Made by a program: the position numbers and the translations under genes
The notes under the pieces: generated by a model
Seen by the model: only the letters and a program-made list of their open reading frames with translations
Told to the model about the DNA's origin: nothing
Database searches by the model: none
Part shown: piece by piece, positions 1 through 64,000 of the stretch
Layout of the letters: every line of letters begins with the position of its first letter
Numbering within the stretch: position 1 is the stretch's first letter
From: Rhodopirellula sp. P2
GTDB taxonomy: Bacteria; Planctomycetota; Planctomycetia; Pirellulales; Pirellulaceae
NCBI RefSeq assembly: GCF_028768465.1
Contig: NZ_CP118225.1
Span: 3,639,001 to 3,703,000, forward strand
Length of the DNA stretch: 64,000 nt
Direction: 5' to 3'

Positions 1-3000
1 GTGACACCGGCCGTGTGTACGTCCCACCGTTGTAGGCGTCCGCGATGTAGAGTTGATCGTCCGCATTGGGCAACGGGCGGTCAGTGGCAACGTACAGCGG
101 CACGTTCTCGAGCGTGAATGCTGGCAAGTGGGATTCGACATCCGCTGCCGTGTCGATGTTGAAGATCGACGTTTGTGGTTGGATGTTGATGCCATTTGGG
201 AAAAATGGATCCAGTGGGATCGTGTTGTACCCAGAAAATCCAATGCGATCTTCTACCACTCGGTCAACGGAATTGATTGGTTCCAGACGAACGTAGCGGT
301 TGTCCGCGTTTCCTTCGGGGACAAAAATCTCACCCGACTCGGATTGAACCGCGCTATCCGCGACTCCGTCTCCATCGTCGTCCTGCAGGAAGTGACCGAG
401 GTTGTCATATTGTCCCATCAAGGCGCTTGGTGTGACGCCGTTGCCCATGATCGCGATGTAGTACTCGCCACCGGTGGTCAAGTGGACGGGGCCGATGTAG
501 CCGTCCTTGGTGCCGAGCGATCCACGCGACAGATCGTCAATGTCTGGGTCCGAGTCAATCGTGTCCGGCTGATCGTCAGCGATGTTGGAGTCTCGACCGA
601 CGAAGATCAGCTGGCCATTGCCGTCATAAACAGCGAGCGTCGTGTCACCACGGTTCGCCTTGTCGGCGTAGTCCATGTCAAAGACGACAGCCACGGTGCC
701 GGCAGAGTCGTTGACGCCACTGATCACTTGGATGCCAGTTTGAGTCGCGTCAAAGCGATACCAGTCGACGTCCAGGTCGCGATTGGTCACGCCTTGCTCG
801 GTCCCCAGGTTGCCGGAGATCGAGATCGCTGCCATATCGCTTTGCAACAGACTTTGCAAAGGTTGAGCCTGCGCGAAGGTGTTGTTCGCCGCCGCCTGGA
901 CTTCGCCCGCTTCACCGAGGATGTGACTGCGAGCAGGCAATCCACTCACGTCGATGGCTGTGGTGGCATACCGCATGTCGGCGTACTGAATCGTACTGCC
1001 AGGATACTCATCGACTTGTTGCAATCGAATTTGCATTTGGTACTGGCCACTGCTGACGCCATCCAGCGATGTCGGCGTTGATCCCAGTGAACGGATCCGG
1101 ACGAAGTACCGGCCCACCGTGTCCGGGGTTCCTGGCAACACGAAGTGCATGCCAGCGTCTCGGAAGTTCTCCGAGTTGAAGTCACCACCCAGCAGTGGGT
1201 TCTGTTCCAGTGGCAACGCATTCAGCGTGCCGGGCAGACCGGTGTCGGTCGAACGCAGGGAACGAGCGATGACCGTTCCATTCGCATTCAAAACTTCGAT
1301 GACTGTGTCGAGAGAAGTGTCGGTCCGGTCGATGTCCAACCAGACCGGCGTACCGGCCGTTCCCTCGAAACTGTAGACGTCCAAATCGCTGGGTGAGTCA
1401 GGGCTGATGAACCCTTGGACTTCAAATCCGAGGCGTCGATTCTCGTCTCCGCTTTTCTGATCCGGGGCCAACGTGCCCACGAACTGGGCGACACCAGGGA
1501 AGGCATTTTCGTCCTTGCCTGCCGTCAGGGGCGTCTCACGTTCGCGAACGACGGCGACATTTCGATCGTTGCTGAATTCGTCGAACTCAAAACCACGCCA
1601 GTCACCCTTTTGTCCACCTGTCTGACCATCGTTTCCGGTGTCATACAAAAACGCCCCCGTCGGTGTGAAGCCAGCACCCACCGAATCGTCCTGCAGACTG
1701 GTCAAGATGACGGGGAACCCAGGTGAACCGGAAACGGTCACGGTGCCACCGATTCGGTCGATGATTTCGGCTGGTGTGCCGGTGGCGGTGAAGCCAGCGT
1801 TGTTGCCTTGCAGCTTGACAACCAACGAATCGCTGCCGCTGCTTCGCAGGGTCAGCCCACTGTTGGAATGATGGTTGCCCACCGTGATTTCGTTTTGCAG
1901 GACGTGAACGATGTCGGTGTCGTCCCAGATCGACTCGGTTGTCAGGACTTCTCCTCGCACCAACATTCCGTTGATGCCGTTGTTTTCGAACTGGTTCAGT
2001 CGAACCAGGGGACCGACGTTGTCGTCGAATTCCGCGAAAACTTCCAAGTTGCCAGTGCTCCGCCCGTAGTCTGGTTTGTTGGAGAACTGCAGTGAGTTGG
2101 CGTTGATGTTGATGGCGGGGCCGGCGTTGTCGACGATCTCGTTGCCAATGATGATCGGCTGGGCACCGCGAACGTAGATCGTGGCAGCAGCGTTGGCGCC
2201 GCGGCCGTTTCGGACGCCGGTCGCATTTCCATCTGCGTTGTCGCTGATCAGCGAGTTTGTGATTCGGACCTCCGCTTGATGAATTTCAATCACATTGAAA
2301 TTGGCGGATCCACCTTCGATGGACGAGTCGCCACCGCCGTAGGAAATGATGGCGTTGTCGATGCTGCCAGAACTGGTGTATCCAAAGTAGAAGCCACCCC
2401 AGTCGCCTGCTTGTCCTGCTGAATTGGGCGTGTTCGTCGTGTCATAGACACCGCTCCCGCCATATCGATCGTCATTGATGGACGTGAAAATGACAGGGCG
2501 ATTTTGGGTGCCTTCGGCGATGAGGGCGGAGCCTCCCGCCTCGGCTTCGATTCGCGACCCCGAAGATTTGATCACGATGCCTGGATCGACCAGCAAGCGA
2601 CCGGAATCACGAGCGGTCAATTCGCCCGTGACTTTGTCGAGATAACGCCCACCCGCGTTGCCCGCGATCACCAGGTTTTCTGTCAAGACGTGTGCGATGT
2701 CCGTGTCATTGAATCGCCCCGGTGTGGTCAGTTTCGTGACGACTTCGCCATCCTGAGTTTCAATTCGAATGAACAGACCATTGATCGTGTTGCCAGACAG
2801 ATAGTTGCCGACGATTTCAGGGCCGATTCGGCCGTTTGATTCATCGAAACTATCGGGGCTGGCTGAGACCGCAGCGCTGTTGCTGTCGGTGATCTGGTTG
2901 AACGCAATGGTTGGCCGAGCGTCGATGATGTGAATCGGGCTGAAGGAAGCCTCCGCAGAATCGACGAATACCTTGCCCCCACCATGACGAATGTCAGAGT

Positions 3001-6000
3001 GCGAGATGTAATTCAGGAACATCCCCGATGATTCCAAATCGGAATCATCACGCAGGACGATCCCGCCAAAGTCACCTGCAGACGGTGGATTGGCTGCCGA
3101 AGAACCCGTTGAGTTGCCACCAAACGTGCTGTCGAAATAGGATCGCAACCAGACCGGAGTGTCGGGGGTGCCCAGGACCTGCAAGGCTGAGGCGGAGCGG
3201 TCGATGTCAATCGACGAAGAGCCGACATCCAGATTGGCTTTGCGCATTTTGATCAACGCACCTGCGTCGATCATCGCGGTGACACCCTGTGGGACACGGA
3301 AGTCAGCCCCGTCTCGAAGTGCTGCGCCGCTGGTTGCGGTCCCGATCAGGTAAGGCTTGATATCCGCGGTCGTTGACGGGTCGCCGTCGGCGTCATTGCC
3401 GATGATCCGAACCAGGTTGGGCGTGTTCAGAAGCGTGTCCGATCCCGACAGGTCCAGACGATCGATCCCGGCCAATTCAACGGTTCGGCCGACCACCGTC
3501 GCAACGCCAGGCAGGACGGAGTTGATGGCATTTGCAGTCGCAGAGGCCGCATCCTCCGGTGATCCACCGGGGGCCAGCAGGATTCCACCAGGACCAAAGT
3601 CGAAGCTTTCAGTCACCGGGGTGCCACCAATGGTTTGAATGACCTCAAACGTGTCGGTGCCATCCAGCGTGTTGAGTCCCACCGTCGGGAACACGATTCG
3701 ATTGCCTGCACGCTCAAGCGCTTGGCCGATGTTGTCGAACGCGTCTCCCAGAGTGCCCGAGCCATCCAGTGCTGCCGCGTTCGGGTCATTCAACCGATCG
3801 ACGAACACCGTGGTGCTGGCATCGCTCGATTGGAAGTAGAAGGAGAACACGCCGCCAGGTGTGCCATCACGATCGCCGTCAATCGGCGTGCCGTCCACAT
3901 CTCGAAGAACGGAAGCCGACTCACCGTGGAATTTGAGTTCCAGCTCATAGATGCCATCGGTCGTTCCGCCAAAACCAGAGTCCGGGACCAGCGGGTTGTA
4001 GTCTTCGTTGTCGGTGCTGCTGACCCCGATCAGGTAGGTTCCTGCATCCAGTTCGACATTGAGGAAGGAGTCGTTGCCGAAGTAGCGATCATTGCGAGCG
4101 ACGATTTCGAGTGTTCCATCGTCATTCACTTCGAACAATGTCAGGACCGTGCTCAGGCCGCTTGGAGTCGACAATCGTTCGGCGAAGGTTTCGGCAGTGA
4201 ATTTGCCTGTCTCGCCAACCGCAAACTTGTAAAGATCGATGTCGGTTGCATTGGGAGGGGAAACCCGCTGCAGGTGAACGATGTCATGATCACCCGGCAG
4301 CACGTCGTTTGGCACGGCAGCGCCTTGAACGGATGGGATGTCATAAGAGTGGTTCAGGCCCAAGGAGTGACCAATCTCGTGCATCATGGTTTCTGTGAAA
4401 CCATCGCCAAAGAATCGGTTGGATTGGTTGTAGATGGAGCCGTTCAAAATCGCAAAGTTGTTGTTGGCAAGGCCTGCGACGCCATCGTTTGGACCGAGTC
4501 CTGGAGAGACGGCCCGGAAGTCACCCTTGCCGATCATCAGTTGATCTGCACCGGGGGAGGTCTCAGAGGTTTCGACAAACTCAAGCCCTGAAAGACTGGC
4601 GTAGATATCGAAGAGTGTGCGAACGATCTCCTTTTCTTTTTCGGTGATTAGGTTGATGTAGTCTTGCCCGTTGGTATCCGTCCCCAGCGTGCTGGGGAAG
4701 TAATAGCGAACAATGCTGATTGCCGAAGGAAGCTCCAAGCCGACTCCTTCGTTGTTTACGACATGTGGTTCGCGCTGAATCTCACGGTGGCCTGGTTCAT
4801 CTTCGCTGCCGACGCGTTGTGCAAGCGGAACGGATTGAGCCTGGATCTGCGAAGAAATGCGGACTCCCGACGCATCCAGTGTCACGGGGCTCGCTGGTGT
4901 TCCTGTCAGATCGCTGGCTGTCAGGAGGGTCGAGTTGTCATCATTGCTCGTCAGCGCGGCACTGGGGACAACCGGAGATCCACCCACTGGTGTGCCAGCT
5001 TCCCCGATGTCCAGGCGGTAGTTGCCCTCTGGGATGGGAGAGGAAAACAGGAGCGTGACCGTTCCAGCGGCGACGTCATAGGTCGCCAGATTGGGTTGCA
5101 AGGGGGCAAGTTGGTCGTCGGACTTGTCCGCGGTGGCGCGGGTATCGATGAGCCGATAGAACGCGGGGTTTTCTGCGTCACCCACGTCCAGCAGCTGTCC
5201 GTCGAAGTGCACGACAACCGTGTCGGATTGTTGGGTGAGAACGCCCTTGGGGTTGGCTTGGGTCGCGTTGGAGCGAACGATCGGTTGGGGGACGACCGCG
5301 ACAACCTGGGACCCACGGTTGAGCCGAAAGGTTGTTTCAAAGTTGTTGCCGCCGTCAAACGGAATTCCGGCGCGGCTTTGCAGTGGCGAGTTGCCTTCGC
5401 CGACCAGCACGATTTTGTAAAGGTCATCCGGGAAAGCAAACGACGGATCGAACGCGTTGTGAGCTGCACTGCTGGCTGGACGCAAGACGATCTGCTGCAG
5501 GTTGCTGGCTTCGATGCTTCCCGATTCCAGCAGTCCAACGTATCCCAGTTCGGCTTGGATGTCGTCGTCGATTGGGTTTCCGTTGATGTCCAGGTTGGCT
5601 GGGTTGGGGCCAAAGATTCCGTCTTCGCCAGCGCGAACCAATTTGACGGTGTCTGCGTTGATCGTGGCTTCGTCGAGGTCCGCCCCGCCGTTGAAGAACA
5701 GGTTGAATTCGTTGGGGGCTGATTCCAAGGTGTCGCCATTCTGGAGCAACCCCGAATCATCTGGCCGAATGGCAAGCAAAGTGGGGCCGACCAAGACGCG
5801 AGCGGAGTTCCCAACGGACATGCGATAGGCTTGAGAGTCGGTCCCTGAAAAAGCAGAAACCTCAATGGCATAAGACCCTTCTGCCAATTGAACTTTGGCG
5901 CGGAATTCAGCGTTGCCCAAGGTGTTGTCATTGGACAACGAAATTTGATTGCCGCTTCCATCCAGCAATCGGAATTGCAGATCTTGCTGACGTTGACGAT

Positions 6001-7243
6001 CGACGCCGTTGGGGGCGGCACCGCCCTGCTCTCCTTCGTCGTAGGCTGTGCCCACCGGTGTCACGACCAAGTCAATTTCGGTGGGCGAGTTCAGTGTGAA
6101 CGCGAAGACATCGATGTCCGTGTTGGGGTTGTCGATCGAGACATCGGTGATTGTCTGGGCTGCGAGGTCCAGGACGCCGAGGTTGATCGCGCTCGCCAAC
6201 GAGTCATTGGGCTCCATCGCGTCGCCGTACAACATGTTGATGTTGAAAACGTCGTCTTCTTGCGGGCCGTAGTAGTTCGCGCTGATGAATGGTTCCATCA
6301 GTTTGGTGCCATTGGTTGGCATCACATGGGCCAGTCCCAGGCCGTGGCCGATCTCGTGAGCGAGAATGTTTGTCAATTCGATGTTGAGATCGAAAGCAGA
6401 GTTGGCCGTGTCCGAGTAGTAACTGTCGGTGGTGTCGATGATCATGTCGCCATCGAGCCCGTTGGCGCCAAAGCCATACGGTGGGTAGTTCGCGGCCAGA
6501 ACGTTGTAGTTCCCATCGATCGCTGCGCCAGCGATCCGCAAATCGGCCCGCACGTCCGCTTCCCCGATGCTCGCCGCACCTGCCCAAGGCGCCCGATCGT
6601 CGTCGTCTTCATAGACGAAATTCAGACCCGTTCCGACAGACCACACGTCGTAGACATTGGCAAAGATTCCGAACCACGGTTTTTCTGTGATCTCGTTGGT
6701 CGCTCCGCTTCCATAGACACTGTCCAGGAATGCGACCAGTTCGCTGTTGCCGGTTGTGTTCCCCGTGTTCGGGTCCAGCATGGGCGTTCCATCGGGAACG
6801 ATGCTCCAGGTCAACGTGATTGGGTCGCCTAGGTTGGGAGCCCCATTTGGATTCAGTGCCGAAGTGCGCCAGCGCAGCGGGTCCGCTGGATTGAACAGAA
6901 TCGGTTGAAGCTGAGGCCCAAACTGGAAGGAGGGAAGTTTGGTGCCGGAAGTGATCGGGGCGTGCCCGTCGTCGTGTTCCGCTTCCCATTGCTCAATCGT
7001 TTCTGACGGCGTGCCGGGAGCGAACACGGGGTGAGCGACCAAGCCCAATTCCGCGGCCAGCAGTTCGCGTTTTTCGAGCGTTTCGTGGTTCAGACGGCGG
7101 TCGGCGGTCTGCCATTTGCTTCGACGTTCGTTGCGGGCTCGACGACTTTTCGACAAGCGTTGGCCTTGTTCGCTTCGTCCTGTTTGAGAGGAAGCGTCTG
7201 AAACTGCGTTGCCCAACATGGTCTGAAAGCGGCGAAGCGTCAT
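1..7243 (-). CDS. Giant secreted protein with two matrixin-type metalloprotease motifs (3' end off-window)
   Basis: An uninterrupted minus-strand frame starts with ATG at 7243 and is still open at position 1 (about 2414 codons seen), so the C-terminus is missing. Near the N-terminus TLEKRELLAAE matches the planctomycete extracellular-protein signature LExRxLLA. Two zinc-protease motifs of the HExxHxxGxxH type are visible: HEIGHGLGLAH from about residue 296 and HEIGHSLGLNH from about residue 955. They are followed by several pre-peptidase C-terminal-like beta segments (recognisable by D-x-D-x-(F/Y)-x-F and acidic turns), then right-handed parallel-beta-helix-like stretches with repeated ILDARPTI/NxI patterns. 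Likely a cell-surface or secreted protease/adhesin. The N-terminal 60 residues are basic and serine-rich rather than a classical signal peptide, which is common in these planctomycete proteins. Plus-strand ORFs over this stretch are shadows. Substrate unknown. Confidence 0.85.
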   Translation of the reverse strand, partial: MTLRRFQTMLGNAVSDASSQTGRSEQGQRLSKSRRARNERRSKWQTADRRLNHETLEKRELLAAELGLVAHPVFAPGTPSETIEQWEAEHDDGHAPITSGTKLPSFQFGPQLQPILFNPADPLRWRTSALNPNGAPNLGDPITLTWSIVPDGTPMLDPNTGNTTGNSELVAFLDSVYGSGATNEITEKPWFGIFANVYDVWSVGTGLNFVYEDDDDRAPWAGAASIGEADVRADLRIAGAAIDGNYNVLAANYPPYGFGANGLDGDMIIDTTDSYYSDTANSAFDLNIELTNILAHEIGHGLGLAHVMPTNGTKLMEPFISANYYGPQEDDVFNINMLYGDAMEPNDSLASAINLGVLDLAAQTITDVSIDNPNTDIDVFAFTLNSPTEIDLVVTPVGTAYDEGEQGGAAPNGVDRQRQQDLQFRLLDGSGNQISLSNDNTLGNAEFRAKVQLAEGSYAIEVSAFSGTDSQAYRMSVGNSARVLVGPTLLAIRPDDSGLLQNGDTLESAPNEFNLFFNGGADLDEATINADTVKLVRAGEDGIFGPNPANLDINGNPIDDDIQAELGYVGLLESGSIEASNLQQIVLRPASSAAHNAFDPSFAFPDDLYKIVLVGEGNSPLQSRAGIPFDGGNNFETTFRLNRGSQVVAVVPQPIVRSNATQANPKGVLTQQSDTVVVHFDGQLLDVGDAENPAFYRLIDTRATADKSDDQLAPLQPNLATYDVAAGTVTLLFSSPIPEGNYRLDIGEAGTPVGGSPVVPSAALTSNDDNSTLLTASDLTGTPASPVTLDASGVRISSQIQAQSVPLAQRVGSEDEPGHREIQREPHVVNNEGVGLELPSAISIVRYYFPSTLGTDTNGQDYINLITEKEKEIVRTLFDIYASLSGLEFVETSETSPGADQLMIGKGDFRAVSPGLGPNDGVAGLANNNFAILNGSIYNQSNRFFGDGFTETMMHEIGHSLGLNHSYDIPSVQGAAVPNDVLPGDHDIVHLQRVSPPNATDIDLYKFAVGETGKFTAETFAERLSTPSGLSTVLTLFEVNDDGTLEIVARNDRYFGNDSFLNVELDAGTYLIGVSSTDNEDYNPLVPDSGFGGTTDGIYELELKFHGESASVLRDVDGTPIDGDRDGTPGGVFSFYFQSSDASTTVFVDRLNDPNAAALDGSGTLGDAFDNIGQALERAGNRIVFPTVGLNTLDGTDTFEVIQTIGGTPVTESFDFGPGGILLAPGGSPEDAASATANAINSVLPGVATVVGRTVELAGIDRLDLSGSDTLLNTPNLVRIIGNDADGDPSTTADIKPYLIGTATSGAALRDGADFRVPQGVTAMIDAGALIKMRKANLDVGSSSIDIDRSASALQVLGTPDTPVWLRSYFDSTFGGNSTGSSAANPPSAGDFGGIVLRDDSDLESSGMFLNYISHSDIRHGGGKVFVDSAEASFSPIHIIDARPTIAFNQITDSNSAAVSASPDSFDESNGRIGPEIVGNYLSGNTINGLFIRIETQDGEVVTKLTTPGRFNDTDIAHVLTENLVIAGNAGGRYLDKVTGELTARDSGRLLVDPGIVIKSSGSRIEAEAGGSALIAEGTQNRPVIFTSINDDRYGGSGVYDTTNTPNSAGQAGDWGGFYFGYTSSGSIDNAIISYGGGDSSIEGGSANFNVIEIHQAEVRITNSLISDNADGNATGVRNGRGANAAATIYVRGAQPIIIGNEIVDNAGPAININANSLQFSNKPDYGRSTGNLEVFAEFDDNVGPLVRLNQFENNGINGMLVRGEVLTTESIWDDTDIVHVLQNEITVGNHHSNSGLTLRSSGSDSLVVKLQGNNAGFTATGTPAEIIDRIGGTVTVSGSPGFPVILTSLQDDSVGAGFTPTGAFLYDTGNDGQTGGQKGDWRGFEFDEFSNDRNVAVVRERETPLTAGKDENAFPGVAQFVGTLAPDQKSGDENRRLGFEVQGFISPDSPSDLDVYSFEGTAGTPVWLDIDRTDTSLDTVIEVLNANGTVIARSLRSTDTGLPGTLNALPLEQNPLLGGDFNSENFRDAGMHFVLPGTPDTVGRYFVRIRSLGSTPTSLDGVSSGQYQMQIRLQQVDEYPGSTIQYADMRYATTAIDVSGLPARSHILGEAGEVQAAANNTFAQAQPLQSLLQSDMAAISISGNLGTEQGVTNRDLDVDWYRFDATQTGIQVISGVNDSAGTVAVVFDMDYADKANRGDTTLAVYDGNGQLIFVGRDSNIADDQPDTIDSDPDIDDLSRGSLGTKDGYIGPVHLTTGGEYYIAIMGNGVTPSALMGQYDNLGHFLQDDDGDGVADSAVQSESGEIFVPEGNADNRYVRLEPINSVDRVVEDRIGFSGYNTIPLDPFFPNGINIQPQTSIFNIDTAADVESHLPAFTLENVPLYVATDRPLPNADDQLYIADAYNGGTYTRPVS

Positions 7244-7799
7244 GAGAAACTCAAAGAATGAAGGGATCCAGCCACGGTCACCGTGACAGCGAAGCGAATC
7301 GAAAGATCAAATGAAAAGTCGAAAAATGTCGTTCATTGCAGGCTAGAACACCCCCGTCACGTCCTCGGTGGGGGCGCAATGGGGGCTAGCCGGACCTATG
7401 AAGATAATTGGATTGTCAACTCGGCGTCGAGAAACTGCTCAGAAAATCTGTCAATTCGACGTTACAGTCGTTGCAAACCAAACGGGCGAAAGCCCCAAAT
7501 GGACTCGCGAGGCCAGCCAAATAGAGTTCACCGCCCGATCTCGATCCATCGTGGCCTGTCTCGGGGCAGCCTTGGATGCTCGGATTGGCGGGATGCCGAC
7601 GGATCGGATTTCAGCCGCGTCGATGCGGATTGAAGCTCGAAGATCAATCTACGAAACTTCGGGGCTGGCTTGGGGTTCATTTCTAGGTACGCTTGGAAGC
7701 ACGCCCTGCCCGCGGATGGTGAACCAGCCAGCCGATCAACGGCACCAACCAGGGGGCGTCCTTCCTATTCCTTCCCACCTATGCAGAATGTTTTGATTC
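7244..7799. other. Divergent intergenic region
   Basis: 556 bases between the minus-strand giant protein and the plus-strand pseudopilin operon. It must hold both promoters. Overlapping short plus-strand ORFs (7283-7633, 7368-7796) have no recognisable protein features and no good start context. I see no RNA gene or strong terminator here. Confidence 0.5.
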
Positions 7800-8279
7800 A
7801 TGACGCTCACTGATCGCCATTGTGTGGCTCGTCGACCTCATCGCCAACGCGTGACTCTGGCTCATCCGCTCGCCCGCCGTTCGGCGTCCGCTGCTCGGGC
7901 CGGCTTCACCTTGTTGGAATTGCTGTTGGTGCTTTCGATCTTGGTCGTGATTGGCGGGATCGTGCTGGTGAACATCACCGGTGCCCAAGCCGAAGCGAAT
8001 GTGAATGCGACGATGACCCAGCTCAACTCGCTCAAAAGCAACATCCAGATGTACCAAATCCGGATGAACTCGCTGCCGGAAACGTTGGAACAACTTCGCG
8101 ATGGTCCCAGCGACTCGGCGAAAAAGGCCAAGTGGGTCGCTCCGATCATCACTGAAATCCCAATGGACGCCTGGGGCAACGCTCTGACTTACAGCGTGAA
8201 TGGAAACACGTTTGAGATCCGCAGTGGCGGAATCGACGGTCAAGTCAACACGGATGATGACATCATTGTGTCAGGCTGA
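7800..8279 (+). CDS. gspG: Major pseudopilin, GspG family
   Basis: 159 aa. After a long basic leader of about 34 residues comes the prepilin site AG^FTLLELLLV, with the conserved Glu at +5 and a hydrophobic N-terminal helix, so it should be cut and N-methylated by a PilD-type peptidase. The C-terminal half carries the GspG features: a PMDAWGN motif and a D-G-x-x-N-T-D-D-D calcium-site-like end (GGIDGQVNTDDDI). GspG polymers form the body of the type II secretion pseudopilus at the inner membrane/periplasm. First gene of a seven-gene operon; the next start is 5 bases downstream. The leader is longer than in proteobacteria, as often seen in planctomycetes. Confidence 0.9.
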   Translation: MTLTDRHCVARRPHRQRVTLAHPLARRSASAARAGFTLLELLLVLSILVVIGGIVLVNITGAQAEANVNATMTQLNSLKSNIQMYQIRMNSLPETLEQLRDGPSDSAKKAKWVAPIITEIPMDAWGNALTYSVNGNTFEIRSGGIDGQVNTDDDIIVSG

Positions 8280-8284
8280 TCGCC

Positions 8285-9016
8285 ATGACGCACTCGTCTC
8301 ACGCTGATCTCCGTTCACGCTCTGCGGTCACTGCCCACGCTGCTTTCACTTTGTTGGAACTGTTGCTGGCGATGGCGGTGTTTGCGGCCATCGCCGCCGT
8401 GGTCATCCCAACCGCCGGGGCTTTGTTGTCCGATCGAAGGTTGGTTCGCGGAACCGATCAGCTGGCCGCTGAGATGACGCGTTTGCGAGTGCGTGCGATG
8501 CGAGACGGGCGGGTGATGGTTCTGCGTCCGGCCGAGGCGAGTTTTGTGGATGCGTCGGGGGCGAACCAATCCAATGCCTGGATCGTTTCCCCGTTGAACT
8601 CAGCTGCCGACGGCATCCAAGCGGCTGACCAATCGGGATCTCAGTCGTCGTTGCTGTCCGGAGCCTCCCAGACCTTGGACGCCACCGCGGTCGCGCCCGT
8701 GCAAGCGGACGCCCGAGTCATTCAAATGCCCGAAGGGGTCACGATCACGACCGTGCTGACTTCGCCGGTTGGTGGTCAAAGCAGCGCGGAAGCAGCGACG
8801 TTGTTGATCAACGCTGCCGAATCGACCACCGCCACCGTGCCGGGCACCAATGGCGAAGAGGTCCTGACCGCTTCTTCGGATTTTCCACCCATCTACTTTT
8901 ATCCCACCGGTCAAACGAGCAATGCGAGAATCACGCTGAGTCACATCGAAGCTGGCTCGGGAGCGGTTCTGCTGCGTGGTTTGACTGGCGACACCAGCGT
9001 TGAGGTGTCACCGTGA
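8285..9016 (+). CDS. gspH: Minor pseudopilin, GspH-like
   Basis: 243 aa. A class-III prepilin motif without Gly at -1 (HAA^FTLLELLLAM) precedes a hydrophobic helix. The following ETDQLAxEMxxLRxRAM-like region (LAAEMTRLRVRAM) is typical of GspH/FimT pseudopilins. Sits between GspG and GspI, the standard order in type II secretion operons. Its stop overlaps the GTG start of the next gene by four bases, indicating translational coupling. The central part is Ala/Ser/Thr-rich and longer than classical GspH. Assignment is by motif and gene order; the replaced Gly-1 makes processing efficiency uncertain. Confidence 0.75.
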   Translation: MTHSSHADLRSRSAVTAHAAFTLLELLLAMAVFAAIAAVVIPTAGALLSDRRLVRGTDQLAAEMTRLRVRAMRDGRVMVLRPAEASFVDASGANQSNAWIVSPLNSAADGIQAADQSGSQSSLLSGASQTLDATAVAPVQADARVIQMPEGVTITTVLTSPVGGQSSAEAATLLINAAESTTATVPGTNGEEVLTASSDFPPIYFYPTGQTSNARITLSHIEAGSGAVLLRGLTGDTSVEVSP

Positions 9017-9540
9017 ACGCTCGAGTCACTGTTCTGTCGTCGCTTTGCCGTTCACGCAATTCTCGCAATTCGCACCGCCGTGGATTCTCGTTGCTCGAGA
9101 TGATGTTGTCGCTGGCGATTTTGGGGGTCTCACTCGGGATTCTTGCTCAGATCGCTGGGACTGGCACCGATGCGGCCCGCGAAGCCCGTGACCTCAGCCA
9201 AGCTCGTTTGATCGCATCAAGCAAAATGTCGGAACTCCTGGTTTCGGCTTCGACCGGAGTCTCGCCCGCAGCAACTCCCGCGACGCCAGTGGAGGCGATG
9301 GACACCGACGCATCGACCACCTTTCAGGTGCAAATCGATGTGGTCCCGGCTCCCATGGAAGGCATGTTGGCGGTTCGCGTGAGTGTGGAAGCATTGGATC
9401 CCGACGGTGGCCCATCGCTGGCAACTTATTCGTTGACCCGCTGGATGATCGACCCCTTGTTGGGGCTGAAGGAATTGGCGGAAGAAGAAGCCGCGTTGCG
9501 AGAGGAGGCGGCCAGTGCCGAATCGACTTCCATTGAATAG
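9013..9540 (+). CDS. gspI: Minor pseudopilin, GspI-like
   Basis: 175 aa, GTG start overlapping the gspH stop as GTGA. The prepilin motif RRG^FSLLEMML is followed by a hydrophobic helix and then LIASSKMSELL, corresponding to the conserved A-x-N-x-x-x-E region of GspI. GspI, J and K form the tip complex of the type II secretion pseudopilus. The C-terminus is Glu/Ala-rich. The downstream gspJ start lies 26 bases inside this gene. Moderately confident of the exact Gsp letter; highly confident that it is a pseudopilin. Confidence 0.8.
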   Translation: MNARVTVLSSLCRSRNSRNSHRRGFSLLEMMLSLAILGVSLGILAQIAGTGTDAAREARDLSQARLIASSKMSELLVSASTGVSPAATPATPVEAMDTDASTTFQVQIDVVPAPMEGMLAVRVSVEALDPDGGPSLATYSLTRWMIDPLLGLKELAEEEAALREEAASAESTSIE

Positions 9541-10639
9541 CCCGATTGCTTGTCGATCGCGCCGTCTGGGACGCCGTTGTTCGCACGGGGAGCGTTCGCC
9601 GTGGATCACGCAGCGGGCTGGTTTCACCTTGCTGGAGATGCTGTTGACCCTGGCGCTCAGCGTGGTGTTGATGGGGCTGATCAGTGGTGCGATCAACTTT
9701 TACGCTCGCGAAATGGACAACGCCGAGCAGCAGTTTCGCGAAGCTCAGCTCGCGTCGGCGTTGTTGCAGCTCATCGAAGACGATTTGCGGATGACTTTGG
9801 TCACGCGTCCCGTTTCCACCGAAGCGTTGTCGGAGGTGTTGGCTGCGGCCGCGGCGCCCTTGGAAAGTCTGGGACTCACTTCGGGTGGAGAAGAATCGGA
9901 TGATTCGTTGCCTCCCAGCGATCCTGACACGCTCAATGATGATCCCGCGTTGATGACGGACAGCAGCTTGGTGACCGGTGTCGTTTTGCAGTCACCTGGT
10001 TTGATTGGCAACGAGACGCAGTTGCAAATCGATGTCAGTCGTTTGCCCAGTTTGGAACAGACCGCGATTGATCCTGATTTGGCGATCACTTCGGGCGTTG
10101 ATCTGTTGGACCGCCCCAGTGACATCAAAACCGTCAGTTACTTCGTGCAGGTGGCTGGCTCGTTTGGCATCCAAGACGCCCTGCAGAAGTTGGCGGCGTC
10201 GGATGAAAACGCAACGACTCAACCGGCTTCCACCGGTGGCGGTTTGGTGCGTCGGCAACTGGATCGTGCAATCAGTGTGCAAGCCTTGTCGACCGGCGGT
10301 TCCTCTCGGTTGGATCAAACCGGTGAAGTGATTGCACCCGAAGTCGTCGCCATCGGATTCGAGTACTACGACGGGGTGAACTGGTTGCCGCAGTACAACA
10401 CCGATGAAACCGGATACTTGCCGCTGGCCATTCGCGTTCGTTTGCAACTGGCACCGACGGCGATGCCCGGCGCAGCATCCGCTGATGCGGCCAGCACTGG
10501 TTCTCTCGATCTCACGGAAGGACGTCTTTTCACGCATGTGATTCGTCTTCCGATGTCCTTCCCCGAAGACGGTGAGGCTCTGCTCGCAGAGCAGGAAGCC
10601 GCCAGCACTGCGGAGACACCCGATGTCGTCGCTGAATGA
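9515..10639 (+). CDS. gspJ: Minor pseudopilin, GspJ-like
   Basis: 374 aa from a GTG start inside the end of gspI. A 35-residue basic leader precedes RAG^FTLLEMLLTL. After the helix, the sequence LLQLIEDDLRMTL fits the conserved GspJ motif in which an Asp-rich helix follows the transmembrane part. The C-terminal third contains GFEYYDGVNWLPQYN, reminiscent of the W-containing GspJ end (YYDxxxW). An insertion rich in Asp, Ser and Gly (about residues 120-160) makes it longer than typical GspJ (about 200 aa). Works with GspI and GspK at the pseudopilus tip. Confidence 0.8.
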   Translation: MPNRLPLNSPIACRSRRLGRRCSHGERSPWITQRAGFTLLEMLLTLALSVVLMGLISGAINFYAREMDNAEQQFREAQLASALLQLIEDDLRMTLVTRPVSTEALSEVLAAAAAPLESLGLTSGGEESDDSLPPSDPDTLNDDPALMTDSSLVTGVVLQSPGLIGNETQLQIDVSRLPSLEQTAIDPDLAITSGVDLLDRPSDIKTVSYFVQVAGSFGIQDALQKLAASDENATTQPASTGGGLVRRQLDRAISVQALSTGGSSRLDQTGEVIAPEVVAIGFEYYDGVNWLPQYNTDETGYLPLAIRVRLQLAPTAMPGAASADAASTGSLDLTEGRLFTHVIRLPMSFPEDGEALLAEQEAASTAETPDVVAE

Positions 10640-12458
10640 GTCGTCGCAGAAAATGTCGCCCCAGAAAAAGCCGTTGCGAAAGAGTTCTGATCGCTTGGAA
10701 CGATCGGGCCTGAGGTCCGCTGCAAAGCCAGGCGGTCGCCGCCATGGCCGCCGAGGGTTCTTTCTGGTGTTGGTCTTGATCGTGATCGCGGTTGCCACCA
10801 TGGCCGTGTATTCGTTCACGGATTTGATGATCGCGGCGGACGAGACCGCTTACTTGACGGGCGATTTGGTCCAAGCCCGATCGACGGTCGATTCGGGCAT
10901 CGAAGCGGTCCGTTTGACCTTGGCTCAGTCTGCTTCGCAAAGAGAAGACGCCGGCGGCGTCTTCAATAACCCCAACCTGTTTCAGGGGGTTCCGATCACC
11001 GATGGAACGCAGGGCAACGCGACCAGCAACTTCACGGTGTTGGCGCCTGGGTTGACGGAGATGGGAACGCTCGGCGGCATTCGCTATGGATTGCAAAACG
11101 AGTCGGCTCGATTGAACATCAATGCGTTGGTGGTTCTGGAAGAGAACTCCGATGCGATCAACATGCTGACCGGTTTGTCGGGTGGCAGTGTCGATGCAGG
11201 CGGCATCCTGGGGGACACAGCCGGAACGGATGATTCCGAACTGTCGACCGAGAACATTGCAGTCACCCTGCTGATGACTTTGCCTGGGATGGACGAGTCG
11301 ATTGCCGATGCGATTTTGGACTGGATCGATGAAGACACCGAGCCTCGAGAAAATGGATGCGAGGACGAGTACTACACTTCGCTGGCAACGCCTTACGCGG
11401 CAGCCAACGGGCCCGTGCAAACCGTCGAGGAATTGTTGCTGGTTCGTGGCGTCACGCCACAGTTGTTGTTTGGCGCTGACAGCAACCGCAATGGCGTTTT
11501 GGATTCCGATGAACAACAACGCTATGCCGCCAGCATCGAGACCCCCGGTGTGCTTGGCTGGGCCAGCTACTTGACCGTTCATGGTGCCGAAGCGAACAAG
11601 ACGATGGACGGTGACTTCCGGGTCAATATCAACGGCGACGATCTCGAAGTTCTCTACGATGAGTTGATGACCGCGATTGGTGACGAAGTCTTTGCGTCCT
11701 TCATCGTGGCCTATCGCATGGCCGGGAAGTCATCGTTGGTGGATGCCGTGGCCAGCGGCGCGAGTGCGGAAGCGCTGGCGGCTCAGGGGATTGAAGCTCA
11801 AGACGCGGCCGATGCGGGGGCGGAGTCCGAGGGGACTGTGTTGCCTTGGTCGGTGGAAGCCTTGAGCGAGTTTGATTTGACTGCCGGGGCGGAAGTGGAA
11901 TTCAATCAAGTCCTCGATTTGATCGATGCCAAGGTCACGCTTCAGAAAGACGACGAAACGTTCACTTACACCTCCCCATTGATCGGGGAGCCAACCTTGC
12001 TGGCTGAGTTCCTGCCATTGTTGATGGATCAGTTGACGACGCAGGAGGGCGACGTGTTGCCCGGACGAATCAACCTGAACGAGTGTCCGGCGGAGTTGCT
12101 GATGGGGGTTCCGTTGGTCGATGTCGACACGATGACCACGATCCTCGAAGCCCGATCTCAAGACAGTGGCGGCGGAACTTCCGACCGCAATCACGAAACT
12201 TGGCCGCTCACGGAGGGTTTAGTCACCGTGGATCAAATGCGCGCGTTGTTGCCTCTGGTCACCGCTCGCGGAGATGTCTTTCGGGCCCAAGTCATTGGTT
12301 TCGATTCTGCGTCCGGATTGGCCGCACGGGGAGAGGCCATCATCGACGCATCCACGCCAAATCCTCGAGTGGTTCACTACCGGGACCTGACGCATCTGGG
12401 ACGTGGGTTTGATCTGTCGGTCCTGGGCGGAAACATCGTGGTTCCGAACAACAACTGA
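10623..12458 (+). CDS. gspK: GspK-like pseudopilus tip protein
   Basis: About 611 aa from ATG 10623, which overlaps the gspJ stop; an in-frame GTG 51 bases upstream is less likely. A very basic leader (RHGRRGFFLVLVLIV) precedes the hydrophobic segment, and like GspK it lacks the +5 Glu (G^FFLVL). The body has helix-hairpin-helix-like segments typical of GspK (LPGMDESIADAILDWID and INLNECPAELL), the first being the conserved DWIDxD motif. Calcium-binding-like D/N-rich loop DSNRNGVLDSDEQ. It is larger than proteobacterial GspK (about 330 aa). Caps the pseudopilus tip with GspI/J. Confidence 0.88.
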   Translation: MSSLNESSQKMSPQKKPLRKSSDRLERSGLRSAAKPGGRRHGRRGFFLVLVLIVIAVATMAVYSFTDLMIAADETAYLTGDLVQARSTVDSGIEAVRLTLAQSASQREDAGGVFNNPNLFQGVPITDGTQGNATSNFTVLAPGLTEMGTLGGIRYGLQNESARLNINALVVLEENSDAINMLTGLSGGSVDAGGILGDTAGTDDSELSTENIAVTLLMTLPGMDESIADAILDWIDEDTEPRENGCEDEYYTSLATPYAAANGPVQTVEELLLVRGVTPQLLFGADSNRNGVLDSDEQQRYAASIETPGVLGWASYLTVHGAEANKTMDGDFRVNINGDDLEVLYDELMTAIGDEVFASFIVAYRMAGKSSLVDAVASGASAEALAAQGIEAQDAADAGAESEGTVLPWSVEALSEFDLTAGAEVEFNQVLDLIDAKVTLQKDDETFTYTSPLIGEPTLLAEFLPLLMDQLTTQEGDVLPGRINLNECPAELLMGVPLVDVDTMTTILEARSQDSGGGTSDRNHETWPLTEGLVTVDQMRALLPLVTARGDVFRAQVIGFDSASGLAARGEAIIDASTPNPRVVHYRDLTHLGRGFDLSVLGGNIVVPNNN

Positions 12459-12473
12459 GTAAACTATTGCACC

Positions 12474-14087
12474 ATGACTAAAAAAGTAGCCGTCGATTGG
12501 GACGAACAACAGATTCGCATCGTGGTCGGAGAAGTCTCCGGCAAACAGACGCGAATCATGGATGCCGCGATTTTGCCGATTCAAACCGCCGGTGTGGGAT
12601 CCACGCTGCGCAAATGGATCCAAGAAAAAGGGCTGGAAAAATCGGAGTGCTTGGTCGCCGTTGGACGCGATTCGGCGGAACTCCGGCAAATGGAATTCCC
12701 TCCGGTTCCCGACGAAGAGTTGCCGGACATGATCCGGTTCCAAGCCGTCCGGACATTTGCGTCCGCCGGTGACAGTGCGACCGTCGATTTCTTGCCGACC
12801 AGTCGCACCGAAAAAGGTGTCCGCGCGATTGTTTCCGCGACCGGAGCGAGCAAGATCGATCCGATTCGCAAAGCCATCCACGAAGCTGGGATGACGGTGG
12901 GCCGAATCGCTTTGCGGCCGATTGCTGCGGCGGCGCTGTATCAAATCGTGCTGCGAGATTCGAAAAGCGATTCGACTCGGTCCACGTTGGCGTTGATCGA
13001 CCTGGTCGGCGACGAAGCCGAGATTGTGCTGTTCCGCGGACGCGATGTGTCGTTTGTGCGGTCGGTCCGTCTGCCTTCTCAGTCACCCGCGCGAGTCAAC
13101 GCGTTGGCCGGCGAGCTTCGCCGCAGCATGATCGCTTGCGGTGCATCGGGATCCCCATGCGATATCGCCATCTGGGGAACCGCCGATCGCCATCGAGAAG
13201 AACTCGATCAGCTCGCCGCACGGTTGGATCAAGGGCAGGACACGCCGTCTGAAAAACGATTGATCAATCCGCTGCAGATTGTGGATTGTGAACCCTCCGT
13301 GGAGCCTTCAGTGGGGGAAACGGTTGGTCGTTTGGCGCCCCTGGTTGGGCTGTTGGTTGCTGATGAACTGCACAGTGATCGGCTGATCGATTTCGCCAAC
13401 CCACGGCAGTTCATCCCGCCCTCCACCAACCGTGGCAAGTTGGCGGCGATGATTGGCATCCCCGCGGCCATCGTGTTGGGTGTGGGATGGTTGTTGTGGA
13501 GTCAGCTCAGCACTCGCGATGCCGCGATCGCCGAATTGGAAGCCGCCAACGCTTTGGTGCGAGAACAGGTTGAGACTGCCGACGTGAGTGTCCAGCGTAC
13601 AGAACGGGTCGACCAGTTCCTCGACTCCGACGTGAATTGGTTGGAAGAACTGGTTCGTTTGGCGGAAGCGTTGCCGCCCGCCGAAGAACTGATCGTCAAG
13701 AGTGTTTCGGCAACCGCAAGCGATCGCCAAGGTGGTGGCCGCTTGGTTGTTTCTGGGATGGTGACATCGCCCGATGTGATTGACGACATGGAGTCTTCGT
13801 TGCGGGATGACACGCACCGTGTTGTGGGGGACGGTGCCAGTCAGGTGGATACCGAGGACGCCTACCGTTGGCAAATTCGCGAAACGGTGACGCTCGACGG
13901 CGAAAGTGTTCGCGCTGATCGCTACGAGCGAATTGCGAAGTTGGTGGAGCAACAAAATGCTGACGCCGAAGCCCGTTCCGAAGGCGACCCCGAACCGCTG
14001 CCGGATGAAATACCGCCTGATCAAGAAACGGAAGAAGCTTCCCAGTCGGCCAGCCTGTCCGCCGCCGAACCGGAGGTGCAATCATGA
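12474..14087 (+). CDS. PilM/GspL-like assembly platform protein
   Basis: 537 aa, starting 15 bases after gspK. Residues 1 to about 310 form an actin-like PilM/GspL cytoplasmic fold: the opening VAVDWDEQQIRIVVGE, a mid-protein LIDLVGDEAEIVLFRG phosphate-like loop and an L-P-x-P-x-E segment (FPPVPDEELPDMIRF). One membrane helix follows at about 322-345 (PAAIVLGVGWLLW), then a coiled coil and a periplasmic PilN-like ferredoxin fold ending in an acidic tail. This fuses the PilM and PilN functions, as in GspL. It should bridge the secretion ATPase and the inner-membrane platform. The stop overlaps the next start by four bases (ATGA). Confidence 0.78.
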   Translation: MTKKVAVDWDEQQIRIVVGEVSGKQTRIMDAAILPIQTAGVGSTLRKWIQEKGLEKSECLVAVGRDSAELRQMEFPPVPDEELPDMIRFQAVRTFASAGDSATVDFLPTSRTEKGVRAIVSATGASKIDPIRKAIHEAGMTVGRIALRPIAAAALYQIVLRDSKSDSTRSTLALIDLVGDEAEIVLFRGRDVSFVRSVRLPSQSPARVNALAGELRRSMIACGASGSPCDIAIWGTADRHREELDQLAARLDQGQDTPSEKRLINPLQIVDCEPSVEPSVGETVGRLAPLVGLLVADELHSDRLIDFANPRQFIPPSTNRGKLAAMIGIPAAIVLGVGWLLWSQLSTRDAAIAELEAANALVREQVETADVSVQRTERVDQFLDSDVNWLEELVRLAEALPPAEELIVKSVSATASDRQGGGRLVVSGMVTSPDVIDDMESSLRDDTHRVVGDGASQVDTEDAYRWQIRETVTLDGESVRADRYERIAKLVEQQNADAEARSEGDPEPLPDEIPPDQETEEASQSASLSAAEPEVQS

Positions 14088-15445
14088 CTCAACGTGAACG
14101 CTTTTTAGCGATGGCCGTAGGTGGCCTGTTTGTCGTCATTGCATTCCAGTGGGGATTCAATCGATACCGGGATGCGGTCAAGTTTCGTGACAATCGCTTG
14201 GCTGCCTTGCAAAACGAAGCCAACACGCTGAATGAAAAAGCCCTGGCCGGTGCTTACGCAGACCGCCAAATGGGCGAGTACATGGTGCGTTCGTTGCCAA
14301 GCAATCCAGAACGCGCTCAAAGCATCTATCAATCGTGGTTGCTGGGCGCGGTCCGGGAAGCTGGGCTGATGGACGCGGGGGTGGACCCGGTCAGCGACGC
14401 ACCCGTGGGGGATCTGTATCACCGTTATGGTTTTCGGGTGTCCGGCAAGACATCGCTGGATGGATTGGTTGGGCTGCTGCACGACTTCTACGCTCGTGAT
14501 TACTTGCACCGAATTCGTGAATTGAGTTTCGGTCCGTCGCGAACGGGAGAACTGAATGTCGCGATGACCATCGACGTGATCTCACTGAACAGTGCCCCGA
14601 TCGATGCGAAGATCTCTGAAAGCGATTCCTGGCGAGTGGCTCAGTCGTTGGAAGAGACCCGCGATTCGATTCTCAACCGCAACTTCTTTCAGCCACCCAA
14701 TCTGCCGCCGGTCTACGCGGGCGATGGAACGTTGGTTGCGGTCAAAGGCCAGGAAACGGATGTGCAACTGAAGGTGGAAGATCCGGAAGGCACAGCGATC
14801 ACCTACGAGTTGGAAGGGGAATTGCCAGATTGGGCGAGTTTCCAAGCCGAATCGGGAACCTTCACGTTCAAACCGCCTGCTGATCCAGAAAAATCCGGTG
14901 ACGCTGACGGTGGTGCTGGCGATTCGAAGGCCGAGCCAGTGAAGGTTGTCGTGCGAATGACGGACACCGGGTACCCACGACGCCAGGTTGAAAAGACGTT
15001 GCTGGTCAAGTTGGAAGACGCTCCGTTGCCCAAGGAACCCGAGCCAATGCCGGCCAAGTTTGATGATGCAACGCAAACCTATCTGACGGCCTTGGTGCAA
15101 GGTCGTGACGACTGGACTGCTTGGATGAACGTTCGCACGCGGGGTGAAACGTTGAAGTTGCAAGTGGGGGATTCGTTCGAGATCGGATCGATGAAGGGCA
15201 GCGTCAAATCGGTTTCCGCCCGAGTGGTGCTGCTGGAGATTGGCGGCAAGGAATACGAGCTGCGTCCATCGGGGAAACTATCGGAAGCGGTGGCATTGGA
15301 AGCTCCTGAGCAACCAGACGCGTCGCCAGAAAACGCTGCTCCAGTCGGTTCCGAGGAAGATGCCGAGGCTGATGAATCGTCGTCCGAACAACCCGCAGAA
15401 GTCGACTCCACCGCGACGCCAACCCCACAATCGCAGCCGGAGTGA
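14084..15445 (+). CDS. PilO/GspM-like inner-membrane protein with putative Ig/cadherin-like insert
   Basis: 453 aa. One N-terminal membrane helix (AVGGLFVVIAFQWGF), a coiled coil, then a PilO/GspM-like periplasmic domain up to about residue 165. From about 215 to 315 there is a segment resembling a cadherin-like/putative-Ig domain (VKDPEGTAITYELEGELPDW-like: D-P-E-G ... Y-x-L-x-G-x-L-P-x-W), not part of normal GspM. A PilP/GspC-like beta domain follows (VGDSFEIGSMKGSV ... VLLEIGGKEYELRPSGKL) and an acidic Gln/Pro tail. Combining GspM with a GspC/PilP-like region would link the inner-membrane platform to the secretin. Last gene before a strong terminator. No secretin, ATPase or GspF is visible in this operon. 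Confidence 0.68.
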   Translation: MTQRERFLAMAVGGLFVVIAFQWGFNRYRDAVKFRDNRLAALQNEANTLNEKALAGAYADRQMGEYMVRSLPSNPERAQSIYQSWLLGAVREAGLMDAGVDPVSDAPVGDLYHRYGFRVSGKTSLDGLVGLLHDFYARDYLHRIRELSFGPSRTGELNVAMTIDVISLNSAPIDAKISESDSWRVAQSLEETRDSILNRNFFQPPNLPPVYAGDGTLVAVKGQETDVQLKVEDPEGTAITYELEGELPDWASFQAESGTFTFKPPADPEKSGDADGGAGDSKAEPVKVVVRMTDTGYPRRQVEKTLLVKLEDAPLPKEPEPMPAKFDDATQTYLTALVQGRDDWTAWMNVRTRGETLKLQVGDSFEIGSMKGSVKSVSARVVLLEIGGKEYELRPSGKLSEAVALEAPEQPDASPENAAPVGSEEDAEADESSSEQPAEVDSTATPTPQSQPE

Positions 15446-15511
15446 CCTCAGTTCGGATTGACAATCCAAAGACCGAGCGATAGTCTCGGTGCATCACCAG
15501 GGAAATCGTTC

Positions 15512-15545
15512 GCCCGGGCCGATTCGGTCCGGGCTGTTTTTTTAT
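15512..15545 (+). terminator. Rho-independent terminator of the pseudopilin operon
   Basis: GCCCGG plus five further pairs (GCCGA/TCGGT, one G-T) fold onto CCGGGC with a minimal loop, giving an 11-bp stem followed by TGTTTTTTTA. It lies between the last pseudopilin gene and nusA, so it likely separates the two transcription units. Confidence 0.8.
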
Positions 15546-15572
15546 CTTTTCGTCACAAGACTTCTCATCGCC

Positions 15573-17126
15573 ATGAATCCGCAAGACATTTTGCGATACG
15601 TCGATTCGCTGCATCGCGATAAAAACATCGACCCCGAACTGCTGTTCCAGGCGATTGAGTCGGCGCTTCAGAGCGCTGCGAAGAAACAATACGGTGAAGA
15701 ATCCGACGTGATCGTTTCGATCAGTCGCGACAACGGTGCCATCGCCGCGACATTGGCAGGCGAGCCTCTCGGCGACGATCAAATCGGTCGGATCGGTGCT
15801 CAGACTGCCAAGCAAGTCATCATTCAAAAGGTCCGCGAAGCAGAACGCGACGCGTTGATGCTGGAATACCGCGACCAGATCGGTGAGATCGTCAGCGGAA
15901 TGATCGGGCGTGCCGATGGTGGCGTGGCCACCGTCAATTTGGGAAATGTCGAAGCCATTCTCCCACGCAGTGAACAGATTCCTGGCGAAAGCCTGCACGC
16001 CAACGAACGCGTTCGCGCGATCGTGTTCGAGGTCCGTCCTTCGGGTGGCAACCGCGTGCGTGTGGTTTTGTCTCGAACCCGCCCGCAGTTCGTGCAGCGT
16101 TTGTTTGAGCAAGAAATTCCGGAGTTGAGCGATGGCGTGATTGCGATCAAGTCCATCTCTCGAGAGCCTGGTTACCGCAGCAAGGTGGCCGTCAGCAGCG
16201 AAGATCAACAGATCGATCCGATCAGTGTCTGCGTCGGTTATCGCGGCAGTCGCATCAAAGCGGTTCGCGAAGAATTGGCCGGTGAGCACATCGACGTGGT
16301 CCGCTACGACAGCGACCCGGAGGTGCTGATTCCCAATGCCTTGCAGCCCGCGGAAGTCGATCAAGTTCTGTTGTGCGACATGATTGGTCGCGCGATCGTC
16401 TTGGTTCAAGAAGACCAACTTTCGCTCGCGATCGGTCGTCGTGGACAGAATGTTCGCCTGGCCAGCAAGCTTTGCGGTTGGGACATCGAAATCATGACCA
16501 ACGGCGAGCTCGAAGAGCAGATCGAACGTGCGGTGGGTGGATTCAGCCAGATTCCAGGCATCACCGAAGAGATCGCTCAAGCCTTGGTTGAGCAGGGTTA
16601 TTTGTCATACGATGACTTGTCCGTGATTGAGCCCGACCTGTTCATGGAAATGAGCGGTTTGAGCGAAGCGGATGTCGACCGGATCGTCGAGACGGCGGAA
16701 GCCAACGCGGAAGAGGCTGAAAAAGCCGCCGCGGAAGAGCGTCGTGTTCGCAGAGATCAGGAACGAACCGAAAAGAACGCTCCTGCACCAGCAGTCAGCG
16801 AAGCACCGGCGGAAGCACCGCCGGCTGAACCAGTATCCGAGGAAAACGCAGACACAGAAAACACCGAATCAGAAAGCTCCGAAGTCGCGGAAGGTGAACA
16901 GCCTGCCGCAGAAGAGGAAGCTGATTCTCCGGAGGCCAGCTCCGTTGGAGAGGCCCCGGCGGAAGAAAGCCCCGCTGAAGAAGCAGTCCAAGAGGCTTCT
17001 GGGGAGCTCGCAGATGAATCCAGCGAGTCCGAAACACAAGAGATTGAGACCGAATCCGAGGAATCGGAACCCGTCGCCGAGACGATTGAATCGTCCGAGG
17101 CAGAAAGTAACAAGCAGGAAGGTTGA
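15573..17126 (+). CDS. nusA: Transcription termination/antitermination factor NusA
   Basis: 517 aa from ATG 15573; a GTG 84 bases upstream is in frame but runs through the terminator, so I reject it. NusA N-domain at about 1-125 (EAIESALQSAAKKQYG), S1 domain at about 130-200 (VSGMIGRADGGVATVNLG), then two KH domains at about 230-340, with the signature LAIGRRGQNVRLASKL near the end. A helix-hairpin-helix repeat lies at about 350-405. The last roughly 110 residues are extremely Glu/Ala/Ser-rich (Walker-free, low complexity). NusA binds RNA polymerase and RNA to modulate pausing and termination. Upstream rimP, common in bacteria, is absent; infB follows after a 261-base gap with no evident gene. 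Confidence 0.95.
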   Translation: MNPQDILRYVDSLHRDKNIDPELLFQAIESALQSAAKKQYGEESDVIVSISRDNGAIAATLAGEPLGDDQIGRIGAQTAKQVIIQKVREAERDALMLEYRDQIGEIVSGMIGRADGGVATVNLGNVEAILPRSEQIPGESLHANERVRAIVFEVRPSGGNRVRVVLSRTRPQFVQRLFEQEIPELSDGVIAIKSISREPGYRSKVAVSSEDQQIDPISVCVGYRGSRIKAVREELAGEHIDVVRYDSDPEVLIPNALQPAEVDQVLLCDMIGRAIVLVQEDQLSLAIGRRGQNVRLASKLCGWDIEIMTNGELEEQIERAVGGFSQIPGITEEIAQALVEQGYLSYDDLSVIEPDLFMEMSGLSEADVDRIVETAEANAEEAEKAAAEERRVRRDQERTEKNAPAPAVSEAPAEAPPAEPVSEENADTENTESESSEVAEGEQPAAEEEADSPEASSVGEAPAEESPAEEAVQEASGELADESSESETQEIETESEESEPVAETIESSEAESNKQEG

Positions 17127-17387
17127 GTGAGCCGTTTTCAAAAACGGCCTGCGTACGCTATCCTAACGTGGGACCGAAGCAAAGTTGGTCTTTGCAGTCG
17201 TCCTTGGGACAATTTGAACGCTATGAAATTCCCCGTTGTTTTCAGCAAGTTTGGTGCTATTTCACTGACTCGCCGTAGCAGCGATGGAGGTCTTTTTATG
17301 CGATTTTGATGAATGAAACCACGAAGCCGCACCCGCAAGGAATTGCGAGCGGACTTCACCTATCGAATTTGACAGGATCCCGACCCA

Positions 17388-20300
17388 GTGCCAGTACGCA
17401 TTTACGCGCTCGCCAAAGAACTGAATCTCGACAGCAAAGAACTCGTTGATGTGGTTAAAAAAGCCGGCATCACGGGCAAAGGTTCCGCGCTGGCCAGCCT
17501 CTCGGATGAAGAGGCCCAGCAAGTACGAGGTCATCTCGCCGGTTCCGCAGCGAAATCTGAATCGAAACCTAAAGTTGCGCCCCCGAAGAAGGACACGCCC
17601 ACGGCTCCCGTCGCGCCCGTTCGAGATTTGAGCGGAACGACCGGTCGAAAGCCATCGTCCATCAGCGTGGGACGCCCTTCCAAACCCGCGGAGGCTGGCG
17701 AAAGTCCCGCTCCGATGGCGCCGATTCGCGACGGCGGCCGACCGGTTGGCAAACCCGCGCCGATCGTTCGCACGCCCAAGTTGGCGCCCGCACCGGAAGC
17801 GACGACTCCCGAGCCGCCGGCTCCCGACAACTCGCCCAAGCCCGAAATCCGGCTGCCGAAAACCGGCGGTGTCGGAACCGGGATGGCGTCGCCAAGCGGA
17901 CGTGGGATCGGGATGGGGGCCAAATCCGACGGGCCTTCGACCAAACCCGCTTCAGCACCCACCGCCAAACCAGCGGCCAAATCGGACGCGGGGGAGCGAA
18001 AGGCTCCTGAGCAACCCAAGCGAGAGGCTGCTGCTTCCGCGTCGGACGACGATGGCTCGTCCAACAAGGGTGGTGGATTGGCCAGCCGAATCGCCGGACG
18101 GATGGGCAACAACTCGTCCGGTCGCGTGGTGCCAAACACGCCTGGGTCGCCTCTCTCGGCCGTTCGACGGGACCCCGTCGCGGCGGGTGGCAAGATGCGA
18201 TCGCTCGATCGTTCTCGAAATCGTCCCGAGGAAGCTGGCAAGCCAGCGGAAGCCGGGAAATCCAAGAAGCGGGAACCACGGATCAAGGTGAACCTGGCGC
18301 AATTGCCCAGCGCACCTGCCAAACCCATCGCTCCGGTGGGAAGCTCCGGCCCAGCAGCTCAGAAACCCGATATCAAGCTGACTCGCGATGTCATCGAAGG
18401 CCACAAGCAGGGCATGAAGGCTCCGCTTGCTCGCCTCGAGCAAGACGAAGCAGACAAAAAGCGTGTGAAGAAGGCTGGCGAAGGCACCGTGGGTGTCGTC
18501 GGACGCGGCAAACGCGTGGCCGAAGAAGACGAAAAGCCAAAGAAAAAGGGCTTGGCCGGCATGGCCAGTGCCCGCGCCGAACGGCAACGTGGCGGCGGAG
18601 GCCGGCGGATCATCGGTTCCGATGGCGGCGATCGCCATCATTACCGACGTTCGCGTCCGCGGATCCGTCGCAAGGGTGTCAACACCGCTGCACCTCGGAA
18701 AGAGAAGGTTCAGATTGAGTTGCCGTGTACCGTTCGCAATTTCTGCGAAGGATCCGGGCTGAGTGTCGCCGACGTGATGCGAACCCTGATGGGTATGGGA
18801 ATGATGGTCAACATCAATGCCGACATCGATTTCGAAACGGCCGAGTTGTTGGCCACCGAACACGATCTCGACATCGAGTTGAAGGCCGCTGAATCGCTCG
18901 AACAAGAGTTGATCACCGAAATCGAAGAGATCGAAGACAAACCGGAAACCCTGATCGCTCGTCCCCCTGTGGTGACTTTCCTGGGTCACGTCGATCACGG
19001 CAAAACCAGTTTGCTGGATCACTTGGTCGGCATCAACGTCGTCAAAGGCGAGGCAGGTGGGATCACCCAGCACATCCGCGCCTACAAGATCGACAACAAC
19101 GGTCGCCCAGTGACCTTTGTCGACACACCTGGTCACGAAGCGTTCACGGAAATGCGTGCTCGTGGTGCCAACGTGACGGACATCGCTGTTTTGGTGGTGG
19201 CTGCTGACGATGGAATCATGCCGCAAACCGAAGAAGCCATCAGTCACGCGAAAGCGGCTGAGGTGCCGATCGTGGTCGCACTGAATAAGATTGACCTGGA
19301 AGGTGTGGATGCCAACCGCGTCATGACTCAACTGACCGAACACCAACTGACCCCGAGTGAATGGGGCGGCGATGTCGAAATCGTTCGCACCAGTGCCACC
19401 CAAGGCATCGGGATGGAAGAGTTGTTGGAAACGTTGTTGACCATCGCTGAATTGAACGAGTACTCCGCCAACCCGGATCGTTCGGCCTTGGGTGTGTGCT
19501 TGGAATCAGAACAACAGGGCGACCGCGGTGTGGTCGCAAAGATGATCGTTCAGAACGGAACACTCCGCGTTGGCGACATTCTGGTTTGCGGTCCGGCCCA
19601 CGGTCGGGTCCGAGCCATGCAAGACACGTTGACCGGCAAGCCGATCTTGGAGGCTGGTCCCAGCACTCCCGTGAGCCTGATGGGCTTGGACACGCCGCCC
19701 GGTGCGGGCGACCGTTTCCACGTCCTGAAAGACATCTCGCAAGCACGCGAAATCGCGAGTGCTCGAGAAGGAGAATCCAGTCGCCAAAGTCTGTCTGGAA
19801 TCACCACCAAGGTCAGTTTCGATTCGTTCCAAGAGATGCTGGAAGGTGGCAAGCTTGGTACGTCCGCTGACACCGTGAAGCTGAATTTGATCATCCGAGC
19901 GGACGCTCGAGGGTCATTGGAAGCGATCGACAAAGAGCTGAGCAAATTCGATCACCCCGAAGTTCAGATTCGAGTTTTGCAACGCAGTGTTGGTGGCATC
20001 ACCTTGGCCGACGCGACCCTTGCCAGTGCTTCGGACGCAGTGATCTTGGGCTTCAACGTCATTCCAGATGAAAAAGCTCGATCGCTGGCCGACGAACGCG
20101 GTGTTGAAATTCGTCGTTACGACGTGATTTACAAATTGACCGATGACATTCGGGCGTTGATTGAAGGACGCTTGAAACCAGAAGAACGCGTGGTCGAACT
20201 CGGCCGTGCCCTGGTCAAGCAAGTCTTCTCAATCAGTCGCATTGGAACGATCGCAGGGTGCTATGTCGCGCAGGGTTCGATTCAGCGGAATTGCCGCATT

Positions 20301-20489
20301 CGAGTCAACCGAGACGGACGCACCATCGGCGATTACCAACTCGACACGCTTCGCCGGATCAAGGAAGACGTCAAGGAAGTTCCCCGCGGCATGGAATGCG
20401 GTATTCGTCTTCAAGGCTTCAACGACATCAAGCAGGACGATGTTTTGGAAGCTTACAAGATCGAAGAAGTCGCTCGAAAACTCGATTGA
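17388..20489 (+). CDS. infB: Translation initiation factor IF-2
   Basis: 1033 aa, GTG start chosen because the protein opens with the conserved IF2 N-domain ([20 protein letters not shown], 20 residues). Residues about 60-420 are a Pro/Ala/Lys/Arg-rich linker, then a second N-subdomain. The GTPase core has G1 GHVDHGKTS at about 533, G3 DTPGHEAF at about 579 and G4 NKID at about 633, followed by domains II, III and the fMet-tRNA-binding C-domain (GYxVxxGxIxRN-like: [12 protein letters not shown]). Delivers initiator tRNA to the 30S subunit. Neighbours nusA and rbfA are the classic partners. The linker is long compared with E. coli IF-2 (890 aa) and nearly free of aromatic residues. Confidence 0.96.
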
Positions 20490-20570
20490 GTGTTCGAATC
20501 GGAAACTGGCAGCACATGGCATCGATGTGCTGTCGGGTTCCAGCATGGAACGAATTCAGTCCACTGATCG

Positions 20571-20599
20571 GAGCGGGCACCATGACCCGCTCGTTTTTT
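20571..20599 (+). terminator. Rho-independent terminator after infB
   Basis: GAGCGGG (20571-20577) pairs with CCCGCTC (20586-20592) across an 8-base loop and is followed by GTTTTTT. It separates infB from rbfA, so rbfA may have its own promoter or depend on read-through. Confidence 0.75.
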
Positions 20600-20642
20600 C
20601 TTTTGATGCGATTGCACGCTCCTCCTTGTTGAAGTTTGTCTT

Positions 20643-21056
20643 TTGTCCAGTCGACGTATGCTCAAAGCTGCCGAAGCGATCCGCGAAGTGGTCGCCAATG
20701 CGATCGTGACCGAGGTCCGCGATCCTCGCGTTCGTGATGTCACGGTGATCGGCGTGGAGGTTTCACCGGACATGCGGGAAGCCAAGGTCAAGGTCAGCGT
20801 GATGGGGGATGAAACGCAGAAGAATCTCTCGTTGCGAGGACTGCAGAATTCCGCTGGATTCCTGCAAAGCAAGATCGCCAACCGGATGGACACCCGCTAC
20901 ACGCCCAAGTTGCGGTTCGAAGTCGACCGAGGTCAAGAACACGCGATGACGGTCAGTGAGATTCTTGCTCGGATTCAGCAAGAAAAGGAAGGCGCGATGG
21001 ATGATCGTGACCAAAATGATTCTGGCGAAGACGCCACTCCCCACTCAAACGATTGA
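20643..21056 (+). CDS. rbfA: 30S ribosome-binding factor RbfA
   Basis: 137 aa from a TTG start at 20643. I chose it over the ATG at 20658 because RbfA proteins begin with a basic R-R-x-L-K-A-A-E-A-I-R-x-V stretch, and here SSRRMLKAAEAIREVV includes it. A KH-like fold follows: VTEVRDPRV, VIGVEVSPDMREAKVKVSV and the C-terminal TPKLRFEVDRGQE, matching the P-x-L-x-F-x-x-D motif. RbfA matures the 16S rRNA 5' end region of the small subunit, particularly in cold. An acidic Asp/Glu-rich tail closes the protein. The next gene begins 13 bases after the stop. Confidence 0.93.
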   Translation: MSSRRMLKAAEAIREVVANAIVTEVRDPRVRDVTVIGVEVSPDMREAKVKVSVMGDETQKNLSLRGLQNSAGFLQSKIANRMDTRYTPKLRFEVDRGQEHAMTVSEILARIQQEKEGAMDDRDQNDSGEDATPHSND

Positions 21057-21069
21057 TTACCGCATTTAG

Positions 21070-22347
21070 ATGTCAGCCACCAACCGCGCGAAACTGATCA
21101 CGAAGCTGCAAGCGGCTTTGAAAAAACACTACGACGTGGCCCCCGCCACCCCGTCGCGTCCGCTTCTCGAACACGCTTTGTACGCCTGCTTGCTCGAAGA
21201 TTGCTCCGCTGACTTGGCAGACGAAGGTCTTGCGAAGTTGGAGCAGGACTATTTCGATTGGAACGAAGTTCGAGTCACCACGGTGACAGAGCTGGCGGGA
21301 GTTCTGTCTAGCCTGCCTGATTCGACCAAAGCCGCTCAACGTTTGAAGTCGATTCTGCAATCGATCTTCGAAGAGTTCTACAGCTTTGATCTTGATCACC
21401 TGAAAAAAGAGAACCTTGGCAAAGCCGTGGCGAAATTCGAAGGCATGTCTTCGATGACCCCCTTCGTGCTCAGCTACATCATCCAGCATGGCCTGGGCGG
21501 GCATTCGATCCCGATCGATTACTCCGCCATGGTGGTGATGTTGGTGACCGGAATCGCCAGCCAAGCGGAAGCCGCTGATGGGCGTGTCCCAGGGCTGGAG
21601 CGGGCTGTGCCGAAAAGCAAGGGAGTGGAGTTCGCTGCTCTGCTTCATCAACCAGCCGTCGACCTGTTGATGGATCCCAAGGACAAAACCGCTCGCACCT
21701 TCCTGGAGTCGATTGCCAAAGGCAGTTCAGCTGAACTGGATGAGTGGTTGAGCACCAAGGAAGCGGCCATCAAACGAGTCAAGGCGCGCAAGAAAGAAGA
21801 GCGTGCCGCGGCCAAGCAAGAAGCAGAGGCGGAAGCAGCGGAAGTTGCCGAAGCCAAGTCGGCCGTCTTGGTCAAACGCAGCGCCAAAAAAGGTAGCCGC
21901 GTGACCAAGCCCACGATGCCGCAAAAATCAGCTGCCGAGCAAGCCGCTGAGTCTCAGGCTCGCTTGGCGGCCGAGGCCAAGAAGGCCGAAGCCAAGGCGG
22001 CCGCGGGATCCAAGTCCACCAAGAAAAAGGCCGCTGCTGAGAAGGCCGACGCAGCCAAGAAGTCGACCAAAACTTCGGCTTCGAAAACGGCTTCGAAGTC
22101 GACGGGGACGTCCAAGTCCGCTTCCAAGAAATCGACCAAAGCACCTGCGGCGAAGAAGACACCTGCCAAGAAGTCAGGCAGCAATGCCAAGTCCAGCAGC
22201 GAAAAAGAGTCGGCTCCCAAGAAGTCGGCGAAGAAGTCATCGAGCACGGCCCCAAAATCCACTTCAGCCGAAGCCGCCGATTCCGCCGGGACGGCCGCTG
22301 GAAAGAAAGCCACCAATCGAAAATTGACAAAGCGGAAACCCCGCTGA
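21070..22347 (+). CDS. Endonuclease III-like N-domain with histone H1-like Lys/Ala/Ser tail
   Basis: 425 aa, apparently co-transcribed with rbfA. Residues about 1-215 form an all-helical region similar in layout to HhH-GPD base-excision glycosylases (SLPDSTKAAQRLKSILQ, then GHSIPIDYSAM where HhH-GPD enzymes have VDTHV). The catalytic Lys/Asp and the iron-sulfur cysteine cluster of true endonuclease III are not apparent, so it may be a DNA-binding derivative. From about residue 235 it changes to a highly basic, low-complexity tail of Lys, Ala, Ser and Thr with many KKS/AKK/SKS repeats, like histone H1 or bacterial Hc1/AlgP tails. Probably DNA-associated; exact role unknown. The tail is the kind of sequence prone to repeat-length change. 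Confidence 0.65.
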   Translation: MSATNRAKLITKLQAALKKHYDVAPATPSRPLLEHALYACLLEDCSADLADEGLAKLEQDYFDWNEVRVTTVTELAGVLSSLPDSTKAAQRLKSILQSIFEEFYSFDLDHLKKENLGKAVAKFEGMSSMTPFVLSYIIQHGLGGHSIPIDYSAMVVMLVTGIASQAEAADGRVPGLERAVPKSKGVEFAALLHQPAVDLLMDPKDKTARTFLESIAKGSSAELDEWLSTKEAAIKRVKARKKEERAAAKQEAEAEAAEVAEAKSAVLVKRSAKKGSRVTKPTMPQKSAAEQAAESQARLAAEAKKAEAKAAAGSKSTKKKAAAEKADAAKKSTKTSASKTASKSTGTSKSASKKSTKAPAAKKTPAKKSGSNAKSSSEKESAPKKSAKKSSSTAPKSTSAEAADSAGTAAGKKATNRKLTKRKPR

Positions 22348-22432
22348 TCTCACCGCGGATCGGTCCGAATCCGGTGGACTCGATCGCATTCCATTGAGCA
22401 ACGATTGAATCCAAAACGGAAGGACAATTCTC

Positions 22433-23173
22433 ATGGCAGGTCACAGTAAATGGGCAAACATTCAGCATCGCAAAGGGCGCGTTGACGCCCAGCGGGGCAA
22501 GATGTGGAGCAAGCTCAGCAAGGCAATCATCGTCTCGGCCAAAATGGGCGGCGGCGATCCAGGGACGAACATCCGATTGCGAAAAGCAATCGATGACGCC
22601 AAAGCGGTCTCCATGCCCAAGGACAACATCGAACGCGCCATCAAGCGCGGGACCGGTGAGCTGGACGGGGATGCGGTCGAAGAAATTCTCTACGAGGGTT
22701 ACGGCCCGGGTGGAGTCGCGGTGATGTGCTTGGCACTGACCGACAATCGCAATCGGACGGCTCCTGAGTTGCGGACGTTGTTTGGGAAGTACGGTGGTGA
22801 ACTCGGCAAAACCGGTTGCGTGTCGTACTTGTTCGAACGCAAAGGCATCTTCGTTTTCGGTGAGGAGGCGGACGAGGAAAAGGTCACCGAACTTGCATTG
22901 GAAAACGGCGCGGACGACGTCGAAGTCGACGACGATGGCAAGATCCAAGTGACCTGCAGTCCCGAAACGTTCAGTGATTTGGAAGTCGCTTTCGATGCAG
23001 CGGGCATGGAAACCGAAGTCAGTGAAGTGACCCAAATCGCGTCGACCAACGTGGACCTGGATGAGAACTCATCCGGCAAGGTGCTGGCATTGCTGGAAAT
23101 GCTGGACGACCACGACGACATCCAAACGGTCAGCACCAACGCGAATTTCCCAGAAGAATCGGTTTCGGAATAG
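22433..23173 (+). CDS. yebC: YebC/PmpR-family regulator or translation factor
   Basis: 246 aa with the unmistakable YebC start MAGHSKWANIQHRKGRVDAQ, then KMWSKLSKAI, NIRLRKAIDDAK and PKDNIERAIKRGTGE, followed by the conserved YEGYGPGGVA and TDNRNRTAPELR. The family is annotated as DNA-binding transcriptional regulators; members have also been reported to act at ribosomes stalled on proline stretches. An AAGGA ribosome-binding site sits 8-10 bases before the ATG. A long repeat-rich spacer follows. Confidence 0.96.
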   Translation: MAGHSKWANIQHRKGRVDAQRGKMWSKLSKAIIVSAKMGGGDPGTNIRLRKAIDDAKAVSMPKDNIERAIKRGTGELDGDAVEEILYEGYGPGGVAVMCLALTDNRNRTAPELRTLFGKYGGELGKTGCVSYLFERKGIFVFGEEADEEKVTELALENGADDVEVDDDGKIQVTCSPETFSDLEVAFDAAGMETEVSEVTQIASTNVDLDENSSGKVLALLEMLDDHDDIQTVSTNANFPEESVSE

Positions 23174-23198
23174 ATTCGCGGGCAAGGTGCGTCGCAAA

Positions 23199-23310
23199 GC
23201 CCTCTGCATTCGGCCGACTCAGAGCGTGCCAGCGAATTAAAAGTAGGCCGGATCAAGCCGCTTCGGCGCCGCTCCGGCAGATGATCGAAGCCGGTCATCG
23301 AAGCCGGCCA
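23199..23310 (+). repeat. 112-bp direct repeat, copy 1
   Basis: Starts GCCCTCTGCATTCGGCCGAC and ends GAAGCCGGCCA. Near-identical to copy 2 at 23869-23980; differences cluster in the middle and at the A/G of the CGAAGCCGG/CGAAACCGG motifs. Contains an internal near-palindrome ATCGAAGCCGGTCATCGAAG. Confidence 0.85.
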
Positions 23311-23382
23311 GGCAGGAGTGTTTCGGAATTGGAGCCGTTTGGCGGAGCGCCGTGACTGCCACGTGCAGCCGGGGCTAACTCT

Positions 23383-23409
23383 GGGCTGTCAAAAGGTTGG
23401 TATTGACAC
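23383..23409 (+). repeat. 27-bp inverted repeat, left arm
   Basis: GGGCTGTCAAAAGGTTGGTA plus TTGACAC; its exact reverse complement is at 23681-23707. The arms enclose 271 bases of GCCCCAACGGGGC-type palindromes. Confidence 0.85.
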
Positions 23410-23680
23410 CGCTTTGGCCTGCGCAGGTTTCGTTCCTCGACTTCGCCCCAACGGGGCAGCCCTATGCCAGCCCAGGGCAACGCCCTGGGTTGTGGCGGGA
23501 CCAAGATTACAAAGCCCCAACGGGGGCGGTCCTAGCGGGTTTTGGGGAGTCTTTCTTAGGGCCGCCCCGTTGGGGCTGGTGTCGGAATCTCCGTAACGAA
23601 ACCCCAGGCGATGCCTGGGGCTATCTTAGAGCTGCCCCGTTGGGGCGTAGGACAGAATAAAAATCAACGTCGCATTTTCC

Positions 23681-23707
23681 GTGTCAATACCAACCTTTTG
23701 ACAGCCC
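23681..23707 (-). repeat. 27-bp inverted repeat, right arm
   Basis: Exact reverse complement of 23383-23409. The pair could be the termini of a small non-coding mobile unit, or simply two copies of a dispersed repeat in opposite orientation. Confidence 0.85.
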
Positions 23708-23868
23708 AGGCTAACTCTGGACTGGCCAATGTTTGGTGTTGTGGCGAGTCTTGTTTTGCGCAAGTTCTGTTCCACGACTTCGCCCCAATGGGGCAGCCCT
23801 GTGACAGCCCAGGGCAACGCCCTGAGTGACCTGCCCCGTTGGGGCGTGGGACAGGAACCAAAGTGAAC

Positions 23869-23980
23869 GCCCTCTGCATTCGGCCGACTCAGAGCGTGCC
23901 AGCGAAGCAGAGGTAGGCCGGATCAAGCCGCTTCGGCGCCGCTCCGGCAGATGATCGAAACCGGTCATCGAAACCGGCCA
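23869..23980 (+). repeat. 112-bp direct repeat, copy 2
   Basis: Second copy of the 23199-23310 unit in the same orientation, 670 bases downstream. Together the two copies bracket the segment that contains the 27-bp inverted repeats. Confidence 0.85.
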
Positions 23981-24234
23981 GAGCCAGGAATTTGGCTCCG
24001 ATTGTTCTTTTTGGCGGAACCTCCCGCGTCGCATGGGTTTGAATGGACGCATGGCGATGCGCTTCGTTGGACGCGGAATGCGTTGCATGTTGAGCGTTCC
24101 GTTTGGCAAGCTCAAATGGGGCTCCTTGACTCGCTGTGGGGCCAGGTTCGCTCGCAGGGGCAAGGTTGGTTGGAGCGATCGGCTCTGGCGAATCGCCCGG
24201 CATCCATGGACTTCCCGTTCTTTCCACGAATTTC

Positions 24235-25791
24235 GTGACGCCCGTGCCCGACATTCCGACTCCTGCCACTGTGCCATCGTCCGGCGACGATTCCAAACGC
24301 TCGGACCAGTCCCCTTCATCCGTTCGAGTGGCCGTCAATCTTGTGGTCTCGGTGATCGTCTTGGGAGGAGCCTTGTATGGTTACACCCTGCTGGGCGAAC
24401 GCAAACGCCCGCAGCGGAGCAAGCCGGCGAAGTCACCGGTCACAATCGTTTCCACGGAAGAGGTCCGATTTCACAGCGGACCCGTGGTGATCGACGTCCA
24501 TGGTGTGGTGGTCCCTCTGAGAGAGCTGCGGTTGGCATCGGAAGTCGCTGGCCGTGTGGTGGAGCTGTCCGAGAACGTGCGGGCGGGACGGAGCGTGACC
24601 GCGGGGGAAGTGCTGATTCGCGTCGACGCGACCGAATACGAATTGGAAGTCAAACGGTTGCAGGCTTTGTCGCAGCAGGAGGCTGCGGAGGAAAACTCGG
24701 TGGAGGTGAGCATCGAGAACACGCTGCAACTTCAAGAGTTGGCAAAGAAACAGCTCGAAATTGCTCGGCAGGAACGCGAGCGAATCAATGCGTTGGTCAC
24801 TCAGCGGGCGGCGTCGGCCTCGGAAGTGGACACCGCACGACGTGCGGAGCTGGCTGCGGATGCGGCGCTGGTCGAACTCGGGAACCGACGCCGGGAACTG
24901 GTGGCGCAGCTGGAACTGTTGACTGAGAAGCGGACGCTCACCAGTGTCTTGTTGGAACGTGCCCGCCTGGATCTCTCACGTTGCGTCATACGATCGCCCA
25001 TTGATGGAAGAGTTGTCTCCTCGGAGGTGGAAGAGCAGTCGTTTCTGCCGACGGGAACGCCCTTCATCACCATCGAGGACACCTCCGCCGTCGAGGTTCG
25101 GGCAAGCCTGACGGCCGATCAAATGTTTTGGATCTGGAACAGTCAGGCGGGCCTGCCAACATTGGATGGGAAGGATCCTGTTGCGGCCGAGCAAGTGGTG
25201 TCGACCGTGGCGGATTTGAACTCGGCCGTTTCAGCGATTGTCTCCAGCGAGTTTGGAAACGAGACCCATCAATGGTCTGCCGTTTTTGAACGACTCGATG
25301 GAGCTGGGATCGACCTGAACACGCGGACTTATCCGTGTTTGTTCCGCGTCGACGCCCCACGGTCTTCCTTGGCAGGAAGCACCAGTCGGCAGTTGACTCG
25401 CGGGATGTTTGTCGACGTTTCGATTCAGACGCAACCGAATCGACTTCTCATGCGGGTCATTGAATCAGCGGTGCGTCCCGGCAATCGACTTTGGCTGAAT
25501 GCTCAAGGCAAACTTCGCATCGTCCCGATCACCGTCGTCAGTCGGGTGGACGGTGACGTCGTGATCCAGATCCAACCGGAACTGGACCACCTTTGTTCAC
25601 TGGCATCGACCAGCATCATCGTTTCGCCGATCAGCGATCCCGTCGACGGGATGCCGGTTGGCAACCAACCGCCCGCGGAGTCCAACGGGCTTGGCGAGGC
25701 ACACGATTCGGCCAAACCAGCTTCTTTGAAAGCGAACAATGCAGTGGTGATTCCTCGTCAACCGACCTCTCAATGGCAGGCTGCCGGATGA
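24235..25791 (+). CDS. RND efflux membrane fusion protein (HlyD/AcrA type)
   Basis: About 518 aa from GTG 24235. An ATG 99 bases upstream is in frame, but its extra residues look non-coding. One membrane anchor at about 28-50 (NLVVSVIVLGGALYGY), then a biotinyl-lipoyl half (VHGVVVPLRELRLASEVAG), a long alpha-helical hairpin coiled coil at about 120-225, the second lipoyl half (IRSPIDGRVVSSEV) and beta-barrel domains. Such proteins join an inner-membrane RND pump to an outer-membrane channel. The stop overlaps the start of the RND pump gene by four bases, so they are translationally coupled. No outer-membrane TolC gene is adjacent. Confidence 0.9.
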   Translation: MTPVPDIPTPATVPSSGDDSKRSDQSPSSVRVAVNLVVSVIVLGGALYGYTLLGERKRPQRSKPAKSPVTIVSTEEVRFHSGPVVIDVHGVVVPLRELRLASEVAGRVVELSENVRAGRSVTAGEVLIRVDATEYELEVKRLQALSQQEAAEENSVEVSIENTLQLQELAKKQLEIARQERERINALVTQRAASASEVDTARRAELAADAALVELGNRRRELVAQLELLTEKRTLTSVLLERARLDLSRCVIRSPIDGRVVSSEVEEQSFLPTGTPFITIEDTSAVEVRASLTADQMFWIWNSQAGLPTLDGKDPVAAEQVVSTVADLNSAVSAIVSSEFGNETHQWSAVFERLDGAGIDLNTRTYPCLFRVDAPRSSLAGSTSRQLTRGMFVDVSIQTQPNRLLMRVIESAVRPGNRLWLNAQGKLRIVPITVVSRVDGDVVIQIQPELDHLCSLASTSIIVSPISDPVDGMPVGNQPPAESNGLGEAHDSAKPASLKANNAVVIPRQPTSQWQAAG

Positions 25792-28700
25792 AATCGCTGA
25801 TTGCCTGGTCGGTCAAAAACTGGCAGGCCATGAATGTCATCATGGTAGGCGTGTTGTTGCTGGGCGTGTTCAGCTTGAGCCAGCTTCGTCGCGATTTTTG
25901 GCCCGACTTTGAACTGTACGTGCTCTCGGTTTCCGTCGAATACCCCGGTGCCAGTCCGGATGAAATCGAAGAGGGGATCCTGGAGAAGATCGAGGAGTCC
26001 ATTCGCACCGTCGATGGTGTGGAGGAGATGACCTCGTTGGCTCGCGAGGGAATGGGCACGGTCACGTTGGAATTGGATCCGGATGCCAATCAAGCGGATG
26101 CGCAGCGAGTTCTGACCGAGGTCACCACGCTGATCGGTCAAATCCCCAGTTTTCCCGAGTTGGCTGAAAAGCCCGACATTCGGATGAACACCAATTTCGT
26201 GACGGCGATTCGAGTCGCGGTCATGGGTCCAACCGTTGCTGAACTTTCCAATCGAGTGGACCGCCAATCGTCCGACTCGCCGGCGGGTGTCGATGACCCG
26301 GACGGCAGCTTTCGGTATGACCAGGAAGAGGCCCAGGCGGAAGCCGCCCTGGCTCTACGACGTGTTGCAGAACAAATTCGCGAGGAGATCTTGGCGTTGC
26401 CGTCGGTTTCCGTTGCCGATTTGGTGGGCACGCCGGACTACCAGATCGACATCGAGATTCCCGAGGACACGCTCCGCAAGTACAACCTCTCGTTGCAAAG
26501 TGTGGCGGAAATCGTACGGGCCAACAACGTGGAACTTCCCGGTGGCACGCTTCGAGGACGATCCCAAGAAGTGCTTCTTCGTGGCAGCGACAAAAGTACC
26601 GTGGGGGCGGGCATCGAAGACATCCCCCTGGTCAGCCAACCCGGTGGTGCGGTGCTGACCGTTGGCGATCTGGGCCGAGTCCGCGATGAGTTTTCGGTCG
26701 AAGGCAGTATCAATGAGGTCAATGGGCACCCTGCGATTCTGGTCTCGATTGAAACAACCAGCGCGGATGACCTGATTGAAGTTGCCGAAGAGGTTCGTCA
26801 ATTCGTTGAAGAAGGAAGCGCTGCACTGCCCAACGGGTACTCGTTGATGGCGATCCGTGATCGATCCACCAGTGTGAAGAACCGGCTCGATCTGCTCAGC
26901 AAGAACGCTTGGATGGGGTTGGTCCTGGTCTTCATTGTGCTCGCCTTGTTTTTGGAAATGAGGTTGGCGTGGTGGGTGATGCTGGGCATTCCCATTTCGT
27001 TGTTGGGGGCCTGCATCTACATGCACTTTGGAGGTCATACCCTGAACATGACCTCGATGTTTGCGTTCCTGATCGCGTTGGGAATCGTGGTCGATGACGC
27101 CATCGTGGTGGGCGAAAACATTTATGTTCATCGCGAAATGGGCAAGAGTTACCACCAAGCTGCCATCGACGGTGCGTACGAGGTGATGCCTTCGGTCATC
27201 ACCGCGATTCTGACCACCGTGATCGCCTTTGCGCCGATCATGTACATGGAAGGTCGAATCAAACGTCTGACGGTCGTGTTGCCGATGTGCGTCGGGGCAA
27301 TGTTGATCATCTCGATGTTCGAAAGTTTGACCATTCTGCCGTCGCACCTGTCTCACAAACGCAGCCGGTTCTTGGATGCGATGAAATACGTGTTGTTTCC
27401 GTTGCGCCCGCTCGGCTGGTTGCTCGAAAAAGCCAACGCAGGGATGTCGGCATTGCTGACACGCTGCATTGATCGACTCTACACGCCCATCCTGCGTTGG
27501 TCGTTGAGGAACCCAGCCATCGTACTGTCCACGCTGGCTGCGCTGTTGATTCTTTCCGTGGGGGTGGTCCGGTCGGGAATGGTGCCGTTCTTGTTGCTTC
27601 CCAAAATCGACTTTGGCTTCATCACGGTGCAAGTGACCTATCCGGATGGCACCCCCGTGGAAATCACCAACGCGGCAACCAAGCGACTCGAAGATGCGAT
27701 TTGGAAAGTCAATCAGCGATCGATTGACGAACAGATGACGGGGGATCCGGGCGGATTTGTTCAGGCGGTGCAGCGAACGGTGGGGTCGTCCGGCGATGAA
27801 GTCGGCAGCAGCGTCGCCGGTCACGTGGGAGGCCTGTTCATCCAGCTCAATGACATCGGTGAACGAACCGTTTCAAGCGATGACATCGTTCGCATGTGGC
27901 GGGAGGAATCCGGGCAGTTCCCCGGGGCCGAAGCGGTGGCATTCGGTGCCACTCCACGAGGCCCGGCGTCGTTGCCCATCGAAATGCGTTTGATGGCAAC
28001 CGGTGAGAACCTGGCGATGTTGGACGATGCAATTGAACGCTGCAAATTCAAGCTGGCTGAGTACCCGTATGTCTCGGACATCGCAACGGACACACGGCAA
28101 GGCAAATGGGAATACCGCATCAAAGTTCGGGACGACGCCAAGGCCATGGGGGTTTCATTGGCGGACGTCGCGGGCACGGTCCGCGCATCGTATTACGGCG
28201 AAGAGGTCATGCGACTGCAGCGGGGACGGCATGAAGTCCCCCTGCGAGTGCGTTATCCGCGTGAGGATCGCAACACGTTGGTCAGCTTCAACGACATTCG
28301 CGTGCGTGGTGCGGATCGGATGGAGCGGCCACTCAATGAAATCGTGGAAGTGGATGTCCAGCGTGGGTACTCCGAAATCAGTCGAGTCAACCAGATGCGA
28401 AGCATTTCGGTGGTCGCCGATGTCGATGAGACCCGTGGCAACGCCTTCAATGTGGTGTCGGACCTCAAAGCGAACTTCGTCCCTGAATTTCGAAAGGAGT
28501 TCCCGGGCGTCCAACTGCAGTGGGGCGGTCAGCAGGAGCAGACGGACGAGACCGTCAACAGTTTGGTGGTGGGGTTCTTCTTTGTTTTGGGGGCGATGTT
28601 CCTGTTGCTGACCATTCAGTTCAATTCCAGCTGGCAGGCGATCTTGATCTTGTCGATCATCCCGTTTGGATTCATCGGCGCCATCTTCGGTCACATTGTG

Positions 28701-29072
28701 ATGGACATTGATCTGACACTCTTCAGCATCTTCGGGATCGTAGCGTTGGCGGGTGTGGTGGTGAACGATTCCATCGTGTTGGTGGACTTCATCAATCGCC
28801 GTGTCGCCGATGGATTGCCGCTGCACGATGCGATCATCGATGGCGGGCGACGCCGATTTCGAGCCGTGTTGCTGACTTCGGTCACCACCTGCGCTGGAAT
28901 GATGCCGATCCTGTTGGAGCGATCCAAGGAGGCGCAAGTGGTCTCGCCGATGGCGACCAGCCTGACGTTTGGACTTGCGCTCAGCACCCTCGTCGTGCTG
29001 ATTCTCGCGCCGGTGATGTACCTGGTGATCGCGAAACTCTCCCCGCCCCCCTCGGAAGTTTCGTCACGCTGA
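25788..29072 (+). CDS. RND-family efflux pump, inner-membrane subunit
   Basis: 1094 aa from ATG 25788 (ATGA overlap with the fusion-protein gene). Architecture matches AcrB/MexB-type pumps: TM1 followed by FWPDFELYVLSVSVEYPGAS, a periplasmic porter domain, a block of TM helices with the proton-relay LGIVVDDAIVVGENI, a second periplasmic half, and the closing TM block with GVVVNDSIVLVDFINRR. Both repeats of the twofold RND fold are complete. It would export small molecules or drugs using proton motive force; substrate cannot be told. No frameshift or truncation. The region after it is the insertion point of an IS3 element. Confidence 0.93.
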   Translation: MKSLIAWSVKNWQAMNVIMVGVLLLGVFSLSQLRRDFWPDFELYVLSVSVEYPGASPDEIEEGILEKIEESIRTVDGVEEMTSLAREGMGTVTLELDPDANQADAQRVLTEVTTLIGQIPSFPELAEKPDIRMNTNFVTAIRVAVMGPTVAELSNRVDRQSSDSPAGVDDPDGSFRYDQEEAQAEAALALRRVAEQIREEILALPSVSVADLVGTPDYQIDIEIPEDTLRKYNLSLQSVAEIVRANNVELPGGTLRGRSQEVLLRGSDKSTVGAGIEDIPLVSQPGGAVLTVGDLGRVRDEFSVEGSINEVNGHPAILVSIETTSADDLIEVAEEVRQFVEEGSAALPNGYSLMAIRDRSTSVKNRLDLLSKNAWMGLVLVFIVLALFLEMRLAWWVMLGIPISLLGACIYMHFGGHTLNMTSMFAFLIALGIVVDDAIVVGENIYVHREMGKSYHQAAIDGAYEVMPSVITAILTTVIAFAPIMYMEGRIKRLTVVLPMCVGAMLIISMFESLTILPSHLSHKRSRFLDAMKYVLFPLRPLGWLLEKANAGMSALLTRCIDRLYTPILRWSLRNPAIVLSTLAALLILSVGVVRSGMVPFLLLPKIDFGFITVQVTYPDGTPVEITNAATKRLEDAIWKVNQRSIDEQMTGDPGGFVQAVQRTVGSSGDEVGSSVAGHVGGLFIQLNDIGERTVSSDDIVRMWREESGQFPGAEAVAFGATPRGPASLPIEMRLMATGENLAMLDDAIERCKFKLAEYPYVSDIATDTRQGKWEYRIKVRDDAKAMGVSLADVAGTVRASYYGEEVMRLQRGRHEVPLRVRYPREDRNTLVSFNDIRVRGADRMERPLNEIVEVDVQRGYSEISRVNQMRSISVVADVDETRGNAFNVVSDLKANFVPEFRKEFPGVQLQWGGQQEQTDETVNSLVVGFFFVLGAMFLLLTIQFNSSWQAILILSIIPFGFIGAIFGHIVMDIDLTLFSIFGIVALAGVVVNDSIVLVDFINRRVADGLPLHDAIIDGGRRRFRAVLLTSVTTCAGMMPILLERSKEAQVVSPMATSLTFGLALSTLVVLILAPVMYLVIAKLSPPPSEVSSR

Positions 29073-29217
29073 AGTGAATTCGAGGGGCCGGTGCCCTCGG
29101 TCTCCGCTCGAGGTCGTGCCGATTTATCGAGGCCGCGTTTGAGCGGGTTTCTGATGTTGCACCTCTCCCGAAACGCAGTTGGGGGAGAGCGACGCCGTTC
29201 AGGCGTACGCGAGGGTG

Positions 29218-29248
29218 TGAGGTGGCCTGGATTTTGGGGGCCACGCGT
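29218..29248 (+). repeat. IS3 left inverted repeat
   Basis: Terminal TGAGGTGGCCTGG..., matched exactly by the reverse complement of 30461-30491. Confidence 0.9.
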
Positions 29249-29282
29249 GTCCTTAAAATGAAAGGAACTCAAGGAACCTCAG

Positions 29283-29582
29283 ATGCCACGAAAGACCAAG
29301 CCTTCAGCTAATCCTGAACGACGTACTTACACCGACGAATTCAAACGTGATGCAGTTGCCATGCTGCTCGATGGTCACTCGGCGACATCGATCGTTGAGC
29401 GACTGGGGATCTCCGGAACGAACCTGCTTTACCGCTGGAAGAAGCAACAAGTTGAGTCGGCCGGGCCGGTTGGCGAGGTGCTCGATAGCCGCGTCGTCGA
29501 ACTCGAGGCAGAGCTGCGACGAGTCGAGCGTGAACGCGACGTTTTAAAAAAAGCTTTGATCATTTTCGGCCGAAACGAGTGA
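29283..29582 (+). CDS. IS3-family transposase OrfA
   Basis: 99 aa. An HTH_Tnp_1-type fold (YTDEFKRDAVAMLLDG ... SIVERLGISGTNLLYRWKKQQ) that binds the element ends, followed by a leucine-zipper-like coiled coil (VVELEAELRRVERERDVLKKA) used for multimerisation. The stop TGA overlaps the orfB start GTG as GTGA. OrfA alone usually regulates transposition. Confidence 0.92.
   Translation: MPRKTKPSANPERRTYTDEFKRDAVAMLLDGHSATSIVERLGISGTNLLYRWKKQQVESAGPVGEVLDSRVVELEAELRRVERERDVLKKALIIFGRNE
29546..29552 (+). promoter_or_regulatory. Slippery A7, programmed -1 frameshift site
   Basis: A AAA AAA G in the orfA frame near its end. Slipping back one base continues into the orfB frame with no stop before the orfB start, giving an OrfAB fusion transposase, the standard strategy of IS3 elements. 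Confidence 0.8.
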
Positions 29583-30451
29583 GCCAGCTCTACTCAGCAG
29601 CGGCAAGCATCATTCGCGATGGCACTGCATCGCAACGAGAAGTCGGCGAGATTCTCGGTTTCTCGCGATCCGCGTTTCAACGATTTCAAAGCGAACCTCC
29701 AAGCCAAAGAGAACAGAGCGACATGGATGTCTTGCCAATGGTGATCACCACGTTTCATCGACACCGCAGACGCTACGGTGCCCGACGGATCGCTGCAGAC
29801 CTGAAGCTACAAGGAGTTGCAATCGGACGTGAAAGGGTCGCCAAACTACTGCAAATTGCGGGGCTATCGGCGTTGCAGCCGAAATCGTTCAAGCCGCGAA
29901 CGACCGAAAGTCGGCACACGCTGGGCTACAATGAGAACTTGTTGCTTGAGCGGCCTGAGCCAACGAGTGTCAATCGTTTGTGGGTAGGCGACATCACCTA
30001 CATCCCGATCGTACGAACCGGATTCGCTTACATGGCGACCCTCATGGATCGCTTTTCCAGACGGATCATCGGCTGGTCTTTGGAAATGGATATGACCGAG
30101 AGCCTCGTGATCAAGACGCTTCAAAAGGCGATTCGAAGTCGACAGCCTTCAAGAGATCTCATCCACCACACCGATCGAGGCGGTCAGTACGCAAGCAAGA
30201 AATATCGTGCAATCATCCAACGAAGTTCGATGCGTCAAAGCATGAGCCGAGCTGGCGACTGCTATGACAACGCGTTTATGGAATCTTGCTTTGGAACGAT
30301 CAAGACAGAGCTGCAAATGACCGAGTATGAAAACTATCGCGAGGCGTTGAGTGAACTGACTGAGTTCATTGCCTACTACAACACATCGCGACTTCATTCA
30401 TCGCTCGGCTATCTCTCGCCGACCCGATTCGAATCAACCGTCCCCTGCTAA
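29579..30451 (+). CDS. IS3-family transposase OrfB (DDE integrase core)
   Basis: 290 aa. Retroviral-type integrase with D138 (WVGDITYIP), D199 (HHTDRGGQYAS) and E235 (NAFMESCFGTIKTEL), with 35 residues between the last two, i.e. a DD35E triad. Upstream HTH_21 segment (HRRRYGARRIAADLKLQG). C-terminal YYNTSRLHSSLGYLSP is the usual IS3 ending. Probably made as an OrfAB fusion by frameshifting rather than alone from the GTG at 29579. All key residues present, so likely functional. Confidence 0.93.
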   Translation: MSQLYSAAASIIRDGTASQREVGEILGFSRSAFQRFQSEPPSQREQSDMDVLPMVITTFHRHRRRYGARRIAADLKLQGVAIGRERVAKLLQIAGLSALQPKSFKPRTTESRHTLGYNENLLLERPEPTSVNRLWVGDITYIPIVRTGFAYMATLMDRFSRRIIGWSLEMDMTESLVIKTLQKAIRSRQPSRDLIHHTDRGGQYASKKYRAIIQRSSMRQSMSRAGDCYDNAFMESCFGTIKTELQMTEYENYREALSELTEFIAYYNTSRLHSSLGYLSPTRFESTVPC

Positions 30452-30460
30452 AATAAGAGG

Positions 30461-30491
30461 ACGCGTGGCCCCCAAAATCCAGGCCACCTCA
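30461..30491 (-). repeat. IS3 right inverted repeat
   Basis: Mirror of 29218-29248; ends ...CCAGGCCACCTCA, then the GTG target duplicate. Confidence 0.9.
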
Positions 30492-31087
30492 GTGAGGGCC
30501 GAGCATGGGAAGCGGCGCGGATTGCCCTCCCCCAGCAATCTCGCTGAACGCTCGCTTTCTGACCCCTCCTTCGTCAGGCGGGGTTCTTGAGACGTTCCTG
30601 CCGGACGTTTCTCAACACCCTCCCCGGCCCGAAGCGGTCCGACCCTCCCACAGGGAGGGTGAAGTAAAACGGCACGACCTCCTTCGTCGGGCGGGGTTCT
30701 TGAGACGTTCCTGCCAGGCGTTTCTCAACACCCTCCCCGGCCCGAAGCGGTCCGACCCTCCCACAGGGAGGGTGAAGTAAAACGGCACGACCTCCTTCGT
30801 CAGGCGGGGTTCTTGAGACGTTCCTGCCAGGCGTTTCTCAACACCCTCCCCGGCCCGAAGCGGTCCGACCCTCCCACAGGGAGGGTGAAGTAAAACGGCA
30901 CGACCTCCTTCGTCAGGCGGGGTTCTTGAGACGTTCCTGCCAGGCGTTTCTCATCACCCTCCCCCCGGGAGGGTCGAGCGAAGCGAGGGGAGGGGAGTGC
31001 ACTGGATCCAGCGAGTAAATGAGATAATCGCACCTGATAAATGAGCACCTGCCAGTTATCGGGAAAACTCAGAGCTAGGTTTCAGTT
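30492..31087. repeat. Intergenic region with 113-bp tandem array
   Basis: Four units with exact 113-bp spacing: the CTCCTTCGTC anchor occurs at 30566, 30679, 30792 and 30905. Each unit contains GGGGTTCTTGAGACGTTCCT and, except the last, a hairpin CCCTCCCACAGGGAGGG. The last unit diverges after the hairpin arm into a CCCGGGAGGGTCGAGCGAAG tail. No gene is supported here; the ORFs in it are repeat-derived. Confidence 0.85.
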
Positions 31088-31268
31088 GTGAAGCTGATAT
31101 CAGTCGGTCGTGTCCGAGAGTGGCGACAATCGTCGGATGAACGGTTCGAAATGACTTTCACACCGTCTTGCATTGCTGGCGGTGGAATCGAAGTCAGTTT
31201 CGATGGCTGGTTCGACGGCGCTCGTGCCGCCGTTGGATGCAATCTCAATCCTCATGGAGACACGTTCG

Positions 31269-31748
31269 ATGCTCAAGACTCATCTGCCAGAAAGAACCCG
31301 ACGTCGTGCCGCGGTGGGAGGACGACTGAAGCGGTATTGCAACACGGTTGTCCATACGCCGCGGATGCCTCGTGTTCTGTGTGTGGATGACGACCCCGAT
31401 ATCCAGGCTGCGATGGAGATCATGTTTCGTCCCTATCGGGTGGAAATGGATCACGCGCACTATGGCATGGAAGGCATTGTCAAAGTGACTCAGTGGAAGC
31501 CTTCTTTGATCGTGATGGACTTGGCCATGCCCAATGGAAGCGGAGAGGATTTGCTGGCAGTCTTGAAATTCAATCCGATGTCACGAGACATCCCCGTCAT
31601 CATCCTGACGGGTGTTCGCGACGCCGACGCTCAACGCCGAATGCTGCTGCAGGGCGCTTCATCGTTCCTTCAGAAGCCGCTCGATTTCAAGCAGATCTTG
31701 GAAGAAGCGTCCCGCTTCATCGATCTCGACCTTCGAGAGAGAGAGTAG
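31269..31748 (+). CDS. Stand-alone response regulator receiver protein
   Basis: 159 aa. Start taken at ATG 31269, preceded by GGAGA with an 8-base spacer; other starts (31254, 31365) are possible. After about 32 basic residues comes a complete receiver domain: acidic pocket CVDDDPD, phosphoacceptor Asp84 in VMDLAMPN, Thr in ILTGV, Lys in LQKPLD. No output domain, so it signals through partners, as CheY-like proteins do. The hybrid kinase starts 7 bases after its stop, so they form one operon. Confidence 0.87.
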   Translation: MLKTHLPERTRRRAAVGGRLKRYCNTVVHTPRMPRVLCVDDDPDIQAAMEIMFRPYRVEMDHAHYGMEGIVKVTQWKPSLIVMDLAMPNGSGEDLLAVLKFNPMSRDIPVIILTGVRDADAQRRMLLQGASSFLQKPLDFKQILEEASRFIDLDLRERE

Positions 31749-31755
31749 GGATCCA

Positions 31756-33480
31756 GTGCTATCACCCCAACCCATTCGCATCCTGCTGTTAGAGGATAAC
31801 TCGATTGATGCCGAAGCCGTTTCGCGGCAGCTTCGCAAATCGAGTCCTCTCTTCCAATTCACCTGGGCAGAAACACTCGCCAAAGCGAAGGCCGAATTGG
31901 GGGCGCACCAGTACGACCTGATCATCGCGGATCTCTCGGTTCCGGATTCATCCGGGACCCAGACGATTTCAATCTTGAGGGAACTGTGCCGTCAAACGCC
32001 CGTCATCGCGTTGACCGGACTCGACGACGAACAGGTGGAACAAGCGGCGATCAAAGCGGGGGCGCAAGACTACATCGTCAAAGGAGAGTTGCATGGGCAG
32101 GCTCTCGCAAGAACGATTTTGCATGCGATTCATCGTCAAGTGGCAGAGAACCAGACTCGCAATTTGGTTGCTGAACTCAGAGTCAGCCAACGGGATCTCA
32201 AGGAACAGAAGCGACTGCTGTTAGAAAAGAACGAAAAGCTCGAGAAGTTGTATTCAACGTCTCAGGAAATCGTTGACAACGTTTCCCACGACTTGCGAAC
32301 GCCGCTGACGGTGATCAAAGACTACGCCGCCATCATTCACGATGGACTGGTGGGCGACATCAATCCAGAACAGACGCAGATGCTCGGGAAAATTCTTGGG
32401 CGAGCAGATGATCTCAATGGAATGGTGGATGACCTGCTCGACAAGAGCAAGTTGGAAGCCGGACTGCTGCATCTTTCCCGCAGAACACAGAGTCTCGACT
32501 CCATCGTGCAGCGCGTTCAGATGCTGGTCGCCAACCGTGCTGCCAGCAAGCAGGTGACGCTGCGATTGATCTCAGAGGACGGAGACATCTCTGTTTACTG
32601 CGACGCTGAAAAAATGACCCGGGTGATCACGAACCTCGCGACCAACGCCATCAAGTTTGTTCCACAGGGTGGCAACGTCACGTTGCGAACCAAACGCTCG
32701 ACCAATGGTGAGGATGCGGTCGTCGAGGTCGTGGACGATGGGGCGGGCATTGACGCAAGTGAGCTGACAAAGATTTTCGGGCGGTTTGAACAAGCGTCTC
32801 ATCACGGTGCAAAGCAAGCCAGCGGTGTGGGACTCGGGTTGAACATCGCTCAAAAACTAGTGGCTCTGAATTTCGGCCGAATCGATGTGGCTTCCGAAAT
32901 CGGCAATGGGACGGTGTTTCGGCTGTCGATCCCACTTCCAAACCCGGCCTGCATCGCGGGCAGGATGGCCGAAAGTTGGGCCTCGAAAATGGGCCCGGTG
33001 AGTTTGGTCTCGCTGTGTCTCCCGGAGGCCAAGGACCAACGTCAGTGCGATGACTTCGAGCGATTCATCTGTGGATCCTTCCGCGCCGAAGACCTGCTTT
33101 TTCGAAAGTCAGACAACCGCTGGTTGCTCTTGTTTTCAGGCAACCGAAGCGACGTGAGTCAGTGGTTGCAACGAACCGAGAGTGACTTTGAGCAAATGAA
33201 CCGGAACCGACCGTTTGGTGCTCTGCCTGGCTTCACGGCCTCGCTTTTGGACGACGACGGACGCGACGATATCGAGACGGTGAAGAAGCTGTTGCAGCAA
33301 GAATGGGATCGCGAGGATGAGTTGAAGGACGTCGCCGATGAGCGAACGTTTGGAAGTGAGGAGTTGACTTTGGGAACTCCCTGCGACCTGGTGCCCACCA
33401 ACGTTTTACTAAGCGGGGCGCCAGGAATGATCAAGCACAACCCTGTGAGCCGTTTGGGCGTTAACCCCGGTTGTGCGTGA
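31756..33480 (+). CDS. Hybrid histidine kinase: receiver, HisKA, HATPase and an uncharacterised tail
   Basis: 574 aa from GTG 31756, with AGGGA upstream. N-terminal receiver at about 7-120 (acceptor Asp in IIADLSVPD), a coiled coil at about 130-170, HisKA with His178 in NVSHDLRTPLT, then HATPase_c at about 285-395 (N-box NLATNAIKF, G1 VDDGAGI, G2 GVGLGLNIA). No membrane segment, so it is cytosolic and gets its input through the receiver. The C-terminal 170 residues are not recognised. The last about 18 residues are encoded by a dispersed repeat (33422-33532), suggesting the original stop was replaced. Likely partners are the adjacent stand-alone receivers. Confidence 0.9.
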   Translation: MLSPQPIRILLLEDNSIDAEAVSRQLRKSSPLFQFTWAETLAKAKAELGAHQYDLIIADLSVPDSSGTQTISILRELCRQTPVIALTGLDDEQVEQAAIKAGAQDYIVKGELHGQALARTILHAIHRQVAENQTRNLVAELRVSQRDLKEQKRLLLEKNEKLEKLYSTSQEIVDNVSHDLRTPLTVIKDYAAIIHDGLVGDINPEQTQMLGKILGRADDLNGMVDDLLDKSKLEAGLLHLSRRTQSLDSIVQRVQMLVANRAASKQVTLRLISEDGDISVYCDAEKMTRVITNLATNAIKFVPQGGNVTLRTKRSTNGEDAVVEVVDDGAGIDASELTKIFGRFEQASHHGAKQASGVGLGLNIAQKLVALNFGRIDVASEIGNGTVFRLSIPLPNPACIAGRMAESWASKMGPVSLVSLCLPEAKDQRQCDDFERFICGSFRAEDLLFRKSDNRWLLLFSGNRSDVSQWLQRTESDFEQMNRNRPFGALPGFTASLLDDDGRDDIETVKKLLQQEWDREDELKDVADERTFGSEELTLGTPCDLVPTNVLLSGAPGMIKHNPVSRLGVNPGCA

Positions 33481-33532
33481 AAACCGTGGCGAATGCCAAC
33501 GGCTCACATACCCGATGACACATGCGTACCTG
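33422..33532 (+). repeat. 111-bp inverted repeat, left copy
   Basis: Begins CAGGAATGATCAAGCACAAC and ends GCGTACCTG. It is the reverse complement of 35752-35862 with about 6 mismatches in 111. It contains a REP-like core GTGAGCCGTTTGGGCGTT ... CCAACGGCTCAC. It overlaps the end of the histidine kinase gene. Confidence 0.88.
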
Positions 33533-33563
33533 CTTAACGGAATGACAGAGGGAATCGAGAGAG

Positions 33564-33959
33564 ATGTCAACAGTATTGATAGTGGACGATGAACCCGATA
33601 TTCGCGACTCCGTCAAACGCTGGTTGCAGTTTGCGGGCATGAGGACGCACTTGGCGGTTGACGGCGTGGAGTGTCTTCAGCTTGTCGATGAAGTGCGTCC
33701 CGATTTGATCATCATGGACGTTCTGATGCCTCGCATGGACGGTCTGACTGCGATCCGTGAATTGCGAGGAGGATCCGAGGTGTCGACGACCCCGATTCTG
33801 GTGCTGTCCGCCAGCTTGGCGGATGAAAACGAGGCCTACATTGCAGGCGCCAATCGAGTGCTGGGCAAGCCCTATCAAGGGCGACAGTTGATCAACACCG
33901 TGAAAGAACTGTTGTCGGACGAACAAAGTGTGAGCGGTGACCTTGTCTTCAATGCTTAG
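33564..33959 (+). CDS. Stand-alone response regulator receiver protein
   Basis: 131 aa, a minimal CheY-like receiver: pocket LIVDDEPD, phosphoacceptor Asp52 in IMDVLMPRMDG, Ser in VLSAS, Lys in VLGKPYQ. GAGAGA precedes the start. First of four receiver genes lying between the 111-bp inverted repeats. The next gene starts 8 bases downstream. Confidence 0.9.
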   Translation: MSTVLIVDDEPDIRDSVKRWLQFAGMRTHLAVDGVECLQLVDEVRPDLIIMDVLMPRMDGLTAIRELRGGSEVSTTPILVLSASLADENEAYIAGANRVLGKPYQGRQLINTVKELLSDEQSVSGDLVFNA

Positions 33960-33967
33960 GATTTCGG

Positions 33968-34474
33968 ATGGACGTCCAGACAAAACGTGATGCCTTTGAG
34001 TATCTGTTTGAACTTGCTGGGGAGAACTGCGGGAACTCAGGGGAAGATCTCAGCTACCTCGATGTTGAACGTCGCGAGCGCGTGGTGCTTTCGATTGATG
34101 ATGAGCAGGATATCTCCCATGGAATCGCGTTGCGATTGGCGGGCAGTGGCTACGATGTGCGGTCCGCCAAGCATGGGATGGATGGATACCGAATGGCGTT
34201 CAGCTTGCACCCAACCGCAATTCTGCTGGACTACAACATGCCGTTCGTCGACGGCGAACAGGTCTTTCTAGGACTCAGGGAAAACCCCTTGGTGGCAACG
34301 ATCCCTGTGATTTTGATCTCCGGGAAGGTGGATGATCGGACCGAGGCGAGGTTGCTGAAGCGGGGGGCATTTGCGGTTCTTCGGAAACCGATCGAGTTCG
34401 AACGATTGGTTCTGCTGTTGGATGAAATCAGCGGTGGCGACCCGCGACAGTCCGCAACGGACCGACAGGATTGA
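33968..34474 (+). CDS. Response regulator receiver protein with N-terminal extension
   Basis: 168 aa. A 38-residue Asp/Asn/Glu-rich extension of unknown role precedes a receiver domain: LSIDDEQD pocket, phosphoacceptor Asp88 in ILLDYNMPFVDG, Ser in LISGK, Lys in VLRKPIE. No output domain. Co-transcribed with the preceding receiver. The N-terminal extension could be a docking segment. Confidence 0.88.
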   Translation: MDVQTKRDAFEYLFELAGENCGNSGEDLSYLDVERRERVVLSIDDEQDISHGIALRLAGSGYDVRSAKHGMDGYRMAFSLHPTAILLDYNMPFVDGEQVFLGLRENPLVATIPVILISGKVDDRTEARLLKRGAFAVLRKPIEFERLVLLLDEISGGDPRQSATDRQD

Positions 34475-34986
34475 GCATGTCGTGGGGGCCTCCAAGGCGA
34501 AGAAATTGCTCCAATGTTGGGGTTTTCAACCGGGGGGCTCAAGATTGCGGGGTATATATCCTTGGCTGACTCTTTGAAAAGAGGCAAGTCAAAACGGTGT
34601 GGGGTATGTCCTGAAACGTTCATGGCAACTCACTCACCATCGCTGGAGAGGGCATAAGCCAGCGTCAACGGATTGGTCATTCTTCGGAGTGGCTTGGGAA
34701 CGTGTGATCTGTCAATCGATGACAAAAGACTGTTCTGCTTGAAACCGGAAGGGCAATTCTGGTGCAGATCGTCGGGGAGTCGGTTTGCTGGTCTTGCGTT
34801 CAAGTTCTGAGTGCAAACTCTGCGCGCCTCCCGGTTGGCAAAGCGGATGGTTGATGCAATCTGATTCTTCTTGGAAGGGTCAGTCAACGCGGACGAGATC
34901 GTGGTGCTTGCACTGCACTTCGATGCGTCGGTGCCTGCGATTCGTTTGGCTGTCAGTGTCAGCAACTGATGCATGTGGGGTGACTA
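34475..34986. other. 512-base gap inside the receiver cluster
   Basis: No credible gene: the ORFs in it are short, without recognisable features. There is an A+T-rich TATATAT at about 34552 that could belong to a promoter for the next two receivers. Possibly remains of a lost gene. Confidence 0.4.
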
Positions 34987-35388
34987 ATGCAAGAATCAAC
35001 GGTCTTGGTCGTCGAGGACGACGATGCAATTCGGTATGGGATCGAATTGAGATTGCGAGCGATGGGGTACGCCGTCCGCTCTTCGAACGATGGCAAAGAT
35101 GCAATCGAGAAGGCCGAAAGGATCCTTCCCAGTCTGATCTGCATGGATGTTCGGATGCCACTGGTGGATGGGATCACCGCGCTTCAGTGGTTCAAGTCTC
35201 ACCCAGTGCTCTGTGACACGCCGGTGATCATTCTTTCTGCTTGTCCCACGGACCAATCGGCGGCGATGTCCGCTGGTGCTCGTTACTTCTTGGCAAAACC
35301 ATTTGCTGCGGAGATGTTCGAAGCAGCAGTCAAGCAAGTGTTGAAGCCCAAATCCAACAGCCAACTCGAGGGAGCATGCAACGGATGA
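34987..35388 (+). CDS. Stand-alone response regulator receiver protein
   Basis: 133 aa. Receiver domain with VVEDDDA pocket, phosphoacceptor Asp54 in ICMDVRMPLVDG, Ser in ILSAC, Lys in FLAKPFA. The stop overlaps the start of the next receiver (ATGA at 35385-35388). No output domain. Confidence 0.9.
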   Translation: MQESTVLVVEDDDAIRYGIELRLRAMGYAVRSSNDGKDAIEKAERILPSLICMDVRMPLVDGITALQWFKSHPVLCDTPVIILSACPTDQSAAMSAGARYFLAKPFAAEMFEAAVKQVLKPKSNSQLEGACNG

Positions 35389-35750
35389 AGATTCTCGTGA
35401 TCGAAGATGATGCGGACTTTTCCGACATCCTGATGAAGTCGCTGGCCAGTTGGGGGCATTCGCCCGTGGCTGCCTTCAATTGGTTTTCTGTGATGCGCAC
35501 CTTGGAAGCGGACGATTTCGATTTGATCGTCACGGACATTGAGACACCCACCGGCAACGCGCTGAACGCGTTTGACTTTCTCAACCGAGAAGAGAAGGTC
35601 CGGTCAATTCCCAAGATCGTGATTACCGGACGAGAAGGGCAGGAAACCCAACGGGCATGCTTGGCGATTGGGGCTGTCTACATCCACAAGTCCACGACCA
35701 GCATCGCGGATCTGAAAGCGGAGCTCGAGTCGCTTTCGCTGACCTCCTAA
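35385..35750 (+). CDS. Stand-alone response regulator receiver protein (divergent)
   Basis: 121 aa from ATG 35385 (ATG 35376 also possible). Receiver with VIEDDAD pocket, phosphoacceptor Asp51 in VTDIETPTG, Thr in VITGR, Lys in YIHKST. The usual Met-Pro after the acceptor is replaced by Glu-Thr-Pro, and the loop after the Lys lacks the usual Pro (HKSTTS), so it is more divergent than its neighbours. Ends one base before the right 111-bp inverted repeat. Confidence 0.85.
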   Translation: MKILVIEDDADFSDILMKSLASWGHSPVAAFNWFSVMRTLEADDFDLIVTDIETPTGNALNAFDFLNREEKVRSIPKIVITGREGQETQRACLAIGAVYIHKSTTSIADLKAELESLSLTS

Positions 35751-35751
35751 C

Positions 35752-35862
35752 CAGGTACGCAGGTGTCATCGGGTATGTGAGCCGTTGGCGTTCGCCACGG
35801 TTTTCACGCACAACCGGAGCGAACGCCCAAACGGCTCACATGGTTGTGCTTGATCATTCCTG
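35752..35862 (-). repeat. 111-bp inverted repeat, right copy
   Basis: Reverse complement of 33422-33532 with about 6 mismatches. It lies directly after the last receiver gene and 9 bases before the end of the convergent porin gene, so its hairpin core may also act as a bidirectional terminator. Confidence 0.88.
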
Positions 35863-35871
35863 CCGACCGGC

Positions 35872-37368
35872 TTAAAAGAAGGTCCACAACTGCGACCGGA
35901 ACAAGGTGCCGCTTGCTCCCGCGACGTAACCCGTTCGCGATTGTTGTGCGGGCGAGTCATCGATGGATGTCACGTCAAACGTGAATCGCGCGGATCGTTG
36001 GTTGAACAAGTGCCAATTGAATCCTGCTGAGACCTCTTCGCCGCTGCCGTACTCGCCGTTCACCTGGGATCCCCGTGCAAACAGTTCGAGGGTTTGCGGG
36101 ATCACGAACACGCCGCTTTGAACAAAGAAGCCCTGGTCAATCAACGAGGGCAGCCTGCTGCCCGTGTCGCTTTCAATGTTGCGGAGCCATCTCAGGAACA
36201 CTTCGCTGCTGAAGCTGAAGCCCCGCCGTTTGATTCCGAAGTGCGCGGAGTACAGCCAGATGTCGAAGGCGTTGACCGTCACTCCGGGGGCGATCGCATT
36301 GGGCTCGATCAGGCGTGTTCCGTCGCTCAGGCGAATGACGGTTTGTTCCGCCGCGGGATCGGCGTTGCTGCTGCTTGCGTTTCTGGTTTGAGTCAGCCCG
36401 TGTCCCAAGCGAATTGCCGGCGACCGGTGCTCCTCGATGTCAGAGAAACCTGGCCCGAACTCTTCCCAGGGCTCCCACCAAGCGAGCGCCGAATACGCGA
36501 GTTGCGTGTCGAGTTCAGACGCTTGCAGAGACAGCGTGTTGTAGCCGTTGCCGATCAACACGTGATACGCGACGTTGTCGGTCAGTTTGCCTTTGGCCCA
36601 CACCCCGGCGGTGATCGACGGGCGAAAGAAGGTCGTTGCCATCGTTCGGTCAGCGCCCAGCGTGTACCGGGATGTTTCGGTCCATTCCCATGTCCCGGGC
36701 AGTTTGCCGAGTCCGAGGTAGATCGTAAGACGATCGGACATCCGAAATGAAATCCAACCCAACAGCAACTGGATGGGATTGGATGTGACGGTGCTGTAGT
36801 CAATGTTGGAATAGAACCGCAGGTCTTCGTCGAACGCATACCCTGACAAGACCAGCCGGCCACGGTTGATGTTGAAGTCATTGCGGTTGTTGAGCTCACG
36901 AACGTTGCCCGCGGAGTCAACGGACGTGGCCTCGTCGCGAGCAAACCCCGTGTAGCGGAACTGGTTGTGCAACCCGACGGTCAGCTCAAACGGTGATGCC
37001 TGAGAGGTGTGCGGACGCCACGTCCAGCCGGAATCGTAAACACCATGGTGCGTGGATGGATCCGGTTGGGGCACACGTTGAGACGGTGGCTCCTCCCCCG
37101 TGCCCAGCGTCAGAGGCACTTGGTTGGATGATTCTGCCTGCATGGCAGCCACCAGCGCTTCCAAGTCGCGGATTCGCGACATGGCGTCGGACAAATCGCT
37201 CTGGTCGACGTTCTCTGCGTCTGGCTCGGCAGCCAATCGTGTGGAGCCTGACTGAGTGTTCAGGTCGCCGGTTTCAGCTCCCAGGATGGGACCGGATCCC
37301 GACCCGATGACGGTCAGAGCGAGCACTGCCAAACAGTGGACGGCGGAGTGGTGCCAGCGGATACCCAT
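35872..37368 (-). CDS. Outer-membrane porin, phosphate-selective porin (OprP/OprO)-like
   Basis: 498 aa from ATG 37368; the TTG 21 bases upstream is less likely. Signal peptide (SAVHCLAVLALTVIG, cut near GAETG), a short coiled coil (MSRIRDLEALVAAM), then an amphipathic beta-barrel of alternating aromatic/hydrophobic residues with INRGRLVLSGYAF and RFYSNIDYS, resembling OprP-type porins. C-terminal aromatic Phe (LWTFF) is the usual barrel-assembly signal. Should form an outer-membrane channel; substrate not determinable. Divergent from the hydrolase gene, convergent with the receiver cluster. Confidence 0.8.
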   Translation of the reverse strand: MGIRWHHSAVHCLAVLALTVIGSGSGPILGAETGDLNTQSGSTRLAAEPDAENVDQSDLSDAMSRIRDLEALVAAMQAESSNQVPLTLGTGEEPPSQRVPQPDPSTHHGVYDSGWTWRPHTSQASPFELTVGLHNQFRYTGFARDEATSVDSAGNVRELNNRNDFNINRGRLVLSGYAFDEDLRFYSNIDYSTVTSNPIQLLLGWISFRMSDRLTIYLGLGKLPGTWEWTETSRYTLGADRTMATTFFRPSITAGVWAKGKLTDNVAYHVLIGNGYNTLSLQASELDTQLAYSALAWWEPWEEFGPGFSDIEEHRSPAIRLGHGLTQTRNASSSNADPAAEQTVIRLSDGTRLIEPNAIAPGVTVNAFDIWLYSAHFGIKRRGFSFSSEVFLRWLRNIESDTGSRLPSLIDQGFFVQSGVFVIPQTLELFARGSQVNGEYGSGEEVSAGFNWHLFNQRSARFTFDVTSIDDSPAQQSRTGYVAGASGTLFRSQLWTFF

Positions 37369-37648
37369 CGAAATGACTTGCCCCAACAAGAAGACGTTGT
37401 CTCGGTCATCGTCTTTTCCGCTTGAAAGGGTGACATCAATCAGAGAAGTTTTGCGGAATCGATCGGTTCCGTCCCAACGGCACGCTGGCTTCCTGCGATC
37501 GTCGGGGATGAAAGACGCCCGACTTTTGATGGTGTATCTTCAGGGGGATGGGAAACGGAAAAAGGTGGTTGAATCCATTCGACCTCGACGCAGTTTGTCT
37601 CCGGGTTCCAGGCCAATTTTTCTCTCGTTTCGACTGGCTCTGCCAACC

Positions 37649-38554
37649 ATGCTCCACCCCAGCTGTTCCCGCCTGCTCAATCCGTTCTGCCTGGTTGCCG
37701 CGCTCGGTCTCTTGTTGTCAACCTTTGGGTTTGCCGACGACACGCTTCAGTCAACGGCAACGGCAAGCGTTGCGGCGTCCCAGGTCGCACCCGCTGACCA
37801 ACTTGAAAAGCAGCTTGGCACCAAGCCTTCCACCGTCGATTTCCACGGGTTCGTTCAACATGAATTCGAGATCGATGGAGTGGCTTGCAAATTGGTCCGC
37901 CCCGCCACGCCAGCTCCCACCGCACCATGGATTTGGCGAGCTCGTTTCTGGGGCCACGAGCCGCAACTGGACCTGGCCTTGCTGAACCAAGGTTGGCATG
38001 TCTGCTACTGCGACATCGCGGATTTGTTCGGCAACGAAACGGCCGTCCAACGCTGGGATCAGTTTTATGATCTGAGCCAACAGATCGGTTTGCATTCCAA
38101 ACCGTTGTTGGAAGGCATGAGCCGCGGCGGGTTGATCGTGATGCGCTGGGCATCCGCCAACCCGGACCAAGTCAGCGGGATCTACGTTGACAACGCAGTC
38201 ATGGACATCCGCTCATGGCCAGGCGGCCAAGGTGTCGGCATCGGGGCTCCCAGGGCCTGGAAGACATGCCTGGATGCCTATCAGATGACGGAGGAACAAA
38301 CGGAAACGATCGCTGACGGACCGCTGCAGCGCTTGGAAGGACTCGTCCAAGCCAGCGTGCCCCTTTTCGTGATGGTCAACGAGGCGGACAACGTGGTCCC
38401 GCCCAGTGAAAACAGCGACGTGCTGGTCCAACGCTACCGCGAACTCGGAGGCCCGATCCAGGAACTTCGTCGTCCCGGACTGGGGCATCACCCGCACTCT
38501 CTCAAGGACCCCGCTCCACTCGTGGAATTCGCGGAGCGGGCCGTTGCCCAGTGA
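37649..38554 (+). CDS. Secreted alpha/beta-hydrolase-like protein
   Basis: 301 aa from ATG 37649, chosen because it gives a clean signal peptide (LVAALGLLLSTFGFA) ending near FADD. The catalytic pattern of the alpha/beta fold is visible: nucleophile in EGMSRGGLIV (G-x-S-x-G), an acid in VNEADNVVPP and the His in GLGHHPHS. Long forms of this group in planctomycetes are annotated as esterase or polysaccharide-related hydrolases, but the substrate cannot be inferred. Ends 60 bases before the convergent DUF1559 gene. Confidence 0.75.
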   Translation: MLHPSCSRLLNPFCLVAALGLLLSTFGFADDTLQSTATASVAASQVAPADQLEKQLGTKPSTVDFHGFVQHEFEIDGVACKLVRPATPAPTAPWIWRARFWGHEPQLDLALLNQGWHVCYCDIADLFGNETAVQRWDQFYDLSQQIGLHSKPLLEGMSRGGLIVMRWASANPDQVSGIYVDNAVMDIRSWPGGQGVGIGAPRAWKTCLDAYQMTEEQTETIADGPLQRLEGLVQASVPLFVMVNEADNVVPPSENSDVLVQRYRELGGPIQELRRPGLGHHPHSLKDPAPLVEFAERAVAQ

Positions 38555-38614
38555 AGCCGAACGCGGGCTGGCAACGGGAAGCTGTCCTCCTCGTTTGCCT
38601 CGACCGTCCGACTC

Positions 38615-39733
38615 TCAATACTCGCCGGGAAGCTGGCGGTCGTCTCGCAACAACAGATTCAAAAACACACCCTGGTCAACGGTGTCGGAGAGCGTTCTGG
38701 ACGAGCCATCGCACAATCCGATGTGCACGGAACTGGAGTGAAAGCTAAACGGCTGGCTCTTGTTGGTGTGATTGATGGACCGATACGTTCCGCACGTGTC
38801 GATGGTGGCCTCCCACGCCGAAGTCTTGGTGCAGTCGGTTGCCATGTCGGGGACATTGGGGTTGGCAGACGTGGATTTTCCACGGTTCGAATTCGAGGTG
38901 TCCGCCAGCAAGTTGTCGGCCAGGTAAGCCCGCATTTTGACGCCGTCGCCGCCGCCTGCCCAAGTGATGCTGGGGCCGCCGGTCACGGCTGCTAACTTGC
39001 CACGCACGAACAGCTCTTGGGAGCCGATGCACTCGTAGTACATCAACGTGTGAGAGAGCCCGTCGAGAACACTTGCGGCACGCCCGCCTTTGTTATTCGG
39101 ATTGCGATTGCGAGATCCAGAGGCCGGCGTCATTGCGGTGCTGAATTGCATCTGCGGTTCCCCATCGCGATAGAACAGCGGATGCCCTTCCGGGCGAAGC
39201 GCTGGAATCCGCGGGGTGGTGTAGTCGGCCACGCTCATGGACAGTCCGTTGCTGTCGATGATCGTCCCGGATCCAGTCCGGCTGGGGCACTGAAAGACGG
39301 ACAGCTGCGTCGCAGCGGCTTCGACCAACCTGTCTTTGTTGCTCCAGTCCGTCGACAGGCTGCCGTTGTAGCCCCACTTGTACTCCGACGCGGACGGATT
39401 GTCGAAATTCGGGTGCTTGGCCGAACTGAATGTGTCCGCCAGATCCCGCTGCTCCACGAACGGCAAGATTCGCCACAACGACCCGGTGCGAGAGTACGGG
39501 TAGTGCTTGAAGGTGTGCTCAAACATGGTCATGCCGAGCACAATCTGTTTGACGTTGTTTTTGCACTGGGTGCGTCGTGCCGCTTCGCGTGCAGCCTGCA
39601 CGGCGGGCAAGAGCAGCCCCACCAAAACGCCAATGATGGCGATCACCACCAGCAGCTCAACCAACGTGAACCCCGGTTTTCTCCGCTTGCGAGAGCTGGA
39701 AGGGGGTGCCAAAGGAAGGCCCAAATCAGTCAT
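38615..39733 (-). CDS. DUF1559 pseudopilin-like protein
   Basis: 372 aa from ATG 39733 (39745 also possible). A basic stretch [10 protein letters not shown] leads into a prepilin signature (PG^[13 protein letters not shown]) and the hallmark [17 protein letters not shown] of DUF1559, a family expanded to dozens of copies in planctomycetes. The C-terminal part has the family's [17 protein letters not shown] end motif (H-x-G-x-x-x-x-x-x-D-G-S). Probably a secreted or surface pilin-like protein; function unknown. Stands alone, not with the pseudopilin operon at 7.8-15.4 kb. Confidence 0.9.
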
Positions 39734-39745
39734 CTTCAATACCAT

Positions 39746-40690
39746 TGCTTCGTACGGGGCTTTGAGAAATCTTCGCCGTGCAAAAGACGGCTGGATGTCT
39801 GGCTGGCTGTACAAAGTTAGCTGGCTTGACGTGAATGCTACTGAGAGTCAATCGCAATAGCTGGCCGGAGTTTAGCTTTGAAGATTGGAGGCGTCAACTT
39901 GCAGCTGCGATTTCGAGCGACGAGTTTCCAGATGGCGTGCTCTCCCAGCACCAGGGCCTGATCCCCGTGGCAACAACCCACCGTCCCGCGGGGACTGGAT
40001 CGATCGGCGTGCCAACCACAAACACACGAACGCCACCGCCACGAAGTGGCGTCACGTTGCCGCCATCGGCGCCCGCCGAAGAGAACCGGCAACGCCACAG
40101 CCACAAAGTGGCGACAGGCTGCCGCCCTCGGCGCCCGCCGATGGGAACCGGCACAGCACGAACCCACCGAGTCCTGAAGGGACGACAGGTTGTAGCCATC
40201 GGCGCCCGCCGATGGGAACCGGCACAACATGAACCCACCGAGTCCTGAAGGGACGACAGGTTGTAGCCATCGACGCCCGCCGCTGGGAACCGGCACAACA
40301 TGAACCCACCGAGTCCTGAAGGGACGACAGGTTGTAGCCAGCGGCGTCAGCCCAATGCCATCTACTTTAGAACCAACCGAGGGGATTTTGTTAGCGGAAC
40401 GGCGCAAGCCGTCCGGTAAATCGTGGGTGTTTTCCGACGCGTCACCGGACGGCTCGCGCCGTTCCGCTACAAAGTAGATGCCATCGGCGCCCGCCGATGG
40501 AAACAGGCACAACACGAACCCACCAAGTCCTGAAGGGACGACAGGTTGTAGCCATCGGCGCCCGCCGCTGGAAACCGGCACAACATGAACCACCAAGTCC
40601 TGAAGGGACGATAGGTTGTAGCCATCGGCGTCAGCCGATGGGAACAGGCAGAGCACGAACCCACCAAGTCCTGAAGGGACGACAGGTCGC
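39746..40690. repeat. Tandem 71-bp repeat array (non-coding)
   Basis: The anchor GTCCTGAAGGGACGACAGG occurs at 40171, 40242, 40313, 40527, 40597 and 40668: spacing 71, 71, 214, 70, 71. Removing the 143 extra bases between the third and fourth restores the period. Degenerate units (GAAGTGGCG ... CATCGGCGCCCGCCGA) extend left to about 40035. A long minus-strand ORF over it (39838-40929) encodes only the repeated 24-residue pattern and is rejected as a gene. Confidence 0.85.
40360..40479. repeat. Hairpin element inside the tandem array
   Basis: Two 25-base arms (40393-40417 and 40444-40468), AGCGGAACGGCGC..., match as reverse complements with one mismatch. Outer 9-base arms ATCTACTTT (40360) and AAAGTAGAT (40471) also mirror each other. 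Looks like a MITE or REP-type insertion into one repeat unit. Confidence 0.8.
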
Positions 40691-40839
40691 ACACAAGCTC
40701 CAGACACCTGCCACCCCCATTCGGGGCTTCCTGCGTTGCGTGCGATCCGTAATCGTTCGGTGAGTTTTGCTGCGGGATGAGCTTGCAGCCAGCGGTTGGG
40801 ACGGAATGGGGCCAGGGATTCGGCTTGATGGCTCGGCAT

Positions 40840-40870
<31 letters not shown>

Positions 40871-40937
40871 ACCTCGGGGCGTCGCCACCACGAACAATCG
40901 TTGCCGTGGCGACGGCCAAAACGGTTCAACCGGAGTG

Positions 40938-41180
40938 ATGACGCAGTGGGAGAAGTTCAAGAAGACCCAGCGCGGACAAGGCATCGCCGATCCAAAGCGA
41001 GTCTGCCTCGACATCCACCCCTCCGGAGCCAGTCAGGCAGCTGGGCCAGCAACGGGGCGAGACGGCAACAGCATCCTCAACATCGGCGGCTTCAGTGACG
41101 CCGTGTTCAACGTCGTCTCATCGTTCCTCGAAAACGACGCATCCCGCTTCGTCCGCGAAGTCGAATCCGTCGAACTGTAA
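40938..41180 (+). CDS. Small hypothetical protein, possibly the remnant of a larger gene
   Basis: 80 aa from ATG 40938; the frame extends upstream to 40767 but that part is repeat-like. It starts MTQWEKFKKTQRGQG and has NIGGFSDAVFNVVSSFLEND. No recognised family. It is followed at once by a strong terminator, which supports real transcription. It is the last item before the defence island. Confidence 0.4.
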   Translation: MTQWEKFKKTQRGQGIADPKRVCLDIHPSGASQAAGPATGRDGNSILNIGGFSDAVFNVVSSFLENDASRFVREVESVEL

Positions 41181-41203
41181 GTCGAAAGGCGAACAAACCC
41201 GAA

Positions 41204-41239
41204 ACGCCCGCGGAGGAGCAATCCCCCGCGGGCGTTTTT
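41204..41239 (+). terminator. Rho-independent terminator
   Basis: ACGCCCGCGG (41204-41213) pairs perfectly with CCGCGGGCGT (41226-41235), followed by TTTTATTT. Marks the boundary between the host region and the defence island. Confidence 0.88.
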
Positions 41240-41296
41240 ATTTGATGAGTTTGGGGCATTTTTCTTCAGAGGCGTAATAAAAAATCTCCCATTTCG

Positions 41297-41348
41297 ATAT
41301 TGGTGTACAAATGCCAATATTTCCTATTGGAGGTCGCATTGTGTACAA
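41297..41348 (+). promoter_or_regulatory. Candidate operator upstream of the putative regulator
   Basis: GTGTACAA occurs at 41303-41310 and again at 41341-41348, 38 bases apart. ATATTGG (41297) and CCAATAT (41314) form an inverted repeat around the first copy. The arrangement suits binding of a dimeric regulator, perhaps the product of the gene beginning 37 bases downstream. Confidence 0.45.
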
Positions 41349-41384
41349 GTGACGCACATTTCGTTTCCGAAGAGAGGGCATGCC

Positions 41385-42284
41385 ATGGATGGTTCAGGTC
41401 TAGCGATACTCAAAACAGTTGCTTCTACCGTTGTAAAAGCTGGGCTTGAGCATGGACGAAAGCATCTCGAAATTCAGCGAAGCCCAAGCCATCTAGTGGT
41501 TGATAGAGTGCACAAACTGTTGTCGGCCCACGATCTATCCGTGTCGCAACTGCTGACAATGGTCCCCAGCGATTGGGACTGGACCTTGGATTCGATAGCT
41601 AACACCCAGCGTCTATCGCTCGAAATTACTGCTGACCGCCTTCATTGGATTGCGGACCAGTTTGGTGTGCGGCGAAACTGGATTACTGGACTCGATAATC
41701 AGATCTACGACTTAGTTTGGGGCTACAAACAGCTAGACCGACTTGCACACTCGCTTGCCGAACGCAAAACACTGGGGCCCTCGATGCGCATGACAGCGTT
41801 TGTTGACGAAAGAAATCACATGGACAGTGAAGTCTCACATCGAAAACCAGTCGCTCTTGTTGCCTCAACTCCGATGCAGGTCACGGACGATCACTCGGAA
41901 ACGGTACTTCGTCATGTTGTCTGCGGCGATGACTTCGCTTGGAGCAATTGGGCAACACGGCGGGACTTGGAGGCGTTCACACGATGGTGTTTCCAAGAGT
42001 TCACCACATTCACCCGTATCGTTCCTGTCACGAGCAAGGTGGTTGGTGAGATTCGGTCGGGAGATCGGTTTCCGGGGCCGTATATCCCGACTGCTCAAAC
42101 CAGCGATTGGCAACTAGAGGACTACACATTGACCATTGATGAAAGCGTGTGTGCTAAAGAAACACATGAGGTCGATCAAGTGACCTGTCGCATGGAGCAG
42201 GCACTGTGCGGCTTTGCTCTACCCGTCAATCGAAATCCCTGCTCTATAATCGGACGGCGAAGTATATCGGCAGCGCGATTGTAG
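41385..42284 (+). CDS. Unrecognised protein with HTH-like region, putative regulator of the island
   Basis: 299 aa from ATG 41385, with GAGG 7 bases upstream; a GTG 36 bases earlier is less likely. Residues about 43-105 look like an XRE-type helix-turn-helix: HKLLSAHDLSVSQLL and LHWIADQFGVRRNWITG, the latter close to the second half of an XRE domain. The rest (Trp-rich, DFAWSNWATRRDLEAF) is not recognised. Convergent to the BREX-McrBC operon with a 93-base gap. The tail ends among basic residues. It may sense or regulate the defence locus; that is inference from position and HTH. Confidence 0.5.
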   Translation: MDGSGLAILKTVASTVVKAGLEHGRKHLEIQRSPSHLVVDRVHKLLSAHDLSVSQLLTMVPSDWDWTLDSIANTQRLSLEITADRLHWIADQFGVRRNWITGLDNQIYDLVWGYKQLDRLAHSLAERKTLGPSMRMTAFVDERNHMDSEVSHRKPVALVASTPMQVTDDHSETVLRHVVCGDDFAWSNWATRRDLEAFTRWCFQEFTTFTRIVPVTSKVVGEIRSGDRFPGPYIPTAQTSDWQLEDYTLTIDESVCAKETHEVDQVTCRMEQALCGFALPVNRNPCSIIGRRSISAARL

Positions 42285-42377
42285 AGCATAGAGACGCCAA
42301 GTATGCGAGATGGTAGTAAGTCCACCACAAACGCGTCCCCAGGTCTAAGCGAGCATGCTTTGATAGCACAAAATGCA

Positions 42378-43718
42378 CTACGCAATTGAAGCGACCGGTA
42401 TAGGCTCCGAGGAACCGAATGCCAACCTCGTTGCTTCAGCAATTCGCTGGCGTCTCCCTTGCGGGCTGTTTTCTTGAATCAATGCTTCAAGGCGGTTTAG
42501 ATTGACCGGGCGAAGGCAGACTTGCCCTAGCGACGATCCTCGAACTGGGTCAGTAATGTCGATCCTTGCTTCTTTGGCTTGTAAATGTGCAGCCGGGTAA
42601 AGAATACTGCTGGTGGGATTGGATGGTTGGCTAATCGCGTACACGACCAATTGATAGAGCATTTCGCGAGGCAATGGCTTGTCCCACAGGTCACGGTATT
42701 TCGCATCCAACAACGCTCGCAATCGTCCGTTCTTCGTGATTGCATAATCTGGACGCGGCGTTGGCGATTGCTTTCCTTGCGGATTGAATCCTGGGTTATA
42801 CCGCATCATGTGTTTGAGGCCGTGCTCATCGACAACACGATGATCCGCTAAATTCTCCGCTAGAAAGCGAGACAGCAACGCTTGAAAGAAAGCGTTCATG
42901 TCAAATAGGAATCCCGGTAAGCGATTGGTGATCGCTTCGCCTTCAAGGGTGATGCCCTGCGATTCAACCAGCAGTCGAATAATCGACATCGAAGCTGTAT
43001 AACTTGTGTTGAGTCGATTTGACTGGCGAGCCACCTGATTCATCACCGCTGAGCTGAGGCGGATCGTGGAAATTGATTCCTCCATCAACGAAGCAAGCCG
43101 GCGAGCATCTCGACGTAACAACAGGTTGCTCGCAAGAGATCCGGCCAGAATTAGACCCGCGTGAAGCACTCGATTAAAAAGAGTGTCTTCAATCCGCGGG
43201 TAGTGACGACAAGGCAGTTCAGCGGCCACGAGCCCACCTTCGCGAGCTATCTGGCCAATGTTGATTTGGCCACGCGGTGAGACGAGTCGTTCGCCACGTC
43301 GAACGTAGGATCGCCTGAGTCCTCGCGAGAGCAATTCTTGTGCTTCGGTGTTCAACTGTGCCACCAACAGGTCTTCAAAACCACACGGCTCCGAAAGATG
43401 GCTCGCATCGCAAAGCAAATGAAGCTTGCGAAACCCGAAAGCGTAACGTAGTAGGTTCAGCAACGATGTGCCCGGCAGTTTCGGAAGCACCGTGATAGTC
43501 AGGTTTCCCAAACGTAGGCGACCTACATGAGAAAGAGCCTTGATCTGCAGTCCGTCGCGCAGATCGGCAAGCTGAAGCCGCCTTGACCGTGTCAGCATTT
43601 CTGCGTGTGCCACGGCAGCACTGCCAGCTTCCAAGAAATATCCACGCAGTGATTCGTGGGTTTGAGGGCTCGCTGTTTCCCACTCCGAAAGCACTATCGA
43701 ACACGGGCCATTCACCAT
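42378..43718 (-). CDS. mcrC: McrC-family subunit of a McrBC-type modified-DNA restriction system
   Basis: 446 aa. N-terminal beta-rich McrC domain (LGNLTITVLPKLPGTSLLNLL), a helical linker (RIEDTLFNRVLHAGLIL), and a C-terminal PD-(D/E)xK nuclease with RPDYAI and LLDAKYRD, the DxK pair. With McrB it cleaves DNA containing modified cytosine. The start overlaps the mcrB stop by one base (TGATG), so the two are coupled. Last gene of the minus-strand operon. Confidence 0.9.
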   Translation of the reverse strand: MVNGPCSIVLSEWETASPQTHESLRGYFLEAGSAAVAHAEMLTRSRRLQLADLRDGLQIKALSHVGRLRLGNLTITVLPKLPGTSLLNLLRYAFGFRKLHLLCDASHLSEPCGFEDLLVAQLNTEAQELLSRGLRRSYVRRGERLVSPRGQINIGQIAREGGLVAAELPCRHYPRIEDTLFNRVLHAGLILAGSLASNLLLRRDARRLASLMEESISTIRLSSAVMNQVARQSNRLNTSYTASMSIIRLLVESQGITLEGEAITNRLPGFLFDMNAFFQALLSRFLAENLADHRVVDEHGLKHMMRYNPGFNPQGKQSPTPRPDYAITKNGRLRALLDAKYRDLWDKPLPREMLYQLVVYAISQPSNPTSSILYPAAHLQAKEARIDITDPVRGSSLGQVCLRPVNLNRLEALIQENSPQGRRQRIAEATRLAFGSSEPIPVASIA

Positions 43719-46393
43719 CAGTTCTCACCTTCTGGCGGTCCCGGCAAATCATCCTCGTCAGCGTTTTCGAACGCATCGTCTTCATCACCCAGCGACTGAT
43801 CGGAGGTGAGTGCCGCGGTCGTGTTCTGAATGTCACTAAACGATGTCAACAGAACATCGACCAACTCATTTTCACGCCCTGCTTCCAGTAAGTCCTGTCG
43901 AATTTCCTGTTTTTCAGTGTCGACAAGGCCATCGCCAAGAATTTTTCCCAGTGTGGTATAGTCCTCGTAGCAGTACTCCTCGAGCAATGGAATGATGTCG
44001 TCACGAATCGCACGCCGCAAAACTGCAATTTCTTTGATTGGGCTTCCTGCTTGTAGCAAGTACGAGTGACCAATCTGAAGGTTTCGCGAGTCGCGGCCAA
44101 CATGTTGCCTTATGCGTTCGTTCAATGCCTCGAACCAAGCACGCAAAGGAATGCCGCTGACAGTTGAGTCCTTCAAAACTCTACCGTCCGGCATCAACTC
44201 GATAAATCCAAAGCGGCGGCGTAGTGCCGCATCCAACAACGAGATTGAACGATCCGCTGTGTTCATCGTGCCGATCAGCAAGACGTTCTTCGGGATGGTG
44301 AATACCTGCTGACTAACGGGGAGTGTGATTCTCTTCCCGCGTTTATCTCTCTCCAATGTCGTCAATAATTCTCCGAACACTCGTGGTATATCGCCGCGAT
44401 TAATCTCATCGACAATCAAGAAAAATTGCTTCGCCGGGGTTGCTGCGGCATCTTGGCACAGTTTTTTGAAGATGCCATCGCGTAGTTCAAACGAAACCTG
44501 ACCGTTCACCGTGGATGGTCGATAGCCTTCGAGAAAGTCCTCGTATCCGTACGCCGGATGGAAGCAACACATACGAACGCAACCCGACTGCTCACCTTCA
44601 CCCGAAATTGCGTGCTTCTCAAACTCGTTCAAGTTTGCATGTAGCTTTCCAAAGTGAGAAATAGCCGCCAAGTCAAACGCAGTCTTTTCAGCCCAGTAGG
44701 TCTTCCCCGTTCCAGGCGGTCCGTACAGGATGACTTGTGATTTGCGAGCTAGCACCGACTGGATCCGACCGCCGATGTCCTGCAGGCGAATCGGACGAGG
44801 CGGAGTTGGTGTGGTCGTTCCACCGCTGACAGTCGATTCAATTGAATCGTGAACCTTCTTTTCCGCTTCGACGATATTCTCATCGTGTCGGCGAATTTCC
44901 CGGACGATGGATCGAAGCCCTTCGGGCACCGGCATCGTCCATTCCTCGATACTCAGCCACTCAACGCTCCGCTGGTGAGGGAATCCGAATTCGGGTGCAT
45001 GCTCATACTCGCCTGTGACACGTCCGATTCCGAGCACGGTTGCACCATCTGACGCAAGTACCCAGTCACCTTCGTTAATACCAGCAATGAACTGCGTAAT
45101 TTGAGAGCAATCTTGACCAACCGAAATCGAGCTTTGATCTGGGTTGACTTCTTTCAGTGCCTCCTTAAGTTGCTTTCGCGATTCCTTCTTTGCTTCAACC
45201 CATGTGAGATCTCCAAGTTGGTTCCATCCGATCGCGATGACATTGCGTTCCTTCATCATTTCCCAGTGACTGACGCCATCATCACCGCCGCGGGTTCCGA
45301 CACGCCAATATTTATGGAGCCGACCCTGTACGGCATTCAAGGACGCAGTGAATTGATTCATTCGTACGCCGACTTCTGCGGCTGCCGAAACGAACCGTCC
45401 CGCGCAGATATATCGCCCGTCGCCTCCAGGTGGAAGCTGTTGCAGCTTTAGGATGTGAAAGTGTTGCCAGTCAGGGCTATGGAAGTCATCGAGCTTCTCT
45501 GGATAGAGCAAGCTGAAATACTTGTGTCCCCATGCCAGCTTGCTGACCTCGGGAGCCAGTTCGTCCATTTGGTCTTGCAGTTCAGCGTAGTCATCATCGG
45601 ATGCGTTGTCGGATAGTTGTTCGAGTAATTCTGCACCCTGAATCAGTTGGTCGCGATGTAGTCGAGCAGCCTCGATTGCCTGTTCAATCGAAACGTCGAT
45701 CGGTTTACCGTTGTCGCCCGCCATCTGCCAACGTCCCGTCTCTTTGCGACGAAAGATGCGAAACTTCAAGGCACTTCCGCCGGCGATGCTGCCAAATTGC
45801 TTGGTGTCAAACTCTTCATCGCTTTTGAATTCCAGCCAATAAACAAGGCTGTCTCGGTTTCCATGGTCGTGAAGAAACTCGAGCAACGGCTCTCCGTCGA
45901 GTCCGCGAAGGACCTGTGGAGAGTATCTCTCCGCAAACAAGGAATACGATTCGTCCAGCTTATCCGTCGTGTAAACACGCCCTTCTTCAAGAAGATGCTC
46001 GTAGGTCGCAGCAAGCTCATCGCGTTTCGCTTCGCTTAGCATCGTCGATCCCTCCGGCCGCGACACACGACGCACCTCACTGAGTCTGCGTCCATTGGGG
46101 TCTTTCCAGTCGTACCAGCCGTTCGACGGTGATCCCTTCACGATGACGCCAGCGCTGCTGGGTTTGGTGAAGCGGTAGTCCTTCATGAATCGGTAGAGGT
46201 CTCCGAACTCTTGGAGCACTCCTTGTTCGAGAAGTTCATCGCGGATCGTTTTCACATTCGGTTGGCATGACGAAGTGATTTCTTTCCGAGCCGTCGACCC
46301 TTCCAGAACCGTGAATCCGTCCTCGTTCATGACAGCAGTTGCGGCGGCTTCACCGATATGCAGGTAGAGTTTTTCTGCTTGTTCATTCGTCAT
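43718..46393 (-). CDS. mcrB: McrB-family AAA+ GTPase-like subunit with DUF4357 and EVE/YTH-like N-region
   Basis: 891 aa. Residues about 80-115 resemble DUF4357 (GSPSNGWYDWKDPNGRRLSE), common in restriction enzymes. Residues about 330-480 look like an EVE/PUA-like modified-base reader (GDWVLASDGATVLGIGRVTG). The motor domain follows: Walker A YGPPGTGKTYWAE at about 551-563, Walker B FLIVDEINRGDIPRVFGELL at about 655-672, and the McrB signature GTMNTADRSISLLD at about 706. A Glu/Asp-rich tail ends it. Canonical E. coli McrB is 459 aa; the extra N-terminal modules probably set specificity. 80 bases downstream of brxL, so probably in the same transcript. Confidence 0.9.
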   Translation of the reverse strand: MTNEQAEKLYLHIGEAAATAVMNEDGFTVLEGSTARKEITSSCQPNVKTIRDELLEQGVLQEFGDLYRFMKDYRFTKPSSAGVIVKGSPSNGWYDWKDPNGRRLSEVRRVSRPEGSTMLSEAKRDELAATYEHLLEEGRVYTTDKLDESYSLFAERYSPQVLRGLDGEPLLEFLHDHGNRDSLVYWLEFKSDEEFDTKQFGSIAGGSALKFRIFRRKETGRWQMAGDNGKPIDVSIEQAIEAARLHRDQLIQGAELLEQLSDNASDDDYAELQDQMDELAPEVSKLAWGHKYFSLLYPEKLDDFHSPDWQHFHILKLQQLPPGGDGRYICAGRFVSAAAEVGVRMNQFTASLNAVQGRLHKYWRVGTRGGDDGVSHWEMMKERNVIAIGWNQLGDLTWVEAKKESRKQLKEALKEVNPDQSSISVGQDCSQITQFIAGINEGDWVLASDGATVLGIGRVTGEYEHAPEFGFPHQRSVEWLSIEEWTMPVPEGLRSIVREIRRHDENIVEAEKKVHDSIESTVSGGTTTPTPPRPIRLQDIGGRIQSVLARKSQVILYGPPGTGKTYWAEKTAFDLAAISHFGKLHANLNEFEKHAISGEGEQSGCVRMCCFHPAYGYEDFLEGYRPSTVNGQVSFELRDGIFKKLCQDAAATPAKQFFLIVDEINRGDIPRVFGELLTTLERDKRGKRITLPVSQQVFTIPKNVLLIGTMNTADRSISLLDAALRRRFGFIELMPDGRVLKDSTVSGIPLRAWFEALNERIRQHVGRDSRNLQIGHSYLLQAGSPIKEIAVLRRAIRDDIIPLLEEYCYEDYTTLGKILGDGLVDTEKQEIRQDLLEAGRENELVDVLLTSFSDIQNTTAALTSDQSLGDEDDAFENADEDDLPGPPEGEN

Positions 46394-46473
46394 GTTCGAG
46401 TTCCTGTTTTGTTGCTGCCGACCAAATTCCAGTTGTCATCATGTGAATGGTCAAGGTTACGAAGTGTAAAAGA

Positions 46474-48537
46474 TCAGTCCAACAAACACTTGAAGAATGC
46501 ATCTTGAGCATCCTTGTAAAACTCGATGCTGATTTTGGTCCAGAGTTCATCTGGTAGATCGTTGAGTTGCCGGCGGGCGGAGACAGGCATTAGGAGCGTG
46601 GTGGCTTGTTTTTCGATGGCTACTTCGGCGATGGCGACCGGGTTCGGGATCATCTCAACTGAGCCACCCAGGTTCAGCGAACCGACGATAATCATTCCTC
46701 CCTTCGTGCTTCGCTCCAGTAGCGAGCTAGAAAGGGCGACGAGGGCGGGCAAGCCTAGGCCTACGCCGCTGTGATCGTTGTCCATCGCTCGCATTTGGAT
46801 GGAGAACTCGTGCGCACGTGGGTCGCGGTCACCGACCAGTTGTTTGCTCTGGGTGTAAAGGTTCTGTTCGCCGATCTTGACGCTTTCGCGGAATCCGGGC
46901 GGTGTCGGCGTATTGAGAATGCGAACATTGCTGCCGGGGCCGGATGTGACTTCGAGTCGGTACAGTCCGGGGCCAGACTCTTGCGATCCAGGGCTGATTG
47001 CCCAGACTTGGCCCGGTGGTAGCGGGTCGCCGTCGATAGCGACGTCGCTGTGAAGCTCTGGCGTTGCGACGAATTGTTCGACACCGTCGACGCCCATCGT
47101 GAAGCTAAAGTGTGTGTTGCGGAACTCGCTCTTGAGACACTTCTTCTGTTGTTCTTTCACGCGTCGGCGTGATTCCAGAGCCAAGCGGACCAGCAATTCA
47201 AGGTCTTCATCGGAGACGTCCATTTCAGGATCGGGGAATACAAGTTTCAACAAGCCGCTGATCGTTTTGTTAACCGCTTCGATATCGCGGCCGCTCAGGG
47301 CGCCACCAAAGAACACCCGATTCTGCAACGTTGAGACGCGGCTTAGCATTCGCAAGTTCGTCCAGCATTCGCTCAGGAAATCGCTGACAAGGCCAAAGTG
47401 GTTGGTGAGGTGCTCATTCGGATTCAGTTTCGGGAAATCCCAACCGGGAGCGAATGCATGAATACGGTCGTGGAAGGCTGTGTCGTCACGCATTTCTGGT
47501 GGTAGAGGGCTTAGCAAGTGGCCAATGCGTTGTTGCTGCTCGACATCGACATCGAAGTTGCCGACCATGACAATGCCACCCTCGGCTCGAATGCTTTCTT
47601 TGCCTCGGCTGAATTCGCCGGACGCCATATAGCCCTTCATGATGTTGACGCCGTCCTTTTGGTCGAAGGAGACGCCGGATACTTCGTCGAAGCAAACCAC
47701 GTCGTACTGACAAACCAAACCGCGTTGTCCGCTGGCGTTGTTGACGAACATCTTTGCGACGGTCGCCTTGCCGCCGGAGATCAAATGGGAGTACGGCGAA
47801 ATCTGCTGGAACAGGTGGCTCTTGCCGGTGCCGCGCGGTCCTAGTTCAACCAAGTTGTAATTGCGTTCGACAAAGGGCACCATTCTCAGCAAGACGACAT
47901 ACTTCGCCCGATCCGATAGCTCGGTCGGTTCCAAACCGATCGAACGAACCATAAAGTCGATCCATTGTCCAGTTGAATACTCGGCTCGTCCCCGCTTCAG
48001 TACATCCAGAATGTCTGACTTTGACATTTGAATCGGACGCAGCGACGCGATCCGGAATGGTCTACCGTTCTTCTCCTGGGCAACAACTGCGTCATACTCC
48101 AGCGTGATCTCGGCGTAGAAACCATCCGTCAGCATCCGCTCGTGATCGTCGACCAGCTTGTCATCAATCAGGGCATCTTTGATTGCCAGGCTAGGAATCT
48201 CGGCGTAGTAGCAATCCGACTTCGTGTCGAGCTTCGCCTTCACCACGTCGATCAGCTTCACTGATCCTTTGTCGCGAGCCTGTTTGATGAAGACCTCCTC
48301 TTGGCCGGTCTTCACCGTGCGGTTCTGCAATTGCTTTTCGACAATCTGCAGCCCCTCAGCGATCTCCTCCTCGTCGACCGTCGCGCAGTAGCGACCGAGC
48401 AAGAACTCGACCACGTAAGTCGGGACTGGATACTGACGAGCGTATTTGCGGACCAAGTCCTTACGAACCAAGTACCCGTCAAACACGGACGCGGACATTT
48501 GATCCAGTCCATCCATTTGCAATGCTGTTGCGTTCAT
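46474..48537 (-). CDS. brxL: BREX Lon-like AAA+ protein BrxL
   Basis: 687 aa. BrxL helical N-domain, then AAA+ with Walker A LGPRGTGKSHL (233-241) and Walker B VVCFDEVSG (280-288). The C-terminal Lon-like S16 fold has Ser590 in NDHSGVGLG and the typical MPVSARRQLNDLP end, but the catalytic Lys expected after GG (Lon GGLKEK) is not apparent, so proteolysis is doubtful. In BREX type I, BrxL is required for phage defence and not for methylation. 14 bases from pglZ, same operon. Confidence 0.94.
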   Translation of the reverse strand: MNATALQMDGLDQMSASVFDGYLVRKDLVRKYARQYPVPTYVVEFLLGRYCATVDEEEIAEGLQIVEKQLQNRTVKTGQEEVFIKQARDKGSVKLIDVVKAKLDTKSDCYYAEIPSLAIKDALIDDKLVDDHERMLTDGFYAEITLEYDAVVAQEKNGRPFRIASLRPIQMSKSDILDVLKRGRAEYSTGQWIDFMVRSIGLEPTELSDRAKYVVLLRMVPFVERNYNLVELGPRGTGKSHLFQQISPYSHLISGGKATVAKMFVNNASGQRGLVCQYDVVCFDEVSGVSFDQKDGVNIMKGYMASGEFSRGKESIRAEGGIVMVGNFDVDVEQQQRIGHLLSPLPPEMRDDTAFHDRIHAFAPGWDFPKLNPNEHLTNHFGLVSDFLSECWTNLRMLSRVSTLQNRVFFGGALSGRDIEAVNKTISGLLKLVFPDPEMDVSDEDLELLVRLALESRRRVKEQQKKCLKSEFRNTHFSFTMGVDGVEQFVATPELHSDVAIDGDPLPPGQVWAISPGSQESGPGLYRLEVTSGPGSNVRILNTPTPPGFRESVKIGEQNLYTQSKQLVGDRDPRAHEFSIQMRAMDNDHSGVGLGLPALVALSSSLLERSTKGGMIIVGSLNLGGSVEMIPNPVAIAEVAIEKQATTLLMPVSARRQLNDLPDELWTKISIEFYKDAQDAFFKCLLD

Positions 48538-48551
48538 ACATTCATCCCTAT

Positions 48552-51029
48552 TTATTCGCCACCGATGGTGGTGTTTTGTTTTGCAATCGTTTGGCCGGCA
48601 TCGTTACACACGGTGACCGCGACGACCGATTCCAACAGGTCGTCATCCTCGACAAACAGCGTGACTGTCTCGTTCCCGTCAAGCGGTTTGCCGCCATCCG
48701 CGACGGAAGTAGCCGGATCGTTTGGCTTGTTTCTCAAGTCAACACGCAAACCAGCCGATGCCGGCGAGACCGAGATACGACAACGCAGTCCCTTCCAATC
48801 CACCTTCGTGATGGAAACGTCCTGACGCACAGGCTGGTTCTGCAGGGATACCGACATGTCTGGAATCAGACATTCCTGCAAACTGATCCCGCCGTGCGCG
48901 TACGCGTGTCCCGCCGAGAAGCATCTCACGCCGGGGCCGGTCGCGAACTCGGCCGATTGATTCCAATGCCACGTCGCCTTGGGAACGTTTGGTTTCGATT
49001 CACCTTTGATCGTCGCACAGCGAGCCCATTTCGCTTCCGTCAAGTAATGGGGCAGGTCTTCTTTCGGCAAACCACCTGGCATCAGCAACCATCCGTGGTC
49101 CGTGATGACGCGAACTTCTCGCCAACCGGCATCGAGCAGTTCCGCGATTCGTTCCGCAATCAATTCAACTTGCTCTGCCACCACCGATGCCAGCTTGGCC
49201 TGCATGCTGTGACCACGTTTGTCGATCTCTCCAAACTCGCACCAACCGCGTGCTTTCGCTGCGGCCGGATCGCCTACTTCACCAGCGCCGATGATCTGGT
49301 AATCGTCCGCCTTCAACAACGAGTGCATACGAGCGAACGTCAGCGACTTTTCTGGATTGTCGGCCAACGAGGGTGCAAAGCTATCGGGCAGGCCCACGCC
49401 GCGTACCTTGGCCGTCACTGGCGAGACAGCAGGCTTGGCCGTCGCCGTCACCGATGGCAACGCAGACCACCGTCGCCGTGACGCGACCATCAATCCACGT
49501 TCAGCTAGAGCCAGCGACAACCGCTGCGCCAGGTCGTATCGCAGACCATCGGCAAACAGCAAGCAGCAACCAACGTCCGCCGAAATGCTTTCATACGACG
49601 AAACCGTTCCACGTGAGCCGTAGGCACTAGCCCCAGGTCTTCCTCCATAAACCCCTGTCGCCGACCGGCCCGCGGCAAGCGCGGTCGGTTCGGGAAGACG
49701 CTCCGATACGCGATCAGTGAGACCGGGCGGGTCACGCCAAACTTCCTGCAATCGAGTTGCCGCCTGATCCAACCACGGCAAGTACAGCGCTCGCACCGCC
49801 GCGTGTACAGCCACCGCGTCGGCTGCCGTACGGACAGTCGCCATCGCTGCGAGTGCCGCATCATCGACCAAGTAACCGCCATCCGCGTACAGCTTCGCCA
49901 AATCCTCAGGCGAATCGCCTCCGAGTGCGGCTTGCGTGCGTTCGGCCAGGTGCCCAAGGTGTTCCAAAGCAAGTGCAAGTGGGGCTTGGTCCAACCGAGC
50001 CCAAACCCATGACCTCCGAAAACCATGAGCCTGTTCCAGCTTCGCGATCGCCTCACGGGCATGTGCGGCATCGACGCCGTCCAACGCAGCGAGGGCAGTG
50101 CGAAGCGACACTTCCTCCGTTTCATTCTCGTCCGGCCAAGTTTCTTTCTCGTAAGCGATGCGGTTGGTCGGCTTGGCTCGGCGCAGCAAACTTGGAATGC
50201 CAGCATAGGCCTTGGGTGATTCGCAGTAGCGTCCCCATAGCCCTTCCCAAACATTCGTTTCCTGCATACCAAGTTTTTCGGCGGCCACCAGCTCGCCGTC
50301 GGAATCGGGATCGAATCCATAATCCTCGCGACAGCGATTGCAGAAGGCATGCCACGTGCCACCAACAGAATCAGTGACGTTTTCGACACCGCCCATTTCC
50401 TCACGCACCAGTGTTGGATCACTCATCCAACGCAGCAGGTCGCGTGGGTGGTCACCGATCATCAGCTTGTCAAAATCTTCCGCCTCCAGTCGCCGGCCAG
50501 TCAAACGCGATACCGGTGTATCTGCCAACACTGACAAGGAAGCCATCATGGAAAGCTTGGTGTGGCTGTCGCCAGCGACATCCAGCCCCAGTCCCGGAGC
50601 GTCCTTGCCGACCAACATTGCCTCGACCGACCAATCGCGACCGTTCTTTTGTGTCCACACCGCACCGCGATACAGGAGTTCAACCAGCGGCTGCAGCTGC
50701 AGCGGACATTCGGTGCCGGCACGCAACGTTTGCCGGCTGATCAAAGGCAGATAGACGATCGGCGTCAATCCTTCTGGAATCTCAATCTCTGGCAATTGAC
50801 GGGCGATCGCACATTTCAACCAGATCGCCGGACCAGTTCGTTTATCGCAGTCGTATTCACCATGAACCAGCAACTGCGGTAAACGGGAACGCAGGGTTTC
50901 GACGAGCGGCAACCATTCGCCTTTGGCGTCGGTCCACAAGATCGCAACCGGTGGCACTTCGCCGGCGGAATGCTTTGACGCATCCGCGAGTGATTCGCGC
51001 AACGATTCGAGCATCGTGTCGTTGGTCAT
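48552..51029 (-). CDS. pglZ: BREX alkaline-phosphatase-like protein PglZ
   Basis: 825 aa. N-terminal 480 residues are helical, PglZ-type; the alkaline phosphatase superfamily core begins at LLFADGLRYD (Asp494) and includes VRVITDHGWLL (Asp644, His645), the expected metal ligands. PglZ is a core, obligatory BREX component of uncertain chemistry, needed both for methylation and defence. The layout (about 825 aa, long helical N-region) fits the group called PglZ type B in BREX-1; I am not sure of the subtype. The start overlaps the stop of the upstream AlbA_2 gene by four bases (ATGA). Confidence 0.93.
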   Translation of the reverse strand: MTNDTMLESLRESLADASKHSAGEVPPVAILWTDAKGEWLPLVETLRSRLPQLLVHGEYDCDKRTGPAIWLKCAIARQLPEIEIPEGLTPIVYLPLISRQTLRAGTECPLQLQPLVELLYRGAVWTQKNGRDWSVEAMLVGKDAPGLGLDVAGDSHTKLSMMASLSVLADTPVSRLTGRRLEAEDFDKLMIGDHPRDLLRWMSDPTLVREEMGGVENVTDSVGGTWHAFCNRCREDYGFDPDSDGELVAAEKLGMQETNVWEGLWGRYCESPKAYAGIPSLLRRAKPTNRIAYEKETWPDENETEEVSLRTALAALDGVDAAHAREAIAKLEQAHGFRRSWVWARLDQAPLALALEHLGHLAERTQAALGGDSPEDLAKLYADGGYLVDDAALAAMATVRTAADAVAVHAAVRALYLPWLDQAATRLQEVWRDPPGLTDRVSERLPEPTALAAGRSATGVYGGRPGASAYGSRGTVSSYESISADVGCCLLFADGLRYDLAQRLSLALAERGLMVASRRRWSALPSVTATAKPAVSPVTAKVRGVGLPDSFAPSLADNPEKSLTFARMHSLLKADDYQIIGAGEVGDPAAAKARGWCEFGEIDKRGHSMQAKLASVVAEQVELIAERIAELLDAGWREVRVITDHGWLLMPGGLPKEDLPHYLTEAKWARCATIKGESKPNVPKATWHWNQSAEFATGPGVRCFSAGHAYAHGGISLQECLIPDMSVSLQNQPVRQDVSITKVDWKGLRCRISVSPASAGLRVDLRNKPNDPATSVADGGKPLDGNETVTLFVEDDDLLESVVAVTVCNDAGQTIAKQNTTIGGE

Positions 51030-52321
51030 GGCCGCTCCTCCTGGACCAATTCAGGTGAGTGCGAATCGGCCCCGAAAATCGTCAACTTCAGCTCGCTCTC
51101 GTCAATGGTTTCGTAGGTCGGTTTCTTCCCTGACAACGCCTCGCTACGACCAAGAATCAGACTCACACCCTCGCCTCGACGATCCATCATGTACGATCGA
51201 CTACTCTCGAACCCATCTAAATCGAGTTCAAACTGGGTCTTTGCTAACAGACTCGTGATTGCCTCGTTTCTAGCCGCTTGTCGCATTGGCAAGCTGTCTA
51301 CCGTCATCGTGTTGGCAAGAGCGCCGGGAACAAACAACTCAATTCGATCAGCAAAGACACGAAGCCGGATTCTCGAACCCGACATTGAATAGTCCCGGTG
51401 AGCGACAGCGTTAACAATCGCTTCAAAAATGGCGGTGAGATCGTATTGTGGCTGGTCGCTTCGTCCTGCTGACTTCGATCCGATCACTCGCATATGCTTC
51501 GCGACGAAACGAACACTATCTAAAACCTGTTGGTCAATCGGTCCGGCGATGTCCTTTTGGTCCAACTGATAGCCTGAGAGGTTCATCGGTGATTCGTCTG
51601 CGGTTCCTCGATAGGCAACTGCCTGCACATATGCAGCCGGAAGATACACCTCGGGTTCTTGGCAACCGAGCAATAAGCCGCAGACAGTCGGTCGAAGTAC
51701 TCCGTCTTGGTCTTGATCGACCATCGCAAGTTTTCTCAAGAACGTGACAAGGTCGTCCGTAGAACGATCAGTCCGATATCTCGCGACAAGCTTGGAATTG
51801 AGTACTTCAATTGAAACGCCCGGGATGATCTGTTCATCAAAGCGAATCAACCGAGCTTGACTACGCTGCTGCATCAGTCGCCCGAGGTAGTCGGGCGTCA
51901 TTTGCCGTTTGCTGCTTCCAACACGATACCAATAACGTCCACGACTTGAGTGAACAAACAGGCTGCGGTCAATATCGGCACGAATGATAGCTTGCGGGTT
52001 TCCAAGTTCGTCTGGCAATTCTTCCCGGCGAATATCGAGCAACAATGGTGGCTCAAGACTGTCTTGAGCCACTTCACGCAAAAGGTCTTCCACCAAATCG
52101 AGTTTGTCGATCGGAATTCCAATGATATCACGAGACTTGTCATCTACCCCCATAACCAAGACGCCCCCCTTGGCATTAGCAAACGCTGCCATTTCATCGG
52201 CAATGTCATCTCGACTAGGTCCCTTTACCTTCTTGCCTGAGATCACAACCTCCTTGAGTTCCAAGTGGCTGTCCTCCCCCAATCGGATGGCGCGAAGCAA
52301 TTCTTCATTCGTGTTTAGCAT
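51026..52321 (-). CDS. AlbA_2 (Schlafen-like) and HATPase_c_4 protein, copy 2
   Basis: 431 aa. N-terminal AlbA_2 DNA-binding domain at about 13-135 (EDSHLELKEVV, DEMAAFANAKGGVLVMGVDD), a central region, then an ATP-binding-like HATPase_c_4 region (AIFEAIVNAVAHRDYS) and a winged C-terminus. Such proteins are usually annotated as transcriptional regulators or Schlafen-like ATP-binding proteins. Sits between trlF (18-base gap) and pglZ (4-base overlap), so it is tightly embedded. Weak overall similarity to the other AlbA_2 protein at 59716-60909 but the same domain order. Role in BREX unknown. Confidence 0.85.
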   Translation of the reverse strand: MLNTNEELLRAIRLGEDSHLELKEVVISGKKVKGPSRDDIADEMAAFANAKGGVLVMGVDDKSRDIIGIPIDKLDLVEDLLREVAQDSLEPPLLLDIRREELPDELGNPQAIIRADIDRSLFVHSSRGRYWYRVGSSKRQMTPDYLGRLMQQRSQARLIRFDEQIIPGVSIEVLNSKLVARYRTDRSTDDLVTFLRKLAMVDQDQDGVLRPTVCGLLLGCQEPEVYLPAAYVQAVAYRGTADESPMNLSGYQLDQKDIAGPIDQQVLDSVRFVAKHMRVIGSKSAGRSDQPQYDLTAIFEAIVNAVAHRDYSMSGSRIRLRVFADRIELFVPGALANTMTVDSLPMRQAARNEAITSLLAKTQFELDLDGFESSRSYMMDRRGEGVSLILGRSEALSGKKPTYETIDESELKLTIFGADSHSPELVQEERP

Positions 52322-52339
52322 TATGTTCTCTCGACTGGT

Positions 52340-55147
52340 TTACTTTTCCGATGGGCCCTTGGGCTGAACAATCCGGCGGTACCGCTTCAAGAACGCATCG
52401 CGTCCACCCTCCATCACCTTGCACACTTCCTCGCGAACTGCACGTTCTTGCAAACACCCACTATTCTGTTGATGCACAACACACTGTGTCGAAACGACGT
52501 CCATTGCCAACACCATTTCCGCATCGCCATTGACAACAATGTTTGGGTTATGTGTTGCAATAATGATTTGCCGATCACGTTTGGATTCTCTGATCTGCCG
52601 AACGATCAGGTCATAGATTAAATGGTTGTCCAAATCATCTTCGGGCTGGTCTAAGATGATCGGCTCGTCACCATGCGAGAGAATGAAAGCGAGAATAGCC
52701 GCGGTTTGCTGGCCGGGAGATCCCTGCTCGATTGGTGACCATTCGTCCTTCTTGACATCGCGGCGATAGTCGACGAGTAACACATCGTCGGGAAACCATG
52801 TCCACAGCCCATCAAGATCTTCAGGGGCAAGTTTATTGAGATGCTTTGCGAACCACTTGGTGCATTTCTCGGCCGCGACACCTGACGCAGCCATCTGAGC
52901 CGTCATCTTCTTAATTGCCATAATTCGCTCGATAAGAGTGCCGCGTCGCATCTCACTTTCGCTCGAGAGGTCGTCGTACAAGCCTGCCAGAATTCCTTTT
53001 TTGCCATCGTCATCTAAAATGTCGCGTTCCATTTTATCCGGTCGCAGAACGACCGCACGATAACCCGCCTCGCAGTCACGGTCGTTATTGCCAAGCGGTT
53101 GAACCCTGACCCTGACGTAAGCGTTATCGCGAAGCACGCGATTTAGAAAGTCTTCTCGGCGACGAGACAGCTCACAACGATGGTCCGCCAATTGTTCAAC
53201 CACTTCTCGCCATTGTGAATCAATTTCAACGATCTTTTTCTCCGAGGCAGCGATGTCACCGAGTTCACGTTCGATCTGTTGCCGGCGTTGTACCAGACTT
53301 GCATATTGTTTCGGGTCTGCAATTCCCGCTTGCTCCAACTCCTTGGTTAAGGCGAGGTACGCACTTTCAACTTGCGCGTTTTTCTGCTGCCAATCACTTT
53401 TATCCAGGCTCGCCCGCCACTTTGTATTGAATTCGTTTAGGTCCTTAATGATCGCCTCGAGTTGAGAAACAACCGAGGCCTGTTTAGCGTAACTTTCCCG
53501 AATCAAGTCCAATGCCGACTTGTCTGCGGGATCACCTGCATCAAAGACGGATTCGTCACTATCGGCTGGTCCCGAAGCATCCAAAATGCCTTCCAGTGTC
53601 TCAGCGACGCCGTCCAGCTCTTCCGTACGCGTATCGAGTTCCCGCGTTTGGCGACGGCAAACCTGATATTGACGCAGTGTCTCGCGATTCCCTCCCTTCT
53701 CGAACAATAGGATTCGTGCCAGGATTTCTTCGAGCTCACCTTTTAACCGAGGTTTCGTTGCAGTCCGTGCAACCAATTCCCGTTTTTCGCTCATCAATCG
53801 CCGAAATTTGGTCTCGAGTTGCTTCTTCTTCTCCCGCCAACTGTTCAGTTCCAATTCGGGCGAGGCATCGACCAAGTCAAGCAAAGACTGGGGATTCCTC
53901 GCGATTGCGAAGATCTCCTTCTGGCTCATCATGCGTACCGGAAAACGTTGTCGAACGACGCCGTCCGCAGCCTTCCAGCTTCCGTCCGGTTGACGAGCAT
54001 GAATCTGGATTTCCCGATTCAACTGAGACCATTGCAACCGATAGTGACCCGTCTCTTTTTTGATCCGAATCGTTATTTGAGAATCCTCCAGCATCGCACC
54101 ACGCTCTCGGCGAGACAAAGCGACACGATCAAAGTCGTTGAAATCGTCTCGCAGTTCTTGGGGCAGGTCTCCGATTCGGTCCAGTCCAATCCGAATGCAA
54201 TCGATAATGGTTGACTTACCGCTGCCGCGTCCCCCGATCAGCGTCGTCAGCCAAGGACTCATTGGAGCCGTTTCTGGCGTTCGGCGCCCCATCAGACGCA
54301 GTTTGTCGACCGTCACCGATTCAATCACCATCGCAGGCTTGCGATTGGGATCGCTCGTTACTTCATCGCCGCGAAGAACTGACAACGGATTGCCGTCGAT
54401 CAACGCCAATCGCAAGCCATCCAATGAGGGCTTTCCCATTTTGATCCACGTGAAGTGGTCACCTGGCGTGCGCGCGCCCCGGAAGTTATGGCAATCCGTC
54501 GCGAGCAGGTGAGGCAAGTTCAAATTGAGGTCTTGAAATAGCCCTGGACCTGTCCATTTGCAATCGCGTACTTCGACAGCCTCAATCAAGCCGGTCTCCA
54601 TGAGCCGTCGAGTGGTCGGTGCGTCACCAATCAGTTTTCCCGTTGCGTCGGTTTGAAAGATGCCGTTTTCGATGTCGATATGCGCTGGTATGCAAATCCC
54701 GCCGGAGTCGACGATGGCGCGCGCAACGGCTTCGCAGGAGAGTTCTGTACGCTCTTCGGGGTCGCCTTTTGTACCGCGAAACTTGACCTCCCCCAACAAC
54801 GAATCAATCGTCGCGGTGGTCTCGGAAGGATCAAAAATTCCGAGCATATGAAATCCACCATTGACGGAAATCTCAACTCCGGGAAACAGAACCAGTTTCC
54901 GGAACCACTCGGGACGCGAATTTTCTAGCTTTTCGTATTCGCTTTTCAACCGATCAATCCAGCCACCGCCATTGTGATCCGTGACGGCAACACAGTCGAT
55001 CTTGGCCTCCATAAACTTATGTAGCCATGCCTCGGGCGTCAGTTCGTCGTCGCTTCCGATTAGAGGGGCCCACGCAGTATCGGTTGAAAATGGTGTATGC
55101 GTGTGGAAATCAAACTTCCACCAACGGCTACCGGTAATCTTTGTCAT
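52340..55147 (-). CDS. TrlF/Ppl-like PHP-domain ATPase
   Basis: 935 aa. Complete PHP phosphoesterase domain at 1-240 with all metal-binding motifs: HTH at 15-17, DHN at 57-59, Glu92 (PGVEIS), His156 (PAHID), DCH at 218-220. An SMC/ABC-type ATPase follows: Walker A GGRGSGKS (305-312), a long coiled coil at about 420-680, an ABC-like signature SPGQQTAAIL, Walker B IILDQPEDDLD at about 829-840 and H-loop ATHNPN. This matches the TrlF family, and resembles Ppl, a PHP-ATPase described as a phage-defence protein. It lies 91 bases after pglX in the same direction. Probable nuclease or phosphoesterase gated by ATP. Confidence 0.88.
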   Translation of the reverse strand: MTKITGSRWWKFDFHTHTPFSTDTAWAPLIGSDDELTPEAWLHKFMEAKIDCVAVTDHNGGGWIDRLKSEYEKLENSRPEWFRKLVLFPGVEISVNGGFHMLGIFDPSETTATIDSLLGEVKFRGTKGDPEERTELSCEAVARAIVDSGGICIPAHIDIENGIFQTDATGKLIGDAPTTRRLMETGLIEAVEVRDCKWTGPGLFQDLNLNLPHLLATDCHNFRGARTPGDHFTWIKMGKPSLDGLRLALIDGNPLSVLRGDEVTSDPNRKPAMVIESVTVDKLRLMGRRTPETAPMSPWLTTLIGGRGSGKSTIIDCIRIGLDRIGDLPQELRDDFNDFDRVALSRRERGAMLEDSQITIRIKKETGHYRLQWSQLNREIQIHARQPDGSWKAADGVVRQRFPVRMMSQKEIFAIARNPQSLLDLVDASPELELNSWREKKKQLETKFRRLMSEKRELVARTATKPRLKGELEEILARILLFEKGGNRETLRQYQVCRRQTRELDTRTEELDGVAETLEGILDASGPADSDESVFDAGDPADKSALDLIRESYAKQASVVSQLEAIIKDLNEFNTKWRASLDKSDWQQKNAQVESAYLALTKELEQAGIADPKQYASLVQRRQQIERELGDIAASEKKIVEIDSQWREVVEQLADHRCELSRRREDFLNRVLRDNAYVRVRVQPLGNNDRDCEAGYRAVVLRPDKMERDILDDDGKKGILAGLYDDLSSESEMRRGTLIERIMAIKKMTAQMAASGVAAEKCTKWFAKHLNKLAPEDLDGLWTWFPDDVLLVDYRRDVKKDEWSPIEQGSPGQQTAAILAFILSHGDEPIILDQPEDDLDNHLIYDLIVRQIRESKRDRQIIIATHNPNIVVNGDAEMVLAMDVVSTQCVVHQQNSGCLQERAVREEVCKVMEGGRDAFLKRYRRIVQPKGPSEK

Positions 55148-55238
55148 TGATATTCCTATTTAGATGAACCGACCGGGCGAACTGCAGGGTTAGGTCTTGA
55201 TGTTTTGGCGAAACGGGATCGGGATTAGCGACAACAGT

Positions 55239-58200
55239 TCATTCTTCTCGTGCTTTTCGTTTAAATGCATTCGTGTAATGACAGCCATTCCATCGAACGC
55301 CGTCGAACTTGCCGCCTCCGGTGAAGTCAGTCGTCTTCTCGTCCCAACTCCAGAACCAGGGGTATTCTTCGATGGGACGTTCGGGTTCCTTGCCCCGGTC
55401 TTTGGTCCACTTGATCTTTGGCTTGATGCGGAACACGCCAGCGTCTTTCGGGACGCCAGGAAGGTCCACTGCCATGAACGGCCGGATGTTGATGCGGACG
55501 CCATCGTTGATGTCCGGTTCAAAGCCGATTGGTTGCTCGTGGATTGGCTTCCAGCGAACAAACAAATCGTAGGGCGGTTCGCCCGCCAAAATCGCTTCAA
55601 GACGTTTGAACAGATCTTCGGCAGCCAGCAAGCGAGCCTCCGCAGCCGGCAACTCACGTTTCACTTCGTCTTTTTGACGTGTGATCCAGTCACCCAGGTA
55701 GCTGTACGTCAAACTCTCCAGCACCTTGCGGCCACCTGGACCAGCCAGCTTGTGGTAATTCACCAGTGCATGAAAACCGTCTTGTTTACGACCGTCGTAG
55801 ATGTGCCAAACGAAAGGTCGTTGATCGAACGTGTCGCAGTGTTCCTTGAAGAACTTGTTGCGCAGCCAATCATCCAGATTCTCGTTCGTCGTGACATCGC
55901 ACGCGGAAAGCAACCGAGCCAAACGATCGGCAGCGGCATCTTCGCCGCGAACCGACGGAATGCAGACAATGCCGTCATCGTCGATGTATGAATCGAGCTC
56001 GCTGCAACGATCAACCAAATCGCGAGCACGCTCACTGAGTCGCATCTCGGCGTCGAGTTCCGCCGGCCAGCGATAACCTAGAAGTCGAGCAGCGGCAACT
56101 TGCAGCGGCGATGTAGATTCGGATGGCCAGCCGTGAAAGAGCCATTGCGTTGGATCGTTAGACTCGGGTTCAGGTATCCCTGCAGGAAAACGATCAATCG
56201 CTTCTGCGGCCCATCGTTGTCGATCGAACGGCACCTGAGTGAAGTTTGCGACCTCAACACTTACCTTCTGGTTAATTCTTCTCAACTCTGTATTGAATTC
56301 ATTGGACTCAACGAAACACCAGAGTGGTGCAATGTCTTGCTCATTATCAGGGACAACTAGGCAGCACGATGTGTCCCACGGTCCCCCATATCGAAGAGTG
56401 CCGCGTATCTTGTTCATCATGCCAAAAATAAGCCCAGGCTTGTCCCATTGGTCAAGATTGCGGAGATACGCAGTTGGGCTTGAAGCAAGTCCGCCGTCTC
56501 CGTTTTCCCAGTAAAGCACCTTGGTGCAACCCGTGCCCCACGGCTCCATCACATAGGGCGATGACTGCATCAATATCCAGTCTGAATCGACACAAACTTC
56601 CCAAAAGTCACGCCGGAAACGTTGATCATCACCTGTACCAAGTCCCTTGTATGAGGTGCTTGTGTTTAACAGCAAGTCCTCAAGCGAACGTGTCTCCAGC
56701 ACCAACGCATATCCTGGATTATCCAGCTGGCTTGACTGCTGCACGAGCAACAAGTCAGCTCTGTCGGAACCCTGTAGCATTGCAGCCTTTGCGTCTTGGT
56801 CCTTGTCGCAGCCAACATCTATTCCAGCAATAATTCCTGAATCTTTCGGCGATTCCCGTGTGATCGCGAAAAGTGCCGTGGTAGCGGCCCACCAGTTCAT
56901 GTCACGAAAAGCGTTGCTTCCGAGCCTAGCAACGAAATTCCACCTTGCGGCAGAAAATAGCTTGTGCCTCATTTTCTTATATGTCGACAACGACAACCAG
57001 TTTTGAGGACTGACGATGGCCACCGTCCCAGATTCATGGCAGAATTCAAGGCAACGCAGTGTCAACGCCGTCGACAGATCAGCTTTTGCTGTCTTGTAGA
57101 ATCCATCAGTGTGCAACAGCAAAGGATCATCCTGCTTAACGCTCCCTAGGTAGGGGACGTTCGTAACAATCAAGCTGTATTGATTCGTTAGCAGTTTCGT
57201 TGCAGTCGCCAAGCCTTTCGCAGCGAGTCCCAACTCATGTGATTCCGGTTCGGTGTTTGGATCAGTGGCAACGGAACGTTCAAGCAACCCGTACAGATAT
57301 TCGGTTTGAACATCGCTGAGCAGAAATGACTCCAGCGAACGTCGCGGGTTAATCAAACTGCCCAATGTCGACGCCTGACTGAACATGTCGTAAAGCTGCC
57401 CCCAAAAAAAGCCAAGGCCTTCTTGAGCTTTAGCGGGAAGCGTCGGTCCATCTGCTTCGTTAGACTCAGCCGTTGGCTCGTTGTTGAGCAACTTCATCCA
57501 CTGTTCGCGAGTGGCCCCGATCGACTGGCCAACGTGAGCGATCGTCATGGACGGCAATTCGCGATAACGGTCCATCTTCCAAGCGGACATCGCGACGTTA
57601 AACACCGCGATCTGGACGCAGCGTTTGTCCAACTCCAAACCAAATAGGTTGTCTTCCAATACGGAGTCAATCGCTGCTGACAGACTGAGTGATTCTTCCC
57701 GCATTCGTAGCCGAACCAGCAGCTCAAACGCAGCGACCAAAAAATGCCCGCTACCGCAACACGGATCAAGAACTTTTAACTCTGCCGCAGTCCGTGGCCA
57801 ACCTTCAAACGTGCCGCCCATCGGCCGCCATGGTCCGTCGCCATTCTCTGATTCGCCGTCAGTTTCTTGCGACTCACGAACAAACCGCAGGTACTCGAAC
57901 TCGTATCCACCTGCCTCGGTCAACGCAACGGCTCGACGCAACTCATCTTCATCCTTAGCTGTCTTGGCTAGCGCTGGATTCTCCGCCAATACCTTGCCCG
58001 CATGCCAAGCACCCAGAGTATTGTGCAGCAAGAACATCACCATGTAGTCTTCGGTGAAGAACTGAGTCACGGCCGGCAACGTCGCGGCGTTGATCTTCTC
58101 TTCCGAATCATTCGCCCGCTTGTTGGCGTCGTTCTGCCAGAACTGATAGACCCAGCCCAGACTGTCGTCGGCGAGAAACACCGCCCGCACGAGACCCGTC

Positions 58201-58727
58201 TTGTCGCTCGCTGACGCCGGCTCTTCGACCAGTTCGATCAGGCTGCTCAACACTTCTGGCGGCAACTTGACTTCCAACACCGGGTTGTCGGCAGGAAAGA
58301 TGGCCGGCAACGCAGCCTGAGCAAAACGCCCCGCCAATTCCCACTGGTGCGTACCCTCTTCGTGCGCTAGCTCCTCAACTTCCTCCAGCGAGACCAACGC
58401 CTTCAATTGCGGATGCCACAAACAATCGTTCTCGGCCAAGAAACGAGCAAACAGAATTCGGTGCCAATGCTGATACGCACATTCCTCAACCAACCGATCA
58501 ATCGACTGCGCCCCCGAAGCATCCCGCCGATCCCCCAAGAACCGACCATGAGCACGCAACCGATTTCGCAGTTGAACCTGCTCGTCGGTTTTGATGTGAT
58601 CGCCCCGCTTGGCCTCATGCACCGTCAACGATTCCAGCGCCTGGCGAGCACCCTGCTCAGCCACCTTACGCGCATCAACGACCGCCTTTTCGAGTTTCCG
58701 TCTCAGTTCGCTTGATAGTGTTGTCAT
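55239..58727 (-). CDS. pglX: BREX adenine-specific DNA methyltransferase PglX
   Basis: 1162 aa from ATG 58727; a TTG at 58739 would overlap the parA stop by four bases and is an alternative. Motif I DPCCGSGHF at 321-329 and motif IV NVPY at 523-526 (the usual NPPY with Val) define an N6-adenine methyltransferase. Long helical N-region of about 300 residues and a C-terminal target-recognition region. PglX methylates host DNA at the BREX site. Its motif IV variant has been seen in other PglX-like proteins to my knowledge, so I do not call it inactive. Confidence 0.93.
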   Translation of the reverse strand: MTTLSSELRRKLEKAVVDARKVAEQGARQALESLTVHEAKRGDHIKTDEQVQLRNRLRAHGRFLGDRRDASGAQSIDRLVEECAYQHWHRILFARFLAENDCLWHPQLKALVSLEEVEELAHEEGTHQWELAGRFAQAALPAIFPADNPVLEVKLPPEVLSSLIELVEEPASASDKTGLVRAVFLADDSLGWVYQFWQNDANKRANDSEEKINAATLPAVTQFFTEDYMVMFLLHNTLGAWHAGKVLAENPALAKTAKDEDELRRAVALTEAGGYEFEYLRFVRESQETDGESENGDGPWRPMGGTFEGWPRTAAELKVLDPCCGSGHFLVAAFELLVRLRMREESLSLSAAIDSVLEDNLFGLELDKRCVQIAVFNVAMSAWKMDRYRELPSMTIAHVGQSIGATREQWMKLLNNEPTAESNEADGPTLPAKAQEGLGFFWGQLYDMFSQASTLGSLINPRRSLESFLLSDVQTEYLYGLLERSVATDPNTEPESHELGLAAKGLATATKLLTNQYSLIVTNVPYLGSVKQDDPLLLHTDGFYKTAKADLSTALTLRCLEFCHESGTVAIVSPQNWLSLSTYKKMRHKLFSAARWNFVARLGSNAFRDMNWWAATTALFAITRESPKDSGIIAGIDVGCDKDQDAKAAMLQGSDRADLLLVQQSSQLDNPGYALVLETRSLEDLLLNTSTSYKGLGTGDDQRFRRDFWEVCVDSDWILMQSSPYVMEPWGTGCTKVLYWENGDGGLASSPTAYLRNLDQWDKPGLIFGMMNKIRGTLRYGGPWDTSCCLVVPDNEQDIAPLWCFVESNEFNTELRRINQKVSVEVANFTQVPFDRQRWAAEAIDRFPAGIPEPESNDPTQWLFHGWPSESTSPLQVAAARLLGYRWPAELDAEMRLSERARDLVDRCSELDSYIDDDGIVCIPSVRGEDAAADRLARLLSACDVTTNENLDDWLRNKFFKEHCDTFDQRPFVWHIYDGRKQDGFHALVNYHKLAGPGGRKVLESLTYSYLGDWITRQKDEVKRELPAAEARLLAAEDLFKRLEAILAGEPPYDLFVRWKPIHEQPIGFEPDINDGVRINIRPFMAVDLPGVPKDAGVFRIKPKIKWTKDRGKEPERPIEEYPWFWSWDEKTTDFTGGGKFDGVRWNGCHYTNAFKRKAREE

Positions 58728-58735
58728 GATGCCAC

Positions 58736-59719
58736 TCAAGTACTCAAACCAATACGGGACGCGATTTTTTTACTTAGTTTTTCAAAGTCTTTGTAGGCTT
58801 CTTGGACGTAGCCTCCGTGTGCTCCGATTGCTCCGTCCGCAGGTTTTAGATCAAACACTGGCTTCTTGGCGTCATCGGCGAGTTGGATCAAGCTATGAAA
58901 GTTCCGTATAATGGCAAGGCACGCATCGTCCTCGCCTAACGGCGTCCTGTGACTCAATTCCTGGTTAAGTATGTTGCGATGATACAGTTCCGGGATTTGT
59001 TGCATGGACGCTTGTAGTGCGGCTGTTGTTGTGCGACCGCGCTGATGGATGTGGCCGACGATGTATCCGATCGGGAGTGTATCTTGGATCGGAACGCCAT
59101 ACTTAGCGCAGCACGGCGTTTCATTGATTTCATGCCATTCACTTTGCCATCTTCCGAGCGTTGCTCCCAATAACTGCAGCGTTCGTAGTGTGAGCGCATT
59201 CGGTGTAAGAGGAACGGCCAAGTGAGTGCAGTTCACCAACACTGCTCGGTTCATTGCAGAGAACTGCGGTGCTAAGTCAACGAGGACGACATCAGCTGCG
59301 TGAGCTTCGGCTGCCATTTCAAGAACGAAGCGAAACCCAAGAAGTTGCTTCAGAGCTTCTTCATTGTCGTGCTGAGCAAGACTCCAGCCCGCCGCGTAAC
59401 GTTCCTCAAAGTCGGACTGACGAAAGTCCGTCGATAGGAGTGCAACATCATCCCTGATCGGCCAAAGGTGTGGGGGAAGGATATCAGAACCGTCATTGTG
59501 ATAGGGAGCCAGCGCATCGAAAACAGTCCGCTCGTATTTCCATCCTTGGTCCAACTGCGACTCAGTCAACAACATCGCAGAGAGGTTGTATTGCGGGTCA
59601 AGATCTGCCACAACAACGCGGTATCCCAATTCGCCGAGCATGATTGCGACATGAGCGGTAAGCGTGGTTTTGCCAACGCCCCCCTTGCAATTGAACAGAC
59701 TCACTATTGGAACGCTCAT
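58736..59719 (-). CDS. ParA/MinD-type ATPase inside the BREX operon
   Basis: 327 aa. Deviant Walker A CKGGVGKTT at 11-19 with the signature Lys12, a switch VVADLDPQYNLS at 36-47, and the VLVDLAPQFSAMNRA motif at about 141-155. No ParB or centromere partner is visible. Start overlaps the upstream AlbA_2 stop by four bases (ATGA) and pglX follows within 8 bases, so it is made in step with the methyltransferase. Full-length, not a remnant. ParA proteins dimerise on DNA with ATP; its role here is unknown. Confidence 0.88.
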   Translation of the reverse strand: MSVPIVSLFNCKGGVGKTTLTAHVAIMLGELGYRVVVADLDPQYNLSAMLLTESQLDQGWKYERTVFDALAPYHNDGSDILPPHLWPIRDDVALLSTDFRQSDFEERYAAGWSLAQHDNEEALKQLLGFRFVLEMAAEAHAADVVLVDLAPQFSAMNRAVLVNCTHLAVPLTPNALTLRTLQLLGATLGRWQSEWHEINETPCCAKYGVPIQDTLPIGYIVGHIHQRGRTTTAALQASMQQIPELYHRNILNQELSHRTPLGEDDACLAIIRNFHSLIQLADDAKKPVFDLKPADGAIGAHGGYVQEAYKDFEKLSKKIASRIGLST

Positions 59720-60909
59720 GTTCGTTTCCTCAGTGTCACGGAGACAAAGGTCGATTGTGGGGTCAACTCTAATGGGGGACTGCCGTTGTCGGTCAGCGCA
59801 TCTCGTGCGGACTGAATTCCAGCTCCAAACTTTTGAACAAACCCAAGGTTTCGCATTACTTCTGCAATAGTCGGGTTGCGATAGTCAGCTTCTCCCGGAC
59901 GTCCAAAGTTTTCAATGGTTACCGCGCCATAAGGGCCACCGGGACTTAGAATCTCAACGCGATCACTGAACCACATTAGTCGCGTTGGCGCGTTGGTCGT
60001 TTCATAGCTACGGTGCATGATTGCGTTTCGCAGCAGTTGTTGGATGGCGACAATTGGATAATCGGGGACACGAATTTCCGTAGGAGCGGACTTAAAGTCG
60101 GTTTCGATTTCAATGTTAGCTTCTACTGTTTCTTCCGACTTCCGAATCAACTCTGATATCGGGCCATGGATCGCTCGCTGACTCGCCACGGGATCAGAGA
60201 GTTTAGTTCCGTTAATCTTCACAAACTGTAAGTATGCACCTGGCAAGAAATCAGCTGGCGACTTGCCTAGTGTGAGCAAACCAGCAACCGTAGGCGTTAC
60301 CTCATCGGCGTCAAGGAACCGCAGCGATCTAAGTTGCTGCTCGATTGTTCTTTTGTTTTCTGCGATTACTTGTGGCGCAATTGCAGAAGGTAGATACGTA
60401 TTTCGAAACAGATCTAGGTCAAGGTCGTCTAAGGTCGCCGAAGAGATCGGCTGCATATCCCACGGTAGGTTACCAGCCCTTCGTCGTTCGGTAAGCCTTT
60501 GCTCTTCTTCACGCGTAGCCGTATCGCGACGAGGGCCAACTCGAATCCAGCTCCGTCCCTTAAAACGAACAGGGGGAAGCCGCGATGGTTCGACAATCAC
60601 AATTGCTACTTCACAACCATTGATCGTTTTCTTCTGCACGATCAATGACGGGAGCGGAAGAATGTTGCCGGTAGAACGCAGTTGAGAGAGATTAAGTAGT
60701 AGTTTGTCATCAATCGGGAGATTCATGCAGCTGCCATCATCTTTTACGCCAATGAACAGAACTCCAGGTTTTTTGTGCCCCGGCATGTCATTAGCGAAGG
60801 CACAAATCGCCTGTTGAATCTTCTTCGGATCGGCAGCCGATTGCTTCCGTTCAACGCGATCAGACTCGATGTCCTCGTAAAGCTCCTTCAATTCTTGGTC
60901 GGTGAGCAT
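59716..60909 (-). CDS. AlbA_2 (Schlafen-like) and HATPase_c_4 protein, copy 1
   Basis: 397 aa. AlbA_2 fold at about 10-130 (VERKQSAADPKKIQQAICAFA, GVLFIGVKDDGS), then a bundle, then IQQLLRNAIMHRSYE matching the HATPase_c_4 helix motif, and a winged-helix end (FGAGIQSARDAL). Same domain order as the protein at 51026-52321 but clearly divergent. 54 bases downstream of brxC and four-base overlap with parA. Could be a regulator or an effector using ATP; no direct evidence. Confidence 0.85.
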   Translation of the reverse strand: MLTDQELKELYEDIESDRVERKQSAADPKKIQQAICAFANDMPGHKKPGVLFIGVKDDGSCMNLPIDDKLLLNLSQLRSTGNILPLPSLIVQKKTINGCEVAIVIVEPSRLPPVRFKGRSWIRVGPRRDTATREEEQRLTERRRAGNLPWDMQPISSATLDDLDLDLFRNTYLPSAIAPQVIAENKRTIEQQLRSLRFLDADEVTPTVAGLLTLGKSPADFLPGAYLQFVKINGTKLSDPVASQRAIHGPISELIRKSEETVEANIEIETDFKSAPTEIRVPDYPIVAIQQLLRNAIMHRSYETTNAPTRLMWFSDRVEILSPGGPYGAVTIENFGRPGEADYRNPTIAEVMRNLGFVQKFGAGIQSARDALTDNGSPPLELTPQSTFVSVTLRKRT

Positions 60910-60963
60910 GATTTGTTCTCGATTAAATGATTGGATTTGATTCGCAAGCTAGAGCTTACGCCT

Positions 60964-63900
60964 CTAGCTAATGACGACAGGGCCGTCTTTCAGTTTTTGA
61001 TTGATGGCTGCCTCCTGCTCTGCCAACCAAAACTTCACATCATCAGGCGTCTTCAAGGTTCCACTCGACAAGTGCATACGTTGAAGCTTGGGTTCATGCA
61101 GCTTGGCGGCTCTCGCGTCAACACTGGCAAATCGACTGGTCAGTGCGTCAGTCTTGTCTTTCCACGATGAAAGAGGAGTCGCATCAAGCGTTCGCAGCAG
61201 TTCGTCGTCGCTGCCAACGGAGATCGCTGGAACTCCGTTCAATCCTTCTGCCTGCATCAACTCAGACTGTTTTGCTGCATCCGTCTTCTGCCATGACTCG
61301 CTGGCCTTCAATGACTCAAACTCGGAGTTGTAGGTGCTTTCGTATTGATCGTGAGCCGACGTCACTGCCGACCGCAAGGCCGCCGCGGCTTTCTTGACCA
61401 ACGGCGTTACGTGATCGGTCTTCTCCAGCAGCAAACGACTGTCGCGTATTCCATCTGCCGCAGATCGAATGTCGGCGAACTCATCCATCCCGTCACCGTG
61501 CTTCATCAGCCGACCGAGGCGTTGCCACTGGGGCATTCTCTTCTCGGATAGCTCGGCAAGCGCTGTCCAATCCTCGGCTTGCTTGCTGAGTTCATCACGA
61601 ACGGCCAGCAGCTTTGCCAGTCGTTCGTTGCCTGCGTGATTTCGCAGGTCAGTCAGATGATCCGTATCGGGGCGAACCGGCAGTGGTGCGTCGCCGCCAG
61701 CGCGGCTGGCCAAGTCAAACATCGCCTTGAGGAACTCGCTTGACTTATCTTCCAAATCATCGCTTGGACGTGTCGGAACCCCGGCCGTCGGGAACAAGCC
61801 GCGAAGGGCAATCTTGTCACTGGCGGATAGCGTGATCGTTTCCTGCCGGAGTTCTGCCTTCTTTATCTTGGTCTGGTCCAACTTGCCCGGCGGGACGCTG
61901 TCACCGCCAGCACGAACGGTGATATCGCCTGAGTTGTGCAACGCCATGATTGCGCCGTCGATCGCGTCTTGCGACCAGCCGTAGGGTGCGTTTCCAAAAA
62001 TCTTCTGCAGCTGACGACCTTCGCATCCGGCCCCGATCTCACGCAGTAAGGCTTTGCATACGGGGTGGCCCTTTGTTTCGCCCGTCCAACTAACGGCGCC
62101 CAGTGGTGCATCGTCGTTGTTCTTGGCACGACTGATGACGACAGGCCAATTCTTGTGGTCACCGTCACCAAACTTGGGAAACATCCGGTCGAGGGCATCC
62201 TTGGCGGCGTCTTTGACCTTTTCCTCGATCGTAAGTGACATCACCTCGGCACCGCCGCCCTTGAATACTTTGGCGGCGTCGACAATTTCACCAAGGATTT
62301 CATCGCGAGTACGCTGGGCATCAGTTTGCCGACTTTCCATCGCGCTCCGTGCTTCGTCTCCCTCTGGCGTGCTCGGGACACCTTTGATTTTGATGGTTCC
62401 AGTCGAAGCCTCATAACGAACGATCTGCTTCTCTAAGTCCTTCGAGTTTCCGCGCGGCAGGAAGACAAAGACAATCGGACTGTCGGTTCCGGCGGCACGA
62501 GCTGAATCGACCACGTTCTTTTCACTGGCCGAGTACTCATCTCGAATCCATACGGGTACCGCATCACCGTCGACGACCGGGGCATCGTCGCCGAAGTGGA
62601 TCGCCAACTTGCGTTTCTCTTTTCGCTCACCTTGGATCAGCGAAATACCCTTGATGGCGTCATGACTGGCTGCACGGATCAGCGCGTCACGCTTGGAGGT
62701 TAGCTCGCTAGAGTTTGCATTGAGCTGCTGCTCTCGCTTGCGGAACTCAGCGTCCCAGTCGGAATACTCCTTGGTTTGAAGGTTGTATTCACTGTGGTCC
62801 TTCAGCAAAATTCCGTCGTTGACGAGTTCTTCAAGCAAATCCGGAATCTCTTTGCGAAGCCGCGCCCCGTCGTCTTGGAGATCGCTGACCATCAAGTCGG
62901 CCAGCATCTCCTCCGACGCGCGAACGCCGATATCAAATCCGGCCTCACGTGGGATCTTGCGAATCAAGAAGGTCAGACCGCAAAGCCGGCGTTTCAGTTT
63001 TCCCTTTTCGGTGCCGTCGTCGAGTGATCGAATTGTTTCATCGAGTTCACGAAGTAGCACACCTTGGTGAACCAGGCTCGGCTGAAGCTGGTCGAACATC
63101 AGATCGGCCGGCACCACCGTGCCTAGTCCGCTGGATGCGTAGTCGTGTAGCGCATCGTGAATGATTCGCAACTGAGACCGAAGCATTCCGCTCGTGCCTG
63201 TTGGATCGACGGCGCGGAACACGTGCTCCCAAAACCGACGTCGTACCGGCAGCAAGGGATAGTCTTCAACCATGATTTCGCGGTCGCTGCCTTTGCTTCC
63301 GATTCGCGTCCCAGAGAGCTGACGTTCGATTTCACCGGAGTGTACGTCGAGGCACTTGCGTATCGCGTCAACGTGTTCGGGCTTTTTCTGCAACAAGACA
63401 CGACGCGTCACCGTTTCGACATCGGTGTCCGAAAGTTCGATCGGGATCGTGAAGCGATCTTGAAGCCATTTGAAGTGTGGTGCCTGGGACGCGAGTGCGT
63501 TCTGTCCCGCACCAACAACGATGATCCGAGATTCCAACTGCTTGCTGAGCGCTTCGGCAACATCGACTACATCTCGAGTCCGATCCTTCGAGTCGCCAAT
63601 GTGGATTTGCACTTCGTCCAGCACGATGATCGTGCATGGCAACTTCCCATCGACCGAAAGCACTTCACGTGTCAGCTGTAACAATTCCGACGAGGAAATG
63701 TCCGCTGGTTTCTTGAACTGCCCTCGGATCGTTTCCCGTGCCGACTTGCGGTCACCATATCCGGCATCGACCTCCACCAAGGCGTCGTGCAATACGGGAC
63801 TGACGGTCAGGTCGTTCAGCTCGCGAAAGAAGTCTTTTCCCTTGGCTTCAACGGCAGCTTTGACTTGATCGTAGAAACCGTTGTTTTTGAGGTAGAGGCA

Positions 63901-64000
63901 GAACTTTGCCGGAGCATATTGTTCGGGTAGTCCCTTTGATCGCAGGATCATGCCCAAGACGGTCAAACGAACGCTGCTGGTGTCACCCGATGGCAGCGTT
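60964..64000 (-). CDS. brxC: BREX P-loop protein BrxC/PglY (5' end off-window)
   Basis: About 1012 residues seen; the frame is still open at the right edge, so the N-terminus with Walker A is missing. The visible part contains Walker B TIIVLDEVQIHIG, a sensor-like VVGAGQNAL, and helical BrxC regions rich in Glu/Lys, with the central FVFLPRGNSKDLEKQIV segment. BREX BrxC is a large AAA+ ATPase (about 1200 aa). First visible gene of the operon; brxA and brxB, which precede brxC in type I BREX, would lie beyond the window. A TTG at 63966 is an internal codon, not the start. Confidence 0.93.
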   Translation of the reverse strand, partial: TLPSGDTSSVRLTVLGMILRSKGLPEQYAPAKFCLYLKNNGFYDQVKAAVEAKGKDFFRELNDLTVSPVLHDALVEVDAGYGDRKSARETIRGQFKKPADISSSELLQLTREVLSVDGKLPCTIIVLDEVQIHIGDSKDRTRDVVDVAEALSKQLESRIIVVGAGQNALASQAPHFKWLQDRFTIPIELSDTDVETVTRRVLLQKKPEHVDAIRKCLDVHSGEIERQLSGTRIGSKGSDREIMVEDYPLLPVRRRFWEHVFRAVDPTGTSGMLRSQLRIIHDALHDYASSGLGTVVPADLMFDQLQPSLVHQGVLLRELDETIRSLDDGTEKGKLKRRLCGLTFLIRKIPREAGFDIGVRASEEMLADLMVSDLQDDGARLRKEIPDLLEELVNDGILLKDHSEYNLQTKEYSDWDAEFRKREQQLNANSSELTSKRDALIRAASHDAIKGISLIQGERKEKRKLAIHFGDDAPVVDGDAVPVWIRDEYSASEKNVVDSARAAGTDSPIVFVFLPRGNSKDLEKQIVRYEASTGTIKIKGVPSTPEGDEARSAMESRQTDAQRTRDEILGEIVDAAKVFKGGGAEVMSLTIEEKVKDAAKDALDRMFPKFGDGDHKNWPVVISRAKNNDDAPLGAVSWTGETKGHPVCKALLREIGAGCEGRQLQKIFGNAPYGWSQDAIDGAIMALHNSGDITVRAGGDSVPPGKLDQTKIKKAELRQETITLSASDKIALRGLFPTAGVPTRPSDDLEDKSSEFLKAMFDLASRAGGDAPLPVRPDTDHLTDLRNHAGNERLAKLLAVRDELSKQAEDWTALAELSEKRMPQWQRLGRLMKHGDGMDEFADIRSAADGIRDSRLLLEKTDHVTPLVKKAAAALRSAVTSAHDQYESTYNSEFESLKASESWQKTDAAKQSELMQAEGLNGVPAISVGSDDELLRTLDATPLSSWKDKTDALTSRFASVDARAAKLHEPKLQRMHLSSGTLKTPDDVKFWLAEQEAAINQKLKDGPVVIS

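Follow-up and report, generated by a model that had tools for sequence, protein, structure and literature searches.

It is already known that BREX loci can carry nuclease genes. In a published BREX system, the gene brxU has its place between brxC and pglX, and its product, which is active against phage, adds protection (PMC8565348). Schlafen RNases that carry a wHTH and a minimal histidine kinase as fusions are reported from at least 1017 taxa in linkage with BREX and BR cores (PMC12839542). In the same work, Rakesh and Krishnan (NAR 2026) proposed that endoRNases, Schlafens among them, serve as back-up suicidal effectors of BREX/BR, stated that many effectors lie within the operon, and placed pglZ outside the HMA / Type-1 BR core (PMC12839542). 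A further precedent is PrrC, a tRNA-cutting suicide nuclease encoded in the EcoprrI type I restriction-modification operon, which silences it and sets it free once inhibited by a phage (PMC2610378).

Here we analyzed a BREX locus in a window of 64,000 nucleotides that spans bases 3639001-3703000 of one contig of 7.29 Mb. Twelve genes make up one minus-strand operon that runs from 42378 to beyond 64000 of the window, in the order brxA-brxB-brxC-[AlbA_2-parA]-pglX-[trlF-AlbA_2]-pglZ-brxL-mcrB-mcrC (Table 1). Open reading frames and profile matches bear out the places, minus-strand orientation and identities that a preliminary description had given for ten of these genes; its brxC is present as named, but it is cut by the window end, and the whole protein has 1149 amino acids. 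Where that description counted five non-core genes, there are six (AlbA_2, parA, trlF, AlbA_2, mcrB and mcrC). They form three loads, AlbA_2-ParA, TrlF-AlbA_2 and mcrBC, and do not make a new BREX type.

Table 1. Genes of the BREX operon and its loads, in operon order; coordinates are positions in the window
Feature	Coordinates	Strand	Basis
brxA	65008-65823, past window end	minus	271 aa; PADLOC BrxA 285 bits
brxB	64467-65027, past window end	minus	186 aa; PADLOC BrxB 244 bits
brxC, P-loop ATPase	60964..64000, on to 64413	minus	NF033441, PADLOC BrxC
AlbA2a (AlbA_2 of load 1), Schlafen-type + GHKL domain	59716..60909	minus	Pfam, AF2, Foldseek
ParA (load 1)	58736..59719	minus	Pfam AAA_31 and CbiA, AF2, Foldseek
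pglX, adenine methyltransferase, motif NVPY	55239..58739	minus	PADLOC PglX 1345 bits
TrlF (load 2), metallohydrolase-like N part, ABC-type ATPase	52340..55147	minus	NF045780
AlbA2b (AlbA_2 of load 2)	51026..52321	minus	Pfam SLFN_AlbA_2, HATPase_c_4
pglZ, BREX-1 type B	48552..51029	minus	NF033450 827 bits
brxL	46474..48537	minus	TIGR02688, PADLOC 953 bits
mcrB-like GTPase, extra N-terminal domains (DUF4357 and others)	43718..46393	minus	AAA_5, DUF4357
mcrC-like nuclease subunit	42378..43718	minus	Pfam McrBC PF10117 98 bits

As had been proposed, overlaps or short gaps bind the extra genes into the operon. From brxC onward, the distances between genes range from -4 to +91 bases. brxC and AlbA_2 are 54 bases apart, AlbA_2 and parA overlap by 4 bases, and parA and pglX either overlap by 4 bases, if pglX starts at a TTG, or leave an 8-base gap, if it starts at the ATG four codons on. 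The remaining junctions are +91 bases (pglX/trlF), +18 (trlF/AlbA_2), a 4-base overlap (AlbA_2/pglZ), +14 (pglZ/brxL), +80 (brxL/mcrB) and -1 (mcrB/mcrC). The 4-base overlaps suggest coupled translation. A scan of 44500-64000 for sigma-70 consensus sites, a stretch that ends short of the mcrB/mcrC junction, returned five promoter-like sites (9.1 ± 3.0 in shuffled sequences), every one of them intragenic, and no intergenic match. The core and the three loads are probably one transcription unit. The loads are lower in G+C (AlbA2a 0.499, parA 0.515, AlbA2b 0.512, trlF 0.524) than the core genes pglX (0.539), brxL (0.550) and pglZ (0.589). Past brxA lies a divergent gene with the look of a response regulator by eye and a weak PADLOC match, and a second divergent gene encodes a histidine-kinase-type ATPase domain.

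By its profile matches, the core is a complete, ordinary type 1 BREX system, brxA-brxB-brxC-pglX-pglZ-brxL in order, its completeness following from the PADLOC matches to brxB and brxA past the window end; the type I-like core of the preliminary description thus holds. PglZ scores 827 bits against NCBIfam NF033450, 'BREX-1 PglZ type B' (PglZ_1_B; cut-off 400), with the Pfam PglZ domain below its own cut-off (21 vs 25). BrxC scores 767 bits against NF033441 (cut-off 400), and its in-window part scores 1183.9 bits against PADLOC BrxC. BrxB is above the cut-off of Pfam BrxB, and BrxA has no match among Pfam families, while the PADLOC BrxA profile does match. For BrxL, TIGR02688 gives 453.5 bits (cut-off 329.3) and TIGR02653 gives 614, slightly short of its cut-off of 628. 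PglX is under the NCBIfam BREX-1 cut-off (NF033452, 296 bits vs 500) and matches PADLOC PglX end to end, over 1-1121 of 1125; its motif IV, NVPY/NVPF, is found in 7/9 relatives, and PglX represents a divergent subfamily. The window type of PglZ occurs in 12/392 phylum genomes sampled, the window's own included.

We next describe the proteins of the loads. Both AlbA_2 proteins pass the cut-off of Pfam PF04326 (SLFN_AlbA_2, 2.7e-15 for AlbA2a and 1.8e-18 for AlbA2b) and also match HATPase_c_4 (1e-17 and 2.5e-15, respectively). The AF2 model of AlbA2a (pLDDT 89.2) has a Foldseek match to 3lmm across its length and, taken by domain, matches SLFN11 (1.8e-4), SLFN12 (6.2e-4) and ATP-binding domains of histidine kinases, among them the CA domain of VanS; the match to human Schlafens covers one domain, with a TM-score of about 0.19 by query length. 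As modeled, AlbA2a has its GHKL domain after a Schlafen domain. Within its family, E15 and E20 are present in 79/79 rows with a letter and D57 in 70/79, and E15 and E20 have the same spacing as the catalytic pair E205/E210 of SLFN13, whose alanine mutants are inactive on tRNA (PMC5862951). The AlbA_2 proteins are therefore predicted to have a Schlafen fold with acidic catalytic residues, and we regard them as putative RNA-cutting enzymes.

ParA-family ATPases have a role in DNA segregation. The AF2 model of the load 1 ParA (pLDDT 88.9, pTM 0.90) has Foldseek matches to 3pg5, Soj and ParA, and the deviant Walker A is intact, with K12 and K17 kept. Its scores against curated partition families are far under their cut-offs (NF041546, 58 vs 180; TIGR03453, 61 vs 348), and no ParB was found among the ten operon proteins scanned. 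The window ParA is the most diverged of 80 and far more diverged than its AlbA_2 (residual 0.177 vs a standard deviation of 0.029 over the 80 pairs); of the columns conserved at 90% or more it keeps 59/87, fewer than any other of the 80. The window AlbA_2 keeps 76/78 family-conserved columns, and the other two BREX-nested ParAs are absent from the outliers listed. The window ParA may be adapted, may have changed its role or partner, or may be decaying. The best matches of AlbA_2 and ParA are DIP2311 and DIP2308 of one Corynebacterium, and their numbers suggest that the two genes are neighbors.

Load 1 is a portable pair. We assembled 100 ParA loci. Of these, 80 were taken from genome_contigs, where they are the best 80 of 570 relatives confirmed, and 20 from the phylum (20 of 23 places other than the window, with G308, G179 and G244 left out). 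By tblastn, an AlbA_2 of the same subfamily lies directly upstream of ParA in 95/100 loci, which divide into 78/80 from genome_contigs (best 80 of 570) and 17/20 from the phylum; with the duplicates L069/L158 and L071/L125 removed, the count over the same set is 93/98. The loci without the pair are L079, L080, L082, L113 and L162. A greedy gene caller, which hides overlapping genes, gave 69/80 and 81/100, and tblastn was used instead; where both genes were called, 66/81 pairs have the 4-base overlap. Going by record titles, the hosts among the matches listed include one archaeon besides cyanobacteria, proteobacteria, acidobacteria, Bacteroidetes, Planctomycetes, Chloroflexi and actinobacteria; many of the records are metagenome bins. 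The AlbA_2 and ParA distance matrices are correlated (r = 0.63, 0/2000 permutations as high, host kinship uncorrected). Among plasmids, AlbA2a was found in 1/72,556 records at E 1e-20; one genome_contigs locus, L130, is recorded as a Cupriavidus plasmid.

In the stretches examined, most of these pairs lie apart from BREX and HMA. No BREX or HMA gene is present in the examined stretch of 87/98 distinct ParA loci, and the pair is in or beside BREX/HMA core genes in 11/98 (including the best 80 of 570). Nested pairs accompany BREX genes in L064, L073 and probably L068, and HMA (or DUF499 variant) genes in L066, L069, L083, L091, L098, L105, L115 and L123, with L068, L083 and L098 assigned from fragments or at contig ends. 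The queries for BREX and HMA genes were proteins from the window and a few relatives, so BREX of other types may have escaped them. Sampled neighbors of solitary pairs are ordinary genes, such as uvrA, gyrA and gidA. With BREX and HMA genes missing from the stretch around most pairs and ordinary genes as their sampled neighbors, the cassette has no need of BREX, and its trigger may be unrelated. Large neighbors considered as defense cores proved to be an outer-membrane barrel (L089), DUF4175 (L110), UvrA (L126), gyrase A (L157), an amidase (L117) and GidA (L141); L218, L219 and L116 had weak or absent defense matches, and all of these loci are left out of the nested count. We estimate that nesting by chance would be far rarer than seen, since BrxC occurs in 12/207 and HmaB in 24/207 phylum genomes, each as a lone operon among megabases. 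When nine of 80 pairs on a tree are labeled nested, the label requires 7 changes, which points to repeated captures or losses. We also sampled the class of G392, which was picked as a pair carrier, and found AlbA2a in 12/360 genomes, G392 included, two of the matches having an internal TGA; this sample contained one more nest, a pair between HMA remnants (L212).

Load 2 is portable as well. The AlbA2b subfamily is present in 10/392 phylum genomes, the window included, and TrlF lies directly upstream of AlbA2b in 5/9 other loci; TrlF was not found beside AlbA2b in L175, L180, L181 and L182. In L176, load 2 sits inside an HMA operon (hmaA-hmaB-trlF-AlbA_2-hmaC), and the TrlF-AlbA_2 pair occurs without BREX too. 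TrlF scores 596 bits against NF045780 (cut-off 350) and 554 vs 1000 under the sister model Ppl_antiphage; it also has an NF038032 match at residues 8-171, and residues 801-879, within the ATPase part, weakly match AriA of PARIS (E 1.5e-4). One relative with the window-type PglZ, G306, has a 257-aa ORF between brxC and pglZ that matches PglX over 23-94 and AlbA2b over 269-425. As this fused ORF stands directly before pglZ, AlbA2b may once have preceded pglZ there. It has the appearance of a scar left by a deletion from the gene order of the window, in a draft that is 80% complete and could contain an assembly fault at this place. Load 3, after brxL, is an McrBC system, an McrB GTPase followed by an McrC nuclease. 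The McrB-like protein has a PRK11331 match of 146 bits at residues 547-812, short of the full-length cut-off, and the McrC-like protein is well above the PF10117 cut-off of 23.9 and under that of the equivalog PRK09736.

The positions of the loads were compared with those of insertions in relatives. Junctions were measured in 12 genomes with this PglZ, an insertion being more than 300 bases. Insertions are present at brxC/pglX in 4/9 evaluable genomes (3/8 without the window) and at pglX/pglZ in 7/10 (6/9 without the window), and at pglZ/brxL in 0/12. The smallest pglX/pglZ insertion, 325 bases in G114, contains a 115-aa ORF, and three genomes (G100, G327 and G029) have both slots empty. The payloads elsewhere are diverse, with a YhcG-type PD-(D/E)XK nuclease in both slots of one genome (G382) and GmrSD (G075), Fic (G131), a DEAD helicase (G033) or an AlbA_2-like ORF (G096) in others. 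An intact AlbA_2-ParA or TrlF-AlbA_2 pair was found in 0/11 other genomes with this PglZ, in the stretches examined, and in none of 12 HMA loci picked by HmaB (the best HmaB scores out of 28 match places in 24/207 genomes). Among these 12 best of 28 HmaB places, hmaA/hmaB is filled in 9/11 evaluable loci and hmaB/hmaC in 3/10, with split genes in L187 and L196 inflating two of the HMA gaps. In BREX and HMA alike, the junctions that are filled lie next to the methyltransferase gene, and HMA offers no further internal junction for comparison. The best reading is that payload slots flank the methyltransferase gene, and that the extras are separable cassettes in places where relatives hold other payloads. 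The position of brxU in a published BREX system agrees with this (PMC8565348).

We consider it reasonably probable that this locus is a type 1 BREX system with payload slots, in which two ATPase-gated Schlafen cassettes act as second-line suicide effectors. BREX would mark self DNA and halt unmarked phage. Each cassette would combine a Schlafen-type nuclease, with its GHKL ATP-binding domain, and a separate ATPase, ParA or TrlF, and these partner ATPases would restrain the nucleases. A phage that blocked or outran BREX would then release the nucleases, tRNA or rRNA would be cut, and the cell would be stopped, while McrBC would handle phages with modified DNA. The second-line role is favored by analogy with PrrC in EcoprrI. 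Our results show the layout of the operon and its tight junctions, the portability of the two pairs, where the slots lie, the folds and the conserved acidic residues. That the nucleases cleave RNA, that the ATPases gate them and that they respond to the state of BREX is what we infer. More tentatively, and with the odds in our view somewhat against it, AlbA_2-ParA may be an unreported two-gene guard in which ParA is the sensor and switch of the Schlafen protein, loaded in the methyltransferase-side slots of BREX and HMA and firing when its carrier is disabled.

As the main rival explanation, the loads could be independent passengers, separate defense genes that share the BREX promoter in an island-like arrangement and are functionally unlinked to it. 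Both pairs do occur without BREX or HMA as well, BrxU, the nearest case with a tested function, acts from within BREX on a phage set of its own (PMC8565348), and the lower G+C of the loads relative to pglX, brxL and pglZ is expected of late arrivals. However, confinement of insertions to the flanks of the methyltransferase gene is unexpected from chance insertion, and the 4-base overlaps, with the coupled translation that they suggest, also argue against this explanation. Our results are compatible with either reading, and we hold this one to be the less likely.

The preliminary description favored a BREX subtype with new components, and no type with this gene order was found in print. If AlbA_2, ParA and TrlF were obligatory components of a true subtype, the tight junctions within the operon would be expected, and the PglX-AlbA2b ORF before pglZ in G306 could be a trace of AlbA2b once being there. 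Yet the core is plain type 1, a search for the same order in relatives found no AlbA_2-ParA in the stretches examined of the other 11 genomes that have this PglZ, three genomes have both slots empty, BREX and HMA genes are missing from the stretches examined around most ParA pairs, and TrlF-AlbA_2 is likewise found free of BREX; we regard a true subtype as very improbable. A partition or regulatory role, with ParA positioning BREX complexes on the nucleoid or segregating an element and AlbA_2 as an accessory regulator, is in keeping with the ParA fold and intact deviant Walker A, and with database names for AlbA_2-type proteins that are helicase-related and not nuclease (HATPase_c_4, phrog_12156). 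Against it stand the low scores of ParA under curated partition families, the lack of a ParB among the ten proteins scanned, and the AlbA_2 model, which matches Schlafen structures and has two invariant glutamates, and we think this role improbable too. With Schlafen cassettes in payload slots as the preferred reading, what is new is that two of the loads are conserved pairs, each of which brings an ATPase of its own (in one case a ParA), and that insertions in the BREX and HMA loci examined hug the two sides of the methyltransferase gene. If this is true, the operon serves as a scaffold whose docking slots are defined and could be a pointer to undiscovered defense genes, and ParA gains a role beyond segregation and positioning. 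It also becomes testable whether embedded nucleases are fired by the failure of their carrier, as with PrrC.

Schlafen genes in BREX are already in print, and the pairing with ParA, the pairing with TrlF and the slot positions were not found reported in the published text searched. No report of a Schlafen-ParA pairing was recognized in the published literature searched (a scope exclusive of preprints), and no family in PADLOC, Pfam or NCBIfam joins AlbA_2 and ParA. Type 1 BREX with auxiliary effectors shares its core genes and Schlafen effectors with the operon described here, but the main text of that report is without TrlF, PHP, McrB or 'ParA' as a whole word, and its text has no slots tied to the methyltransferase (PMC12839542). 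In pEFER, the slot between brxC and pglX, which AlbA_2-ParA fills here, is taken by the non-core type IV gene brxU; that system has one DNA-cutting enzyme in one slot, whereas here a two-gene Schlafen cassette occupies each of two slots (PMC8565348). PARIS (AriA-AriB) is likewise a pair of an ABC-type ATPase and a nuclease, and TrlF shows a weak match to AriA in its ATPase part, but it also has a metallohydrolase-like N part and its partner is a Schlafen protein, not a TOPRIM protein. Like EcoprrI with PrrC, the operon has a putative suicide nuclease gene inside a methylation-based defense operon (PMC2610378); PrrC belongs to another protein family than AlbA_2 and is silenced by its carrier, a silencing that may have a counterpart in BREX. 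HMA / Type-1 BR differs in its core, which consists of an SNF2 helicase, a DUF1156 methyltransferase and a DUF499 ATPase, and yet both cassettes are found there at equivalent places beside the methyltransferase gene (L066, L105, L115 and L176).

In the ParA of the first load (AlbA2a plus ParA, between brxC and pglX), 28 of 87 family-conserved columns are no longer kept, a greater loss than in any other of the 80 compared, whereas its AlbA_2 partner lacks 2 of 78 conserved columns. The best structural match of AlbA2a is DIP2311 of a Corynebacterium (PDB 3lmm), and that of ParA is DIP2308 of the same Corynebacterium (PDB 3pg5). If these are encoded by adjoining genes, both halves of a related pair have already been solved structurally.

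AlbA_2-ParA pairs also occur after the methyltransferase in two DUF499-type operons (L091 and L123), where the gene order differs: ATPase, a 332-338 aa gene, methyltransferase, AlbA_2-ParA, SNF2 helicase. In the BREX-related HMA operon of L195, a 542-aa AlbA_2 of a different subfamily is paired with a 1452-aa protein, whose Sacsin-domain match is weak and below cut-off; this is possibly a third Schlafen cassette. A 546-aa AlbA_2 resembling the 542-aa protein is found in another HMA locus (L069).

Of the two divergent genes upstream of brxA, one looks on visual inspection like a response regulator and weakly matches PDC-M43A in PADLOC, and the other encodes a HATPase_c domain. They might control the BREX operon.

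Coordinates of the features discussed
Feature	Locus	Coordinates	Position
ParA of load 1	window	58736-59719	
AlbA_2 of another subfamily and 1452-aa partner	L195	11632-17611	HMA operon
Two genes divergent from brxA	L002	3991-5741 (window-coordinates 65990-67740)	upstream of brxA
257-aa ORF	L030 (G306)	14161-14934	between brxC and pglZ
YhcG-type PD-(D/E)XK nuclease genes	L042 (G382)	6027-7154 and 11112-12224	BREX operon

The L030 ORF resembles in sequence first a PglX segment and then the C-terminal half of AlbA2b, suggestive of a possible deletion scar through which the methyltransferase would have been removed from the BREX operon. In L042, both slots flanking pglX are occupied by a YhcG-type nuclease gene, and this parallels the two AlbA_2 cassettes of the window.
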